From positions 1-53,653 of the IMG/VR virus record IMGVR_UViG_3300009503_000040: 53,653 nt of DNA. One strand, 5' to 3'. The position numbers and the translations under genes are program-made. The notes under the pieces are model-generated. The model did no database searches. It saw nothing but the letters and a program-made list of their open reading frames with translations, and was not told where the DNA came from. Position 1 is the first letter of the stretch, and each line of letters starts with the position of its first letter. The DNA comes from a virus. This document shows, one piece after another, positions 1 through 53,653 of the stretch.

Positions 1-45
1 GAATTTCGTATAGAGGAGATAAAAATGACATTTTAAACTAAAAAA

Positions 46-72
46 GCCTTGTAACTTCTTTAATTACAAGGC
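46..72 (-). terminator. Terminator hairpin of tRNA-Asp (left copy)
   Basis: A 9-bp perfect stem (GCCTTGTAA / TTACAAGGC) is followed on the minus strand by a run of Ts. It is a duplicate of the hairpin at 53545-53571 and is now separated from the functional tRNA. It may still end leftward transcription leaving the phage. Confidence 0.8.
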
Positions 73-81
73 TTTAGTTAG

Positions 82-123
82 CGGGGCCGACGAGACTCGA
101 ACTCGCGACCTCCTGCGTGACAG
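82..123 (-). pseudogene. 3' fragment of tRNA-Asp displaced by integration
   Basis: It matches the 3' part of the tRNA at the right end: acceptor 3' strand, T arm and part of the anticodon arm. Upstream (above 123) the sequence no longer matches a tRNA. This is the host remnant left at attL after integration into the 3' half of the gene. Confidence 0.9.
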
Positions 124-204
124 TAAGCAAAAACTCGATTTTTAACCAATTTTCAAACTTTTTGAATCCAAAAAACATTTATTTTATATATGATTTTATA
201 AAAA

Positions 205-223
205 GTGTTATAATAGTGTTATA
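205..223 (+). other. Putative integrase arm-type sites (left arm)
   Basis: Two direct copies of GTGTTATA start at 205 and 216, 11 bp apart. The same pair, 12 bp apart, occurs at 53490-53509 just inside attR. Paired short repeats on both sides of the core are what lambda-type integrases bind with their N-terminal domain. The role is inferred from position and symmetry. Confidence 0.5.
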
Positions 224-229
224 GAATCT

Positions 230-607
230 TTAAAATACCCCTACCCAAAATTCAGAATTTGGTTTAAACTTTGAAACATCGTTAACCCAGTTTATTAGTA
301 AACTAAGCTCTTTCTCGAGTATTGAATCAGTAATATTATTCTTTTTCCAAGAATCCCATATATATATTAAAGCTTCCGTAAATATTGTTGGAGGATATAT
401 TCTTTCATTCTCAAGAATATTTATTAATGGATTCCCTATATCATCCTCATACCCTGACCATTTAATAGAACCATTCTCATCAATAAAACATCTTGCCTTT
501 TTAGTATCAATTTTTATAATAATCTCCTTATCGCTAAAATTAAATTGACAAGAAATTTCACATCCTGATCTTGGACTATAAATTTTTTGTGTGATAATCT
601 TATCCAT
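230..607 (-). CDS. Hypothetical protein at the left end
   Basis: A 125-residue protein of unknown function with no domain I recognise. It has no signal peptide or membrane segment; Trp-rich stretches near residue 50 and in the C-terminal half (WDSWKK, INWVND, SEFWVGVF) suggest a small globular soluble protein. The start is supported by GAGGGGA a few bases upstream of the ATG. It is the last minus-strand gene before attL, separated by 129 bp of AT-rich DNA from the giant polyvalent gene. It is therefore either the end of the late operon or an accessory (moron) gene with its own promoter. Confidence 0.6.
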   Translation of the reverse strand: MDKIITQKIYSPRSGCEISCQFNFSDKEIIIKIDTKKARCFIDENGSIKWSGYEDDIGNPLINILENERIYPPTIFTEALIYIWDSWKKNNITDSILEKELSLLINWVNDVSKFKPNSEFWVGVF

Positions 608-736
608 ATTCCCCTCTATTATTTTTTTATAATTATTAAAAAGAATATTTCAGATTACCCTCAACATGGAATTTATTTATTAAATTTATTCTTAATTTAA
701 TATTCGTAAATTTATTTATCAAGAAAATATTTTTAA

Positions 737-3700
737 TCATCTCCCAAGCCCCGGTCTTTCATTGACTCGTCCTCTCCCTGGGGGTATCATTTTAATTTGA
801 TTTTTTCTTTCCTGCTTGGGTGAAATTATATCTGTTATTTTATTGCTCAATACTCTTCCTGTAACTCTGTCTACCAATCCTAATCCCGGAACAATATTCA
901 ATCCATAATTTGTTATACTTCTTACAATTCCTCGCTCATTAAATATAGAATAATTACCATAAGGAAATATTTCAACTTTAGGTATCAAAGGTGTAATCAT
1001 CAAATTTGCTGGATTAAGTCCATAAGCAGGCAATGGCATCGAATCAAAAATAGATTTGAAAGCAAGTTCCGTAATCAATGCTCTCTTTTGCTTTTCTGTT
1101 AATCTTCCGCTCTTAAGCAAATCCTGCATTCTTTTTTCTTCGTCATCACCGTTTATAATTTGCTTAAACATTCTGTCCATTATATCATATAAAAATTGGA
1201 ATAATGTGCTTATCATTAACATCTTTGCATAATATTTACTCCAATGATAAATAATCTCAGATTTATTTTTTATCGGTTCTAATTTTTCTATTGTCTTATT
1301 TAATATTTTTTCTTGCTGCTTCAGCCAGTCTCTCATCTCCTCTATAGTTCCTATTTCATAATCTTTATAATCTTTTTTATTCTTGATTTTATCAATCATA
1401 ATATCCATTGCTTTTCTAAAATATTCTACTGCTCTTAGAGCTTCTACAGTCTTAACATCTTCACTTAATCCCCTTCTTAAAATTCTTTGTGCTCTTAAAC
1501 CTTCTGCTCCTTCCAAACTTTTGAATAAAGTTTGTGATAAATGTTCCAGGTGTGTTATCGGGAATCTTCTAAACATCAAGAAAAATCTTACAATCTCTTT
1601 ATCAAATAATGATGGTCTGTATGCTGCAGTTGGACTTATTTGTGAATTAGCTGCCAAATCCATTCCATTTCTTACAGCCATATCAAACATTTTTTTATCT
1701 TCAAGAACCTTATTAATTGCTTCTATTTCACCCATCCCTTTATTAATCAAATCTTTATATGCTTTTTGTTTTGTCACATAATCAATTATTCCTCCAAGTT
1801 CTGCATATCTCCAATTTGTCATTTCGGCTAAATGAAATGGTTCATAATTTTTAATCCTTTCATTTATTTTTAAGATTTTGCTTCTGTTTGCTTCTTCAGC
1901 AGTTAATTCCAGAAATCTCGGTGTTTCTTGTGATGCTTCATGAATTGCATTTAATAAGTTTCCTGTAGGAGTTTTCAATTTATAAAATATTTTATCAGTT
2001 AATTTTACTGCTTCATTTGTCATATACAATCTTGCAAAATCTTTTTGTGTATAATTTTGGACCGCATTCTTAAGTGAGAATGTAAGAAAATTCATATACT
2101 CAGCACTTCTAATTCCTCTAAAAAATTTTGCTGCTAAATTTTTCGATGGCAGTTCTGGATTAAGATTTGACCTCATAAATTCAATTGCTGTGCTGAATCC
2201 CTGCTTCCTAAGCAATTCTGGTATATCTTTCTTAAAATCAGTATAATAATAATTAACTGCATCTTTGTATGCCAACGCCTTAGCAACAGAAAAAATATAA
2301 TTCTGTGTTACACTTAATAAATCTCGTTTAATATCTTCTATATCAAATTCTCTCGGCTTTAAATATCGGCTGTCCGCATAAATAAAATTATTCAATCCTC
2401 TAACATCAGTTTTAATTATGTCCTTTGGGTCACTGACTATTTCATCTATAATAAATCCATCACGAATAATATGCGGGAAATAATCTGTTCTTACAGGATA
2501 ACCAGCTTTTTTAATTTCAGCATATAAACCATCATTCATATCCTTATCACCATAAATCATTTTATACAATTCATATAATTTAATCTCATCATCAGTTTCA
2601 AGATATTCTTTGTAATTTGCTCTGTCTTCAAGTGCATTTATAATTTTATCCTCAATCTCTTTTATTCTTTGTTCGCCGTATTCTTCACTACGGATATCAT
2701 CATAAATATCTTTTATTTTATTTACTATCTGGAAATATTTATCAACTAACTGCCCCTGAATAACATTCCCTTTTGCCATTCTCTGTGCAAGTTCAGCTCC
2801 TGCAGCTCCATATTTCAAAGTCATAATCTTTACTTTTTCGCCGAAATATGTTAGTCTTTTAATTTTTGTATGCTTTCCTATCCTGTTCTTAGGATTATTA
2901 ATAATTTCTTCTGCTGTCTGTAGTATTTTTTCTTGAGTCTCTGCTGGGATATTTTTATTAATTAAATATTTTTCTATTTCCTTTTTAATTTCTTCTGCTT
3001 TTTTATCTGTAATATCTGTTTTCGGTTCAACAAAAGTTCCAGTTTCCTCTTTGCTTTTTTCATATTCTCTAAGTTTTGCTTTTATAACTTCTCTATACAA
3101 TTTTAAAATATCATCAGGACTTATATTCCCTGCTTTTTCTTTAATCTTCTCTGAAAAATCTGTATATCTTCTAAATCCCTCATCATATATTTCTGATGCC
3201 TCAGGCAAATACTTTTTATAAGCTTCTTTTGTGTTTTCATATTTATTCTTTTGTTTTGCTTCTGCTGTTTTCCAATTTCCTTCTTGTCCAGTAAAATCTT
3301 TATGCCTTTTATTCCAAGCATATATTATTTCTTCTTTATCCCATGCAGGCAGTTCATCAATTTCTGCCTCGTGTTTTTTCTTCCAGTTTTTTAATTCAAA
3401 TATATTTTTAATTTTTTCAATTCTGTTCAGATAATATTCTAAGTCCTTCGGATAAAGTTCACCCTGTATTTCACTTATTTTTTGCCTTAGTTTATCGTTG
3501 ACAAAATCTTCTTCTGTTAATATCTTTGTGTGTCCAGATTTGGTTACTTCTTTGGGCAATTGGAGCCCTCTGGATTGTAACCAAATCTGGCTTTTATTTT
3601 TATTATAATAACGCAATAAACCTTTCTCAATCCACTCAATAAATGTTTTATCTCTCTCCTTACTATAAACACTCGCTATTTTATTAACAATATGATTTTG

Positions 3701-6700
3701 CTCTTGCCTGCTTAAGTGAATTGCTGCAATCACACTTCCTTTCTCTCCTCTTAATTCAGTCATAATAACGTAACTGTTAGGCATTGTAGCTGATTTAAAT
3801 ATCATTATAGGATCATGTAATTCTTTTGGCAAATCTTTTATTAAATCTAAGGTTAAATTGTCTTTAGTGATAGCTTTATTAATAACTTCTTTTGTAATTG
3901 TTATTGGCAGTTGTTTTGCCCCTAATTTAACAAGAATTAATGGTGTATTGGTTATAATTACAGGTTGCGTTGTTTTACCATTTAATAAATCATCAACTTT
4001 TTTATTAAAATTGCTTTGTGCTAAAGAAACCTCAGTATTTATTTCCTCTTTGGTAAATGTTGATTCTGTTTTGCTTATCTTTTTTATTTTTCCTGAAGCA
4101 AGACTATAGAAATATCCTGCCTCAAATGAAAATCCCAACTTATTTAAATAATATGCAATCTTTGACCACAGTTCTCTTAATAATTGAAATAATCTTTCTA
4201 ATCTTGTTCTCGGTTCTGAAGGATTTTTTTCCTGTTGTTCACGCCATTCAATATATTTTTTTGCAAGTCTTTCATGCGCTTCTTTCAACGAAGGATTATT
4301 AGCTACATCCCAAATTTCTCCTTTGCCATTCCATCCATTTTCACGCAATAAATTTCTTGCTAAGTGAGGTTTTGCAAGTGTTATAATCGACGCATGAAAA
4401 CTTTCTTCCCACGCTGTTGTTATATCAGCTTTTTCTGGGTCGAATATTATTGCTTTTTCTATTAAATCCGTTAAACCTTTTGCCTGCTCTTTTGATAAAT
4501 CTTTCTGGCCTATTAACCATTCAGAATTTATTCCCTTCCTAATCTCTTCAAGAAATTTCTTCTTTTCGCTGTCACTCATCTTTACATAAACTTTTTCCAA
4601 AGGAATGGATACCCGTCTTAATCCCTGTGCTGCTTCCCCTGTTTGCTCCAACTTGTTTTCATGTGCGGAAATAATCTCTTGCAATAATTTTCTTAAATTA
4701 GTATCTTTGATTGTAAATTTAGAAACGGCCTGTTGTGAAGATAGGTTGTTTAGCCTAACGATGTACAACAGGTCGTTTCTATTTATTTCAAGCGTTGAAT
4801 TATCATAATGCCATTTACCAGTATTATCTACTCCAACACTAATTTTAACTGTAAAATCTTTTCCATCAATTTTTACTGATTTAAGAAAATATTCAAACTT
4901 ATCATATCCTTTAATATTCTTTTCATTTTTTAACTCTCCAATATAAATAGCATCTCTTAATATTCCTGGTGTATTTTTATTTACAACCAGCTGCTCATAT
5001 CTGCCAACATGTGTAAATGGTTTTTTCTCACTTTCTCTGCCAATGAATATTTCTTTGCCCGTGTCTTTATTTATTACACTTTTAGGATGTATTTTTTTAT
5101 AATATTTTCTTACTGTATGGGTAATTTTAAGTCTGTTTTTTTCCCAATTATCTTTATTAATATCAAATCCTAATTCCTTCAAGTCATTGTTATATTCAAT
5201 CTCTTTATCATTAATTATCTTTTTATAAATCTCTGCTTTCCCCTCTTCTGTGTTTTTTTGAAATAAACTTTGTTGTTCTCCGCCAAATAACTCATACTGA
5301 ACATTTTTATTTTTTAGCTTCAATATTTTTTTATTGATTGTTTCAAGTTCAGTCTCTGCTTTTTGAATAGTCTCAAAATCATTTTTCTTTTTTGCTTCTT
5401 CAATAACATATTCAAGATGTCTTTTCCTGTCTTGCAATAATTGTATTTCACTTCTTCCCTCATCAAATATAGAATAGCTCTCTGTTGGTTCTGCGGTTAA
5501 CTCTATTTCTTCAATTGGTAAAGTTTTCCTGATTAAGACGGGATTGCTTGCTTCTTCTGGTTTGTTCTCAGGAATCCATTCTTTCGGAATTGGTAAGACT
5601 TTTTCTCTGTAATCTAATAATAAATTGCCGTCTTTTTTTCTATTCCTTACTGCTTCATTTAATTTATCTTTTAAATATGTATAACTCTTTATTAACTCAG
5701 GTTTTTCTTTTATTGCACGCCTGATAAAAACATTTACATTTTCAAATCTTTTTCTTTCAACAAAATTATTTAAAAAACTTGCTAATGCTCTTTGTATCTC
5801 TTCTTTCTGTGTGTATCGTTCTAATGTTAATAATTTCTCTCTGACAGGCAATTCATGATCAAATGAATTATAAGCCCTCAATAAAGCAATTTCAATTTCA
5901 TCTCTTGGACTATCTTTATATTCAATATACTTTTGATAAAGTATTTGTCCTGTTTTATTTATTTCTTGTCGGATTTCCTCTTCGCTAATTCTTCCAGCAG
6001 CTTTTGTCTTGCTTTCAATATCCTCAGCAAGTTTTTCGAGTTCTGCCGCATCTCCGCTGGTGATAATTTGTGTGGCGATTTCTTCATCTATTTCCCCTCT
6101 ATTAATTGATTTTTCTAATTGCTCAAATATATCAAATTGATTATTAATTATCTCGCTGATATTATTTTCTAATTTCTTTATTTCTTCTGTGTTCGCAAGA
6201 ATTTCTTTTTGAAATAAATTTTTTTGTTCTAATGGTGCACCTTTCGACAAAGCAGTTAATTCTCTGTTTCTCGCTCTCAATAAATCTATCTTCTTTTGAA
6301 TATCTCTTGTATCAGCTCTCGCTCTTGCACCTGTGCTTTCCAATTTGTCAAGTGCAAGTTTTTCATTAGGCTTAAATGTAATATCTGTTACTCTGTCTTC
6401 TACTTTATTAAAAAATTCCTCTTTGGTAATAAATGAATTTCTTAATTTATCCCTGTAGAAATAATCAAATAATTCCTGCTCATGTCCGTCTGTTATTTGT
6501 GGAAATTGCTTTCTTAATTCTCCTACCCAAGAAGCATTTCTTTCTAAATATGGATATGACTTCGCTGCTTCTGAATTTAATGCTCTTATAAATTCACCTT
6601 CCTCATTTAAATAAGATAAATTATCAAGCAGTTTTATTCTTGATTCTTTTTTGAATATATCTAATAACTTAGATTTTGAATAACCCTGTTGTTTTGCTCT

Positions 6701-9700
6701 CTTATATGCTTTAATATCAGATAATAAATTTTCTTGTGTCGACTTGCGGTTGCTTTCTATTATTGCATAATTAATTGCTTCTTCTTCTGTCCCCTCAAAA
6801 AATTTAACAGGTATTGTTTTTGCATTCCTTCTCTTCATTCCCTCTAAACGAGAATGTCCTGCCAATACATAAATATTATTATCCTTTGGGTCTTTCCATA
6901 CAATTATAGGGTCAAATGCTGCAGGGTTATAATTCTTTTCAATTGCTCTCGCTGTTTCTTCACTGTAAGATTCTGCTCTATTCTGAAACCTGCTTTCATC
7001 TGTTTTTATTTCTCTAATTGGAATTTCTTTTACTTCAGCAAATTTTGTCTCTTGAAATTTATTCTCAATTTCTTTTGCAGTTTCTTTATTAGCAACAGTT
7101 TCATTTATTGCTTTTTTAATCTCTGGTTCGATAACTTTTTTATTCTCAGCTTTTCCTTTTGGCTCGCCATATAACAGTTCAGCAACATTTTTTTCTGGGA
7201 ATCCATTCCTTTGGAATTTTTCTATTTTTTCTAATTTATCTAATGGTTCAATCCATTCTTCATTCCCTACTTTTACTATTGCAGTCGGAGTATCTTGAAA
7301 TTCTGTAATTTCAAGAACTTCACCTTCTGTAAATTTATCTGGGATATAGTGCCCCGAAACGTATCTTGCTCTTAATTTTACTCTATCTCCTATATTAATA
7401 TTAGGTTCTTTTTTCTCTGTCTTAGTCTGCAAATCGGGATTTTTCCAGTCCACCCCTTGTTTTTCTAATATTCTTCTCGCAGCTTGCGTTGATTCTAAAT
7501 CGGGGTGTCCGTTGGCAATATCAACAAGTTTTTCTATTCTCGTGGGAGGTCTTATTTCTCCTTTAGCAACCTTATCGGCATATTCTTTCCTTAATTCTTC
7601 TCTGCGCTGATTATTTCTCTGCATTTCCTCAGAAACTTTTTTAATGGCTTGTTGTTTTCCTCGACCTTCTTGTATATTCTTATGTAATGCTGGCTCTGCA
7701 CCTCCCATAAATGGAGCTTTATTCTTTGCTAAATAAGTTTCTTCATCGATTATTTCTAACGGTTTTACTTGCTCTTTCGGGTAACTAGGTGTTTCAGTTT
7801 TGATTTTTTGTAAATCTGGATAGTCTTTTAATACTTCCTCAGGGATTTTTTTACCTTCTTTTAATGCTTTCTCAACTACATCTCTGTGTGTAACTGGAGT
7901 ATTTAATCTATTAAGGTATGTTTCTAATTCTTGCTCTGAAAGTTTAATTTCACCTTTTGATGCCTTCTCTATTTTTTGCCTTGCTTCATCAGTAACTCCA
8001 TATAATAATTTTGTTAATTCTTTAATTCTTGCTAATTCTTCAGCTCCGCTTCGTTTCGTAAATTTTTCTTGCCTTGTCTCGGCACGCAATCTCTCTCTCT
8101 CATTATTCCATTCTTCCGCTGTCATTTCATAAGGTTTCTTCTCTTCTGTAGTTTTAGTTTCTTTTGGGATTGGTTTAGTTTTTTCTGTGCTTTGTTCTTC
8201 TGTCGCTGATTCTTCATCAATTTCAGTCTTTAGTTCTTTTTCCGAAGGAATGGATTCCCGGCTTTCAGCTTTAGGATAATATGAACTAATAAATTTCCCT
8301 TCTCTAAAATCACCGATGTCTAACTCTTCATTAATTGCTGCACTTGTTATATAATTTTCTGCAAATTCTTCTGCTTTTTCTTTATCCATTCCTTTCTTAA
8401 TTAAATCATCAGTTAAATATCTAAAAGCTATTGCTAATGGGTCTTTATGACTTCCTTCCCCCATTACAAATATTTTTTCTACTCCTTCGGGAAATTTTAT
8501 TTTTACTGCTTTCCCACTTTCTGCACCTATTACATTCTCTTTTAATCTTTCTTCTGCATTGATTAATTTTAATTTTTGTTCTGCAAGTCCATATAAATCT
8601 GAATCAACATCTGCACCAAGTAAATCTGCAGCTAATGTTCTTCTTGCAAAATCTTCTAACAATAATCCTTTTTCTAATTCTTTATCTTCTGCATTATTTA
8701 ATCTTGCCTTATTGTTAGGCAGTTTAAGATAATTATTGAATTCATTTTCAAAATCTTTACCTAATTTATTTTTTGCTTCTTTTATAACTTCTTGAACTGG
8801 CAAAGTAGTTAATATTTCTTTTGCTTTTTCTGCATCTTCTCTCTCACTTCTGGATAATCGTTCAATGGTCTCAGCGGGTGTCTTTTGTTGAATGTCCTGG
8901 CTGCTAATTCCTTTGCCTTCCTCGCTGGCAGTCCTTTCTTCAGATAATAATCCCTTATTGCTTCTTCCGAAGGAATGGATTCCCAGTATTCCTTCGGCAT
9001 TTTCACCTCCTATTCTTTTAATTTCCTCTTCTAATAACTTAGGATAGTTTTTTTGTAATTGTAATTCTTCTGAAGTAAATTTAGTTTTACCTTTTACAAT
9101 ATCTTCTGCTAACTTCCTTACATTCTTTATCTCATCTGATTCTAATAATCCTTTTACTCCTGTGGTCTTTTCTATTGGAATTTGTTCTTTTTCTCTTATT
9201 TTGGGTATCCATTCCTTCGGAACTGGTTTTTCTCCAAAAAATAATTCTCCTGAAGTTGGTGCTAATTTTTCTAATTTGCTTTGTATAATAGCTTCTTCTT
9301 CTGGAGTTCTACCCTTTAAATTCTTTGATGATTCAATAACTTTTTCTGCAGTTTTTGATAATGGAATTCTTTCTGATGGAATAATAGGCAAGCCTTGATA
9401 TGGTGTCACTAAGGTTTTATTCTTAAATGCTTCTTCGAGTCCTTCATTAATTTTCTTTTCAAGCGTTTTATCTAACTTTATCTTAGCTCCCTTAATTCCT
9501 AAAATAGTCCCAAAGAATAATCCATTTTCAACTAACTCTTTTGCTATTTCTCTATCAGTCGGATTTAATGAATCAAATGCCCCGGCTTTTTGAAGTTCTT
9601 CTGTCCCTTTAGATGAAAGCAATGAACCAATACCTACACCAGGACCAAAAGCAAAAGGTACTATTATATTTGTTATCTCTTCTCCTTTTTTTCTGTCATA

Positions 9701-10690
9701 ACCTAAACTTTCAGCAATGTCTCCTCCTATTTTAGTTGCAACTGGCATTACCGCTGTAAACCCCATTACCGCAGGAATTGAAGATATAATCCCTTTAATT
9801 GCACCTGCTGCTTGTTCTCCTAATCCTCTGGCAGCTGTTTTTAACCCGGCCGGAATTTGTTCAGGTTCTTCTTCCGAAGGAATGGAATCCCAATATTTTG
9901 ATTTTACCTGATAGCCCTGTTCTTTATATATATTGGCTATTCCCGGGTCAGTAGTATTTGTTATTTCTTCCCCTCTGTCATTATAAATTGTATAAATATC
10001 TTTTACTTTTTCCTGCCCTGTAATTTGTCGAATTCCTTTACGAATATTTTCTCTTCCTTGATATATTTTTCTTAAAGCATCAGCAAGATTCTCTGGGACA
10101 CTTTTTATCCCTTCTTCTAATTTCTCAATATATCCGCTCAAATAAGATTGTGCTTTTCTGGGTGCTTCTTTAACAAATTTAGTATCTGGAACTGAATACA
10201 AATTAGATTGATTAATTTGTAGTGGTGTAAATCTCTTCTCTTTGCTTGCTTGAATAATATCTAATATACCAGTTGGTTCTATCACCTGCGAATTATCTTT
10301 TACTTGTGCTTGAGATATTAAATTCCCAATTACATTTTTTGACTTTTCTGCTCTATATGCTGAATCTTTTTGAGCATCTGTTTGGGAATCCATTCCTTTG
10401 GAAAAATTTTGCCTTAACCAATAATCCGCACTAAAAGGATCCTCTGCCTGTCCGCCTTCTTTTTGGTGGACTTGTCCGCCTTCTTTTTGGCGGAACTGTC
10501 CATTGTTTTTTTGTTCGTTAAGAATATTTTCAACATAATCTATACGTTTGCCTGTTTCTATTAATTTCTTCAGACCAGGACCAAAATTATTCTCTGTCTC
10601 TGTAATCGAATCTGGGAATCTCCCAAAGGGATGGATATCCACATTCCTTTGGAATAAGTCAAGATTTATTAATTTTTCTAATCCTGTCAT
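737..10690 (-). CDS. Giant phage polyvalent protein with ParB-like and PBECR-like nuclease domains
   Basis: A 3317-residue protein, probably packaged and injected with the DNA. Seen in order: a Gly/Ala-rich, membrane-seeking stretch (about 281-361); the polyvalent-protein motif around VPxxVLxDYPDL (about 933-964); a small barrel-like domain (about 1094-1157); a ParB/sulfiredoxin-like domain (about 1221-1318) with GHSRLEGM; an LPD3-like segment (about 1890-1972); an EESFH segment that looks like a degenerate metallopeptidase (about 2090); a PBECR (barnase-EndoU-ColicinE5-RelE)-like domain (about 2285-2378); and a helical C-terminal third. Large polyvalent proteins of this design are known to carry injected effectors. 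The ATG overlaps the upstream stop as TAATG, so it is translationally coupled. Nine copies of the 20-bp palindromic element and one tandem GC-rich repeat are translated within it. No RNA polymerase motif was seen. Confidence 0.85.
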   Translation of the reverse strand: MTGLEKLINLDLFQRNVDIHPFGRFPDSITETENNFGPGLKKLIETGKRIDYVENILNEQKNNGQFRQKEGGQVHQKEGGQAEDPFSADYWLRQNFSKGMDSQTDAQKDSAYRAEKSKNVIGNLISQAQVKDNSQVIEPTGILDIIQASKEKRFTPLQINQSNLYSVPDTKFVKEAPRKAQSYLSGYIEKLEEGIKSVPENLADALRKIYQGRENIRKGIRQITGQEKVKDIYTIYNDRGEEITNTTDPGIANIYKEQGYQVKSKYWDSIPSEEEPEQIPAGLKTAARGLGEQAAGAIKGIISSIPAVMGFTAVMPVATKIGGDIAESLGYDRKKGEEITNIIVPFAFGPGVGIGSLLSSKGTEELQKAGAFDSLNPTDREIAKELVENGLFFGTILGIKGAKIKLDKTLEKKINEGLEEAFKNKTLVTPYQGLPIIPSERIPLSKTAEKVIESSKNLKGRTPEEEAIIQSKLEKLAPTSGELFFGEKPVPKEWIPKIREKEQIPIEKTTGVKGLLESDEIKNVRKLAEDIVKGKTKFTSEELQLQKNYPKLLEEEIKRIGGENAEGILGIHSFGRSNKGLLSEERTASEEGKGISSQDIQQKTPAETIERLSRSEREDAEKAKEILTTLPVQEVIKEAKNKLGKDFENEFNNYLKLPNNKARLNNAEDKELEKGLLLEDFARRTLAADLLGADVDSDLYGLAEQKLKLINAEERLKENVIGAESGKAVKIKFPEGVEKIFVMGEGSHKDPLAIAFRYLTDDLIKKGMDKEKAEEFAENYITSAAINEELDIGDFREGKFISSYYPKAESRESIPSEKELKTEIDEESATEEQSTEKTKPIPKETKTTEEKKPYEMTAEEWNNERERLRAETRQEKFTKRSGAEELARIKELTKLLYGVTDEARQKIEKASKGEIKLSEQELETYLNRLNTPVTHRDVVEKALKEGKKIPEEVLKDYPDLQKIKTETPSYPKEQVKPLEIIDEETYLAKNKAPFMGGAEPALHKNIQEGRGKQQAIKKVSEEMQRNNQRREELRKEYADKVAKGEIRPPTRIEKLVDIANGHPDLESTQAARRILEKQGVDWKNPDLQTKTEKKEPNINIGDRVKLRARYVSGHYIPDKFTEGEVLEITEFQDTPTAIVKVGNEEWIEPLDKLEKIEKFQRNGFPEKNVAELLYGEPKGKAENKKVIEPEIKKAINETVANKETAKEIENKFQETKFAEVKEIPIREIKTDESRFQNRAESYSEETARAIEKNYNPAAFDPIIVWKDPKDNNIYVLAGHSRLEGMKRRNAKTIPVKFFEGTEEEAINYAIIESNRKSTQENLLSDIKAYKRAKQQGYSKSKLLDIFKKESRIKLLDNLSYLNEEGEFIRALNSEAAKSYPYLERNASWVGELRKQFPQITDGHEQELFDYFYRDKLRNSFITKEEFFNKVEDRVTDITFKPNEKLALDKLESTGARARADTRDIQKKIDLLRARNRELTALSKGAPLEQKNLFQKEILANTEEIKKLENNISEIINNQFDIFEQLEKSINRGEIDEEIATQIITSGDAAELEKLAEDIESKTKAAGRISEEEIRQEINKTGQILYQKYIEYKDSPRDEIEIALLRAYNSFDHELPVREKLLTLERYTQKEEIQRALASFLNNFVERKRFENVNVFIRRAIKEKPELIKSYTYLKDKLNEAVRNRKKDGNLLLDYREKVLPIPKEWIPENKPEEASNPVLIRKTLPIEEIELTAEPTESYSIFDEGRSEIQLLQDRKRHLEYVIEEAKKKNDFETIQKAETELETINKKILKLKNKNVQYELFGGEQQSLFQKNTEEGKAEIYKKIINDKEIEYNNDLKELGFDINKDNWEKNRLKITHTVRKYYKKIHPKSVINKDTGKEIFIGRESEKKPFTHVGRYEQLVVNKNTPGILRDAIYIGELKNEKNIKGYDKFEYFLKSVKIDGKDFTVKISVGVDNTGKWHYDNSTLEINRNDLLYIVRLNNLSSQQAVSKFTIKDTNLRKLLQEIISAHENKLEQTGEAAQGLRRVSIPLEKVYVKMSDSEKKKFLEEIRKGINSEWLIGQKDLSKEQAKGLTDLIEKAIIFDPEKADITTAWEESFHASIITLAKPHLARNLLRENGWNGKGEIWDVANNPSLKEAHERLAKKYIEWREQQEKNPSEPRTRLERLFQLLRELWSKIAYYLNKLGFSFEAGYFYSLASGKIKKISKTESTFTKEEINTEVSLAQSNFNKKVDDLLNGKTTQPVIITNTPLILVKLGAKQLPITITKEVINKAITKDNLTLDLIKDLPKELHDPIMIFKSATMPNSYVIMTELRGEKGSVIAAIHLSRQEQNHIVNKIASVYSKERDKTFIEWIEKGLLRYYNKNKSQIWLQSRGLQLPKEVTKSGHTKILTEEDFVNDKLRQKISEIQGELYPKDLEYYLNRIEKIKNIFELKNWKKKHEAEIDELPAWDKEEIIYAWNKRHKDFTGQEGNWKTAEAKQKNKYENTKEAYKKYLPEASEIYDEGFRRYTDFSEKIKEKAGNISPDDILKLYREVIKAKLREYEKSKEETGTFVEPKTDITDKKAEEIKKEIEKYLINKNIPAETQEKILQTAEEIINNPKNRIGKHTKIKRLTYFGEKVKIMTLKYGAAGAELAQRMAKGNVIQGQLVDKYFQIVNKIKDIYDDIRSEEYGEQRIKEIEDKIINALEDRANYKEYLETDDEIKLYELYKMIYGDKDMNDGLYAEIKKAGYPVRTDYFPHIIRDGFIIDEIVSDPKDIIKTDVRGLNNFIYADSRYLKPREFDIEDIKRDLLSVTQNYIFSVAKALAYKDAVNYYYTDFKKDIPELLRKQGFSTAIEFMRSNLNPELPSKNLAAKFFRGIRSAEYMNFLTFSLKNAVQNYTQKDFARLYMTNEAVKLTDKIFYKLKTPTGNLLNAIHEASQETPRFLELTAEEANRSKILKINERIKNYEPFHLAEMTNWRYAELGGIIDYVTKQKAYKDLINKGMGEIEAINKVLEDKKMFDMAVRNGMDLAANSQISPTAAYRPSLFDKEIVRFFLMFRRFPITHLEHLSQTLFKSLEGAEGLRAQRILRRGLSEDVKTVEALRAVEYFRKAMDIMIDKIKNKKDYKDYEIGTIEEMRDWLKQQEKILNKTIEKLEPIKNKSEIIYHWSKYYAKMLMISTLFQFLYDIMDRMFKQIINGDDEEKRMQDLLKSGRLTEKQKRALITELAFKSIFDSMPLPAYGLNPANLMITPLIPKVEIFPYGNYSIFNERGIVRSITNYGLNIVPGLGLVDRVTGRVLSNKITDIISPKQERKNQIKMIPPGRGRVNERPGLGR
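4595..4614 (-). repeat. Palindromic element, VSIPLE frame
   Basis: One mismatch from consensus. Translated inside the polyvalent protein at about residue 2026 as VSIPLEK, between the LPD3-like and EESFH segments. Confidence 0.8.
5571..5589 (-). repeat. Palindromic element, PKEWIP frame
   Basis: Slightly diverged copy (ATTCTTTCGGAA in place of ATTCCTTTGGAA). Read as PKEWIPEN at about residue 1701 of the polyvalent protein, in a charged linker. Confidence 0.7.
7197..7216 (-). repeat. Palindromic element, FQRNGFP frame
   Basis: Exact consensus copy, read as FQRNGFP at about residue 1159 of the polyvalent protein, directly after the small barrel-like domain. Confidence 0.85.
8240..8259 (-). repeat. 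Palindromic element, ESIPSE frame
   Basis: CGAAGG variant of the consensus, read as RESIPSEKE at about residue 811 of the polyvalent protein. Confidence 0.85.
8809..9000 (-). CDS. Possible overlapping small gene embedded in the polyvalent gene
   Basis: A 63-residue frame on the same strand as the polyvalent gene but shifted, starting MPKEYWESIPSEE and ending KKQKKY. Its ATG is preceded by GGAGGTGAAA, the same strong ribosome binding site pattern used by this phage before the genes starting at 31118 and 12493. The peptide looks protein-like (KGLPARKAKELAARTF, HPLRPLNDYPEVREKM), while the main frame here is low-complexity Ser/Glu-rich. One palindromic element covers codons 6-12. It may be a real nested gene, or the relic of a former frame restored by insertions of 20-bp elements. 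Its function is unknown. Confidence 0.45.
   Translation of the reverse strand: MPKEYWESIPSEEAIRDYYLKKGLPARKAKELAARTFNKRHPLRPLNDYPEVREKMQKKQKKY
8965..8984 (-). repeat. Palindromic element, GIHSFG frame (WESIPSE in the nested frame)
   Basis: CGAAGG variant. The polyvalent protein reads it as LGIHSFGR at about residue 569; the nested frame starting at 9000 reads the same DNA as WESIPSEE. Confidence 0.85.
9203..9222 (-). repeat. Palindromic element, PKEWIP frame
   Basis: GGTATCC variant, read as PKEWIPKI at about residue 490 of the polyvalent protein. Confidence 0.8.
9872..9891 (-). repeat. Palindromic element, DSIPSE frame
   Basis: Read as WDSIPSEEE at about residue 267 of the polyvalent protein, just before its membrane-like segment. 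Confidence 0.8.
10384..10403 (-). repeat. Palindromic element, SKGMDSQ frame
   Basis: Exact consensus, read as SKGMDSQ at about residue 96 of the polyvalent protein. Confidence 0.85.
10451..10494 (-). repeat. Tandem pair of TCCGCC/GGCGGA palindromes, translated
   Basis: Two 20-bp units (10451-10470 and 10475-10494), each TCCGCC, eight bases, then GGCGGA (GGTGGA in the first), 4 bp apart. They are read as two QKEGGQ units at about residues 65-80 of the polyvalent protein. The same 20-bp design occurs in noncoding DNA at 30537-30556. Confidence 0.75.
10614..10654 (-). repeat. Composite palindromic element near the polyvalent start
   Basis: Two fused element units with a GGATATCC centre. Read as FQRNVDIHPFGRFP within about residues 12-26, close to the start codon of the polyvalent protein. 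Confidence 0.75.
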
Positions 10691-11859
10691 TATTTCAATC
10701 CTTGATAAATTACACTATAGTATTTAAGAAAATCAGCTATTTCGCTTGCTTCTTCATCTGATAAATTGCCAGCTCGTGCATGTTTTATTGCCTCGTCTTT
10801 TAATTCCTTTGGTGATAATCTCCTCCCCCAAAGTTTTTCAATATTTTCAACAAATTCATAACTTCTCGGACCTAATGTTTGGAGCTTAACATTTTGCAAT
10901 GCGTTTTCTTGACGATACTTTTTCTCAGTTTCACTTATTTTCATCGGAACACCAGCCGGGTCTAATTTATATTGCCCTGTTGTTTCATCTCTTACATAAT
11001 TCCCTTTATCATCAACTGCAAATTTCAACACATTGCCATATTCATCTGTTACATATTCGTTTGGATTGATTATATCTGCTATCAATTTTGATGTAGCAGG
11101 CGATAATGATTTTGATTTTTCTTTTTTATCTTTTTCCGAATTATCATCTGATTTAAATTGCCACTCTTTTTCTGGTGCTCTTAAATTTGTCCTTACGAAT
11201 TGCTTCTTTTCAAAGTCCCATTGATAGATATATCCATCTGCCCCGACTTTCGTAAATGGATTTTGTTCTTTTTGTTCATAAGGCTGTCCTTCAGCAATTT
11301 TAATTGGTTCGGTCCCTGGATATTGAATAAATCTCGACTCGCCTCTGCCAAGATTAAATGCTTCAGGCTGTTGTGGTTTTAAACTTTCCGCTCTTTGACT
11401 TAACAGATTCCCAAGTAAATTAATTTTTGCTGCTTTATTTTCATCTATATTCTTATTTAATAAAATTGGCAAAACATTTTCTTGAAATTCACCTAATATA
11501 TTTTTTGCTCTTTTGTATCTTTCTATGTTCGGGATAGATATTGTTTTATCACCAATTTTTATCTGTGTTGGCGGTATGTAATCCCCTAAAATATAATCAC
11601 CTGGAGATTCCATATTAATTTTATCTTTTCCTAATTGTATTTCTTCTCCAACAGATTTGCCTGGCACATATCTAATATCATTTGGATCAAATCCTTCAGA
11701 AATTTGTTTTTGTTTTGCAATCGCTTCGTTATACACATTTAATAAATTATTATAAAAATCCCTTTCTTCCTTTTGCCTTCTTAATTGGTCAAATACATTT
11801 AATACATCATTTAATGCCTGGCGTCCATATTTATAATAACTTGTTGAATATCGTGCCAT
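10690..11859 (-). CDS. Putative internal/ejection protein
   Basis: A 389-residue hydrophilic protein, mostly charged and probably helical at both ends, with a Pro/Gly-rich middle. Its N-terminus (RQALNDVLNVFDQLRRQKEERDF) is coiled-coil-like. I see no enzymatic motif. It lies between a small Gly-rich protein and the giant polyvalent protein, and its stop overlaps the polyvalent start. In podoviruses this position next to the injected proteins is typical of internal virion or ejection proteins, so that role is inferred from order. Confidence 0.7.
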   Translation of the reverse strand: MARYSTSYYKYGRQALNDVLNVFDQLRRQKEERDFYNNLLNVYNEAIAKQKQISEGFDPNDIRYVPGKSVGEEIQLGKDKINMESPGDYILGDYIPPTQIKIGDKTISIPNIERYKRAKNILGEFQENVLPILLNKNIDENKAAKINLLGNLLSQRAESLKPQQPEAFNLGRGESRFIQYPGTEPIKIAEGQPYEQKEQNPFTKVGADGYIYQWDFEKKQFVRTNLRAPEKEWQFKSDDNSEKDKKEKSKSLSPATSKLIADIINPNEYVTDEYGNVLKFAVDDKGNYVRDETTGQYKLDPAGVPMKISETEKKYRQENALQNVKLQTLGPRSYEFVENIEKLWGRRLSPKELKDEAIKHARAGNLSDEEASEIADFLKYYSVIYQGLK

Positions 11860-11860
11860 T

Positions 11861-12493
11861 TTAACCTCCTAATAATAAACCGAGTAAAGAAACACCGCTT
11901 GAACCGCCGCTTACTGGTATGCTTGCAATTTGTGCTGCAGTCCCTAATCCAGCAAATAAATCATCAAGCCATGTCCCGCTGTCTAATGCACCAAGTAAAT
12001 TCTGCTGCTGACCATATCCAGTGCTTAATCCGCTTAATAAATTTCTCATATTAGATAAATCAACATTAGAAGCAAGCTGAGTTTGATTTAATTTATTTTG
12101 ATTAACATATTTCATTAAATCTGATAATGATGAAGCTTCATTTATTCCTAATTGCCCAAGAACATTATATTTGTTTTTATTTATATTGCTTGCAATATTG
12201 CTCAATGTATCATTAACAACAGAACCGCCTGTAATCCCTCGAGATGCTAAAGATGATACTGCCCCTTGCTGCTGTTGTGCAATATCTTCTGCAATGTTTC
12301 TTTTTAATATGTTTTCTTGACCAGAAAAAATTTCATCTAATTTTTTTGATATATCTTCATATCCAAAAGGCTCTGCATAATTTTGAAATCTATTCAGCAC
12401 ATTATATTTGCCGCTCTGTAAATCTTTAGTAAAATTTTGTAATTGCTCTAATTGTCTTTGTGCTTCAGCTTCTTGTCTTGATTGACCTGCCAT
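11861..12493 (-). CDS. Putative internal virion protein with Gly-rich C-terminus
   Basis: A 210-residue protein with a Gln-rich N-terminus, a central segment containing SLASRGITGGSVVNDTLSNIA, and a hydrophobic, glycine-rich tail (AQIASIPVSGGSSGVSLLGLLLGG). This resembles small ejection proteins (P22 gp7-like or T7 gp14-like) that insert into membranes. That comparison rests on composition and position, not on a clear homology. The ATG follows a strong GGAGGTGAA ribosome binding site placed right after two hairpin repeats. Confidence 0.7.
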   Translation of the reverse strand: MAGQSRQEAEAQRQLEQLQNFTKDLQSGKYNVLNRFQNYAEPFGYEDISKKLDEIFSGQENILKRNIAEDIAQQQQGAVSSLASRGITGGSVVNDTLSNIASNINKNKYNVLGQLGINEASSLSDLMKYVNQNKLNQTQLASNVDLSNMRNLLSGLSTGYGQQQNLLGALDSGTWLDDLFAGLGTAAQIASIPVSGGSSGVSLLGLLLGG

Positions 12494-12504
12494 ATTTCAC
12501 CTCC

Positions 12505-12540
12505 ATTCGCCTTTGGCGAATCCATTCGCCTTTGGCGAAT
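12505..12540 (-). repeat. Two tandem ATTCGCC-TTT-GGCGAAT hairpins
   Basis: Perfect palindromes at 12505-12521 and 12524-12540, separated by 2 bp. They fill the gap between the GNAT stop codon and the ribosome binding site of the next gene. A second tandem pair is at 30787-30821. On the minus strand no T-run follows, so they are not typical terminators. Confidence 0.85.
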
Positions 12541-12911
12541 TAATAATAATTTTTTTCCAATATTTTGTGATTTTCAAATACTTCATAAAACCCAATTTTC
12601 TTAAATAATCCTGCATTCTTATCATTTGCGTAACATCTTATTATCTTTATACCTGCTTCTTTTATTTTATTTTCTATCCAGTCAAAAAGTTTTTTCCCAA
12701 TCATTGGATTTTCACTGACAAACGGTTCTATCATTAATACATATCTTAAATTAGCAATAGCTTTAATCTCTCCATTATTATCTTCGGCAATTATTATTTT
12801 CCCTTCTTCAGGGACAAACAATCCATACTTTTCAGAAAACTCTTTAATCTTACTGCTGTCATTTTCTAAAATGTAGTCTCTTATTTTTGGGAATCCATTC
12901 CTTTGGAACAT
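12540..12911 (-). CDS. GNAT-family N-acetyltransferase
   Basis: About 123 residues from the ATG at 12911; an alternative in-frame ATG at 12932 overlaps the upstream stop. It shows GNAT features: a central strand pair (IIIAEDNNGEIKAIANLRYVLMIEPFVSE, seen in part), then P-M-I-G-K-K as a short acetyl-CoA loop, then a C-terminal IRCYANDKNAGLFKKIGF segment, the usual ANxxAxxLYxKxGF-type strand and helix. It would transfer an acyl group from acyl-CoA to an amine; the substrate is unknown. It sits among tail and ejection genes, so it may modify a virion or host protein. The palindromic element directly follows the ATG as FQRNGFP. Confidence 0.75.
   Translation of the reverse strand: MFQRNGFPKIRDYILENDSSKIKEFSEKYGLFVPEEGKIIIAEDNNGEIKAIANLRYVLMIEPFVSENPMIGKKLFDWIENKIKEAGIKIIRCYANDKNAGLFKKIGFYEVFENHKILEKNYY
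12889..12908 (-). repeat. Palindromic element at the GNAT start
   Basis: Exact consensus placed immediately after the ATG at 12911, so the acetyltransferase begins MFQRNGFP. Confidence 0.85.
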
Positions 12912-12919
12912 TCTTTTTA

Positions 12920-14362
12920 TTATATATCCCATTTATTTAATAATATATTTTCTATTGTTTGAACATCACTTAAACTAAGAGCAGAATTAAAAACTATTAC
13001 TTCATATAAACCGCCATTTAAATATTGTGAAGTAACAAAACCGCTAATAGTTATTTTATTAAGAGTAATAGTCCCAACATCCATTGCCATTTGATTCACT
13101 TCATTTTGTCCATTGAGTCTTGCGAATATTTGTGTCCCGTTAAAAACCCATGTAACTAAATACAATTTATTTATTTGTAATGTAGTCATTCCCGTTGCTG
13201 TAACATTAGACCCTGCGTCATCTCTTCTAAAGCACATAATTTTATCATGAGAACTTCCTCCATTGGCGTAAAAATTCATTAATGGAGTTGTTGATGAGCC
13301 TCTTATAGAAAATAAAACAGTATTGCCGCTTGGTAAAGAATATGGTCTGAAAACATAAAAAAGTGTAATCGGTTTATCCGAACCTGAAAATTGTGAATAT
13401 AAGTTTGAATTAACCATTAACATTGAATTGTTAATAAATTTTACAAATGGGAATGCTGCTCCATTTCTAATTTCATAGGCAGGAAGAGGAAAAACAGAAG
13501 TGCTTGAATCAAGAATTAAATTATTATTATTTCCTGATTTATCATTATAAAATCCTTCTTGATGTAAACTGTCCCACCAAGCTGTTGGAGAAAGTGACTG
13601 TATTGTGCTGTCATCAATAAATTTTCCGAAAGTAATCCCTCTTGGCTGCGGTTTCCATAAAGAAAGTGTGCTGTCATAAACCAAAACTTTACCATTAGAT
13701 AATCCCTCTAAGTCTACATCATTCAATTCAGCGATAGAGCCTGCTCCTCCGCTTTCTGCTGTCCTCCATTCAGTATCGTAATCATTATTTGATTTTTTAG
13801 TTAAAACCTGCCCTGTTATTCCGCCTGCTGGAATTCCTATTCCATCTAAACCATCTTCACCATTTGCACCATTATAAACTGTAAAAGTCCCTAAATTGAT
13901 TGTTTCATCTGCATCACCCCAGACTGTATATGTATCTGTCTCTCCTGGTTCGTTTGGTAATCCTGAAACTGCTGTTGTTGAAGTAAACTCAATGTGGTCT
14001 ATCCCCTGTCCATCAATACCGTCTGAGCCCGCTGCTCCTTGCGGTCCTGTAATCTCATTTAATGCAACAAGGTCATGCCATTCTATTTCGTTCTTGTATC
14101 TCCATTGAATATGTGTGGCTGATTTTTGAAGTTCTATTTCTCTTGCATTAGAAATACCTCCTCCTAAAAGATGATATTCTCCATCCGAGAGTTTGATATA
14201 TTCCTTTACAACTCCATCTTCTTTCACTAAAAATCTTGCACCGACTGGCATCAAATTTTTTGGCGGCAGTTCACTTGTTTCTATACCGATTCCTTTTTCT
14301 ATTTCAGAAATCATTTGAAACAATTCACGGGATAAATATTTTGAATACTTTTTCAAATCCAT
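12920..14362 (-). CDS. Tail fibre with collagen-like linker and LamG-type lectin domain
   Basis: About 480 residues. The N-terminal 100 residues are an adaptor-like region. Short collagen-like Gly-x-x runs follow (GPQGAAGSDGIDGQG, GANGEDGLDGIG), then a loop with GQVLTKKSNNDYDTEWRT typical of phage fibres. The C-terminal 230 residues look like a concanavalin A/LamG fold (AWWDSLHQEGF, DKSGNNNNLIL, PITLFYVFRP, YLNGGLYEVIVFNSALS). It would act as a host-receptor or glycan-binding appendage. The start at 14362 (MDLKKYSK) is chosen because GGGAAG lies just upstream; an earlier ATG at 14377 lies inside the previous gene. Confidence 0.8.
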   Translation of the reverse strand: MDLKKYSKYLSRELFQMISEIEKGIGIETSELPPKNLMPVGARFLVKEDGVVKEYIKLSDGEYHLLGGGISNAREIELQKSATHIQWRYKNEIEWHDLVALNEITGPQGAAGSDGIDGQGIDHIEFTSTTAVSGLPNEPGETDTYTVWGDADETINLGTFTVYNGANGEDGLDGIGIPAGGITGQVLTKKSNNDYDTEWRTAESGGAGSIAELNDVDLEGLSNGKVLVYDSTLSLWKPQPRGITFGKFIDDSTIQSLSPTAWWDSLHQEGFYNDKSGNNNNLILDSSTSVFPLPAYEIRNGAAFPFVKFINNSMLMVNSNLYSQFSGSDKPITLFYVFRPYSLPSGNTVLFSIRGSSTTPLMNFYANGGSSHDKIMCFRRDDAGSNVTATGMTTLQINKLYLVTWVFNGTQIFARLNGQNEVNQMAMDVGTITLNKITISGFVTSQYLNGGLYEVIVFNSALSLSDVQTIENILLNKWDI

Positions 14363-14363
14363 T

Positions 14364-15815
14364 TTAACTTCCCACAATCACTTTAATTGTATAAACTACT
14401 TTTAAAATTTTGCCATTATCTACATTTATTGGCGAGCCTAAAACATTTCTTGCAAGAAGAAATAAAAATGCTTGATAAAATGAACTATCTCCTAAGTTTG
14501 TTCGATCTGATGAAGCTCCCGTAATTCCATATTCTTTTACTTGAATTGTATTCCCCGAATTATTTTCAAATGCTTTAACGATATTAAATTGTGCATAATT
14601 TGAACCTATTTCAAAATCTTCTGCAAATCCGCCGTAGTAAAGCATCTGATTAGTTGATTTGCCGTGTTGTATTAAACTTCCTAAATTATAATCACCCATT
14701 GATACGGGTGTGTCGCTCATTCCAATCAATATTCCTTGTTTCCATGCTGATTCATTTTCATAATTTGGATATAGTTTTACTTCACCTCCGCTGTTAATTG
14801 CACTGAATGAAGTAAAATCTGGATAATGTGCTCTTGATACATTATTAATATCAATAATTGCTCTTAATGTTTGCCCTGCATGCCTATACAATAATCTCAT
14901 AAATGGGACTAAAAACCCGCCTGCATCAGTGCCTGAATTCAATGTAGTTTTGATTCTATAATTAACTGTCAATGTTTTGCCTGGATTAACATTTACTCCG
15001 CCTGATATTAAATCCCTCATAACCAAAAGATTATAAGAAGAAGTCCCTGCCCTCATACACAACCCAATTTCATTAACCTGAACTGTAATCGATGAATTGT
15101 TTGTAAATGTCCTCGTAAATGTTATTTGAACAGAAGCAGAATCATTCGTGTCTTGTGATACAATTGAACTGTTATATATTAATCCCCCGTTTGCTGAAGT
15201 CGAAGGTATTTGTTTTTCTAATAGATTATCATCAATTGTTACAGGTGAGGTCCCAGTCCCAATAATAATACCAGAATTTGCAAAAGAATTATAAGAAGGA
15301 TTTCCTAAATTTGTTACAGGAATATATATAGCAACTCCTCCTGTTCCCGTAGTCCATCCACTGCTGTATGTTGTTCCTTCAAGTTCAATAATTGAATCAC
15401 TTATTCTTGTCCAGTCATATCTGCCGTCAATATTAACTCCCTGAAATCCCCCTAATGTAATTTTACCTGATGTCTGACCGCTTAATATAGATGTTGTAAA
15501 TGTTATTCTTATTTTATTACTTGTTCCTGCCGATAGTGAAGAAATACCAGGACTCCCGCCTGCAGTTATAGTAGTAAGTAATCTGTAAAAAGTCCCTCCC
15601 ATTACATTGTTTCTTGTATCTCTTCCCATCTGTAAATAAAGTATTCTCAAAAAATTTGCTAATATAGAATCCCCTTTCTTTGTCAATACATGTTTTTTTC
15701 CATTCTTATCTGTTAAAAACAAATCAAGATATATATCAAGGTCACCACCGTTAATTAATAGTTCTTTTCTGATAACCTTTTGTTCTTTTTCTTCAAATAA
15801 TTTTATTGCTTCCAT
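14364..15815 (-). CDS. Tail/fibre structural protein with internal duplication
   Basis: A 483-residue beta-rich protein of unknown family. Two halves look related: both have a segment of the type NNSSITVQVNEIGL / NNSGNTIQVKEYGI followed by GKTLTVNYRIK / GKILKVVYTIK. This suggests an internal duplication of a beta-sandwich domain. Lying between fibre genes, it is probably part of the adsorption apparatus. A GGGG ribosome binding site precedes the ATG, which lies about 40 bp downstream of a terminator hairpin, so its expression may depend on read-through or its own promoter. Confidence 0.7.
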   Translation of the reverse strand: MEAIKLFEEKEQKVIRKELLINGGDLDIYLDLFLTDKNGKKHVLTKKGDSILANFLRILYLQMGRDTRNNVMGGTFYRLLTTITAGGSPGISSLSAGTSNKIRITFTTSILSGQTSGKITLGGFQGVNIDGRYDWTRISDSIIELEGTTYSSGWTTGTGGVAIYIPVTNLGNPSYNSFANSGIIIGTGTSPVTIDDNLLEKQIPSTSANGGLIYNSSIVSQDTNDSASVQITFTRTFTNNSSITVQVNEIGLCMRAGTSSYNLLVMRDLISGGVNVNPGKTLTVNYRIKTTLNSGTDAGGFLVPFMRLLYRHAGQTLRAIIDINNVSRAHYPDFTSFSAINSGGEVKLYPNYENESAWKQGILIGMSDTPVSMGDYNLGSLIQHGKSTNQMLYYGGFAEDFEIGSNYAQFNIVKAFENNSGNTIQVKEYGITGASSDRTNLGDSSFYQAFLFLLARNVLGSPINVDNGKILKVVYTIKVIVGS

Positions 15816-15854
15816 ATTTACCCCTTTTTATTAAGCCTGCTTGTAGAATGCAAT

Positions 15855-15896
15855 AAAAAAAGCCAATACCAGTAGCTATGCAGACCGGTATCGGCT
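15855..15896 (-). terminator. Terminator/attenuator hairpin A
   Basis: On the minus strand AGCCGATACCGG pairs with its near-perfect complement, followed by TTTTTT at 15860-15855. It lies between the gene ending at 15948 and the start at 15815. It is one of three related terminators (also 30458-30494 and 31143-31182) preceded by a conserved box. Confidence 0.8.
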
Positions 15897-15944
15897 CTTT
15901 ATTATCAGATAACCGATTTAATAATTCATCCCGCCTTACGGGAT
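15897..15944 (-). promoter_or_regulatory. Conserved leader box and hairpin upstream of terminator A
   Basis: Plus-strand order after the terminator: CTTTATTATCAGATAACCGA, then an ATCCCG/CGGGAT hairpin (15928-15944). The same order of terminator, TTATnnAGnTAnCGAT box and GC hairpin occurs at 30495-30556. The conservation suggests a functional leader or promoter; its role is unknown. Confidence 0.5.
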
Positions 15945-15947
15945 AAA

Positions 15948-16877
15948 TTAAGGTGTTACATTATAATCAAATTCACTCTCAATTTTATTATTAATGCCAC
16001 GACTTATTATATCTTTAACCTGTGAATTTATTATTGAATTAATATTTTCTAAATCAAAATCAGGTTCAATCGTATTTAACATTTCTGTTTCATTTAAGAA
16101 ATTAATTGCATTCAGCAAATTTTTATTTCTTAATTCTTGTTTAAATTCATATCCCAAATTATTTGATTGCAATGTTATCTCTTTCCCTGTAGTAAATTGC
16201 AATATTTCAGAACTTATTTCTTCTTTTGTAAGCTCACTTATTGAATATATTTTACAATAATAAATTTCTTCTAAATTTAATCCTTGTAGGATTATTTTAT
16301 GATAATATTCATATTCATTAATAAAAACTTCTTGGTTAAGATTATCTTGTGATATCCCGTATTTTACTTTGCTCGTAGCTTTATGAGTAGTAGCCCATGT
16401 TACTGTTGCTTGATTTGCCTTCAAATCTCCAACTAATGGTATCTTTATTTCAAATGGAGTATAAACAATATTAAATGATGGAGGCGGAGGCTGTAATTCT
16501 GCTTCTCCATAAAGCAATAATGAACTTCCTGCAAATTTCCCTATTGCTATCTCTTTAACCGAAACTTTCAAAGATGTTAACTCAAATTCTTTTACCCAGC
16601 CGAATATTCTAATATAAAATTCAATTACTGTTAACCCAGCAGGTAGTTTTTGATAAAATCTTTTTTCATCTTTCTTTATTTTATATGTTATAGATTCCCA
16701 TTCTAAATGCTCATTTCTTTTATAATATACTGTTGCATAAACTTCGTCATCGGTTTCCACATTATATACCCCAGAAATATATCCCAATACAATTCTTCTG
16801 TTTGAATAAGAATTTTTATCAACACTGTAAATAGAAGAATCAAATGATATTTCTATATGTTCTCCGTTATCCAACAT
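15948..16877 (-). CDS. Putative tail-associated protein with fibronectin III-like domain
   Basis: A 309-residue protein. Residues about 140-235 resemble an FN3 or purple-acid-phosphatase N-terminal fold: PLVGDLKANQATVTWATTHK, SKVKYGIS, HKIILQGLNLEEIYYCKIYS and a closing ILQFTTG. The N-terminal half is beta-rich with no recognised family; the C-terminal 70 residues are helical and polar. There is no signal peptide. It lies directly upstream of terminator A and downstream of the lysis genes, and is probably a virion surface or fibre protein. FN3-like modules are common in phage structural proteins and may aid surface binding. Confidence 0.65.
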   Translation of the reverse strand: MLDNGEHIEISFDSSIYSVDKNSYSNRRIVLGYISGVYNVETDDEVYATVYYKRNEHLEWESITYKIKKDEKRFYQKLPAGLTVIEFYIRIFGWVKEFELTSLKVSVKEIAIGKFAGSSLLLYGEAELQPPPPSFNIVYTPFEIKIPLVGDLKANQATVTWATTHKATSKVKYGISQDNLNQEVFINEYEYYHKIILQGLNLEEIYYCKIYSISELTKEEISSEILQFTTGKEITLQSNNLGYEFKQELRNKNLLNAINFLNETEMLNTIEPDFDLENINSIINSQVKDIISRGINNKIESEFDYNVTP

Positions 16878-16878
16878 T

Positions 16879-17334
16879 TTACAGCTTTATCAAATTTAAT
16901 TTAATTGTTAAGAATATTATTATTAATAAAAATACAAATGCAATAATTCCAATCGTTGCATAACCAATTTTTTCTGTAGTTGTTGTTTGTTTTTTTTCAA
17001 CAATATTTGTTGTGTCAGTTATTATTGTATCAATTTTATGTTCTTTTATATCCAGCTCAATGAACTTCTTCTTTGGATAATATTTTACATTTGCTTTTAC
17101 TTTGCCTTTTGATGTCATAATTTCTTTTTCTCCTTCTATTCTTGAAGAATCAGAAAGTTGACTAAATATATTTTCTAATGTATCAGCCAATGACTTTGGT
17201 ATTTCTTTATAAGTTACAGGCAATGAATCTTTAATCTCTGGAACAGTTATTTCAATTCTTCTGTCTTTAATAATAGTTTCTGACGAAGAACAACCCACAA
17301 TTAAACAAAACAATATGTATAATAACCTCTTCAT
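16879..17334 (-). CDS. Putative unimolecular spanin (u-spanin)
   Basis: A 151-residue protein that starts with a lipoprotein signal (MKRLLYILFCLIVGC, lipobox IVGC with Cys15) and ends with one transmembrane helix (about residues 125-147). The part between is hydrophilic and Lys/Asp/Thr-rich. A lipid anchor in the outer membrane plus a C-terminal inner-membrane helix is the defining plan of u-spanins such as T1 gp11, which fuse the two membranes at lysis. It is the next gene after the endolysin, with a 2-base gap. No homology was recognised; the call rests on topology and position. Confidence 0.75.
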   Translation of the reverse strand: MKRLLYILFCLIVGCSSSETIIKDRRIEITVPEIKDSLPVTYKEIPKSLADTLENIFSQLSDSSRIEGEKEIMTSKGKVKANVKYYPKKKFIELDIKEHKIDTIITDTTNIVEKKQTTTTEKIGYATIGIIAFVFLLIIIFLTIKLNLIKL

Positions 17335-17336
17335 TC

Positions 17337-17879
17337 CTAATTCCTAATTCCTAAAAATTTCTCTCTCAATATTTTTTCATTTCCCGTTCTATATAAAAAT
17401 TCCTCTGCTTTTCTTCTTTTTACAAGCCCGGATAATATTACATAGCTGCCATTTACTTTTGCTTTATTAAATTGCATTAATAAATAAGTTGTTGTTTTTG
17501 TATCTCCTCTGCTAACTGCCTCTCTCAAATTTCCTTTTATTCTATATCCCACATTAAATGTAAAAGAAACCAAAGCATCAAATTCATGCCACCTTAAAAA
17601 TCTCCATATAACATTATCCACATATTTTTCAAACCGCAGTAAGTCCTTAATTAACAACATTTCTGCTTCTGCTTTTGTAATAATCATCCCTTCATCAATA
17701 TCATTGCCTGTATGACCGTATCCAATTGTCAATACATTTGCCGGGCATTTATAAGCTTTTGCTCTAAATCCTTCAAAAAATTTAATTAAATCCACTCCAG
17801 TCTTAGTTGTTTGACTGCCTGATAATTTAATACTGCTTATTATTATTAATAAACCTATTATGATTATCCTTTTTACCAT
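17337..17879 (-). CDS. Endolysin, GH24 T4-type lysozyme with N-terminal signal or SAR segment
   Basis: A 180-residue muramidase that would cut the glycan of peptidoglycan. The catalytic pattern is E36, eight residues, C45, five residues, T51 (E-8-(D/C)-5-T), with Cys where T4 lysozyme has Asp. IGYGHT follows and the rest of the fold is present (FDALVSFTFNVG, LVKRRKAEEFL). Residues 5-14 are strongly hydrophobic after MVKR, and a polar Ser/Gly-rich stretch follows. This suits either a cleaved signal or a SAR anchor released on membrane depolarisation. It sits between membrane proteins and the u-spanin candidate, making a complete lysis cassette. Confidence 0.9.
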   Translation of the reverse strand: MVKRIIIIGLLIIISSIKLSGSQTTKTGVDLIKFFEGFRAKAYKCPANVLTIGYGHTGNDIDEGMIITKAEAEMLLIKDLLRFEKYVDNVIWRFLRWHEFDALVSFTFNVGYRIKGNLREAVSRGDTKTTTYLLMQFNKAKVNGSYVILSGLVKRRKAEEFLYRTGNEKILREKFLGIRN

Positions 17880-17882
17880 ACT

Positions 17883-18383
17883 TCAATTCAAAAATGTTAT
17901 TATATAAACTGATGTTACTACAATAGCTGCACTTAATAATGCAGCAGCCAAAACAGGCATTGAATTTCCCAATTCTTCTGTATCATAAATCCCGTCATAT
18001 CCTCTGAATTTCTTTTTAGTAAATGGCAAATCAGTATATACATATTGAAGCAATGTTCCAAGTAGTCCAGTTAAACTTATCAAAATAAGTGAGGTCACAG
18101 CAGTGATAATCAATCTTGTTGTCTTAGAAGTTGTTTGCAAATCATTTATTTCATTTCTTAACTTAAGTGCTTTTTGAAAATCAGTATATTGATTTGTATT
18201 TGCATCATAGGTTTGCGCTAATTCTGTATATTTATCAGTAATTTTTTTATTTAAATCTTTTTCTGTCGGCAGTATTAAAAATATCAATAACACCAAACCG
18301 ATAATCATTGCTATAATTGCAGCAGTATTATTCTTAAATTTATATTTAATCTTCTGCCAAAGAGAAATGAATTCCCAAGCCAT
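17883..18383 (-). CDS. Putative holin-like membrane protein (three TM segments)
   Basis: A 166-residue protein with hydrophobic segments at about 22-39, 90-115 and 143-165, and a charged helical stretch (about 42-88) between the first two. It lies immediately upstream of the endolysin with a 3-base gap. A membrane protein in this place is the best holin candidate, although it is larger than most holins and I recognise no holin family. Confidence 0.6.
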   Translation of the reverse strand: MAWEFISLWQKIKYKFKNNTAAIIAMIIGLVLLIFLILPTEKDLNKKITDKYTELAQTYDANTNQYTDFQKALKLRNEINDLQTTSKTTRLIITAVTSLILISLTGLLGTLLQYVYTDLPFTKKKFRGYDGIYDTEELGNSMPVLAAALLSAAIVVTSVYIITFLN

Positions 18384-18393
18384 TTTTGCTCCT

Positions 18394-18693
18394 TTAATTT
18401 ATTTTATAAATTAATTTATTTTCCATTTTATCAAGTCTTTTCATAAAATCATCTATTTTATTTTCAAGACTTTCCATTTTTTCTTTCAGCCCGGGCACCT
18501 GGTCTATTCTTATATACATTTCTTTTAATTCTTTCTTTTGCTCTTCAAGTGCAATTTTTATTTCCTCTTTCACTTCCATCCTCGAAGGCTTATCTTCAAT
18601 TCTTGCAATTGTATAGCCCACATTGAATATTATCATTATGATTATAATAATTAATTCCCAGTGTTTGCTTATTATATCTTTCAATATCTTCAT
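18394..18693 (-). CDS. Small membrane protein with coiled coil, possible holin/antiholin
   Basis: A 99-residue protein with one transmembrane helix at about 12-30 (ELIIIIIMIIFNVGYTIA) and a long charged coiled coil to the end (EEIKIALEEQKKELKEM, LKEKMESLENKIDDFMKRLDKME). It is the first gene of the lysis cassette. The one-helix plus coiled-coil form is seen in antiholins, pinholin partners and i-spanins; because a u-spanin candidate follows, a holin-related role is preferred. Confidence 0.6.
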   Translation of the reverse strand: MKILKDIISKHWELIIIIIMIIFNVGYTIARIEDKPSRMEVKEEIKIALEEQKKELKEMYIRIDQVPGLKEKMESLENKIDDFMKRLDKMENKLIYKIN

Positions 18694-18695
18694 TT

Positions 18696-20141
18696 TTAAT
18701 AAGTCCCATATTTTCTTCTAATCCAATAAAATTGCAAATTATTAGTACCTCCAGCATTACGTGTAACAGTAAATTGACCATTTTCTGCAGAAACTATTAA
18801 CATATCATTTACATTCCATGAAGTCCCTATTGGTGTTACAAAATAAATATCATTTACACTGCCGCCGTTTGGCACAGTGCATTGTGTTGAAGTCCCGCTA
18901 AATTGTGCAATGCCGCATTGTATATAGTCTTTTATTTCATTTAGAGAAATAAATGTTTCTGTTGTTAAAGAACCCCCGTCATCAAATCTGACTTTCAATC
19001 GAAATTTTCTTTGTCCAGTTTCATTTTGATATGTATTATCAGCCCATATTGCATTTTTATAATATTGTGGATCACCCATTGAATTGACATCAGGTAATTG
19101 AAGTCGTCCCGAAATTAAATCTATACTTGCCCCACCTCTTGCTGATATTCTGCCGTGAAATTCTCTTTGCTGTTCTGGAGCCCCTGTTAATATTTGAGGG
19201 TCTTCTTTAATTACTTCAAGCACTTTATCAATTGGCAAAATTGCATGATATTCATCATTATATGTTCCTTCTTCTCCATAATGGCTTCTTCCAAAATTCA
19301 CATATAAACATTTATCTTCTTCACTTACATATACTGCCCCTGGCACATCTTCTTCAAAAAAATTATTAACATTATTCCTTAACGGCAGAGCATAAACTAA
19401 AGCATCATGATAAAGATATATTCCAACTCCATTTATCTGTCCGTCATGAACCGAAAGACCATGAAGACTTACAAAATTTTCTCCCTCACTTGAACCAAGC
19501 ACAAGAAAATTATTTCCTGTCCCATCCTTAGATATTTTTAAAACATTATTTTGTGCATCATAATAAATTGCTCCTGTTCGGCGTCCTCTATAAGTATTAG
19601 GTGGTGTAAGAGGCAAAGCTAACCCTGTTCCAGATATTGGCTGCATATCAATACCTGAAAATACTTTTATACCCCCAATTGTTTGATCGCCTGATATTAA
19701 AACTACTCCCGAACTGCTCCCGCCTCCTATCGGAATATATTGCCCATTCCCCGCTATATCAATTTTTATTGTTTGGCTTACCTCGTCAAAATAAATATTG
19801 CCGGGTTTATTTAATGACGGAGGAGTTTTCGGTAATTGTATTCTTATTGGTGCAATCTCACCTATATATATTAACTGGTCATTAAATTTCCCCACCAAAT
19901 AATAAAGTATGTTTTCAGCATGGAAAATATTCTGTGTATAAAGTGAACCATTTATGTAAATTTTGTATTCACCTAAAGGCACTGCATCCTTATAATACCA
20001 CCCTTTTCTTGTCGGGTGTTCGATTAGTGTTATCTTCCCCTCTGGATAAGTATTTGCCTGTGGTATTAATTCAATCGTTGCGCCTAATAATGGTTCACCT
20101 GCAGCATTTGTAAATCGTCTTTCAAATTTAGATGTTGCCAT
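18696..20141 (-). CDS. Tail fibre/appendage protein
   Basis: A 481-residue protein. The N-terminal 90 residues look like an Ig/carboxypeptidase-regulatory-like domain (TNAAGEPLLGATIELIP, GWYYKDAVPLGEYKIYING). Fibre-type repeats follow (SLNKPGNIYFDEVSQTIKI, RTGAIYYDAQNNVLKIS) and the motif SGDQTIGGIKVFSG seen in many phage fibres. The beta-rich C-terminus (NGGSVNDIYFVTPIGTSW, NNLQFYWIRRKYGTY) is likely the trimer tip. It would serve in host attachment. It follows the nozzle gene after a 7-base gap. Confidence 0.8.
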   Translation of the reverse strand: MATSKFERRFTNAAGEPLLGATIELIPQANTYPEGKITLIEHPTRKGWYYKDAVPLGEYKIYINGSLYTQNIFHAENILYYLVGKFNDQLIYIGEIAPIRIQLPKTPPSLNKPGNIYFDEVSQTIKIDIAGNGQYIPIGGGSSSGVVLISGDQTIGGIKVFSGIDMQPISGTGLALPLTPPNTYRGRRTGAIYYDAQNNVLKISKDGTGNNFLVLGSSEGENFVSLHGLSVHDGQINGVGIYLYHDALVYALPLRNNVNNFFEEDVPGAVYVSEEDKCLYVNFGRSHYGEEGTYNDEYHAILPIDKVLEVIKEDPQILTGAPEQQREFHGRISARGGASIDLISGRLQLPDVNSMGDPQYYKNAIWADNTYQNETGQRKFRLKVRFDDGGSLTTETFISLNEIKDYIQCGIAQFSGTSTQCTVPNGGSVNDIYFVTPIGTSWNVNDMLIVSAENGQFTVTRNAGGTNNLQFYWIRRKYGTY

Positions 20142-20148
20142 TAATACC

Positions 20149-23100
20149 TCAAATTACTGCAACAAATTCACCAGTCATTATATAATCTTGAATAACTGAA
20201 TAATCTAATTGAATTTTTTCTGTATAAATTTTCCCTTGAGACAAAAAATATAATATATTCCTAAATCCAGCTTTGTATATTTCTGGGAAATTGTATTTGC
20301 TTTCTTCTATCCAGCCGTTTTCTGTTAATAAATATTCTGTTTTTATTTCTGGCTTATATAATCTTATCCTGTAACTGTTGAATTTATCCCTTATTGCATA
20401 AAACGAATTTTTGTCTTCAATTTTTATGTATATATCTCTTATTGTTTCTTTTAATAAACTTTTAATCTGACCATTAGCATACATGTAAATATCCTCGCCG
20501 CCGCACCAAAAAATAACTCCATTCATATTTACTACTGAATTCTTTGATATGCATCCAAAGCCAAAAAGCGGTTCCCTTGAACTGCCGGTCTCTGGGTCAA
20601 TTATCATCACTGAATTATCTTTTAATATTAATAAATCCATTGTCGGCAGCAGTGCCATGCTTATTGCTTCATTACTGTCAAATCTTTCAAGCTCACGGTA
20701 ATTTGAAAAACTTGCAATATCATACATGAATGAACCGCTTGAATGTATATGAGATACCAAAATAAAATTTTCATATCTTTTGTCTATAAACGGATTTAAA
20801 TAATATGCTCTCCCCCTGAATGCTAATGCTTTATCCCAGCCCTTAACAATATCCATTGTAGGATTATATCCTAATTCAGCCCTCATCTCAGTTGTTGTTA
20901 AATTTGCTTCATTAAATATCGTTACATTTTTTTCTTTGATAGATAATTTATCGACATAAAATTCATGATAATTATCTATATCAGAAAATAAAATACCCCC
21001 GCCTGATAAAACATCTGTTAAAGTCCAACTGTTGCCATTATCACTGCTGATAAATATTTCTCCCTCGCTTGAACCTGCAATAATTTTATTTCCTAATATG
21101 TAAAGGTCATAAATATCTAAATTCGTAATACCGTTGTTTACTTCTTCCCAATTCGCACCATCATCACTGCTTCTGTAAATCCCCGCTTCAGTTCCTGGTC
21201 CGCTGTCATACAATGCTGCGAATAAATAATTATCTTTCTTTTTAATCGAAGAAATGTATAATTCTGGCAAGCCGTTATTTACAGCTGTCCAACTATTTCC
21301 CTGATTAATGCTCTTAAATATTCCACTTCCAAATGTTCCTGCATAGAGAATTCCATTATTTTCATGCAAATAAGTTATTTCTAAATTTGTCAAGCCAGAA
21401 TTTACTTGTGTCCAATGTAATCCACTATCAATACTTTTATATATTCCGCCCCCAAATGTTGCTACAAAAATCGTATTGCCTATATTTACAAAATACATTA
21501 CATAATTAGTTATATCTTCGCTCAACAAATTGAATGTTATTCCATCTGCTGATGAATAAATTTTACCATCTTGTGCGCCAGCATAAATTTTATTATTAAT
21601 TACCTTTAACGACCAGATATTATTAAGAGTTGTAATTTGCTGCCAGCTTATTCCGCCATTTGTGCTTTTATAAATATTGCCTGATGCTGCATATAAATTG
21701 TAACCGTAACTTACAATCATCACCGTTTCAACAGCAGGACTCAATCCACTATTCGATAACACCCAATTATAACCATTTGCAGAACTGAATACTGTCCCAC
21801 CCGCTGAACAAAATAAATTTCTATTTGGGGAAATAGCTATCGCAAAATATTTGGGAGACTCTGTTAAATTATCCGCTAAAACATTAAAATCATATTTTTT
21901 ATATGTGTTATCTGCTGATATAGTTGTTTGTGTTCGGTTTAATACTTTTTTTGATTCTCCTAAAAAAAATGAATATATTTTATCAGTTGTTGATTTTAAA
22001 TAAACTGATACATCATAGATTTTGCCTTTCGTTAAGTTATTTATTGGTAAAATTATTCCTGTTCTAAAAGATAAATCCTGTGCATTCTCATATATATCAC
22101 TTCTAAACTTAAAAGCATAATTATCAACAGCATCTTGAACTGTCTCTAATGTTCCTCCATTAAACGTTTCCCAATTGCCAATTGAATTTGCATCCGCCGA
22201 AGAAATTGCATTCTCTCCCGAATTTAACTCAAGTATTATAGTTTCTGAAGGTTGTAAAGATGATATTAATGCTATTCTTCCATAATTGTCAATTTTCCAA
22301 TTGCCCGCAGAATAAAAATTTTCTGTTATATTGTATTTATTCAGTTTATAAAATGTAATCCCGTCATTGCTGTAATAAATTCCATAACCCGTAATTCGTG
22401 GATTGATTCTTCCATAATTAATTACTGGGATTACTTCTATCGTTGAATTATTATCAACTTGTATATTCGATTCAGCTAATAATTGTTCTTCATAATTATC
22501 AATTATTCCTGTTAATCTAATTGTATAATCACCTGCAGGCAGACTTCCCCCGCTTACTGCATTTAATTGTAAACCGTATCCCCCGCCTAATATATGTGTA
22601 TCTAAAATAATTGAATCTATTTTTGATAAATTTTCTATTATACCTTCATTATTAATATCAGGATGAATTGAAGGAAAATCTAATTTTCTTATCTGAAAAA
22701 ACTTTTTTCTGTAGCCTATTGCAATTCCAGGTCTATTTTCATAACCGCCGAATCCTATTCTTATATCATTTAATATTCTATGAAATGTTATATCCTGCCA
22801 CTTTACATTAAATAATTCATTCAGGTAATCAAGATCAATCCAATATCTGCTTATTATAACTCTGTCATTTTCTTCCCATTGGCTGTTATATAAAGTATGA
22901 CATATTCTTGTCTCTGTCGAATTATTAATTTTAGATGTTATAATTCTTGCAAATTGCTCTTTAGTTTTATTATAAATAACATGGTTATTTAATAAATCAT
23001 CACTCAATCCATTTACTGCAGAACCAAGTATATTAATTTTATAAGGATACAATATATCTGAACCGACACTAATTTTAGTTAGAATTGTTTGATTTAACCA

Positions 23101-23496
23101 TTGCCAATCATCTATCCACTGATTGCCGTCCCAATAAGGTCTAATCCAAAAGCATAACATATTAATCATGTCTTCATCATTATCTAAAGCATGAACTTTT
23201 GCTTTCTGAATTAGAATTGTTATTTCTTTCCCTGCATCATTAATTTGTCTGTCAAAAAACAAATCGAAATTAATAAATCCCAAATCCAACAATATTTTCT
23301 CGCCAAAATTATTTTTAATATTACACTCTGGTTTGTCATATAATATTTCATAACCTGACCTTAAAACTAATGCACCTGGCTTTATATGATTATGCAGATT
23401 CAAAATCCTTTTCGCAAATCTCTGCCCTGGATTAACTGCATTTGTGCTCATCCCTGCAGATACATCAGCAAATTCTATTTCATTCCATTTATTCAT
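20149..23496 (-). CDS. Tail nozzle-type protein with inserted seven-blade Asp-box propeller
   Basis: An 1115-residue protein. The N-terminus (about 1-420) and C-terminus (about 835-1115; GFGCISKNSVVNMNGVIFW, EDIYMYANGQIKSL) look like the beta-propeller tube of a podovirus nozzle (T7 gp12/P22 gp10 type). Inserted are a jelly-roll-like carbohydrate-binding segment (about 425-555) and seven repeats of the S-x-D/N-x-G-x-x-W/F type (about 565-832; SANGYNW, STNGGISW, SADGITF, SIDSGLHW, SINQGNSW, SSDDGANW, SSDNGNSW). These predict a YCF48/sialidase-like propeller. The insert may bind host glycans. Its start overlaps the stop of a small upstream gene (ATGA). Confidence 0.8.
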   Translation of the reverse strand: MNKWNEIEFADVSAGMSTNAVNPGQRFAKRILNLHNHIKPGALVLRSGYEILYDKPECNIKNNFGEKILLDLGFINFDLFFDRQINDAGKEITILIQKAKVHALDNDEDMINMLCFWIRPYWDGNQWIDDWQWLNQTILTKISVGSDILYPYKINILGSAVNGLSDDLLNNHVIYNKTKEQFARIITSKINNSTETRICHTLYNSQWEENDRVIISRYWIDLDYLNELFNVKWQDITFHRILNDIRIGFGGYENRPGIAIGYRKKFFQIRKLDFPSIHPDINNEGIIENLSKIDSIILDTHILGGGYGLQLNAVSGGSLPAGDYTIRLTGIIDNYEEQLLAESNIQVDNNSTIEVIPVINYGRINPRITGYGIYYSNDGITFYKLNKYNITENFYSAGNWKIDNYGRIALISSLQPSETIILELNSGENAISSADANSIGNWETFNGGTLETVQDAVDNYAFKFRSDIYENAQDLSFRTGIILPINNLTKGKIYDVSVYLKSTTDKIYSFFLGESKKVLNRTQTTISADNTYKKYDFNVLADNLTESPKYFAIAISPNRNLFCSAGGTVFSSANGYNWVLSNSGLSPAVETVMIVSYGYNLYAASGNIYKSTNGGISWQQITTLNNIWSLKVINNKIYAGAQDGKIYSSADGITFNLLSEDITNYVMYFVNIGNTIFVATFGGGIYKSIDSGLHWTQVNSGLTNLEITYLHENNGILYAGTFGSGIFKSINQGNSWTAVNNGLPELYISSIKKKDNYLFAALYDSGPGTEAGIYRSSDDGANWEEVNNGITNLDIYDLYILGNKIIAGSSEGEIFISSDNGNSWTLTDVLSGGGILFSDIDNYHEFYVDKLSIKEKNVTIFNEANLTTTEMRAELGYNPTMDIVKGWDKALAFRGRAYYLNPFIDKRYENFILVSHIHSSGSFMYDIASFSNYRELERFDSNEAISMALLPTMDLLILKDNSVMIIDPETGSSREPLFGFGCISKNSVVNMNGVIFWCGGEDIYMYANGQIKSLLKETIRDIYIKIEDKNSFYAIRDKFNSYRIRLYKPEIKTEYLLTENGWIEESKYNFPEIYKAGFRNILYFLSQGKIYTEKIQLDYSVIQDYIMTGEFVAVI

Positions 23497-23654
23497 CTGT
23501 AATATTTTGGCTTAAAAATTATTTTGAGAATACATTTAATTAATATTAATAACCACAAACCTTTACCTTTAATTGCAGCATATCTCTTATCTGTTTTTAT
23601 TTCTATATAATAAATTCTGTCAGCATAAAAGCTGTGCAGTATCAATTTCTGCAT
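23493..23654 (-). CDS. Small membrane-type protein coupled on both sides
   Basis: A 53-residue protein. Its ATG overlaps the upstream stop as TAATG and its TGA stop overlaps the nozzle start as ATGA, so it fills an otherwise empty 157-bp gap with perfect coupling. The C-terminal half (GKGLWLLILIKCILKIIF) is hydrophobic and basic, suggesting a membrane or amphipathic helix. No family is recognised. The double overlap is the main argument that it is real. Confidence 0.6.
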   Translation of the reverse strand: MQKLILHSFYADRIYYIEIKTDKRYAAIKGKGLWLLILIKCILKIIFKPKYYR

Positions 23655-24565
23655 TACATATTTGGTAATTCTTTCCCGCTTCTGTTTTTACTTTCTATTA
23701 TGCCTTTTTCTCTTAATATATTCTCTCTTATCTCTCTTGTCTTCTGGTCTATTAAGTTATTAAGAGATTCTGGAGCTGTCATTCCTAAATGTTCAAGTGC
23801 ATAATTTTTTGCTTTTGCAACAACAAGAGGAATATAATTATCTCTTATATCAAGATAATCATTATCTTCGGTCACTCTTTGCGGATAACTTGTATACCAC
23901 AATGTTAAAGTACCTAGTGAAGGAACATTAGCCCCTTTATATAAATAAAGATATTGCCCGTGTTTAAACCAATAAACTTTATTTTGCTTTTCATCAAAAC
24001 GATGAAGATTATCAAATTCTCTATCTCCGACTTTTATTACTTCTTTATTTATTGAATCGGTAATCTTTGTAATATTGGCAATTTTATATGGTGATAAATC
24101 TATCATATAACTAGAATGCGGTGAAAAGACCGCATAATTTACTGTGTAATTATTGCCTAATGCCTTTGTGATTTTGAAATTATTATTGTCAATAATTTCC
24201 TCTATCTCTGCTATTGCTGATATATTAGTTCCACTCCATATTGAAATTCTTCTGCCCGCATCTGCAGAAGTTAATCCATGAGCAGCTTTATTTATAGTTC
24301 TCGTTGAATCAGTATATGTCGCATTTTGAATTATATTAGTCGTTACGCTTGAAGACTGGTCATTAATTATTGCAGTTTTGCCGTAGTCATCTGAGCCCGC
24401 CCCGGATATAATTTCTGCAACATCAAGAACTGCAAGATTCACAAATCCTTTAACTATCTCTTCATCAAGCTCTTCTTGAGTTTCTTTTTTTAACCATAAG
24501 ATGATAGTATTTACTACCATCTTTAAGGTATAAATTTTTGCTAATGGCTGTGTTGGTGATGGCAT
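23654..24565 (-). CDS. Head-tail adaptor-like structural protein
   Basis: A 303-residue protein. A helical N-terminus (KMVVNTIILWLKKETQEELDEEIVKGFVNLAVLDVAE) and C-terminus (YLDIRDNYIPLVVAKAKNYALEHLG) flank a beta-rich insert with Ig-like appearance (TRTINKAAHGLTSADAGRRISIWSG, in part). The helical plan with a final LYLYKG...LTLWYTSYP strand matches portal-adaptor or tail-accessory proteins such as P22 gp4. It belongs to a run of three related-looking adaptors between the capsid and nozzle genes. The exact role is inferred from order. Confidence 0.65.
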   Translation of the reverse strand: MPSPTQPLAKIYTLKMVVNTIILWLKKETQEELDEEIVKGFVNLAVLDVAEIISGAGSDDYGKTAIINDQSSSVTTNIIQNATYTDSTRTINKAAHGLTSADAGRRISIWSGTNISAIAEIEEIIDNNNFKITKALGNNYTVNYAVFSPHSSYMIDLSPYKIANITKITDSINKEVIKVGDREFDNLHRFDEKQNKVYWFKHGQYLYLYKGANVPSLGTLTLWYTSYPQRVTEDNDYLDIRDNYIPLVVAKAKNYALEHLGMTAPESLNNLIDQKTREIRENILREKGIIESKNRSGKELPNM

Positions 24566-24584
24566 TTTATTTACTCCTTAAAAT

Positions 24585-25220
24585 CTAACTTGTTTGATAT
24601 GTTTCCTGTAAATATCTAAAATAAGCATAGTCAATTATTTGCTTATGCCAATGCTCCATAAAGGGTGAATCTTCTGAACCGTTTTGTATTAAATAACCGC
24701 CTGTATAAGGGTCTAATGGACTTCTTATGTAATGAATCTTTATTTGTCCAGTAAAATTTTGTGGAAATACTGCAAGCATTTTATTAACCTGTATAATTAC
24801 AAGATTATCTGTATTTGCAGTATATTCCGCATACTCTCCGCTCAAATAAATAGTATATAAATGTTCATCCTTCACTTTGATAAATTTATTGCCTGAAGCC
24901 GTAACTGCACCTATAACTTTAAAAAAATCCTTATATGGTTGGTCAATTATATAATTACCCTGAATCAATGAAACATTGCCTGTGACTTTTACTAATTCCG
25001 GGAAAATTGAAATAAACTTTTTAGAATTTCCTTCAACTGCATTCCAGTAAAAATTAAATAAATCCATCATCCCTCGATTAACATAATCTATTATTACTTC
25101 TGCACGAATAAAATTTCCATCAGGCAATGTCCCTTGACCAGGATTAAATTCATTTCTTAACCTGTCAGGAACTCGCTTAATAAAATCCAAGCATAACATA
25201 TCGAGCTTAGGTGTTGCCAT
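24585..25220 (-). CDS. Head-tail connector (P22 gp4-like adaptor)
   Basis: About 211 residues from MATPKLDM (an alternative start lies at 25232). It has a helical N-terminus (MLCLDFIKRVPDRLRNEF), a middle helix (VIIDYVNRGMMDLFNFYWNAV), a beta domain (YKDFFKVIGAVTASGNKF, FTGQIKIHYIRSPLDPYTGG) and a final HWHKQIIDYAYFRYLQE helix. This is the usual plan of podovirus adaptors bridging portal and nozzle. It overlaps the upstream gene by 14 bp, which suggests coupling. Confidence 0.65.
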   Translation of the reverse strand: MATPKLDMLCLDFIKRVPDRLRNEFNPGQGTLPDGNFIRAEVIIDYVNRGMMDLFNFYWNAVEGNSKKFISIFPELVKVTGNVSLIQGNYIIDQPYKDFFKVIGAVTASGNKFIKVKDEHLYTIYLSGEYAEYTANTDNLVIIQVNKMLAVFPQNFTGQIKIHYIRSPLDPYTGGYLIQNGSEDSPFMEHWHKQIIDYAYFRYLQETYQTS

Positions 25221-26229
25221 CAATAAATCCACCAGTTATATTTCTTGAAGTGGCAAAAGTGAGGTCAACGCCTTGACTCTTATAATAAATTTTTATAGAA
25301 ACCATATATCTATTTCCTTCAGGAGTATCTTGTAAATAATCAAATCTATAAGTTCCTGACATAGAAGAAAACGAATGCCTTTCTAATTCTCTCTGGTTTT
25401 TATATAGTATGAATTCTTTTTCGGTTATTTCTACTCCACCTGGATCTTGAATTTCATAATCAATAATAAGATGATGAAATGGTTTTGAAGGAACTTCATC
25501 TATACTTAAGTTAAACTTTCTTATACAAGATTCATCAACTACACTAAATTTAGGAACAAATAGTTCAGAAAACGGAGATGCTTCTACAAGATTTCTTGTT
25601 CTTGCTTTGATAATAAATTCTCTATCTCTTGGCAAATTAAAAATTTGATAAGAATTTGAATATGGATCAGGTAATGAATTAACTGTTCTATTACTGTAAA
25701 CATTTCCATTAGTATCCGTAACAATAAAGTCCATCCATATTGAACTGTCAGGAAAAGGTAAACAAAGTTTTACTCCAACAGTATCATATATTCTTTGTTC
25801 AAGAGTCAAATAAGGATTACCAAGCGGTTTAGGCCAAAATACTCCTGTTGGGTATATTATATTAGTATAATAAGGAAGCCCATTCTTTATTAATGTCATT
25901 ATCAAATGAACATGTAAATATGCAACTCTATCATATAAAGGTAATTGTTCTACATATTTTTTAAAACATACTTTTCCATTTTCAACATATAATTCAGCCT
26001 CATAATCATTTGATGTTAAACTGTTCCCATTAGCGTCTTTCCACCACAGTCTTACTACTGCCTTTTCTAATATTATAGCTCCTTGCAAGTTTTCATTGAT
26101 TGCAGGGTCAATTGTACCACTAACAGTAATCCCTCCATAAGGAGTATAAGAGTCAGGATACCATAATATAGTATTAAGCCAATTACATATTGGCACATTT
26201 AAATCAGTTGTTCCTAATTTATAAGGCAT
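25207..26229 (-). CDS. Tail structural protein, unknown family
   Basis: A 340-residue beta-rich protein with many aromatic residues. The N-terminal domain (VPICNWLNTILWYPDSYTPYGG, IILEKAVVRLWWKDANGN) and two later Ig/FN3-like sandwiches (GVKLCLPFPDSSIWMDFIV; PFHHLIIDYEIQDPGGVEI) are visible. There is no signal peptide or enzyme motif. It lies between two adaptor genes, so it is probably a neck or tail component. GGAG precedes the start. Confidence 0.65.
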   Translation of the reverse strand: MPYKLGTTDLNVPICNWLNTILWYPDSYTPYGGITVSGTIDPAINENLQGAIILEKAVVRLWWKDANGNSLTSNDYEAELYVENGKVCFKKYVEQLPLYDRVAYLHVHLIMTLIKNGLPYYTNIIYPTGVFWPKPLGNPYLTLEQRIYDTVGVKLCLPFPDSSIWMDFIVTDTNGNVYSNRTVNSLPDPYSNSYQIFNLPRDREFIIKARTRNLVEASPFSELFVPKFSVVDESCIRKFNLSIDEVPSKPFHHLIIDYEIQDPGGVEITEKEFILYKNQRELERHSFSSMSGTYRFDYLQDTPEGNRYMVSIKIYYKSQGVDLTFATSRNITGGFIDGNT

Positions 26230-26244
26230 TGTAAATCTCCTATT

Positions 26245-26865
26245 TTATAAAACTCTTGGTCTTTGTAAATTATTATTGCTTGCTCTATGCGGAATAGGTC
26301 TTAATCTTTTAATTTCCTGATAAAATTCATTCAGTAATTGTGCTCTCGGATTTCCAATAAGAAATTGTGAAATAGCATATAATTCTATTGCTTTATCAAA
26401 ATACTCTGGAATTACAGGCTCAGTATTTTCATTTATTTTAATTTCTGATGAATTTAGATGAACAATTAATTTTAATACATCACCATTAAATTCAGCTGTA
26501 GGTTTCGGATATATTCTTAATTGATTATCATAAATAGTCCCAATAATAGGCTGCGTAACAGTTATATATTGAGAATTAATTTTATCTATAAATTCTTTAT
26601 TAGGAATAATATTAAATTCATACCGCCAGCTCTCAGGAATTTCTGCTGCTTTTACTGAAGCAACTTTTGGTATAGAATAACTATCTGCATGAGTTTGAAT
26701 AGTAATCGAAATTTTTTTTATGAAATTTACTTCCGATATAATTATATCCTGTGCTGATTTTAATTCGGCATATAATTCTTCATCTGTTATTTCTGAAGAT
26801 GAAATACCATATAATTTTAACTTGTTTAATACACGCCCTTTAATATTTGTGCTTCTATTGACCAT
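26245..26865 (-). CDS. Head-tail adaptor-like protein
   Basis: A 206-residue protein of the connector type: an N-terminal helical part (SSEITDEELYAELKSAQDIIISEVNFIKK), a beta domain (ISITIQTHADSYSIPKVASVKAAEIP, VTQPIIGTIYDNQLRIYPKP) and a C-terminal helix (PEYFDKAIELYAISQFLIGN). The phrase with a valine-rich strand followed by NQLRIYPKP is typical of phage adaptors. It directly follows the capsid block and overlaps the previous gene by 11 bp. Confidence 0.65.
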   Translation of the reverse strand: MVNRSTNIKGRVLNKLKLYGISSSEITDEELYAELKSAQDIIISEVNFIKKISITIQTHADSYSIPKVASVKAAEIPESWRYEFNIIPNKEFIDKINSQYITVTQPIIGTIYDNQLRIYPKPTAEFNGDVLKLIVHLNSSEIKINENTEPVIPEYFDKAIELYAISQFLIGNPRAQLLNEFYQEIKRLRPIPHRASNNNLQRPRVL

Positions 26866-27382
26866 CCCTTATTTTAATTTCTTGAATAATTTTATCTATT
26901 AATCTTTCATTCTTTAAATTGCCAGTTGATAAGCCAAGAATTTTTGCTATTTCAATTAATTCTTTCCTCCCTAATTTCAATAATGCTTCTTCTATGTTTG
27001 AATGATTTTCTTCTAAAAAATCAACTGGGTCAAATTCAGTTGAGTTTTTTTCATTATGGGAATCCATTCCTTTGTGGATATCTTCCGAAGGAATGTGGTC
27101 GTCCATCCCTTCGGGAGATATCCACATCCCTTTTGGAGAAGTTGCATCATCTTTATTTTCATTTTCATCATCCGCTGAGGCAAATTGATAAATATGCGGA
27201 TACGCTTTTGTATATATCTCTGCAATGTCATCTGGGATTTCAATTGGTTCTTTAGCTTTGAAATTGATTACAATATCTTTCCCATTTTCTTTCCCGTTGT
27301 GTTCTGTCGTATTTCTTATTTTATTTAATCTTTTAGTTGAGATTACAAGTAGTTTGTCAACTTTTGAAACTACGATTGCCAT
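26855..27382 (-). CDS. Head-region protein with C-terminal HeH/SAP-like helices
   Basis: About 175 residues from MAIVVSKVDK, chosen for the GGGAG site upstream; an earlier ATG at 27418 would overlap a hairpin. The N-terminal beta part (VSKVDKLLVISTKRLNKI, DIVINFKAKEPIEIPDDIAEIYTKA) is followed by an acidic linker and a helix-extended-loop-helix of the LEM/SAP/HeH type (ALLKLGRKELIEIAKILGLSTG). The linker consists largely of a composite palindromic element. It lies between the decoration protein and the adaptors, so it is probably a minor head protein. Confidence 0.65.
   Translation of the reverse strand: MAIVVSKVDKLLVISTKRLNKIRNTTEHNGKENGKDIVINFKAKEPIEIPDDIAEIYTKAYPHIYQFASADDENENKDDATSPKGMWISPEGMDDHIPSEDIHKGMDSHNEKNSTEFDPVDFLEENHSNIEEALLKLGRKELIEIAKILGLSTGNLKNERLIDKIIQEIKIRDGQ
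27058..27140 (-). repeat. Composite palindromic element (about 83 bp), translated
   Basis: Several units in series with a perfect GTGGATATC / GATATCCAC inverted pair (27074-27082 and 27117-27125). It is read as a linker containing SPKGMWISPEGMDDHIPSED and KGMDSH between two domains of a head protein. The same composite arrangement occurs in an intergenic region at 43806-43870. Confidence 0.85.
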
Positions 27383-27413
27383 TTTTAATCTCCCTTTGTT
27401 TTCTAAAAATTTA

Positions 27414-27432
27414 GCCACTCCTCAGGAGTGGC
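27414..27432 (-). terminator. Hairpin between decoration and head-protein genes
   Basis: A perfect 8-bp stem (GCCACTCC / GGAGTGGC) with a 3-base loop, followed on the minus strand by TAAATTTTTAG. It may reduce downstream expression after the highly expressed capsid genes, or protect mRNA ends. Confidence 0.6.
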
Positions 27433-27438
27433 ATTTGA

Positions 27439-27786
27439 TTAAGTTTCCTGTGTAAATGTCAATGAATACCAATCACCTGCAACTGCAGGCGTAGATTTAG
27501 TTTTATGTATATACAGCTTTGGTGTTGCAAGCTTAGGTGCTATTATTATTGTCCCTATCGGCGTTGCTGCATAATTTGTTAATGTTGGAGCTGTCGTTCC
27601 TTCATATTTCAAAATGAAAGTTTTATTTTCTTTGCCATTCTGGTCTTTGCCTGTAAAACCAATAAATTGTGAAAGTGTGCCTTCCTGTGCTTCTGTCAAA
27701 CCAAGTATATCTCGTGGTCTGTCACTTTCATAAAGCGAGCTCCAGCCTGCTCTTTTTCCTGCTTCTGCTCCTAATTCTGATGCCAT
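27439..27786 (-). CDS. Putative head decoration/stabilisation protein
   Basis: About 115 residues from MASELGAEAGKR, chosen because AAAGGAGAT lies just upstream of that ATG. The protein is beta-rich with QFIGFTGKDQNGKENKTFILKYEGTT and GTIIIAPKLATPKLYIHK. It lies directly after the major capsid gene, where capsid decoration or head-stabilising proteins are typically encoded. No family was firmly recognised. Confidence 0.6.
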   Translation of the reverse strand: MASELGAEAGKRAGWSSLYESDRPRDILGLTEAQEGTLSQFIGFTGKDQNGKENKTFILKYEGTTAPTLTNYAATPIGTIIIAPKLATPKLYIHKTKSTPAVAGDWYSLTFTQET

Positions 27787-27805
27787 ATTTTTATCTCCTT
27801 TATTT

Positions 27806-29089
27806 TTACCATGATGGATTGTTTGGTGAATAAGTTGCAATTACAAGCGATGATGTATTGCCAATAAATTCACTCGGACTTAAGAAACCATCATAATCAT
27901 ATCTGTCTGCTCTTGTATAACCAATTACAGTGTATGAGCTCTCCCCTCTTACATTATCATAATCAGCAGTTCTGTTCTTAAATCCTAATGGAACTGTATG
28001 CCCGCACATTACAGCAGATGCACCAATATAAACAGCTAACTTTCGGTCAGATTCATGAACAGCATTCTCAAGTGGATTTGGATTCCCGTAATTAATTATT
28101 CCTCTTGATGAATCATAACCTGTATCTCCTGACGTCCAAACTCCTGGATTATTAATATCAACAAGAATTAAAACACCTTCTACTAAATGTGCTTCATAAG
28201 CTCCAGTGAATAACGGTGCATTGTTTCCTTCCTTCGTAACTAAAGCAATATGTAATTCTTTGAATAGTGGGTCTTGTGCTAATTGCGCCATTTGTGCATC
28301 GTTAATTACAAGTATTCCTTTTACCTTGAAATTACCTGCTGTTGTCGGAACAATCATGTGTCTCGAACCATATATTTGTGCATTCCTGACAACTTGCATT
28401 GTCATCTTATCGTTTGAGTCTAATGCATCTAATTGAGTTTTTATTGCATTCTCATAGGCTTCAGGGTCTGGGTCAAATGGCACTCTTCCATATCCAGCAA
28501 CATAAAAATTCGGATGACTTCTTTGTTTAATAACATCTCCAAATCCGCCTTCGCTCTTAGGTGCAAGTATATTATCTGAAAATCCTCGATATAGTGCATC
28601 ATAAGGTGCATAAGCCTGCCATCTCTGATTATAATGAATAAATTCATCTTTAAGATTGTCCCATATCTGCATTAACATTTTTGGTGTCAATGCCTGTTCG
28701 CCCATCAGTCCATCTCTCGTCTTGACTGGTCTTCTGACTTGGTTAATCAGACATCGGTTATATACCCAGTTGATATCTTCCTCATTACCTTCAGCTTGGT
28801 TATCACCATAGATTGGCTTTTTGCGTAATGGAAGCTTGATTGGAACATCAATTGAATGTCCGCCCATGTGATTCCAATCAGTTAATACTTCTATTGGTTT
28901 CCCTGTCGGTCTTAATGTCCTTGCTTGAACAGAACCAAACGGAACACTCTTAGGATATCCATGTTCATCAGTCCCGCCTATATGACCAATCATTTCTGCC
29001 CATACTGGAATTTGAGTCCACTGTGATTTTCTCATTTTCTGACTTAAGGCATCACGATACATTCTTAAGTCACTATTTATAATTCCCAT
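27806..29089 (-). CDS. Major capsid protein, N4-gp56 type
   Basis: A 427-residue protein with the plan of N4 gp56-family capsids: N-terminal LRMYRDALSQKMRKSQWTQIP, a positively charged conserved stretch (GQPKSV-type PYGSVQARTLRPTGKPIEVL, seen in part), a spine-helix region with YNQRWQAYAPYDALYRG, and a C-terminal beta domain (AVYIGASAVMCGHTVPLGFKN, DYDGFLSPSEFIGNTSSLVIATYSP). It builds the icosahedral shell with the HK97 fold. It lies between the scaffold and decoration genes in the standard order. Confidence 0.85.
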   Translation of the reverse strand: MGIINSDLRMYRDALSQKMRKSQWTQIPVWAEMIGHIGGTDEHGYPKSVPFGSVQARTLRPTGKPIEVLTDWNHMGGHSIDVPIKLPLRKKPIYGDNQAEGNEEDINWVYNRCLINQVRRPVKTRDGLMGEQALTPKMLMQIWDNLKDEFIHYNQRWQAYAPYDALYRGFSDNILAPKSEGGFGDVIKQRSHPNFYVAGYGRVPFDPDPEAYENAIKTQLDALDSNDKMTMQVVRNAQIYGSRHMIVPTTAGNFKVKGILVINDAQMAQLAQDPLFKELHIALVTKEGNNAPLFTGAYEAHLVEGVLILVDINNPGVWTSGDTGYDSSRGIINYGNPNPLENAVHESDRKLAVYIGASAVMCGHTVPLGFKNRTADYDNVRGESSYTVIGYTRADRYDYDGFLSPSEFIGNTSSLVIATYSPNNPSW

Positions 29090-29116
29090 ATTATAATCTC
29101 CTTAAAATTTTTCCGA

Positions 29117-30436
29117 TTAATAACTGTATTTATTCTTAATGCTTTCTATTATTTTATCAAGAGTAGCATCATCTGTTATTTTTTGAATTTCATCTGGATT
29201 AACCGCAACTGTTTTACTTCCTTTCGTTCCCGTTGGAATTTTCAAATTCTCATCCTTCAGTCTTTCCACTTCTGTTCTTGTCTTCTTAGACTTATTATTA
29301 ACAATCTGCGTAAGAATCTTTGCATTATTTTCATATATAAATTTCTTGGCAAGCTGTCCTTTCTTAAGAAGCGGAATTCTGCCTATCCTTCCTATAACAT
29401 TCGTATCAATTCCATCTCCATTTAACATCAATGAATTGAGAAATTCATTATAATAACTTCCGTTTTCATCTTTGGTCAATGTCAAATCAATTCCTAAATC
29501 TTTTTCAGTAATGCCGTATTTATCAAGTTCTGATTTAATAATTTTAACTTCTTCTTCTAGTGCTTTATTGTTTATTTCACGAAAGTTATCATTGATATTT
29601 TTTAGTTTAGTCAGATTTTCATCGTTGAGCAAAGGAAGTAATTCTGTAGGTGATTCATTATATAAATTTTTCAGATGTGTTTGAGCATAAATTACCTTGC
29701 GTAATTCTGTTTTAACATCATTATTGATGGTTTCCAAATCACGCAGGTATTTATTTACTGATAGAAATCCTCCTGTTTCAAGAAGCTCTCTTTCCCATTC
29801 TTTGTATTCTTCAGAATTCATATCTTCAGGCATATCAGGATAAAGCTTTTTCAACCTTTTTATAGTTTCCTGCTGAAGAATACTTTTAATTGTTTCATCT
29901 TCTTCAGGTAATACAGGCAGTTCAAATTTTTCCTGTCCGCCGCTTTTTTCAATAGGCTTTGGTTCTGGTTCTTTATCAGTTTTGCCTATTTCTTTTTGAA
30001 CAGAAATCAGTGCTTTAATTAAATCTTTATCATTCTTGAATAGCACTGCATTAACTATTGCCTTTTCGAGTTCCTCTCTTGGTTTATCTTTATACTTCAT
30101 TAATATTGCCCGATATTCCTCAGGCTGTTGGTTTATTATTTCTTCTGTTAAAAGGAACTCTTTTTCTGATTTGTTTTTTTCTTCTGCTGCATTTTCTTCT
30201 TCCTCATTAAATTCGGTTTTATCCTCTGCCTCTTCAGAAGTATCCTCACCTTTATTAGGTTTATCGGGTTCTGATTCAGCTGATGCGGTATCCGTTCCGG
30301 GCGCATCATATTTTTCTTTAATGAGTTCTATTGCAGCGTCAATTTCTTCATCATCAGTAAGATTTTTAATTACTTCTGCTCTTTCGTCTTCTTCTATAAA
30401 TTCAGGTTCATCTTCTAATGTATATTGATTTGGCAT
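29117..30436 (-). CDS. Putative scaffolding protein
   Basis: A 439-residue very acidic protein. The N-terminal 150 residues are Glu/Asp-rich and likely disordered or coiled (DEEIDAAIELIKEKYD, EEAEDKTEFNEEEENA). The rest is helical, with a basic C-terminus (KTRTEVERLKDENLKIP, KIIESIKNKYSY). This composition, and the place directly upstream of the major capsid gene, fit a capsid scaffold that is removed during maturation. No protease motif was noticed. It has a good AAGGAGG site and is preceded by terminator B. Confidence 0.75.
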   Translation of the reverse strand: MPNQYTLEDEPEFIEEDERAEVIKNLTDDEEIDAAIELIKEKYDAPGTDTASAESEPDKPNKGEDTSEEAEDKTEFNEEEENAAEEKNKSEKEFLLTEEIINQQPEEYRAILMKYKDKPREELEKAIVNAVLFKNDKDLIKALISVQKEIGKTDKEPEPKPIEKSGGQEKFELPVLPEEDETIKSILQQETIKRLKKLYPDMPEDMNSEEYKEWERELLETGGFLSVNKYLRDLETINNDVKTELRKVIYAQTHLKNLYNESPTELLPLLNDENLTKLKNINDNFREINNKALEEEVKIIKSELDKYGITEKDLGIDLTLTKDENGSYYNEFLNSLMLNGDGIDTNVIGRIGRIPLLKKGQLAKKFIYENNAKILTQIVNNKSKKTRTEVERLKDENLKIPTGTKGSKTVAVNPDEIQKITDDATLDKIIESIKNKYSY

Positions 30437-30457
30437 GCATTCCTCCTTTTTAAAATG

Positions 30458-30494
30458 AAAAAGACGATTACTATCCTTTCAGATTGTAATCGCC
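30458..30494 (-). terminator. Terminator/attenuator hairpin B
   Basis: On the minus strand GGCGATTAC pairs with GTAATCGTC, followed by TTTTTC. It lies about 25 bp upstream of the scaffold start, so it may act as an attenuator rather than a simple operon end. It belongs to the same family as 15855-15896 and 31143-31182. Confidence 0.75.
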
Positions 30495-30556
30495 TCTTGT
30501 TATCGAGTTACGATTTATCCGCCTTTGGCGGATTTATCCGCCATTTTTTTGGCGGG
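30495..30556 (-). promoter_or_regulatory. Conserved leader box and two GC palindromes
   Basis: Plus-strand order: CTCTTGTTATCGAGTTACGA, then TCCGCC-TTT-GGCGGA (30518-30532) and TCCGCC-8 nt-GGCGGG (30537-30556). The box matches those beside hairpins A and C. The second palindrome has the same 20-bp design as the translated pair at 10451-10494. Confidence 0.55.
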
Positions 30557-30575
30557 GTATCAAATCAGTTACAAA

Positions 30576-30764
30576 TTATTTATTAAAATACAATTTTGCA
30601 TTCCTTGCAAATCTTGCCTGCAGCCTTGTTTTTGCATCAAATTCTTTTGGATGTTCTAAAACATATTCAGCAAATTCTTGAACGTCCATATTATACCTTT
30701 TTGCTTTAGCAGTAAAAATTCCTTTATGCTTTGGATTAATAAATATTTTTGATTTCCTGTTCAT
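30576..30764 (-). CDS. Small conserved-type phage head-region protein
   Basis: A 62-residue basic protein: INPKHKGIFTAKAKRYNMDVQEFAEYVL and a closing RLQARFARNAKLYFNK. Small proteins with an initial 'PKHKG' and a final 'RARFARNAKKW'-like helix are common between portal and scaffold genes in phages. Their function is not established, and the resemblance is from memory of the pattern. Confidence 0.7.
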   Translation of the reverse strand: MNRKSKIFINPKHKGIFTAKAKRYNMDVQEFAEYVLEHPKEFDAKTRLQARFARNAKLYFNK

Positions 30765-30786
30765 TTTTCTCTTCTTTACATAATTT

Positions 30787-30821
30787 ATTCGCCTTTGGCG
30801 AATTTATTCGCCTTTGGCGAT
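30787..30821 (-). repeat. Two tandem ATTCGCC-TTT-GGCGAAT hairpins
   Basis: A perfect palindrome at 30787-30803 and a near-perfect one at 30806-30821, 2 bp apart, repeating the arrangement at 12505-12540. The second covers the last codons (AKGE) and stop region of the gene ending at 30804. Confidence 0.8.
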
Positions 30822-31118
30822 TTGAATTATTTCTTCATCACTCTTGCCGAAAAAGTTTTTCGCATATTTTGTAAACTCATCAAAGCTGTCAAATATTTTG
30901 GTAAAATGTTTGTATGAACTTTCTACAAGACCATTTTTTTGTGGTTTTGTTGGAAGTCCCTCAATATCTACATCAGCCATTACTTTGCCGTCAACTTCCT
31001 TTATTCTAATGGAAGTAGATATTTTATTTTTCTTTAAATCTTTTGCAAGATTAAACTTTTCTATTACTCTTTCCTTTGCAGTTTTCCTATCTTCTTCCAA
31101 AGGAATGGATTCCCACAT
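30804..31118 (-). CDS. Hypothetical protein starting with a palindromic element
   Basis: About 104 residues from the ATG at 31118, which has a strong GGGAGGTG site. The protein begins MWESIPLEEDRK, so the 20-bp element forms its N-terminus right after the start codon. The rest is charged and helical/beta (STSIRIKEVDGKVMADVDIEG; FTKIFDSFDEFTKYAKNFF) with no recognised family. Lying between portal-side small genes and the scaffold, it may be a minor head or regulatory protein. Confidence 0.65.
   Translation of the reverse strand: MWESIPLEEDRKTAKERVIEKFNLAKDLKKNKISTSIRIKEVDGKVMADVDIEGLPTKPQKNGLVESSYKHFTKIFDSFDEFTKYAKNFFGKSDEEIIQIAKGE
31095..31114 (-). repeat. Palindromic element at a gene start, WESIPLE frame
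   Basis: Exact consensus directly behind the ATG at 31118, read as WESIPLEE. Confidence 0.85.
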
Positions 31119-31142
31119 TTTTTCACCTCCCAAATAGAAAAT

Positions 31143-31182
31143 AAAAAAGGCAATTACTACCCGATGCCGGGAAATAATCGCC
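31143..31182 (-). terminator. Terminator/attenuator hairpin C
   Basis: On the minus strand GGCGATTA...CCCG pairs with CGGG...TAATTGCC, followed by TTTTTT. It lies about 25 bp upstream of the start at 31118 and downstream of the promoter-like box at 31283-31299. The conserved box CTCTTATTATTGAGTAACGA (31183-31202) adjoins it. Confidence 0.8.
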
Positions 31183-31282
31183 TCTTATTATTGAGTAACG
31201 ATAATTATCTGCTTAAAATCAAATCACAATGAAAACAAATAACAAAATGCTGGTTGAAAATAAATCACAATTAATATTACAC

Positions 31283-31299
31283 TCAAGTTACTTTTTTTT
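31283..31299 (-). promoter_or_regulatory. 17-bp repeated promoter-like box (copy 1)
   Basis: Minus-strand AAAAAAAAGTAACTTGA, identical to 36082-36066, followed by TGTAATATTAAT, which could serve as a -10 region. Both copies lie in noncoding DNA upstream of late gene groups, so a phage-specific promoter or activator site is proposed. Confidence 0.5.
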
Positions 31300-31318
31300 C
31301 ACAAATTATGAGAACAAC

Positions 31319-31543
31319 TTATATCTTTTCACTCGGGTCTGGACTATTCCATCTCCTTTTTCTTTCAGTTGCACTTAAATCCCAATACACTGGTTTCTGT
31401 TTTATACTAAATGATACGCTTGAAAGAATTCTTTTCATTTCTCCTCCGCAATCACAATTATGAACTTTTATATAATCATTTGTATCTTCATAAAACTCTT
31501 TTATATTATTGCATTTTATGCACTTGTAATCATAGAATCGCAT
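31319..31543 (-). CDS. FmdB-like zinc-ribbon protein
   Basis: A 74-residue protein beginning MRFYDYKCIKCNNIKEFYED, followed by NCDCGGEMKRILSS. The CxxC and CxC pairs and the 'Y-x-Y-x-C-x-x-C...GxMKR' pattern match the small FmdB-type zinc-ribbon family. Zinc is probably bound by the four cysteines. The function in phages is unknown; it is encoded near portal and scaffold genes. It overlaps the upstream gene by 14 bp. Confidence 0.8.
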   Translation of the reverse strand: MRFYDYKCIKCNNIKEFYEDTNDYIKVHNCDCGGEMKRILSSVSFSIKQKPVYWDLSATERKRRWNSPDPSEKI

Positions 31544-31751
31544 TTCTTTTATCCCCTCTTTTATCTTCTATAACATTTAATAATTCACTGATATCAATTT
31601 TTGAAAAGAAATATTTGAAATCTTCTGGATTCCCAGAAAAGTTAGCTTCGAAATTAAACCTCATCCTTTTTGCATAAGCACGATGAAGTTTTTCTACCAT
31701 CTCAGCAAATTTTTTATCGCAGTCTTTTATTATTAAATCTGTTATTGCCAT
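31530..31751 (-). CDS. Small hypothetical protein
   Basis: A 73-residue charged, helical protein (DLIIKDCDKKFAEMVEKLHRAYAKRM, DFKYFFSKIDISELLNVIED). No family is recognised. Its start overlaps the upstream stop by one base and its end overlaps the zinc-ribbon gene, so it is part of a tightly coupled set of three small genes behind the portal. Confidence 0.65.
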   Translation of the reverse strand: MAITDLIIKDCDKKFAEMVEKLHRAYAKRMRFNFEANFSGNPEDFKYFFSKIDISELLNVIEDKRGDKRNAIL

Positions 31752-31987
31752 TATACTTTAATTTTTTTTGATACTTGTTCTTTTAATTTTTCTATTTCCT
31801 TTTCAGCAATTATTCTGGAAGTATATTTTGTTTTTATATTGTTTATAAACTCTCTCATTTTATTTGCATATTCATGCAGAACTGAATTATTACGTAAAAC
31901 GCAGATTAAAATTAATAACTCTAAAAAATGCCAGAAGTCATTAAAAAAGAAATCGATTATATCATATATAAGTTTTTGCGTAGTCAA
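31751..31987 (-). CDS. Small membrane protein with C-terminal coiled coil
   Basis: A 78-residue protein with a hydrophobic, aromatic-rich N-terminal helix (IIDFFFNDFWHFLELLILICVL) and a charged helical C-terminus (SRIIAEKEIEKLKEQVSKKIKV). Unknown function. It follows the portal gene by 15 bp and overlaps the next gene. Confidence 0.6.
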   Translation of the reverse strand: MTTQKLIYDIIDFFFNDFWHFLELLILICVLRNNSVLHEYANKMREFINNIKTKYTSRIIAEKEIEKLKEQVSKKIKV

Positions 31988-32002
31988 TTATTTAATAACT
32001 CC

Positions 32003-34108
32003 TCAATTATTTTGTGAAATCATTCCTATGGGAGTGGATTTATTAAAATTGCCAAGCGGATTAAATCCTTTGGCGGTATTTTTAATATTTTGTGCCTTTT
32101 CAAGATTGATTAACTTTTTTGTTTTCAAATCTTCTTTCTTTTCTTCAATCCCTAATTTAGCGGCTATCATTTGTAATTGCTGCATAATCTGTACTAACTG
32201 CATCTGTCCTAAATTTGGCTCTTCTAATTTTTTCCATTTGCCTATTATTTTTTGTGCATTAGGAAAGCCGCCCATTTCTACAATCTCTTCAAGTAATAAT
32301 TCAGCTTTCTTTGGATTAATGTTTATTGTTGCTTCAAACAAATCAATAAGTTTTGCATACTCAATTTCTTTCGCATTTGAACTGTAAGGCGTATTAGATA
32401 TTTCAATATCATATTCTCCAATAGTTAAATCATTTTTAACTTTCTCAATTATCTTCCCTTCATTAGCATCGTATTCATATTGAGATTGATTAACAATAAT
32501 TTCATAAGGTTCTTTTCCCGAAGTGATTCTGTATATCCGTTGTGTGGTTACATAATGCTGAATAAAATTAACAGCTAATTCGCAAACTGCTTTTGCTGAA
32601 TTATCTACATTATTAAATATGTAACTGAAACTTCTTGTCTGCTGTTGTTCTTTAGCAATAAAATGTCTTCCCGATTTTACATCTGAACTTTTCTGCCCTC
32701 TGATTTCATCATCAGCATTGCTTATTACTTTCATTAATTGCTGTGTTTCAATTGGGTCTCGTATTAAATCAGGGCTTATTGTCTGTCCTTCTTCTGGTTT
32801 TATTGCATTTAAATAACCTGCTCGAACTCTTCTGTATGGCGCAATTCTTTCACTTGTCCAATCTTCTTCAAAACCATCAATAGCATTTTCATCTACTATC
32901 CAGCCTTTGTTTACATATCTTGCAAGCAGCTCAAGCTTAAGACTTTGTGCCTTGTTAAAATGTGCTTGAGGGTCCTTTAAATCATCAATTATACTTTGTG
33001 CTTTTAATGGGTCTGAGTGGTAATCGTAACAATACTGAGGGATATATACATAATATTTACTATTGAATGGATATGGTTGTTCATTAACTTTTATATTAAA
33101 TGTTGGAATTACTGTTGTTAAATATCTTCTGTTCTCAAGTTCAATTCTCGGTTCTCCGTTTATTTGATATTGTTCTTTTATTAATTGAATTTTCTCATTG
33201 TCAAACTTAAATCCATTTTCTTCTTTAGTAATTTCTGTTATATCATAAGTTCTTTCTGTCTGTGTATCATAAATTATTAATCTTCTCTCTGTTCTTTGCT
33301 CATGCAATTCTAATATATCAAATTTCCCTGTTGCCGGGTCCCACCATTGCAAATAGTTCTTAAATAAATTATCATTTGTTGTGCTGAAACCAGTAGCTGT
33401 TTCATATACTGCAGAGAACAATGCTTTTAATTTTTTGCTTATCCACTTTTTCTTTTTGTCTTCATCTTTTTCAAAAAATGCAGAAGCTTCTTTTAATATT
33501 TCATCTTGAAGCTCAGTATCATTTAATGCATATATATTTAATATCTCTTCAATTGTCATTGAATGCTTTCTAAATAGATAACTTGCTTTGCTCCATAAAG
33601 GGTCAGCATAATTTGGTTCAAACATTATCTCTCTCGGGTCTATCGATTCAACAAACAATTCTCCAAGCGGGTCATTATCATATTTCCAGCCAACATGATA
33701 TACGCCAAACTTTGCTACTATAGAATCCAGAAATACTTTAGTTCTATGATAATCAAAATTGGTATTACGCAGATAATGTAACATAACTTCTGTTACAACC
33801 TGTGCTAATTCATTATCTCCTTCACCTTTTGGTTTTGCAATCATTTGTTTCCTGTTCTGAAGTTCTATCGCAATTATCACATTTAATATTGTTCTGATAA
33901 GATTATAACTGTTTGCAGGTCTTCTCTCTTCTTTCAATTTCTCTTTTACTTCTTTTTCCCACTGCAATTCTCCAACTGTAAAATCATAATTCTTTGTCAT
34001 CTCTGCATGTAAAGGTTCAAATTGAGAAGACAAATTATTATACATCCTCATCATATCATATACAGTATCATCATCCCGTATTTTAAAATTTCTTTTAACA
34101 TTAAACAT
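32003..34108 (-). CDS. Portal protein, P22-like
   Basis: A 701-residue protein, close in size to the P22 portal (725 residues). Seen are the N-terminal MYNNLSSQFEPLHAEMTKNYDF, the RPANSYNLIRTILNVIIAIELQNR segment, ESIDPREIMFEPNYADPLWSKASYLFRK typical of the wing, and the stem/crown region with GYLNAIKPEEGQTISPDLI and SNADDEIRGQKSSDVKSGRHFIAKEQQQTRS. It forms the dodecameric ring at one vertex through which DNA enters and leaves. It follows the terminase with a 3-base gap. Confidence 0.9.
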   Translation of the reverse strand: MFNVKRNFKIRDDDTVYDMMRMYNNLSSQFEPLHAEMTKNYDFTVGELQWEKEVKEKLKEERRPANSYNLIRTILNVIIAIELQNRKQMIAKPKGEGDNELAQVVTEVMLHYLRNTNFDYHRTKVFLDSIVAKFGVYHVGWKYDNDPLGELFVESIDPREIMFEPNYADPLWSKASYLFRKHSMTIEEILNIYALNDTELQDEILKEASAFFEKDEDKKKKWISKKLKALFSAVYETATGFSTTNDNLFKNYLQWWDPATGKFDILELHEQRTERRLIIYDTQTERTYDITEITKEENGFKFDNEKIQLIKEQYQINGEPRIELENRRYLTTVIPTFNIKVNEQPYPFNSKYYVYIPQYCYDYHSDPLKAQSIIDDLKDPQAHFNKAQSLKLELLARYVNKGWIVDENAIDGFEEDWTSERIAPYRRVRAGYLNAIKPEEGQTISPDLIRDPIETQQLMKVISNADDEIRGQKSSDVKSGRHFIAKEQQQTRSFSYIFNNVDNSAKAVCELAVNFIQHYVTTQRIYRITSGKEPYEIIVNQSQYEYDANEGKIIEKVKNDLTIGEYDIEISNTPYSSNAKEIEYAKLIDLFEATININPKKAELLLEEIVEMGGFPNAQKIIGKWKKLEEPNLGQMQLVQIMQQLQMIAAKLGIEEKKEDLKTKKLINLEKAQNIKNTAKGFNPLGNFNKSTPIGMISQNN

Positions 34109-34111
34109 TTA

Positions 34112-35599
34112 TTATACTCCCATAAAACCTATTTGAACTTTTTTCATTCTTTCTTTCCGCATTTCTATTAACCATTTCGGTTCATTATCGGTATTCTTTT
34201 GTCTTGGCTGAGCCAATTGCATAAACATATATTTCATAGCATCATAAGCATGATCATTTTGTCCGTCTGCTATATCTTCAGAATCTTTATCATCTGTAAT
34301 TAAACTTGGCAATGTTTCTATCAAATGCCTGCATCTTTCATAAATTTTTAATTTTGGCTGTTTAATTATTGTTTTTGTGTATATGTCATATTTATAATCA
34401 AGTGCATTGTAAATTGCTTCATTGCATGCTTTTCTGTAACTCATATTATTTAATCCGCTTGCATTTTTAGATACTTTAATCAGCTTAATCCCTGCTCTCA
34501 AATAATAAGCCGCAGGAAATTCCTGCCCTGCCATATCAAATGCATCTGGATTCCACATGTTCGTATCAGCTGCAATTGTAATATTTTCAAGACCTCTTTC
34601 TTTCAAAAATTTTTTTGTCTCACTTACTTTTTTCTCTCTCGTTTCTTTTTCATGATAAAGTTCATCAAAAATAATTACATTGCCATTATAATCTTTTGCA
34701 CCAAGTATTAAAACTGTAATATTGCCATAATCTAATCCGCCAAGTATATTCATTCCCTTAATCTGTTTATAATCAAGATAATCTTTCTGCCTGATAATAT
34801 GTATATCAGGATTCCAGTTATCAAAAAATTGCCCTTCAAAAATATCCCAGTTCCCATACAAGTATTTTTGCTGTTCTTTATATGGCAACTGTTTTAATCT
34901 GTTTAAAACTTCGGGATCTCTTTCTAAAAGAATTTTATTATCATAAACTGTTGCTGGAATAAAATGTATCCGTTTCGGATTATAATCTGGATATAATTCT
35001 GAACTTGCAGTTTTTGCAACAAAATAATTTCTTACTTCAGTATGTGCTTTGCCTCCTGGATTTGTTGCTGCTGCAAAAAATGGTATAAAATCTTTTCTGC
35101 TTGCTTCTAATCTTAATCTTAAATTATAACTTAATTCAAATGGAATTGTTGTTAATTCGTCAATTAATATTACATCATAATTAGCAGACAAATATTGAGA
35201 TAAATCTGCACTTGAACTGCCGTATCCAAATTCAAGTATGCTGTCATTGTAATATTTGAATATATGCTTCTGCTGATTGTATTGTCCAACTTCAACAGGC
35301 AAATCGAAAGGAATTAATCTTAAATGTGTTCGCTCTAATTCTGGGAAAGAAGATCTCAATAACAATACTTTAATCCCTGCATACTGCAGGCAGTTTCTGT
35401 GTGCTTCCCACCTCAATGCAAAAGATTTCCCGCCCTTGCTTGCACCTCCATACAAAAATTCACGGTATCCATTTTCTTCTCTGTTCAATATAGCATTATG
35501 AAATTCTTTTTGTTTTGGTTGTGGAGCATAATAAACCTTGCCGTTTATTTCTATATTTTCAAATAGCAGCATTATTATTAAACTGATTATCTTTATCAT
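34112..35599 (-). CDS. terL: Terminase large subunit
   Basis: A 495-residue packaging motor. Walker A-like GGASKGGKS (about residue 52), Walker B DVILIDELTT, then the RNase H-like nuclease domain with GGLDYGN (first Asp), IAADTNMWNP (second) and DGQNDHAYDAMKY (third). It cuts concatemeric DNA and drives it into the prohead through the portal. Its ATG overlaps the stop of the small subunit as ATGA. Confidence 0.95.
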   Translation of the reverse strand: MIKIISLIIMLLFENIEINGKVYYAPQPKQKEFHNAILNREENGYREFLYGGASKGGKSFALRWEAHRNCLQYAGIKVLLLRSSFPELERTHLRLIPFDLPVEVGQYNQQKHIFKYYNDSILEFGYGSSSADLSQYLSANYDVILIDELTTIPFELSYNLRLRLEASRKDFIPFFAAATNPGGKAHTEVRNYFVAKTASSELYPDYNPKRIHFIPATVYDNKILLERDPEVLNRLKQLPYKEQQKYLYGNWDIFEGQFFDNWNPDIHIIRQKDYLDYKQIKGMNILGGLDYGNITVLILGAKDYNGNVIIFDELYHEKETREKKVSETKKFLKERGLENITIAADTNMWNPDAFDMAGQEFPAAYYLRAGIKLIKVSKNASGLNNMSYRKACNEAIYNALDYKYDIYTKTIIKQPKLKIYERCRHLIETLPSLITDDKDSEDIADGQNDHAYDAMKYMFMQLAQPRQKNTDNEPKWLIEMRKERMKKVQIGFMGV

Positions 35600-36024
35600 T
35601 CTTTTTTATAATTAATTACTACATTTACTTTATGATTAATATCTTGCTCACTCTTATCTCTCCATTTATCAGGCTGTCTGTTCTTTAACCAAAATATCAT
35701 CGAAGTTGGGTCCGGAGGAACATGTCTAATAATAGGTGTCTTAATTATTTTCCCCTGATATAATTTAATATCAACATCAAGATAACTGTAACCTGTGGCT
35801 CGTTGATACAATGAAATTTCTACATTCTTATCACACAATATCTTCCCTTTTTTTAGGGACTCAAAAAACAAAGGATATTGTTTTTTATAATTATTTAAAG
35901 TTTGTTCAGTAATATTTAATAGTTTTGCAATTTGTTTGTCTGTCAATCCCTTTTCAGCAGCCTTTTGAATTGTGTCTAAATCGTAATTCATTACATCAAT
36001 TTTTTTCTTTCGTCCCATGTTCAT
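35596..36024 (-). CDS. terS: Terminase small subunit
   Basis: A 142-residue DNA-binding protein. The N-terminal helix-turn-helix (AAEKGLTDKQIAKLLNITEQTLNNY) is followed by the family signature RATGYSY.DVDIKLYQGKI, HVPPDPTSMIFWLKNRQPDKWRDK. It recognises the phage DNA for packaging. The start may be the ATG at 36024 or the one two codons later (MGRKKK). It is preceded by the repeated promoter-like box at 36066-36082. Confidence 0.9.
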   Translation of the reverse strand: MNMGRKKKIDVMNYDLDTIQKAAEKGLTDKQIAKLLNITEQTLNNYKKQYPLFFESLKKGKILCDKNVEISLYQRATGYSYLDVDIKLYQGKIIKTPIIRHVPPDPTSMIFWLKNRQPDKWRDKSEQDINHKVNVVINYKKE

Positions 36025-36065
36025 TTTTATTTTTTATGCAATTCTCTTAATATAAGAATACTAAA

Positions 36066-36082
36066 TCAAGTTACTTTTTTTT
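36066..36082 (-). promoter_or_regulatory. 17-bp repeated promoter-like box (copy 2)
   Basis: Identical 17 bp to 31283-31299, about 42 bp upstream of terS on the minus strand, followed by TTTAGTATTCTTATATT. It probably marks the late promoter for terminase, portal and head genes. Confidence 0.5.
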
Positions 36083-36141
36083 GAAATTGTTCTTTTTTTT
36101 TCTTTGCAAATAAAACTGAATTTTATTACCTGTTCCTTTTG

Positions 36142-36417
36142 TCAATATTCCTTCGGAAGAAGATGGGAAAAATCTATTTTTTTTCTGCGATACTTGTAAT
36201 ATAAAATCTTTTTTATTGCCTGGACCGATATATTATATTTATCTGCAAGTCTTTGAATGTATTGTGACTTGTTTCTCTTTCCTCGAATTAATTCAAAATA
36301 TTCATTTCGAATAAAAAAGTTCCTCAATGCAATAGTGTCAATTAAATCTAAGTCATACAATATTTTGAATTCAGGTGACTTGATAATTTTTTTTATTTCT
36401 TTTGTCTCTTTTTCCAA
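36142..36417 (-). CDS. Small helix-turn-helix protein
   Basis: About 91 residues, starting at TTG since no in-frame ATG precedes it. A C-terminal helix-turn-helix (SQYIQRLADKYNISVQAIKKILYYKY) suggests DNA binding. It is the last gene before the putative late promoter and terS, so it may be a late-gene activator; this is inference from position. Truncated copies of the palindromic element lie at both ends (near 36411-36427 and 36147-36158), the latter giving the C-terminal LLPKEY. Confidence 0.6.
   Translation of the reverse strand: MEKETKEIKKIIKSPEFKILYDLDLIDTIALRNFFIRNEYFELIRGKRNKSQYIQRLADKYNISVQAIKKILYYKYRRKKIDFSHLLPKEY
36147..36158 (-). repeat. Truncated palindromic element
   Basis: Only ATTCCTTCGGAA remains, forming the last codons of the small helix-turn-helix gene. 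Confidence 0.5.
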
Positions 36418-36430
36418 TGGATTCCCATTT

Positions 36431-36937
36431 TCATTTATTATTAGTATTCCATTTTTTTAATTTATATTTAACTGCCTCTTCCTTCTTTACATATTTTGGT
36501 TCACCCTTTATATTTATCAGTTCATATTCATTGGCAATAGGGTCATAACTTGCACCATAATAATATGAATCTTTGTATTTTTCCATTAATTCTTTCCCTG
36601 TATATGTTTTTATTTTTTTATCATAAGAAATAAAATCAGCAATAGAAGGCAGCTTATCGTATCCTCTGTAATTGTCAATTACATAATTAACAGCATCAAG
36701 CATTCTCTCGTCGTTAAAACCGTTTGCTTTGAATCGCTCTTTCAGCAACTTTATCATTTGAGGCTCCATCTTAGGAAATGCTGTTAATATTTTTTCTGTT
36801 GCTTCTATTATTGCCTTTTCACTTAAACCGCAGCCTTGATAAATCGAAATCTCATCGCTTGAGGTCTGGGTCGTTTGCAATGTCTTCTGAAATTCTTCTG
36901 AGTTTATTTTCTGTAATGTATTTTGAATAGACTCCAT
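36431..36937 (-). CDS. Putative replication-associated (helicase loader-like) protein
   Basis: About 168 residues from MESIQNTLQKINSEE, chosen for the GGAGT site just upstream; an in-frame ATG at 36994 is possible. Helical region: LSEKAIIEATEKILTAFPKMEPQMIKLLKERF, seen in parts, then MLDAVNYVIDNYRGYDKLPSIADFISYDKKI. Helical proteins of this sort after a replication initiator are often helicase loaders; no specific family was confirmed. It overlaps the upstream gene by 86 bp. Confidence 0.6.
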   Translation of the reverse strand: MESIQNTLQKINSEEFQKTLQTTQTSSDEISIYQGCGLSEKAIIEATEKILTAFPKMEPQMIKLLKERFKANGFNDERMLDAVNYVIDNYRGYDKLPSIADFISYDKKIKTYTGKELMEKYKDSYYYGASYDPIANEYELINIKGEPKYVKKEEAVKYKLKKWNTNNK

Positions 36938-37790
36938 TTCTATACTCCGTTTCTTTTTCCCTGATATTTCCATTTTCATCAAGAGCTTTTTCAAGCGTCT
37001 TGAAATTTCTGAAATTCCTCAGTTTTGCTTCTTTCATTATCGCTAAAGTCTTTTCATCACCGAATCTGCATATTAAATTCTCAATGAATTCTCTTTCGGG
37101 AAGTGTAGGATTTCTGCCATAACTCTTGATTAATATTTCTGTTGCAGGGTCTTTGTTGTTTGGATATCCCTCATGAGGAAGAAGAGGAAAAAATTCTTTT
37201 TCTGAACTTTGCACAAATTTTTGTTCAACTTTTTCCCTTTGAGAGGGAATTTCTTTTCCTTTACTTTCCTTTACTTTACTTTCCTTTAATTTAGTTTTAT
37301 TTACTTTACTTTCCTTTACTTTACTTTGTGGGTTTTCGTCTGTAGAAACTTCCTCAAAATCCTTGCCTGCGGGGTTTTCGTCTGTAGAAACCTCAATGGG
37401 TTGTGGTTTTGGTCTGTGGAAACTCGGTTTTTTTGGTACCTCTGCCCGTCTGTTTTTATAAACATCGGCGATTCTGTCAACAAAATTCTGGCACCAAATT
37501 ACCTTATTATTTTCCCATAATTCACTGTCAATTGCTTTTAATTTTGATAACAAATTTAATATTTCATTACAGGAATTGTCGTCTAAATTTGTTTTTGCCT
37601 GTAGAAATTCCCAGTTACCTGGATTTCTACAGTCAAAAAAGTGACCTTCTGTTGAACCTAATAATTCAAGTAGTTTAAACCAAAAAGCATATCCATTATT
37701 TCCAAATTTTTTTTCCAGAATGTAGATTGTGGTCTTGTGGCTGCAATCATGTGGGAAATAATCTACCGTTGCTTTCTTAGGTCTGCTCAT
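36852..37790 (-). CDS. Replication initiator-like protein with DUF4373 (Lin1244/1753-like) N-terminal domain
   Basis: A 312-residue protein. Residues 1-110 match the Lin1244/Lin1753 N-terminal winged-helix type: YFPHDCSHKTTIYILEKKFGNNGYAFWFKLLELLG, seen in parts, and LDDNSCNEILNLLSKLKAID. The middle is a low-complexity Lys/Ser/Glu-rich linker coded by DNA repeats. The C-terminal domain (PTLPEREFIENLICRFGDEKTLAIMKEA) resembles DnaD-type or replisome-organiser tails. Such proteins start phage replication by binding the origin, which may lie in or near this gene. The linker length is likely variable between relatives. Confidence 0.75.
   Translation of the reverse strand: MSRPKKATVDYFPHDCSHKTTIYILEKKFGNNGYAFWFKLLELLGSTEGHFFDCRNPGNWEFLQAKTNLDDNSCNEILNLLSKLKAIDSELWENNKVIWCQNFVDRIADVYKNRRAEVPKKPSFHRPKPQPIEVSTDENPAGKDFEEVSTDENPQSKVKESKVNKTKLKESKVKESKGKEIPSQREKVEQKFVQSSEKEFFPLLPHEGYPNNKDPATEILIKSYGRNPTLPEREFIENLICRFGDEKTLAIMKEAKLRNFRNFKTLEKALDENGNIREKETEYRNGVYSKYITENKLRRISEDIANDPDLKR
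37256..37327 (-). repeat. Tandem TTTACTTTCC-type microsatellite in coding DNA
   Basis: Repeated units of TTACTTT/CCTTTAC over about 70 bp, translated as repeated KESKVK/NKTK units in the linker of the replication protein. Similar iterated sequences sometimes form origins, but this may be only a slippage-prone linker. Confidence 0.75.
37330..37391 (-). repeat. 20-bp direct repeat in the replication gene
   Basis: GGGTTTTCGTCTGTAGAAAC occurs at 37330-37349 and again at 37372-37391, with a weaker third copy near 37411. It encodes duplicated VSTDENP units. It is possibly an iteron-like site of the replication origin. Confidence 0.65.
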
Positions 37791-38368
37791 TTTATTACCG
37801 TTATTTTAATTTCTGGATGTATTATTTTAAAGATACTTTCAAATAATCTGAATTTTAATTTCCATAATTCCATTTGAACACCCTTAATTTCTACATATTC
37901 AAGTGTCCCGTCTTTATGTGTTAACACAAAATCAATGTAATAATTACATATATGAGTAAATGATTTTCCTTCTTCTTTTAATTTTAACATTGGCATATCA
38001 GTCAATACAGCTTTATTATTCTCTTCAATAACATTTATCTCAATTTTTGATTGTCTTTCCCATTCTTTAATTTCACCTGATAATTTCAATAAATCGAGTT
38101 CCTCAGCATATTTAGCTTCCCAACCGCTGTGATATTTTACACCATTATACACTGTCTTTCTATGTTTATTAAGACGTGGTTTTTTCTTAAATATTTTTTT
38201 ATAATTTTCTGCACTTATTTCTTCGGGTAATTCATCTGGACTTCTATAAAAATTAATTTTCTGGGAATCTATTCCTTTGAGACCAGAACAATGTCTGTTT
38301 TTCTGGGTATCCATTCCTTTGGAATTTATCAGATTTTTATGACCATATTTTATTTTTTCTTCATACAT
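37787..38368 (-). CDS. DUF1064-like phage nuclease (PD-(D/E)XK / T7 endonuclease I-like)
   Basis: About 193 residues from MYEEKIKYGHKN, preceded by GGAG. The core is YNGVKYHSGWEAKYAEELDLLKLSGEIKEWERQ, seen in parts, then YYIDFVLTHKDGTLEYVEIKG and WKLKFRLFESIF. The E...D...ExK pattern (GWEAKYA, IDFVL, VEIKG) is that of DUF1064 proteins, related to Holliday-junction or T7 endo I-type nucleases. It probably processes branched phage DNA before packaging. Two palindromic elements are translated near the N-terminus (SKGMDTQ, KGIDSQ). Confidence 0.8.
   Translation of the reverse strand: MYEEKIKYGHKNLINSKGMDTQKNRHCSGLKGIDSQKINFYRSPDELPEEISAENYKKIFKKKPRLNKHRKTVYNGVKYHSGWEAKYAEELDLLKLSGEIKEWERQSKIEINVIEENNKAVLTDMPMLKLKEEGKSFTHICNYYIDFVLTHKDGTLEYVEIKGVQMELWKLKFRLFESIFKIIHPEIKITVIK
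38263..38282 (-). repeat. Palindromic element, KGIDSQ frame
   Basis: Diverged at one end. Read as LKGIDSQ in the DUF1064-like nuclease, 22 bp from a second copy. Confidence 0.75.
38305..38324 (-). repeat. Palindromic element, SKGMDTQ frame
   Basis: GGTATCC variant, read as SKGMDTQ near the N-terminus of the DUF1064-like nuclease. Confidence 0.8.
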
Positions 38369-38384
38369 GTAATTATTATCTCCA

Positions 38385-38768
38385 TTAAACAACCGAAAAA
38401 ATATCATCAGTTTGGTCAACTTTATTTTTATAAACGAATTTAATTCTCATTTCATCAATAAATTTTATCCTTTGATATACTTCATCAATTTTACTTTTTA
38501 AATAATTTATTCCTTTTAAATAACCTTCTTCACTTTTAGGAATATAATAACCGTCATTGCAACTGCATATAACAAATTCCTTATAAACTTTTTGGTCTTC
38601 TATTATTTCGTTTATTAAATAAGCTAATCTTCTTTGAAAATCTCTTAACGATTCGTTCGGACCGGCATATTCATCATAAAAATATTTAGCAGATAACGGC
38701 TTATTTTCATTAGAATAAGTCTTCAAATGATAAAGTATATTTGTTTTTGTTAGATTATTTTTGTTCAT
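38385..38768 (-). CDS. Hypothetical protein, possible winged-helix
   Basis: A 127-residue protein. The N-terminal part (TKTNILYHLKTYSNENKPLSAKYFYDEY, then SLRDFQRRLAYLINEII) looks like a winged-helix/HTH used for DNA binding; the later GYYIPKSEEGYLKGINYLKSKIDEV is helical. No family is confirmed. It overlaps the end of the methyltransferase gene by 14 bp and is probably co-translated with it. Confidence 0.6.
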   Translation of the reverse strand: MNKNNLTKTNILYHLKTYSNENKPLSAKYFYDEYAGPNESLRDFQRRLAYLINEIIEDQKVYKEFVICSCNDGYYIPKSEEGYLKGINYLKSKIDEVYQRIKFIDEMRIKFVYKNKVDQTDDIFSVV

Positions 38769-39777
38769 AATTCATTTCCATTTCGCTTTGACGGGACAAT
38801 TTGTCTAATCTCATATTAGCTATTATTATATAATCTTGATTTAATTCAATCCCTACATAATTTCTATTTAATTTTTTCGCCATTAGTGCGGTAGTGCCGC
38901 TTCCCATGAACGGGTCCAGAATTATACCTCCTTCTGGACAACTTGCTAAAATTGGAATCTCTAAAAGTGATGATGGATAAGCAGCAAAATGGTCAACATT
39001 AATATTAAATTCTTTAGAAAACGAATGAGGTTCATAATTTATTTGCCATACCATAGGAATATTTTTCATTAATTTTGGGGATTCATTATATTGTTTTTGC
39101 ATATCCTGTTCCGAAGGAATGTATTCCCAAAAGAATAGATTCCCAGAAGAATAATCTATAGTTTTAATTGGAATGCAGACATTATTTAAATTAAAATAAT
39201 ACCGTTTATTCTTCGTGAAATGGTATAGATATTCATAACTGAGAATAAATCTATCTTTAGCAGAACAAGGAATTACTGTTCCTATTGTAGTTTTTTCCTT
39301 TTTAATCAATATTTGTTTAGCCCAAATTATTTTTTGTCTCAATATCCATCGTTGCTCATCTATCATTTTTATTGCTAATCTTTCAGGTTTAAGTAATAGA
39401 GATTTAGCAGGATAATTTTTAATTCTTGCTCTGCCAGAATAAATATTTTTCGATAGTTTATGCTTGCCAGGATTATTGCCATGACAAAATCTTTTATCTG
39501 CTCTGCCGCTGCTCGCATAAACATCACCCATATTAATCCATAATGAACCGTCTTTTTTGAGAACTCTTTTTAATTTGTTTGTTATCAATAATAATTTATT
39601 AAGATATTCTTCAAAAGAATTTTCCAATCCTATCTGTCCAGTTACATTATAATTTCTCATACTCCAGTAAGGCGGTGAAGTAATAATCATATCAATTGAC
39701 TCTTGAGGAATTTTATTTAATTCTTCAATAGTATCACCGCAGATAATTGTGTTTATTATGTTTTCTATTTTATACAT
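38755..39777 (-). CDS. Orphan DNA methyltransferase (beta-class, SPPY type)
   Basis: A 340-residue N6-adenine or N4-cytosine methyltransferase using S-adenosylmethionine. Catalytic motif IV is TSPPYW (residues 33-38) at the N-terminus, and motif I DPFMGSGTT (about 291) is near the C-terminus: the beta-class order. The target-recognition region lies between. No restriction enzyme is beside it, so it is probably an orphan that protects phage DNA or marks it for control. The palindromic element is inserted as FFWEYIPSEQD at about residues 215-225, within the region after the recognition domain; whether activity survives is unknown. Confidence 0.85.
   Translation of the reverse strand: MYKIENIINTIICGDTIEELNKIPQESIDMIITSPPYWSMRNYNVTGQIGLENSFEEYLNKLLLITNKLKRVLKKDGSLWINMGDVYASSGRADKRFCHGNNPGKHKLSKNIYSGRARIKNYPAKSLLLKPERLAIKMIDEQRWILRQKIIWAKQILIKKEKTTIGTVIPCSAKDRFILSYEYLYHFTKNKRYYFNLNNVCIPIKTIDYSSGNLFFWEYIPSEQDMQKQYNESPKLMKNIPMVWQINYEPHSFSKEFNINVDHFAAYPSSLLEIPILASCPEGGIILDPFMGSGTTALMAKKLNRNYVGIELNQDYIIIANMRLDKLSRQSEMEMNYEQK
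39109..39145 (-). repeat. Palindromic element and partial second copy inside the methyltransferase
   Basis: A 20-bp copy (39109-39128) plus a decayed unit (39128-39145, AAAAGAATAGATTCCC). Translated as GNLFFWEYIPSEQ. Confidence 0.75.
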
Positions 39778-39780
39778 TAA

Positions 39781-40155
39781 CTATTTGTTATCTCCTCCAA
39801 AATCGTAGGTATCATCATCATCTTCATAATCATATTTTGCTTCGAATTGTTTTCTCCAATTTTCATCTTGATATTGTTTGAGTATTGCCAATTCTCTTAC
39901 CGTTCTTTCTTCCTCAGGTTTAGCCAATATTCTCTGAACATCTTCTTCAAATCTCTTTATTTCAATAGCACTTCTTTCTCTTTTAGCAGCCATTTCTTTT
40001 GCAATTTTGTATTGTCTAACAGCTTCATCTGCCAATCTTTGGACATCTTTTCTCATTTCGTTGATTTCTTTATCAGTTATGTCTGCGTCGGTTGACTTAC
40101 AAATTTCAAAATGACAATAGTCATACGACAACATAATTTTTACTGATGCTCCCAT
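39781..40155 (-). CDS. Hypothetical coiled-coil protein
   Basis: A 124-residue charged helical protein (MRKDVQRLADEAVRQYKIAKEMAAKRER, in part, and FEEDVQRILAKPEEERTVRELAILKQ) with a very acidic C-terminus (YDYEDDDDTYDFGG). No family is recognised. It lies 3 bp upstream of the methyltransferase in the replication-recombination operon. Confidence 0.6.
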   Translation of the reverse strand: MGASVKIMLSYDYCHFEICKSTDADITDKEINEMRKDVQRLADEAVRQYKIAKEMAAKRERSAIEIKRFEEDVQRILAKPEEERTVRELAILKQYQDENWRKQFEAKYDYEDDDDTYDFGGDNK

Positions 40156-40166
40156 TTTAGTCCTCC

Positions 40167-40883
40167 TTAATTTTTATAGAGAATTAATATGTTATCAAAA
40201 CGACTTATTTCTTTACTAAATATTTTTTCTTTCTCTTCATTTTCTAATTCAATTAATTCCGGGGATTCAAGCCAAAATCTTATGCCTCCATCCGTTATAT
40301 CTGGAAATATTTCTACACGGAATGTTTTTTCTTCAAAACCTTCATAAATTGGCATTGATAAAGTGAATTCAAAACTTATATCTGCTGATAATGTTTGCTG
40401 ATAATTATTTTGAACATTCCCTTTTCTGTCATTTTCCAATTTTGCACTTATGTTTCTTTCATACTTAAAGGCTGTTAATTCTTTTAATATTTTATCACAT
40501 TCCATTTTGAATTCAAAAAATCTCCTATTCTTTCTTAAGAACTTTATTAATTCTTCATGCTGATAAATTTTATCCCAAATTCCAAATGCTTCTAAATCTG
40601 GATTTTTCTTCAATCTGCCAATTATTTCTGTCCTCTTCGGATTTTTCTCATCTACTACTAATTTAATCGAAAGTCCTCTTTTATCTACTGAAACATGACT
40701 TGTATTTGTATCCAATAATTTTCTTTTATAACGGTCTTCAAAAAAATTAGCTGGACTGTCAATATTTCCTTCATATATGAACTGAATTGGGACATCTATT
40801 TCCGGGGCTTCACCATGACGAATGATTAATTCATTGCCATTTTTAAGTTCTACATTAACCTTATATTCTTCGTTTGTTTCCAT
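40167..40883 (-). CDS. Hypothetical protein, weakly YfdQ/DUF2303-like
   Basis: A 238-residue protein. The order of features (an early FFEDRYKRKLLDT, a 'D-x-L-x-AFGIWDKIYQHEELIKFLRKNRRFF'-type middle, then beta-rich FEFTLSMPIYEGFEEKTFRVEIF) loosely resembles YfdQ/DUF2303 phage proteins. The likeness is weak and the function of that family is unknown. It is encoded in the recombination operon, so a DNA-metabolism role is possible. Confidence 0.6.
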   Translation of the reverse strand: METNEEYKVNVELKNGNELIIRHGEAPEIDVPIQFIYEGNIDSPANFFEDRYKRKLLDTNTSHVSVDKRGLSIKLVVDEKNPKRTEIIGRLKKNPDLEAFGIWDKIYQHEELIKFLRKNRRFFEFKMECDKILKELTAFKYERNISAKLENDRKGNVQNNYQQTLSADISFEFTLSMPIYEGFEEKTFRVEIFPDITDGGIRFWLESPELIELENEEKEKIFSKEISRFDNILILYKN

Positions 40884-40885
40884 AA

Positions 40886-41278
40886 TTAAACTCCTTTTAA
40901 TTGTTTAAATAAATTAATTTGTCTTTCATCAGGTCTTAATGGTCTGCTGTATACTAATTCTCCTTCTTCTGTATAATATTCCATAATGCCTTCTTCTTGA
41001 TTATCAATTAAATAACAAACTGCTTTCTTTTCTCTGTAACCGTTTCTTATGTCTGTAAGATTATCTTTTATTGCTTTCTCAATTTCTTTGATTTTAATTT
41101 TGTAATCTGAACTTATATTCGAAAATTCTTCTTTAAGTGCACTTAGCTTTATTGAATTCTGAATAAATATATCTCTGCTTTTTTCTAATTGTGATTCGTC
41201 AAAAGGTATTCGAACTATTCTTTCCTCTTGAGCAATTGCCAGTGTTTTGATTTCTTCAGATGTTAATTTCTTTCTCAT
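40886..41278 (-). CDS. Hypothetical coiled-coil protein of the recombination operon
   Basis: A 130-residue protein. A helical N-terminal two-thirds (LEKSRDIFIQNSIKLSALKEEFSNISSDY, in part, and IKIKEIEKAIKDNL) ends with a small beta region (KKAVCYLIDNQEEGIMEYYTEEGELVYSRPLRPDERQ, seen in parts). Unknown function. It is two bases from the next gene, and a short leader with TTTTACTCC separates it from the NinB-like gene. Confidence 0.6.
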   Translation of the reverse strand: MRKKLTSEEIKTLAIAQEERIVRIPFDESQLEKSRDIFIQNSIKLSALKEEFSNISSDYKIKIKEIEKAIKDNLTDIRNGYREKKAVCYLIDNQEEGIMEYYTEEGELVYSRPLRPDERQINLFKQLKGV

Positions 41279-41325
41279 TTTTACTCCACTAATTTTTTTA
41301 CTATTTTAATTTTTCATCCTCATTT

Positions 41326-41754
41326 TCATGTAAAATATACCTGATTTGGTTCTGGTATAACTAATCCTTTCTCCGCCCACTCTCTTCTTATCCTCTCTAA
41401 TATCTCATTAAATTTTTTTGTATTAACTTTGCGGGAACGATTTCTGATTACTACCTCTTCACCTAATATAGTCTTCACATCAAGCCCGAAGTATCCTTTT
41501 TCTATATAGTATTCGTGCATTTCTTCAGGGGTAACTTTCTCACCGCTTGTAAGTTCTATATATTCACATATCATTGGAAGCAATACACCAAAGTAATATT
41601 TCAATTGTTCATGTGTTCTTGCAGGTCTCTCCTCATCAATTATTATATATACTTTTTTCCCTTTGAACTTTTTTAGTTCATTAACAAATGCTTCCCTGTT
41701 ATGAAGCAGCATTTTCCCGTTATTATCTATTAAAGCTTTGTATTTTATTTGCAT
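41326..41754 (-). CDS. NinB-like recombination protein
   Basis: A 142-residue protein with the plan of lambda NinB (Orf family): VYIIIDEERPARTHEQLKYYFGVLLPMICEYIE, seen in parts, then HEYYIEKGYFGL and FNEILERIRREWAEKGLVIPEP. NinB-type proteins help single-strand-binding and annealing steps in phage recombination. The context next to annealing and nuclease genes supports this. Identification is by pattern, not a confirmed match. Confidence 0.65.
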   Translation of the reverse strand: MQIKYKALIDNNGKMLLHNREAFVNELKKFKGKKVYIIIDEERPARTHEQLKYYFGVLLPMICEYIELTSGEKVTPEEMHEYYIEKGYFGLDVKTILGEEVVIRNRSRKVNTKKFNEILERIRREWAEKGLVIPEPNQVYFT

Positions 41755-41766
41755 GTTTTATGTATA

Positions 41767-41778
41767 ATTCCTTTGGAA
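41767..41778 (-). repeat. Truncated palindromic element, intergenic
   Basis: ATTCCTTTGGAA only, between the NinB-like gene start and the stop of the annealing-protein gene. Confidence 0.5.
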
Positions 41779-41779
41779 A

Positions 41780-42988
41780 TTATTTGCTTAATAATTTTTC
41801 TTGTTCAATTAACACATTTATAATTTTATCTCTGTCACTACCGCCAAAGGCTTCAAGTCTTTCTTTATTATCTTTTTTGAATTTCCTTAACTCTGATATA
41901 TTGCTGATAAATTTTATTGCTTTAATTACTGCATCAGGATTCTCCCAATCTTCTGGACTTAATTTTTGAGTATCAATTCTTTTAGAATTAGTTTCCTTCT
42001 CTGCATTTGGGAATCCATTCCTTTGGAATTTATTTTCTTTTTCTGCTTCTTCTACTTCTACTTTTTCTATCTCTGAGAATTCATTCTTTTCTCGAAGGGC
42101 TGTGGCAGTATTATTTATATTCTCTAAATTTTGTCTTGCTTCTGGGCTATCACTTTGGGATTTATCATCTGGGAATCCATTCCTTTGGAATTTTTCAATT
42201 TCTTTTGGGAAAGCATCATTAACGCTGTGATATCCTTCTTCAATACCTTTCAATGCTCCAGATATCAAGAGAATCTTATCAATATCCCAGGTTTTTGTTT
42301 TGCCGAAATTGAGTTCTACTCTTTCAATTGGAACATTTAATCTCTCAGCTCTCTTTACTGTCATTTCCCTTGCTTTATCCAATCCATTCTTCTTTACATA
42401 TTCTTCTAATTTTTTTCTGTAACCTTCTTTTGCTTTTTTAATTCCTGCTTCAATTACATAATTAGGTATTGCATTAAGAATTACATTTCGCATTGCCTTT
42501 GAAGTCCCTATCTGAAATACAATCTCATCATTACGCTCTTTATCATAAATTGCTTTTCCATTTTTGGTTTTTAAAATCTTTTTCTTTAACAGAAATGGTC
42601 TTGATAAATTGAACCCTGTTTCAAAATCAACAAAGTCTCCTATCAATATATATTTGTCCCCGATATCAAAAGGTCTTACTTCAACTGAATTATTTCCCCA
42701 ATTTCGAGCAAGTATTAATGCTCCGTTAATTCCAACCCCTTCTATATATTTTCCGCCTTGAGGATATGAATAATAGAAATCTTCGCCTGCAAGTGCTGCT
42801 TCGCTTTCGACTCTGCTGATTATATCAGGCAGACTTCTTTTTTTTATAACCTGCACAGCTGTTTGATAACGAGTTTTTGTTTGAACCAGACCCTGCACCC
42901 TCATAAGTTCAGTTGATGAAAGAGTTTCTTCGCTTACTTCATCTATCTGAATATCTTGAATAAGTTCATTTTCAATTTGATTATTCAT
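41780..42988 (-). CDS. Putative single-strand annealing/recombination protein
   Basis: A 402-residue protein. Residues about 50-190 contain SLPDIISRVESEAALAGEDFYYSYP, EGVGINGALILARNWGNN and GTSKAMRNVILNAIPNYVIEAGIKKAKEG, which recall phage annealing proteins (RecT/ERF-type: substrate-active core followed by a 'KA.RNA...IP' helix). The basic helix near 195-240 and a long acidic linker follow. The linker holds two FQRNGFP copies of the palindromic element. The C-terminus (PDAVIKAIKFISNISELRKFKKDN) may recruit partners. Adjacent to a Cas4/RecB-like nuclease, it would form a Red-like pair; the exact family is uncertain. Confidence 0.65.
   Translation of the reverse strand: MNNQIENELIQDIQIDEVSEETLSSTELMRVQGLVQTKTRYQTAVQVIKKRSLPDIISRVESEAALAGEDFYYSYPQGGKYIEGVGINGALILARNWGNNSVEVRPFDIGDKYILIGDFVDFETGFNLSRPFLLKKKILKTKNGKAIYDKERNDEIVFQIGTSKAMRNVILNAIPNYVIEAGIKKAKEGYRKKLEEYVKKNGLDKAREMTVKRAERLNVPIERVELNFGKTKTWDIDKILLISGALKGIEEGYHSVNDAFPKEIEKFQRNGFPDDKSQSDSPEARQNLENINNTATALREKNEFSEIEKVEVEEAEKENKFQRNGFPNAEKETNSKRIDTQKLSPEDWENPDAVIKAIKFISNISELRKFKKDNKERLEAFGGSDRDKIINVLIEQEKLLSK
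42009..42028 (-). repeat. Palindromic element, FQRNGFP frame
   Basis: Exact consensus in the C-terminal linker of the annealing protein. A decayed relative (EKNEFSE) lies between this and the next copy. Confidence 0.85.
42171..42190 (-). repeat. Palindromic element, FQRNGFP frame
   Basis: Exact consensus, the second copy in the same linker, read in the same frame as the copy at 42009. Confidence 0.85.
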
Positions 42989-43019
42989 TTTATTATTCCT
43001 TTTTTTATTTGTTAATTAG

Positions 43020-43793
43020 TTAATCTCTTATACTCCCGCCGTACCTTTTTTCACATACATTCCAATATTTACAATAACGCTTTGAACATAAAAAAGAATT
43101 TCTGTTTGGAATAAATATCCCTTTTTGAATTGCTTCCCCTACAGTTTGAAATATTTTTAAGAAATGTTCTTTGTCTATTGTTACAGTTATGTGTCTTATT
43201 TCAATTGTGTCTCGTTTAAGAAAATCTACTCTTGCGCCTTTTACTATTCTTCCTGTCGCTTCTTCAAGTATTGTATATGCAGAAAGCTGTCTTTGATAAT
43301 TTAATGGAACACTCCCGTTTACAATTTTGTTCGTAGTCTTATGGTCAATTAATTGATTATCAATATCATAAAGGTCTATTGTTCCCATCAAACCAAAATC
43401 ATATCCCTTAAATTTTACTTTTATCTTTTGCTCAACAGCTGAGGGTATTATTCTCGGTGAAACTTCTTTATGATATTTTTCAATTAATTTAATTCCCTGA
43501 TCTTTGATTACTCCAGGATTCTCATCCACTAAATCAATAGAATCAACTTTTTGAAATTCATCTTCGAAAGTATCAGAGAATATTTCCTTAGCTTCTTCAA
43601 CTGGGATATCTTTTTTTGTCTCCACTTTCTGTGAATAATTAACAGCAAGTGTTTTGTGAATTGATGTGCCAAATGCTAAATAAGATTTATTTGGCACTTC
43701 TATTTTTTCAATTTCCTGAAAGAAAAATTTAGCACTGCACTCTAAATATGTGTTAATCCCGGTTGGGCGCAAATATGTAATGTCTTCAGTCAT
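43020..43793 (-). CDS. Cas4/RecB-like PD-(D/E)XK exonuclease with Fe-S cysteines
   Basis: About 257 residues from MTEDITYLRP. Motifs: GTSIHKTL (His), GLMGTIDLYDIDNQLIDHKTT (D...DHK, catalytic D-x(n)-(D/E)-x-K) and YQRQLSAYTI (QxxxY). Four cysteines (one in LECSAKFFF, three in the C-terminal SFLCSKRYCKYWNVCEKR) match the iron-sulfur frame of Cas4/AddB-type nucleases. It would resect DNA ends for the neighbouring annealing protein. A composite palindromic element upstream adds an in-frame ATG at 43850, but the ATG at 43793 has the better ribosome binding site (GGAG). Confidence 0.85.
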   Translation of the reverse strand: MTEDITYLRPTGINTYLECSAKFFFQEIEKIEVPNKSYLAFGTSIHKTLAVNYSQKVETKKDIPVEEAKEIFSDTFEDEFQKVDSIDLVDENPGVIKDQGIKLIEKYHKEVSPRIIPSAVEQKIKVKFKGYDFGLMGTIDLYDIDNQLIDHKTTNKIVNGSVPLNYQRQLSAYTILEEATGRIVKGARVDFLKRDTIEIRHITVTIDKEHFLKIFQTVGEAIQKGIFIPNRNSFLCSKRYCKYWNVCEKRYGGSIRD

Positions 43794-43805
43794 TACATTT
43801 ACTCC

Positions 43806-43870
43806 TTCCAAAGGAATGTGGATATCTTCCGAAGGAATGGATATCCACATCCCCCTGGGAGATATCCATT
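43806..43870 (-). repeat. Composite palindromic element, intergenic
   Basis: Units in series with a perfect GTGGATATC / GATATCCAC inverted pair (43818-43826 and 43840-43848), filling the gap between the coiled-coil and nuclease genes. Its final GGAAGGAG may supply the ribosome binding site of the nuclease; it can also be read in frame as MWISIPSEDIHIPLEG. Confidence 0.85.
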
Positions 43871-44543
43871 ATACCACTGTTTCTTCAAATGTGAATTCAA
43901 CACCAGGAATTGTGCTTTTAGCTTCATAATCATATTTCATTCTTTCTGCTCTTATCTTTTTTTCATCAATCATCAAATATTCTCTTGGTATTTTTGTTTC
44001 ATCAATAATCTTAAAAGTTTTAGTTCTGCGGGTTGTAATTCTTGATTCATTCAACTCTGATATTTTTTTTATCTGTGGTATTACTTCTGGAATTATAGCA
44101 GGTTCATCTCTCCCTTCTGCAATTGCTTTTTCTAAAGCTTCTTCTTCTAATCGCTTTCTTTCTTCTTCGGCTTTGCGTCTTGCCTCTTCCTCTTCTTTCC
44201 TTTTGAACTGAAGTATTTCTTCTTCTAATCTTTTTTGTTCGCTTTCATATAAGGAAGGTATTCTTTTAAAGAATCCATCTATTTCAGTTTTTTTATCAAT
44301 TAAAGGCTGAACTATTTCTCTTCTTAATGATTCAATAGTTTTTGTTATTCGTTTGAAATTAGCAACATAATTTGCAGCAGCTGCAACATCCGTATATGTT
44401 ACAACTACAATTGCAGCGGATTCTTCGAGAGCCTTGTTAATCCCTTTTATCAAGTTTTGATAATCTTTATTGCTTTCGAGAAAACTTTTGATATCCATTT
44501 TCAGAATATCATTTTCTTTTAATAGTTGTATTGCATTTGTCAT
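43869..44543 (-). CDS. Recombination-associated coiled-coil protein (DUF1351-like)
   Basis: A 224-residue protein with a long charged helix (about 90-150; EEEEARRKAEEERKRLEEE) and a conserved-type C-terminal part: TFKIIDETKIPREYLMIDEKKIRAE, in parts, then IPGVEFTFEE. The ending 'D...KIP.EY...D...KI......IPG' is typical of coiled-coil proteins encoded beside RecT/ERF recombinases in phages. It probably helps load or regulate the recombination proteins. Confidence 0.7.
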   Translation of the reverse strand: MTNAIQLLKENDILKMDIKSFLESNKDYQNLIKGINKALEESAAIVVVTYTDVAAAANYVANFKRITKTIESLRREIVQPLIDKKTEIDGFFKRIPSLYESEQKRLEEEILQFKRKEEEEARRKAEEERKRLEEEALEKAIAEGRDEPAIIPEVIPQIKKISELNESRITTRRTKTFKIIDETKIPREYLMIDEKKIRAERMKYDYEAKSTIPGVEFTFEETVV

Positions 44544-44566
44544 TTCAGCTCCTTTTTGTTTGTTTG

Positions 44567-44773
44567 TTAATTAATTTCGGAAGTAAACGAATTTATTTTT
44601 TCCATAGCTTTAGATTTTTTTAATCTCTCACTTAAAACAATAGATGTTATAATTAATCTTACTAATGCTCTTTCTTCATCATTTAATATCCCATGATATT
44701 TTTCATATTCTTTTAATCTGCGTTCAATAATCGGTTGAATTACATCTCTTAAACTTCTATTTGTTGTTGTCAT
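44567..44773 (-). CDS. Small hypothetical protein
   Basis: A 68-residue helical, charged protein (SLRDVIQPIIERRLKEYEKYHG, ERALVRLIITSIVLSERLKK). No family recognised. It overlaps the upstream gene by four bases (ATGA), showing coupling. Confidence 0.6.
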   Translation of the reverse strand: MTTTNRSLRDVIQPIIERRLKEYEKYHGILNDEERALVRLIITSIVLSERLKKSKAMEKINSFTSEIN

Positions 44774-45024
44774 TTTTGTATCCTCTCTAATACTTTGTCA
44801 AATAAATATTCTAAGTATCTAATTTGTGCTTCAGAGAGTTTTATGCCTCTTTTTACTAAAGAGGCAATATTGTTTATAAAGGTTTCATGCTTTTCATTCT
44901 TATCTATCAATCTTAATTCATCAATATTTTCTATTATGTAATTTATTTTATAACATACTGCCTGCTTAATTGCATCATTATTAAGAAGTTCTTTCCCGCT
45001 TAAATTTGTATTCGAATAATTCAT
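44770..45024 (-). CDS. Small hypothetical protein
   Basis: An 84-residue helical protein (AIKQAVCYKINYIIENIDELRLIDKN, in parts; VKRGIKLSEAQIRYLEYLFDKVLERIQK). Unknown function. It is the first gene after a structured 60-nt leader (45045-45104), and AAAAAAGGATA precedes its ATG. Confidence 0.6.
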   Translation of the reverse strand: MNYSNTNLSGKELLNNDAIKQAVCYKINYIIENIDELRLIDKNEKHETFINNIASLVKRGIKLSEAQIRYLEYLFDKVLERIQK

Positions 45025-45044
45025 ACTGTATCCTTTTTTAATTA

Positions 45045-45104
45045 GCCCCTATGGAGTGAGGGCAGCCCCCATAGAGGCCGGTATGCTGCTTACTGTTGTA
45101 AGCA
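45045..45104 (-). ncRNA. Structured leader with two stable hairpins
   Basis: Two stem-loops: TGCTTAC/GTAAGCA (7 bp, 4-nt loop, 45087-45104) and GCCTCTATGG/CCATAGGGGC (9 of 10 pairs, 45045-45078) whose loop contains an additional GGGC/GCCC pairing. The region is much richer in G+C than its surroundings. It lies in the 86-bp gap between two early genes. It may be a regulatory leader, RNA processing site or small RNA; no known riboswitch was recognised. Confidence 0.5.
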
Positions 45105-45111
45105 AAAATCA

Positions 45112-45426
45112 TTATAACCGCAGTAAATTTTCTTCATAAATTTTTTCTTTGATATACTTATCTAACTCTCGTCCATGCCCATGCCCAATCATATCAACTA
45201 ATGTATTTAACAAATTCTCTTTATTATGCCAGGTATCATTTATCCCTTGACATATTGCTCTCCAGAATTCTGGGTCATCAAATGCATTTTCAATCAGCCA
45301 TTGCTTTGCTATTTCAAATGCTCTGTGCGAAGATAATTCTTTGATTATTTCACGAGTTTCATCTTCTTGATAGTCTTCTATGCTTTCTCCATGCGTTTCC
45401 ATCCAAGTTCTTAATTCATCTCTCAT
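45112..45426 (-). CDS. Hypothetical protein
   Basis: A 104-residue acidic, helical protein (DELRTWMETHGESIEDYQEDET, in part; AFEIAKQWLIENAFDDPEFWRAIC; VDMIGHGHGRELDKYIKEK). No family recognised. A GAGGGAAT site precedes the ATG. It is an early-region gene, so it may act on host or phage regulation; no evidence beyond position. Confidence 0.6.
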   Translation of the reverse strand: MRDELRTWMETHGESIEDYQEDETREIIKELSSHRAFEIAKQWLIENAFDDPEFWRAICQGINDTWHNKENLLNTLVDMIGHGHGRELDKYIKEKIYEENLLRL

Positions 45427-45458
45427 ATTCCCTCCTTGATTTTTATTATTACGAGCAT

Positions 45459-45656
45459 TTATATCTTTAGATTATCAATAATTTTTTTAAGCATTATATC
45501 ACATATAATAATTACAGTTGAACATGCCACACCAAAAATTATTGCTGCTGTTGTTTCATTATATCCGATGAAAATTCCTGTTAGAAATGCTGATATAATT
45601 GCCGCTGCAATCCATATATGAATTTTATTAAGCAAATACAAAGCATCTTTAATCAT
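45459..45656 (-). CDS. Small membrane protein (two TM segments)
   Basis: A 65-residue protein with two hydrophobic helices (IHIWIAAAIISAFLTGIFIGY and TTAAIIFGVACSTVIIICDIML) and a basic tail. Early phage membrane proteins of this size can act in superinfection exclusion, which is a guess here. Its ATG overlaps the stop of the upstream gene by four bases. Confidence 0.65.
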   Translation of the reverse strand: MIKDALYLLNKIHIWIAAAIISAFLTGIFIGYNETTAAIIFGVACSTVIIICDIMLKKIIDNLKI

Positions 45657-46039
45657 AAAACCCCCTTGTTTTTGGGAAAAGAAAAAATTCTTCTTGCTAT
45701 TTCTTCTGCTGTTTCTATTCCTTCTAAATCTTCTTTTGTCCTTGTCGATCTTTTATTCTGATATTCAATCACATCACTAATTCTGAATTTGTATCTCTTT
45801 TCTCTGTTCTTGCCTCTGTAAATAATTGCTCTTAATCTTCCTGCTCTTATTTCATTTTTTATAAAATCAGTTGATTTATGAAGCAGTCTTGAAAGTCTGT
45901 GCAGTGATATTTCTTCTATACTTTCATAAACTTGCTTTTCCGCAATTTCATTTATTTTTCTTTCAAGATTTTCCAGTTTCTCAAGTATTAATCTTTCTGC
46001 TTGTGTAGCAATGATTTTATTTTCTTTATTCAACGACAT
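45653..46039 (-). CDS. Helix-turn-helix (excisionase/MerR-like) DNA-binding protein
   Basis: A 128-residue protein. An N-terminal helix (AERLILEKLENLERKINEIAE) is followed by a winged-helix of the HTH_17/excisionase type: SLHRLSRLLHKSTDFIKNEIRAGRLRAI, seen in parts, then KRYKFRISDVIEYQN. This 'helix-turn-helix, R.G.L......Y.....DV..Y' pattern is shared by excisionases and small regulators. It may assist integrase in excision or control early genes. Confidence 0.7.
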   Translation of the reverse strand: MSLNKENKIIATQAERLILEKLENLERKINEIAEKQVYESIEEISLHRLSRLLHKSTDFIKNEIRAGRLRAIIYRGKNREKRYKFRISDVIEYQNKRSTRTKEDLEGIETAEEIARRIFSFPKNKGVL

Positions 46040-46054
46040 TCTTTTCTCTGACTC

Positions 46055-46384
46055 TTAATCATTTTTTATTTTGAAGTATGTTATTATAGCTTCAAGTATT
46101 CTTTCATCTCCTGTTTCATCATATATTATCTTAGCATCTTTAATTTTCAAATCATAATTCGGTCTCATCTCAAGAATTGAATAAATTTGATTTTGTGATT
46201 TATAACCGCACAATTCAGAAAAAAATTTAAATGCATTCGGAACAAACTTTTTCATTCTAACCTGATATTCTCTTATTGCAGTATCACATGCGTTTAATAT
46301 TATCTTTATATTATTTTCATTATTCTTTCGTAATTGATTCGTAATAGATTCGTAATAGATTTGTTTTTGATTCTCATTTCTCAT
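46055..46384 (-). CDS. Putative CII/CP76-like early regulator
   Basis: A 109-residue protein. The C-terminal half (FKFFSELCGYKSQNQIYSILEM, then DLKIKDAKIIYDETGDERILEAI) resembles the helix-turn-helix plan of CII/CP76-type phage regulators, which choose between lysis and lysogeny. The resemblance is moderate. It is the second gene of the leftward early operon, where cII lies in lambda-like phages. Confidence 0.55.
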   Translation of the reverse strand: MRNENQKQIYYESITNQLRKNNENNIKIILNACDTAIREYQVRMKKFVPNAFKFFSELCGYKSQNQIYSILEMRPNYDLKIKDAKIIYDETGDERILEAIITYFKIKND

Positions 46385-46390
46385 TATGTA

Positions 46391-46612
46391 TTACCTTGTT
46401 AATTTTGATGTAGAATTAATTTTAGATATCATTATGTATTTGGTTAAATCTTCATTAAAAATTTTTTCAAGCTGTTTGAGAAGGGAAGGTTTTATCGTCC
46501 CTCGTTTTATCATTATATATACTGTAGGGTCTGGTATCTTTAATATTTTCGATAAATCATATTTAGAAAGGCGTTTTTCTAATAAGAATTTAGTAAAATC
46601 AAACGGTAACAT
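46391..46612 (-). CDS. Cro-like helix-turn-helix regulator
   Basis: About 73 residues from MLPFDFTKFLLEK, where AAGGA sits well upstream of the ATG; the longer reading from 46699 would run through the promoter. The helix-turn-helix is SKYDLSKILKIPDPTVYIMIKRG. It is the first gene of the leftward operon, divergent from the S24 repressor, the classical place of cro. It probably binds the ATTTAGAA operators and turns down the repressor. Confidence 0.75.
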   Translation of the reverse strand: MLPFDFTKFLLEKRLSKYDLSKILKIPDPTVYIMIKRGTIKPSLLKQLEKIFNEDLTKYIMISKINSTSKLTR

Positions 46613-46647
46613 TTTATTATCCTTAATTGTTCTAAATTTCTCTCGTA

Positions 46648-46675
46648 AATATAATAAATAAAAATCAAATGTCAA
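46648..46675 (-). promoter_or_regulatory. Leftward early promoter (PR/PL-like)
   Basis: Minus-strand TTGACA (46675-46670), 16-bp spacer, TATATT (46653-46648): a strong sigma-70-type promoter ending about 36 bp before the cro-like ATG. Operator half-sites flank it: TTCTAAAT at 46630 and ATTTAGAA at 46681. Confidence 0.75.
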
Positions 46676-46713
46676 GAGTAATTTAGAAATTTTTTGCAAT
46701 TATTTTATTTAAT

Positions 46714-46731
46714 ATTTAGAAATATTTAGAT
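46714..46731 (+). promoter_or_regulatory. Repressor operator repeats
   Basis: ATTTAGAA (46714-46721) and ATTTAGAT (46724-46731) are direct repeats 10 bp apart. Related boxes are at 46681-46688 and, inverted, 46630-46637. All four fall in the 130-bp divergent region, so they are the likely binding sites of the S24 and Cro-like repressors. The repressor ATG follows 12 bp later with no clear Shine-Dalgarno, so its mRNA may be leaderless. Confidence 0.6.
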
Positions 46732-46742
46732 AAATTAAAAAC

Positions 46743-47390
46743 ATGAACTGGCAGGAATTTATTGAAACATTAATGAGGGATTTTAGATTGAGTTCTATTG
46801 AATTAGAACAAAAAACGGGGGTTTCTAATGCTGTAATTTCTCAGTTAAAAACAGGTAAAACAAAAAAACCCAATCAATATACAATAAGAAAACTTGAAGA
46901 GGGATTAAATATTAGAATCGACGACAGTGACCCAAATAATATAACTTATAAAAAAATTCAGCCAATTCCTTTTGAAGGGGCAATTCCTGCAAGAGAATAT
47001 CCTTTACTCAGCGAAGTTTACGCAGGAGAACCTGATAAATTTGATATAGAGTTGTATGATGAAAAAGAATACTTTGCTTATAAATATCCTTCTCATCGAT
47101 GTTTTGCTCTCCGTGTAAATGGACACAGCATGGAAACAACGCTAAAAGATGGCGATGTTGTTCTTGTTGATATGGACTCTCCGCCTGTCCCGGGTGATAT
47201 TGTTGCAGTCAAATTAAAAAATGGAAATCAATACATAAAAAGATATTATCCTATTAATGAATATTTTATAAAATTATCTTCCGACAATCCTGATTATGAT
47301 GTTCGATTAATTGATACCAAAGATATTGTTGCTATTCATCCAGTTGTTGCTATTAATCTTTATACGAGAAACTTTTCCCGAAGAGGTTAA
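46743..47390 (+). CDS. CI/LexA-like lysogeny repressor with S24 autoprotease domain
   Basis: A 215-residue repressor. The N-terminal helix-turn-helix is FRLSSIELEQKTGVSNAVISQLKTG. The C-terminal S24 domain has the cleavage pair Ala94-Gly95 (VYAGEP), catalytic Ser129 (GHSM) and Lys166 (YIKR). The spacing 94-129-166 equals that of LexA A84-S119-K156 (35 and 37 residues). This predicts RecA-stimulated self-cleavage, so the prophage should be SOS-inducible. It is transcribed rightward, divergent from the Cro-like gene. Confidence 0.92.
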   Translation: MNWQEFIETLMRDFRLSSIELEQKTGVSNAVISQLKTGKTKKPNQYTIRKLEEGLNIRIDDSDPNNITYKKIQPIPFEGAIPAREYPLLSEVYAGEPDKFDIELYDEKEYFAYKYPSHRCFALRVNGHSMETTLKDGDVVLVDMDSPPVPGDIVAVKLKNGNQYIKRYYPINEYFIKLSSDNPDYDVRLIDTKDIVAIHPVVAINLYTRNFSRRG

Positions 47391-47414
47391 TATCAAAAAA
47401 ATAAATATGTTTTT

Positions 47415-47651
47415 ATGTATATATTAGATTCAGATTCTCATAAGATAACAATCATCGCCAAAAAATCCATGTGCCGCAAAATTCCTTTTATTAACCCAGG
47501 CGATATTATTGTTGTTGATATAAAAGGGCAAAAAAATGATGGCAGTCTTGTTATTGTCTTCGATAACGAAAACTGCTGGATTGATAAATATTCAAAAGAT
47601 CTCGAACATTTTAATACATATTTAATAAGCAAAGTTATAATGAATAGTTAA
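47415..47651 (+). CDS. Stand-alone S24-like half-domain protein
   Basis: A 78-residue protein resembling only the catalytic end of an S24 peptidase: SMCRKIPFINPGDIIVVD, then DGSLVIVFDNENCWIDKY. Ser18 and Lys58 fall where the catalytic Ser and Lys would be; the GD-to-Lys distance is 29 residues in both this protein and the neighbouring repressor. It lacks the helix-turn-helix and cleavage region. It may be a decoy that dimerises with the repressor, or a remnant. It follows the repressor by 24 bp. Confidence 0.6.
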   Translation: MYILDSDSHKITIIAKKSMCRKIPFINPGDIIVVDIKGQKNDGSLVIVFDNENCWIDKYSKDLEHFNTYLISKVIMNS

Positions 47652-47668
47652 GTGGAAATCTTTTCCAT

Positions 47669-47688
47669 TTCCGAAGTAATAGATTCAC
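47669..47688 (+). repeat. Diverged palindromic element before a gene start
   Basis: TTCCGAAGTAATAGATTCAC, related to the main element with G-to-T and other changes, followed by ACAAA and a start codon. A twin copy (52308-52328) precedes the integrase start. Confidence 0.55.
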
Positions 47689-47695
47689 AAAAAAA

Positions 47696-48187
47696 ATGAA
47701 AAATATAACAATTGATGAAATACTATCAGCTGTAATTTCTTTTTGTTTTGGAAATGGTAAATTAGAAGAATCCATAAAAAGGATTAAAAATTGTTCATCT
47801 GATAATTTAGTGAGTGATGAACAACTGCATCAATATATTTTTTCTTTATATGTTCTTGTAATTAGCGAAGTAATTTACAAAGCATTCCAAAACTCAATAA
47901 TTTCTGATAATCTTTTTGATAAATTATTCAAAATAGTATATGAAAATTTCCCAGAAGAATTTGATTTTATTATTGAAAATTATGTAAAGTATTCTGAAGC
48001 ATTATATAATAATAAAAGTTATGATTTGCTTTCATTAAGTTTATTAATATCGAGCAATCTAAGAAAAGATAAAAAAAGAGACTTGTTATTAGGTGCAATT
48101 TGCACACTTGAATTTTCTTCATTATTATTATCATTGAACAACTTTCTCGAAGAAATTAAGCATGATTATAATGTTCTTGCTGAATAA
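47696..48187 (+). CDS. Hypothetical helical protein
   Basis: A 163-residue, almost entirely helical protein (DEILSAVISFCFGNG; LYVLVISEVIYKAF; LLSLSLLISSNLRKDKKRDLLLGAICTLEF, in parts). It has no signal peptide or known motif. The ATG lies 8 bp after a diverged palindromic element. As a gene expressed from the lysogenic arm it may be a moron that alters the host; there is no direct evidence. Confidence 0.6.
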   Translation: MKNITIDEILSAVISFCFGNGKLEESIKRIKNCSSDNLVSDEQLHQYIFSLYVLVISEVIYKAFQNSIISDNLFDKLFKIVYENFPEEFDFIIENYVKYSEALYNNKSYDLLSLSLLISSNLRKDKKRDLLLGAICTLEFSSLLLSLNNFLEEIKHDYNVLAE

Positions 48188-48258
48188 AATTGTAAAAATA
48201 AAACGATGATTAATTTAATTAATAAAGTATTTGTAAATAAATTTTATTGATTTTTGTA

Positions 48259-48287
48259 TTGACATTTTCTTTCTGCTGTGGTATATT
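48259..48287 (+). promoter_or_regulatory. Promoter of the XRE/ImmA pair
   Basis: TTGACA (48259-48264), 17-bp spacer, TATATT (48282-48287), ending about 23 bp before the XRE start codon. The -10 is covered by the palindrome at 48278-48296. Confidence 0.8.
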
Positions 48288-48296
48288 TCATACCAC
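48278..48296 (+). promoter_or_regulatory. Operator palindrome over the -10 box
   Basis: GTGGTATATTTCATACCAC: perfect 7-bp arms with a 5-bp centre. It lies over the promoter of the XRE gene, predicting autorepression. GGTATCATACC inside the gene (48542-48552) is a similar but shorter palindrome. Confidence 0.75.
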
Positions 48297-48310
48297 TAAT
48301 TGGAGGCAAA

Positions 48311-48673
48311 ATGTTATCATTTGGAGATTTTATTAAAAGTCATAGATTAAAATTGGGTTTAACCTTAAGGGAGTTCTGTAAAACTTACGGTCATGACCCA
48401 AGTAACTGGAGTAAATTAGAAAGGGGTGTTATACCCCCTCCTGCAGACGAAAAAACATTGAGAGTGTGGGCTGAACAACTCGGTATAACTGAATATAGTT
48501 CAGATTGGTATACTATGATAGATTTAGCTGCAATAGAAAAAGGTATCATACCATTTGATTTGAAAAAAAATCAGTCTGCTCTTGAAAAGCTTCCTCTGTT
48601 TTACAGAACTTTAAGAGGTCAAAAGCCAACAGAAAATGAAATGAAAAAAATCGCAGAACTTTTAAGGGAATAG
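48311..48673 (+). CDS. XRE-family repressor partner of the metallopeptidase
   Basis: About 120 residues from MLSFGDFIKSHRL, supported by GGAGG just upstream. The helix-turn-helix is LRLKLGLTLREFCKTYGHDPSNWSKLERG (seen in parts). XRE repressors upstream of ImmA/IrrE peptidases are a known pair (for example ImmR-ImmA of ICEBs1), in which the peptidase cleaves the repressor on a signal. The operator palindrome over its promoter suggests autoregulation. The gene for the peptidase starts 2 bp after its stop. Confidence 0.85.
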   Translation: MLSFGDFIKSHRLKLGLTLREFCKTYGHDPSNWSKLERGVIPPPADEKTLRVWAEQLGITEYSSDWYTMIDLAAIEKGIIPFDLKKNQSALEKLPLFYRTLRGQKPTENEMKKIAELLRE

Positions 48674-48675
48674 AA

Positions 48676-49311
48676 TTGGAATGTTTTGATTTATCCCAGT
48701 ATAAAGCACCATATTTAAAATATGAAGAAATCCGTAAAAAAGCTGATGAATTTCGGGCTAAGTATTGGGAAAACCAGACAATTCCTGTAGACATTCTTTA
48801 TATCATAGAATTTAAATTGAATTTAGATATAATCCCTATAAAAAACTTAAAAAGTTATGGAGATATTGATTCATTTTTATTAGGTGATTTATCTGGTATA
48901 GCAGTTGATAGTGATGAATATATGGATGATAGATATTTAAACAGAATTAGATTTTCTATTGCTCATGAGATAGGACATCTTGTTTTACACAGTGATATAT
49001 ATAAAAAATGTAAACTGGAACCACTGAAAGAAATTCAAGATTGGATTACCTTTATTAAAACAGTCCCCGAAAAAGAATATAACTGGTTTGAATTACAGGC
49101 TTATGAATTCGCTGGACGTCTGTTAGTTCCAATAAATGAATTACAAAATGAAATTAATAAATTTAATACGGAAATCGAAACGGCAAAAAGTTTAATTTCA
49201 GATATTGATAACTATAGATTAGCAGAGTATTTAGCCCCTAATATTGCGAATAAATTCCAAGTGTCTCCTGAGGTTATAGTTAGGCGCATTAATGTTGAAA
49301 AAATTTTTTAA
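48676..49311 (+). CDS. ImmA/IrrE-family zinc metallopeptidase
   Basis: A 211-residue protein with the zinc motif HEIGH in RFSIAHEIGHLVLHSDIY and a downstream FELQAYEFAGRLLVP containing the third-ligand Glu region. It starts at TTG (48676), 2 bp after the XRE stop. The family cleaves a partner XRE regulator in response to stress or signals. In this phage it forms a second switch beside the LexA-like repressor, or a toxin-antitoxin-like stability module. Confidence 0.9.
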   Translation: MECFDLSQYKAPYLKYEEIRKKADEFRAKYWENQTIPVDILYIIEFKLNLDIIPIKNLKSYGDIDSFLLGDLSGIAVDSDEYMDDRYLNRIRFSIAHEIGHLVLHSDIYKKCKLEPLKEIQDWITFIKTVPEKEYNWFELQAYEFAGRLLVPINELQNEINKFNTEIETAKSLISDIDNYRLAEYLAPNIANKFQVSPEVIVRRINVEKIF

Positions 49312-49376
49312 TAATGATTTAATAACGGATTGAGTAAAAAATAATGATAATATCTTAATTAAGGAGACCGTATATT

Positions 49377-49478
49377 ATGACGATGTTGTTGCCTTCGTTT
49401 AACTTCATAGGAGGGAAAGAGAAAATGAAATTGCTACGCAACTTTCACCTAACAAAAGTTAAACAAAATTTTTTTTAA
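49377..49478 (+). CDS. Possible 33-residue leader peptide
   Basis: A short frame (MTMLLPSFNFIGGKEKMKLL...) with AAGGAG 11 bases upstream. It covers the attC-like hairpin at 49397-49464. Coding use is doubtful; it is noted because the 250-bp gap before the restriction gene holds nothing larger. A second 17-codon frame follows at 49497-49550 after GGGGGG. Confidence 0.25.
   Translation: MTMLLPSFNFIGGKEKMKLLRNFHLTKVKQNFF
49397..49464. other. attC-like hairpin on the left of the restriction-modification genes
   Basis: A 68-nt imperfect inverted repeat with ends GTTTAACTT and AAGTTAAAC. The ends fit the integron core-site patterns RYYYAAC and GTTRRRY. Inner pairings TAGG/CCTA and GAAAG/CTTTC are offset by bulges, as in attC sites. 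A second site ending GTTAAAC lies after the methyltransferase (51666-51751). The cassette idea is inference. Confidence 0.4.
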
Positions 49479-49562
49479 TCGGTAGGGGGGTCTGAAATGA
49501 AGATGAATAACAAAGCAATATTTATAAAACAAGAGCTATTATTTACTTAAAGAGGTATCAAT

Positions 49563-50345
49563 ATGAATCATTGGACAAAATTAAGCATAGAATTTGCTAA
49601 TCAGAGAAACTACTTAGATGAGCTTTTCAAAGTCTATCCTACAATCCCAGAAGGAATACGAGAGATAGATAAACGAAAGTGGAATGCAATCGAAAAAGCG
49701 TTTAACGATAAGAACAAAATCGAACTGTTAAAATTATTGCTTTCTCTTGATTTATTTCCAATAAAGGACTCTTATGTAGCCTATCTAAAAAGAGACTCGA
49801 CAGCAATAAGCAGAAACCCAGCTACCGTTGACAGACTATATGGAAGATTAACAGAATTAGGGTTAGACAAAATTTGGGAAAGATGCTCAGAACCAAAGGA
49901 AACTAATAGGCAGATTGGCCCTTTATTTAGGAGATGGATAAATAAGGGTATTTTGGGCGTTCCAAATCTAAAATTGAGAGAATTTTTGGAAACAAATAAT
50001 AATGCAGTTTTAGATGCAACTGAAAAAGAAATGACGGATTTTGCTAAAAAGTATCTAAATTATAATAGAAACAAAGGTTTGGATTTTGTTGCAAGATTTA
50101 ATGGAAAATATGTTATTGGCGAGGCAAAATTCTTAACAGATTTTGGAGGGCATCAGAATGCACAATTTAATGATGCAATAAGCACAATAAAAACTGAAGG
50201 AGTTAAAGCAGAAAAAATTGCTATTCTTGACGGTGTGTTATACATTAAAGGAAATAACAAAATGTATAAGGACATAACCACAACTTACGCAGATTGCAAT
50301 ATCATGAGTGCATTAGTCCTTAGAGAATTTTTATTTCAACTATAA
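49563..50345 (+). CDS. Type II restriction endonuclease
   Basis: A 260-residue protein with a PD-(D/E)XK-type site: GLDFVARFNGKYVIGEAKFLTDFGGHQ, seen in parts, where D...EAK carry the metal-binding and catalytic residues. The pairing with a methyltransferase 12 bp downstream, on the same strand, supports restriction. The overall pattern (IGPLFRRWI, LTDFGGHQNAQF) reminds me of the Tsp45I-like family; recognition sequence is unknown. It would cut unmodified DNA of competing phages in the lysogen. Confidence 0.8.
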   Translation: MNHWTKLSIEFANQRNYLDELFKVYPTIPEGIREIDKRKWNAIEKAFNDKNKIELLKLLLSLDLFPIKDSYVAYLKRDSTAISRNPATVDRLYGRLTELGLDKIWERCSEPKETNRQIGPLFRRWINKGILGVPNLKLREFLETNNNAVLDATEKEMTDFAKKYLNYNRNKGLDFVARFNGKYVIGEAKFLTDFGGHQNAQFNDAISTIKTEGVKAEKIAILDGVLYIKGNNKMYKDITTTYADCNIMSALVLREFLFQL

Positions 50346-50356
50346 AGAGAAATAAT

Positions 50357-51502
50357 ATGATTTTAAATTACGAAGGGAAAAAAAGCGAAAAAGAAATATT
50401 GGATAGTATCAAACCCATATTTTTAAAATCCATTAGTGGAAATCCTAAATCAAAATCTAAACTGATTAAAGGCGAAAATCTTGAAGTTATGAAATATTTA
50501 ATTGATAGATTCAACTTAAAAGGGAAAATAGATTTAGTGTATATTGACCCGCCTTTTTCAACAAATAATATTTTTAGAATGAGTAAAGATAAAGCAAATG
50601 CAATAAGTCGCAGTAATGGAGATAATATTGCTTATGATGATTCTTTAATTGGTCCAGAATATCTGGAATTTATACGAGAAAGACTAATACTATTAAGGGA
50701 TTTGTTATCTGATAAAGGTTCAATTTATGTTCATATAGACTATAAAATAGGGCATTATATTAAAGTACTCATGGATGAAATATTTGGTAGAAAAAATTTT
50801 CTTAACGATATAACAAGGATAAAATGCAATCCTAAAAATTTTGAAAGAAAAGCTTACGGAAATATCAAAGACATGATTTTATTTTATTCAAAGACAGGTA
50901 ATCATATTTGGAACAATCCAAAAGCACCTATGTCCGAAGAAGACATAAAACGATTATTCAAAAAAATAGATAAAAATGGGAGAAGATATACTACAATTCC
51001 TCTTCATGCTCCAGGTGAAACAACTAACGGGGTAACAGGAAAATCTTGGAGAGGAATGATGCCACCAAAAGGCAGACATTGGAGATGCTCTCCTTCTGAA
51101 TTAGAAGAATTAGATAAACAAGGTTTGATTGAGTGGTCGAAAACTGGAGTGCCACGGAAAAAAATTTATGCAGACGAAAAAGATGGAAAGAAAATACAAG
51201 ATATTTTAGAATTTAAAGATTTACAAAATCCTTCCTACCCGACTGAAAAAAACTTTGAATTACTTAAATTAATTGTAAACGCATCTTCCAATCCGGATAG
51301 TATTGTCTTGGATTGTTTTTGCGGTTCTGGGACAACCTTAAAAGCCGCACAGGAATTGGGTAGAAATTGGATAGGAATTGATAAATCGGAGGAAGCAATA
51401 AAAGTGGCTTTGAAAAAACTAACTTCAGAACAAAGAACCCTAACTAGTGAAGAAGAATTTGAATATTTGGAACAAGTAAGTATCCTGAAAAAATCAATAT
51501 AA
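50357..51502 (+). CDS. DNA methyltransferase of the restriction-modification pair
   Basis: A 381-residue beta-class N6/N4 methyltransferase. Motif IV is VYIDPPFST (about residue 62), followed by the target-recognition region (KNFLNDITRIKCNPKNFERKAYGN and KSWRGMMPPKGRHWRCSP, seen in parts), then motif I VLDCFCGSGTT and WIGIDKSEEA near the C-terminus. It would methylate the site cut by the upstream endonuclease and protect host and prophage. It is not closely similar to the orphan methyltransferase at 38755-39777. Confidence 0.9.
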   Translation: MILNYEGKKSEKEILDSIKPIFLKSISGNPKSKSKLIKGENLEVMKYLIDRFNLKGKIDLVYIDPPFSTNNIFRMSKDKANAISRSNGDNIAYDDSLIGPEYLEFIRERLILLRDLLSDKGSIYVHIDYKIGHYIKVLMDEIFGRKNFLNDITRIKCNPKNFERKAYGNIKDMILFYSKTGNHIWNNPKAPMSEEDIKRLFKKIDKNGRRYTTIPLHAPGETTNGVTGKSWRGMMPPKGRHWRCSPSELEELDKQGLIEWSKTGVPRKKIYADEKDGKKIQDILEFKDLQNPSYPTEKNFELLKLIVNASSNPDSIVLDCFCGSGTTLKAAQELGRNWIGIDKSEEAIKVALKKLTSEQRTLTSEEEFEYLEQVSILKKSI

Positions 51503-51665
51503 CTTTACGGTCGGAACACTCCCTAAAAAAGGAGAGTCAAAAACTTGAAATTATTGGCGAGTAAGAAAAAACTACGACAACAACGGAATTTACGGCAGGT
51601 TTTCGAACTCTGCGGAAGTCTTCGGCTTCCTTGCCCCGTTGCACTCTCGCCTGTCGGCTCTGGGC
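51503..51665 (+). other. GC-rich noncoding stretch after the methyltransferase
   Basis: Much richer in G+C than the rest of the window, with several short hairpins (for example GGAAG/CTTCC near 51613-51630). Frames on either strand look like noncoding translations (Cys/Ser/Arg-rich). It runs into the attC-like structure and probably arrived with the restriction-modification genes. Confidence 0.6.
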
Positions 51666-51751
51666 ACATAACAGCGGACAAAAGGTTCGACTCTTGCAGA
51701 GCCTCACCCAAATTGCCTTCGGCAACTTCTTTTATCCGCAAACCGTTAAAC
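51666..51751. other. attC-like structure on the right of the restriction-modification genes
   Basis: An imperfect inverted repeat: TAAC-GCGGA-AAAAG at the left and CTTTT-TCCGC-GTTAAAC at the right, with unequal spacers and an inner TTGCC/GGCAA hairpin. The right end GTTAAAC fits GTTRRRY. The left end (ACATAAC) fits RYYYAAC poorly, so the identification is tentative. Similar AACAGCGGA...TCCGC..CCGTTA structures recur between genes in Bacteroidota genomes, from memory. Confidence 0.4.
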
Positions 51752-51766
51752 GCATTATAACCCGCA

Positions 51767-52303
51767 ATGAATATTATGGCCAAAATAAATTATAAAAAAA
51801 TTAGTTGTGAAAATTTATTTGAGTGCGACCAAGTTATGTCAGCATTTAGAATTCTTTTGCCTAATGGTAAAAATCGGGTCATTACCCTAAAAGAATGGTT
51901 TAATAAAATTTTTCAAAAAAAATTAAATGATTCCATCCCAATTGTTGTTAGTGAACAAATTGAAATAACAAGAAATATTATGGTATATGGATATTTTTTT
52001 TATCCAATTTTTACTTTTGCTTCAGAACAACTTACTCGCATTGCCGAGAATGCAATCAATATCAGATGCAATTCTCTTCAATGTCCAAAATCAAAAAAAA
52101 CATTTAAAGAAAAAATCGAATGGTTACATAAAAATTCTCTTTTATCAAAAGAATCATACTTAAAGTGGGAATCTATTATTAAATTAAGAAACAAATTTTC
52201 TCATCCAGAAAAGCAATCTATTATTACACCTTTTATGGGTATTGAATTAATAAATAATATTGTTGAAGAAATCAATAATTTATATACTATAAAATTATCA
52301 TAA
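51767..52303 (+). CDS. HEPN-like protein, possible defence RNase
   Basis: A 178-residue helical protein (or 175 from the second ATG at 51776). The C-terminal part has KLRNKFSHPEKQ, an R-x4-H motif of HEPN ribonuclease domains, after helices with SEQLTRIAENAINIR. HEPN proteins often act in toxin-antitoxin and abortive-infection defence. It lies between the restriction-modification genes and the integrase, an accessory hot spot. There is no clear antitoxin partner next to it, and a non-catalytic HEPN role is possible. Confidence 0.65.
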   Translation: MNIMAKINYKKISCENLFECDQVMSAFRILLPNGKNRVITLKEWFNKIFQKKLNDSIPIVVSEQIEITRNIMVYGYFFYPIFTFASEQLTRIAENAINIRCNSLQCPKSKKTFKEKIEWLHKNSLLSKESYLKWESIIKLRNKFSHPEKQSIITPFMGIELINNIVEEINNLYTIKLS

Positions 52304-52307
52304 CTTT

Positions 52308-52328
52308 TTCCTAAAGTAATGGATTCAC
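52308..52328 (+). repeat. Diverged palindromic element before the integrase
   Basis: TTCCTAAAGTAATGGATTCAC, immediately upstream of the integrase ATG. It resembles the copy at 47669-47688 in sequence and in its place relative to the start codon. Confidence 0.55.
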
Positions 52329-52331
52329 AAA

Positions 52332-53498
52332 ATGAAGGGCATTTACTTACAAAAAAACTCTCCTTACTATTGGCTGCGATATTATGACAAGTTAGAATCC
52401 GAGCCTTCTCGCAGAGGAAAATCGATTAACACAAAAATTCAAGTCACTCCTGCAGACAAACGCAGATATGAAAAAGGTGAAAAACTTTTAGGTACTCCAG
52501 AACTTAGAAAATTAGTTCAGGAATTTAAAGCTGGATTGGCAGAACGTGATATGCAGGCAAAATCAGGTGTTAAACTTAAAAAGAAATTACTATTATCAGA
52601 AGGCTATAAAGAATTTAAGGAGTATCGCTCGATTCCCGGCAGTAAAAATTATCTAAAACAAAAAACACTTGAAAACTACGATATTGCTGTGTTGCATTTT
52701 TTAAATACATGCAAAGATAAATACATTTATAAATACACTGAATCAGATTACAATAAACTTCTTTTTTACTTTGAAGAAAAAAAATTATCAAGGAATTCCC
52801 GCTCTATTTATTCACGTGCCTTGCATTCACTCTGGAAATATTTTATTGATAAAAAATACGCAGTCAAAAATATTATAGAAACAATCGAATCAGAAGAAAA
52901 AGACCCTAATCCTATATTGAATGAAGACATGTATACTATTATACAGTCATTAAAAGAAGATAAAAAATATCCTCATCATTACTGGATTATTTATTTTATG
53001 TTATTGACTGGCTGCAGACCTTCAAGTGCTCTGGTTCAGATGAAAGAAGATATAGACTTTAAACGAAAGCAAATCATTATAAGAAATATAAAAGCTGGTG
53101 AACTGAAAGGAAAACCATATTATCGTTTCCCTCTTTATAAGGAATTAGAAAATTTGCTTAAAGAAATGAAAGTTAATCAAGGTGATTCAGGCAGACTATT
53201 TTATATGTATAAAATAAATCCTCGAAATTATACTTACCCACTAAGCTTTTGGGAAAGGAAAATAAATTCACTCTATAAAACTGGAAAAATTGAAAAACGA
53301 TATACACTTAAGCAAATCCGTTCTACCACCGCAAGTTTTTTAATTAACATTCTTCAAATGGACATATTCACAGTAAAAAAATTATTAGACCATGCCAATA
53401 TTCAAATTACAGACAAGAACTATGTAGATTACAATATCAATTTAGCCAAGAATGAATTAGACAAATTTACATTAGATGATTTAAAAAAAGTGTTATAA
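52332..53498 (+). CDS. int: Tyrosine-type site-specific integrase
   Basis: A 388-residue recombinase. The N-terminal part (ARM-type/SAM-like core-binding domain to about 200) is followed by the catalytic domain: Arg in LTGCRPSSAL, then KQIRSTTASF (box II, with Lys where His is usual), HANIQITDKNYVDYN carrying the late His and the nucleophile Tyr. It would join attP to the 3' half of tRNA-Asp. The gene ends about 30 bp from attR and its stop overlaps a GTGTTATA arm-type box. Confidence 0.93.
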   Translation: MKGIYLQKNSPYYWLRYYDKLESEPSRRGKSINTKIQVTPADKRRYEKGEKLLGTPELRKLVQEFKAGLAERDMQAKSGVKLKKKLLLSEGYKEFKEYRSIPGSKNYLKQKTLENYDIAVLHFLNTCKDKYIYKYTESDYNKLLFYFEEKKLSRNSRSIYSRALHSLWKYFIDKKYAVKNIIETIESEEKDPNPILNEDMYTIIQSLKEDKKYPHHYWIIYFMLLTGCRPSSALVQMKEDIDFKRKQIIIRNIKAGELKGKPYYRFPLYKELENLLKEMKVNQGDSGRLFYMYKINPRNYTYPLSFWERKINSLYKTGKIEKRYTLKQIRSTTASFLINILQMDIFTVKKLLDHANIQITDKNYVDYNINLAKNELDKFTLDDLKKVL

Positions 53499-53509
53499 AA
53501 TGTGTTATA
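53490..53509 (+). other. Putative integrase arm-type sites (right arm)
   Basis: Two direct GTGTTATA copies (53490-53497 and 53502-53509), matching the pair at 205-223. They lie about 20 bp inside attR and overlap the integrase stop codon. Confidence 0.5.
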
Positions 53510-53530
53510 GTGAAGATTTGATTTCTCTTC

Positions 53531-53622
53531 TTTAAACTAAAAAAGCCTTGTAACTTCTTTAATTACAAGGCTTTAGTTAGCGGGGCCGACGAGACTCGAA
53601 CTCGCGACCTCCTGCGTGACAG
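53531..53622. repeat. attR: attR: right 92-bp attachment-site direct repeat
   Basis: Identical to 32-123. Here the tRNA part continues without a break into the rest of the tRNA gene, so this copy came from the phage and restores the host gene. Confidence 0.95.
53545..53571 (-). terminator. tRNA-Asp terminator, also able to end integrase transcription
   Basis: Stem GCCTTGTAA/TTACAAGGC with T-runs on both strands, so it can terminate the leftward tRNA transcript and the rightward integrase mRNA. Confidence 0.8.
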
Positions 53623-53653
53623 GCAGGCGTTCTAACCAAGCTGAACTACGACC
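53581..53653 (-). tRNA. tRNA-Asp (GTC), truncated at the window edge
   Basis: Minus strand. Anticodon stem CCTGC/GCAGG with loop CTGTCAC gives anticodon GTC; T arm GCGAG-TTCGAGT-CTCGT; acceptor 3' strand CGGCCCC pairs with (GG)GGTCG, of which the first two G's lie beyond the window. The discriminator base is G. No CCA is encoded. It is the integration target of the phage. Confidence 0.93.

Follow-up and report, generated by a model that had tools for sequence, protein, structure and literature searches.

A frame-neutral 21-bp palindromic repeat, probably a non-autonomous mobile element, in the genes of an Ignavibacteria-type prophage

Why should one short palindromic word recur in unrelated proteins of a single phage and be translated in a different frame from one copy to the next? 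The question is raised by the IMG/VR record IMGVR_UViG_3300009503_000040 (53,653 nucleotides, analyzed over its whole length and called the window here), an Ignavibacteria-type prophage in tRNA-Asp, for which the attachment and tRNA-Asp region of the nearest genome compared is only 94% identical. A preliminary description had reported a 20-bp element occurring there more than 20 times, nearly always on the coding strand. The repetition is real, as TTCCRAAGGAATGGATTCCC with up to three mismatches occurs 19 times in the window versus 0.02 times expected from shuffles, and 24 clear copies at 18 sites are obtained once nested copies are resolved, which agrees with the count first given. However, the unit is 21 bp rather than 20, and the strand statement was wrong: 10 copies are "+" and 14 are "-", with the phage genes on "-". 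All sites lie wholly within open reading frames (17 of 18) except the stack at 43806, which does so only partly. The five peptide readings originally quoted are all present in proteins, and the nine copies assigned to the polyvalent protein correspond to nine sites, one of them double (Table 1).

Table 1 Attachment repeats, polyvalent protein and element copies in the window
Position	Strand	Feature	Reading or context
32..123		Left 92-bp attachment repeat of prophage	
737..10690	-	Polyvalent protein, 3317 aa	MuF_C and LPD3 domains; 9 insertion sites, one double
4595..4615	+	21-bp element TTCCAAAGGAATGGATACCCG	Antisense in polyvalent protein (RVSIPLE)
5569..5589	-	21-bp element, diverged (TTCCGAAAGAATGGATTCCTG)	PIPKEWIPE in polyvalent protein
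7196..7216	-	21-bp element	FQRNGFP in polyvalent protein
8240..8260	+	21-bp element	Antisense (RESIPSE)
8965..8985	+	21-bp element	Antisense (LGIHSFG)
9202..9222	-	21-bp element	VPKEWIP
9872..9892	+	21-bp element	Antisense (WDSIPSE)
10383..10403	-	21-bp element	FSKGMDSQ
10613..10654		Stack of 2, 42 bp	Outer "-" copy split between positions 13 and 14 by inner "+" copy 10621-10641
12888..12908	-	21-bp element	FQRNGFP, near start of GNAT-like ORF 12540-12932
27057..27140		Stack of 4, 84 bp = 28 codons (SPKGMWISPEGMDDHIPSEDIHKGMDSH)	In ORF 26855-27418
31095..31115	+	21-bp element	Antisense (WESIPLE), start of ORF 30804-31133
38262..38282	-	21-bp element, diverged	GLKGIDSQ, in DUF1064/resolvase-like protein
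38304..38324	-	21-bp element	NSKGMDTQ, in DUF1064/resolvase-like protein
39109..39129	+	21-bp element	Antisense (WEYIPSE), in DNA methyltransferase 38755-39777
42008..42028	-	21-bp element	FQRNGFP, in annealing-type protein 41780-42988
42170..42190	-	21-bp element	FQRNGFP, in annealing-type protein 41780-42988
43806..43868		Stack of 3, 63 bp	Between gene 43869-44543 and PD-(D/E)XK nuclease 43020-43850
47669..47689	+	Decayed element (TTCCGAAGTAATAGATTCACA)	Intergenic
53531..53622		Right 92-bp attachment repeat	Overlaps tRNA-Asp

The inserted unit, defined by comparing filled and empty bacterial orthologues, is exactly seven codons long and is composed of an 11-nt hairpin (NNCCRAAGGNN, with a 4-bp stem and a 3-nt loop) and TGGATTCCCA, its second half being a 10-nt palindrome of the form TGG....CCA. 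As first noted, it contains no stop codon in any of the six frames, in either orientation. Taken alone this is unremarkable, since, at 31% GC, about 5% of random 21-mers with a double hairpin are stop-free in all frames. All six frames are used across copies, the sixth (GNPSLRE or GNPSLWE) in bacterial ones. A pattern search that left the outer stem positions free yielded 110 copies, 72 of them within open reading frames of at least 120 aa, and in-frame copies were found in proteins as unrelated as MurF, a GltD-like protein, a phosphorylase and phage proteins. The two outer stem pairs co-vary (T-A, C-G or G-C), being paired in 100 and 99 of the 110 copies versus 86 and 52 expected. Since single strands are predicted to fold weakly (about -2 kcal/mol, no more stably than shuffled sequences), the palindromes may represent protein-recognition symmetry and not hairpins. 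The GTAG tag is absent from the element and the flank consensus, and CGTC is absent from the element. A 22-bp repeat of genome G367 (TTCCGAAGGAATGGCTTCGCCA) proved to be part of a larger intergenic repeat and was not accepted as a copy; other viral matches to the loose pattern, with unpaired outer stems and a different base composition, were treated as chance.

Comparison of orthologues with and without the insert, which the preliminary description had proposed as a check, was possible in six bacterial genes. In MurF, glycogen phosphorylase, a DUF7149/Eco57I-like RM gene, a membrane protein and a Sel1 protein, filled and empty versions differ by exactly 21 bp, with neither duplication nor loss of target bases, so that the insertions are precise; in the sixth gene, GH94, one base is left ambiguous. 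Empty sites already contain the preferred target, CTTN^NAA, and CTTC was found at the nearest empty sites of MurF, whose filled copy was compared with eight empty relatives. CTT occupies positions -4 to -2 in 40% of copies versus 2.2% of the background, and A occurs at +2 in 69% and at +3 in 54%. Neither a guide-like match of target base -1 to element position 5 (A/G) nor flank-to-flank pairing, as for insertion at palindrome tips, was detected. Ancient protein segments kept by common descent would leave orthologues carrying the same peptides at equivalent sites, a pattern seen at a single host site, shared by L040 and L056 at 93% DNA identity. Against this, unrelated proteins make use of one DNA word in all six of its frames, and orthologues lack it; the empty orthologues refute common descent, to which we give practically no weight. 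The element also sits at different sites in related genomes.

Three sites of the window are copies inside copies, two, three and four deep. These stacks resolve by successive 21-bp excision to single copies, each removal restoring a 21-bp copy (that at 10613..10654 yields TTCCAAAGGAATGGATTCCCA), and the restored copies are perfect except for two, one with one mismatch and one with two. Inner insertions lie between positions 13 and 14 of the outer copy in five of six cases. Two locations reported earlier need to be amended accordingly. The site ascribed to the head protein exists but is the four-copy stack, in a small open reading frame adjoining the major head protein gene. The element at the "start" of the nuclease is likewise present, as a three-copy stack that follows an upstream stop codon and precedes what is probably the true start; MWISIPSEDIHIPLE is therefore probably no real nuclease N-terminus. 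The GNAT label of ORF 12540-12932 comes from the preliminary description only, since no Pfam or PHROG family matches it. A degenerate second copy follows the methyltransferase copy, at 39125.

Relatives of the phage are few. No relative was found by megablast of the window against INPHARED phages, nor of the major head protein in 391 genomes, and no close relative of the polyvalent protein, the methyltransferase or the annealing protein was found in IMG/VR. The two contigs that were found cover the head region (L057) and the nuclease region (L316). The former carries an orthologue of ORF 26855-27418 without the four-copy stack; the latter has the 43806-43868 junction without the three-copy stack, together with a 40%-identical homologue of the annealing-type protein without the 42008 and 42170 inserts. 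These empty sites come from distant phages (40-71% identity), and the clean boundaries rest on the bacterial copies. The methyltransferase was dropped as a clean empty-site case, as its copy falls where the alignment is poorly conserved and rich in gaps, and the two homologues compared are too divergent. Selection at these positions for a DNA or RNA signal with a function in packaging, regulation or methylation, or as a recombination hot spot, would agree with the strong sequence conservation and the high density in one phage. We nevertheless consider it very improbable, given the unrelated positions, both orientations and nested copies, the relative phages and most relatives' genes that lack copies, and the lack of a matching Rfam family. 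The conserved protein or DNA signal initially offered as an alternative is similarly unsupported, because six frames and unrelated positions are in use.

Taken together, the filled and empty pairs, the nesting, the empty relative phages and the stem co-variation therefore indicate a frame-neutral miniature mobile element, and the selfish, frame-independent, protein-coding palindrome suspected at first has been borne out. The probability that the repeat is a non-autonomous mobile element, built of two palindromes in 21 bp of DNA and belonging to Ignavibacteria and their phages, is put at about 0.87. It has jumped repeatedly into phage genes, and more rarely into genes of bacterial relatives, adding seven amino acids each time. 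With a length of exactly seven codons and no stop in any frame or orientation, it would be tolerated wherever it lands in a protein loop or linker, and such tolerance may be how so simple a parasite persists in phage DNA that is nearly all genes.

The element would be copied and moved in trans by an enzyme that it does not itself encode. A DDE-type MITE was rejected, as no target-site duplication is present in the filled and empty pairs. IS200/IS605-type (HUH) elements likewise insert 3-prime of a short target word and duplicate none of it, so single-strand, hairpin-recognizing transposition of the HUH/Y1 type fits best, although we rate it as less likely than not to be the mobilizing step. 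It is then conceivable, though we doubt it, that the repeats are just another REP family moved by classical REP/RAYT or IS200/IS605-type (HUH Y1) host transposases. Y1 genes occur in 34 of 37 host genomes and REP families are also small palindromes, sometimes intragenic (PMC3733652), which together with the 5-prime target word and missing duplication speak for this. But Y1 genes are found with and without the element alike, and the RAYT search suggested earlier gave no support for an association, although RAYTs are present in most hosts: only one element lies in 120 kb around 50 Y1 loci, and two genomes (G544 and G003) carry copies with no Y1 match. One Y1 locus (G673) has two GTAG-bearing hairpins, a motif foreign to the element, which lacks both tags, has 4-bp stems and is mainly intragenic. 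Classical RAYT/REP membership was thus rejected on the missing GTAG tag, the location of copies mainly in genes and the Y1 genes not flanked by elements.

Spread could also do without a transposase, by template switching during replication or by recombination at short palindromes, for instance with the help of an exonuclease and an annealing-type protein, both of which the phage encodes. Template switching is favored by palindromes, and some insertion positions are centers of short inverted repeats. Yet insertion at unrelated sites shows a sequence preference, leaves exact junctions and costs no target bases, and single precise copies also occur in host chromosomal housekeeping genes, which makes this route unlikely.

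The element was found in Ignavibacteria only. Exact matches numbered 24 in 61 genomes versus 0 for a reversed control, and matches in 323 genomes about 85 versus 1. Chromosomes are sparsely occupied (0-13 copies per genome), and the element is more than 50 times denser in the window phage than in the chromosomes, these being related genomes that do not include the prophage's own host. The burst of near-identical copies with TT/AA stems may reflect amplification in the phage lineage or in its unsampled host. Possibly the phage is not special at all and was colonized at the density of an unsampled, Nostoc-like saturated host. This view, which we hold to be the less probable one, draws on the absence of the host genome from the collections searched, the att/tRNA-Asp identity given above, and the wide variation in copy number among related genomes. 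Opposed to it, exact TT/AA-type copies never exceed two per genome among 84,980 species, a set that may lack records very close to the window, and at the density of the richest chromosome, 13 copies in 3.9 Mb, the window should have 0.18 copies instead of 13. Phages are also pointed to by a Mu-like prophage holding three of the five copies in G544 and by a phage record (G005) with five copies in 20 kb.

Among known systems, the small dispersed repeats SDR1-SDR8 of Nostoc punctiforme come closest in description; they are reportedly 21-27 nt long and dispersed, share a predicted structure in which changes are compensatory, insert precisely at a short target, nest within themselves in some families and are confined to one bacterial lineage. 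The 21-bp element falls within this size range and shares the dispersal, the precise target (CTTN^NAA), compensatory stem changes (in the outer two pairs, though folding energy is weak here), nesting (stacks of 2, 3 and 4) and the single-lineage range. It differs, in a comparison made by description, in its phylum, its length of exactly seven codons, its use of six frames within genes and its highest density in a phage. Rickettsia palindromic elements (105-146 bp; Ogata et al. 2000, reviewed in PMC2229807) are similarly selfish-looking palindromes, in frame at tolerated positions of unrelated proteins, but are far from 21 bp, and here all six frames are used. The CGTC-tagged REPs reported in Chlorobi and Bacteroidetes, including the intragenic RPE-4 and RPE-6, are also short, clustered palindromes without a dedicated transposase, and the "...AAT + CCA" tail they carry resembles the element's 9-mer GGGAATCCA; unlike the element, with its untagged 4-bp stem and 3-nt loop, they have a CGTC tag, 8-9 bp stems and 4-5 nt loops (PMC3733652). 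REPs and REPINs with RAYTs share the palindromic length of about 20 bp, probable movement in trans and the lack of target duplication, but REPs are GTAG-tagged, mainly extragenic and linked to RAYT genes (PMC3116915, PMC3733652), which the element is not. Mitochondrial GC clusters and double-hairpin elements of fungi and algae (PMC4478555) are reportedly equally tiny mobile double palindromes with no known enzyme, but they belong to organelle genomes and lie mostly between genes.

The element is a clear 21-bp case, backed by empty sites and nested copies, among the smallest mobile DNA elements known and at the lower end of the sizes that mobile DNA can have. Being this short and free of stops accounts for how a parasite can settle in coding DNA and in phage genomes made up of little else, where it supplies proteins with ready-made seven-residue inserts in six possible versions. 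Since target word, exact ends, a loaded phage and host lineages are now defined, the old question of how tiny repeats move becomes testable. It may even form a separate class, a frame-neutral "seven-codon" element of coding DNA, amplified and spread by temperate phages and moved by an enzyme linked to no known miniature element, although we rate this at somewhat below even odds. In its manner of working the element resembles the Nostoc small dispersed repeats, but it belongs to a different phylum and occupies coding DNA and a phage.

All copies of the element were aligned in register, and the repeated unit is 21 bp: an 11-nt hairpin, N1 N2 C C R A A G G N2' N1', followed by the 10-nt palindrome TGGATTCCCA (or TGGATATCCA). 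In the window, TTCCRAAGGAATGGATTCCC has 19 matches at ≤3 mismatches, compared with 0.02 in shuffled sequence. The five peptide readings of the preliminary description were all found in window proteins; its claim that nearly all copies follow the coding strand was wrong, as the 24 clear copies are divided 10 (+) to 14 (−), while the phage genes carrying them are on the minus strand. The outer stem positions, left free in the search, pair in 100 and 99 of the 110 copies; were the columns independent, 86 and 52 would be expected, and shuffles never exceeded 94 and 72. Stems are of the types TT/AA (12 of 13 strict-filter window copies), TC/GA (57 of the other copies), TG/CA and CC/GG. Given the weak folding predicted for the isolated strand, this symmetry may be a protein recognition site rather than serve hairpin formation.

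Three window sites resembling compound palindromes are stacks, from which each 21-bp excision leaves a recognisable copy. One of the stacked units departs from the model at a single base and another at two bases, while the rest match it perfectly; five of the six inner copies entered the outer one at 13|14. All three stacks are free of stops in six frames. Among 123 copies searched, nesting was seen in the window only. Some further sites may be decayed copies, which would suggest earlier insertion rounds. Tandem intergenic hairpins TTCGCCAAAGGCGAA (5 matches against 0.06 expected) share the CCAAAGG core and were rejected as copies of the element.

Coordinates of the features described
Feature	Record	Position	Content
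Stack	window	10613-10654	2 copies, 42 bp
Stack	window	27057-27140	4 copies, 84 bp
Stack	window	43806-43868	3 copies, 63 bp
Possible decayed copies	window	9362, 32014, 39125, 41967, 52309	3-6 mismatches
Tandem hairpins	window	12506-12539, 30518-30532, 30788-30821	TTCGCCAAAGGCGAA
Polyvalent protein	window	737-10690	3317 aa, MuF_C + LPD3 domains
ORF with 28-residue stack	window	26855-27418	
ORF with tandem repeat	window	36852-37790	
15-bp tandem repeat	window	37250-37327	lysine/glutamate/serine-rich linker (ESKVKESK)
Mu-like prophage	G544 (L151), contig 1	1380000-1399900	3 copies
Element-like copy	L141	1501	continues into GGATTCCCGCATTCGCGGGAAGGACA

The filled/empty orthologue comparison proposed in the preliminary description yielded pairs at six bacterial sites, and in five the length difference was exactly 21 bp, with the target neither duplicated nor lost. 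In MurF, the element is present in genome G052 and absent from the eight aligned relatives; the matched stretch measures 474 nt in G052 and 453 nt in many others. DNA identity to empty relatives was 81-89% for glycogen phosphorylase, 94% for a DUF7149/Eco57I-like restriction-modification protein, 82% for a membrane protein, 56-58% for a Sel1 protein and 72% for GH94, the one case with a one-base ambiguity in its boundary. The preferred flank, C(67%)T(62%)T(73%)N ^ N A(69%)A(54%) over 110 copies, pre-exists in empty sites; the nearest MurF relative, for example, reads ...TTTCTTC^AACTTC... there. CTT occupies −4 to −2 in 40% of copies, where base composition alone would give 2.2%. One host site is common to two genomes (L040 and L056), as expected from inheritance following insertion.

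Relative phages also lack the inserts. In phage contig L057, the orthologue of ORF 26855-27418 has no counterpart to the 28-residue stack. In phage contig L316, the match to the nuclease (71% identical) begins directly past the stack-encoded part, and an upstream stop codon abuts the nuclease start where the window holds its 63-bp stack; the annealing-type protein of L316 (40% identity) is without both FQRNGFP inserts, which in the window lie in a variable linker.

Since the element spans seven codons with zero stops in any frame, 72 of 110 copies lie inside ORFs of 120 aa or more, with all six reading phases used. Stop-freedom alone is not extraordinary, because random double-hairpin 21-mers of the window's GC have it in about 5% of cases. 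Among the host carriers are MurF, a GltD-like reductase, a ValRS-like N-terminus, restriction-modification proteins and an MFS transporter.

A search across 84,980 species of bacteria and archaea found exact matches in five contigs only, all Ignavibacteria-type and including a Melioribacter MAG. The generalised pattern CCRAAGGNNTGGATTCC, with the two outer stem positions unconstrained, had 24 exact matches across 61 genomes from a single family (0 for the reversed control) and about 85 with one mismatch in 323 genomes of the class (1 for the control). Genome G367 (L041, L185-L190) carries a different repeat, TTCCGAAGGAATGGCTTCGCCA, at least 10 times, apparently intergenic, within a larger conserved stretch (CAGTTTT...AACTGACGGAATCC). 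The L141 copy runs into a CGTC-REP-like hairpin; the two may be related or neighbours by chance.

The window, a 53,653-bp IMG/VR virus record, has a 92-bp direct repeat at both ends, overlapping a tRNA-Asp gene, with 31% GC and ~94% coding content. Its genes for terminase, portal, major head protein and integrase mark it as a prophage that is complete or nearly so. Its polyvalent protein is a single protein, for which no close relative was found in IMG/VR. The richest chromosome found, G433 (13 copies per 3.9 Mb), predicts 0.18 copies in the window, where 13 were observed under the same strict filter. Given this excess, the 5 copies per 20 kb of a second phage record (one in a ClpP-like protease gene) and the Mu-like prophage holding three of G544's five copies, phages look like favoured carriers. 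Two of those three copies are 44 bp apart, in a protease/scaffold linker. An unsampled host saturated with the element, which would leave the phage nothing special, is conceivable but less probable; the nearest match to the att/tRNA region, in G121, is only 94% identical, which places the true host outside the collections.

Since the element has no coding capacity, it would have to be moved in trans, and the lack of target duplication argues against DDE transposases. HUH (Y1) single-strand transposition is a tentative candidate: the short 5' target word and absent duplication fit, and Y1 genes occur in 34 of 37 host genomes, yet G544 and G003 carry copies and show no Y1 match, and 50 Y1 loci (120 kb) hold one element only, so that the suggested RAYT association was not borne out. 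One Y1 locus (G673 contig 123, L302) has GTAG-bearing hairpins TAATCCTCGTAGAGGATTA and AAAACATCGTAGATGTTTT, each twice, ~800 bp apart, and is probably a classical RAYT/REP pair in Ignavibacteria.

Some families of the Nostoc small dispersed repeats nest within themselves. The element resembles these repeats in its precise insertion; SDR5 sits between HIP1 bases 3 and 4 (PMC4390886). In coding habit it is like Rickettsia palindromic elements (RPEs; PMC2229807) and intragenic CGTC REPs (PMC3733652). It differs from RPEs in their defining length, and from REPs in the tags, stem lengths and transposase linkage by which they are recognised.
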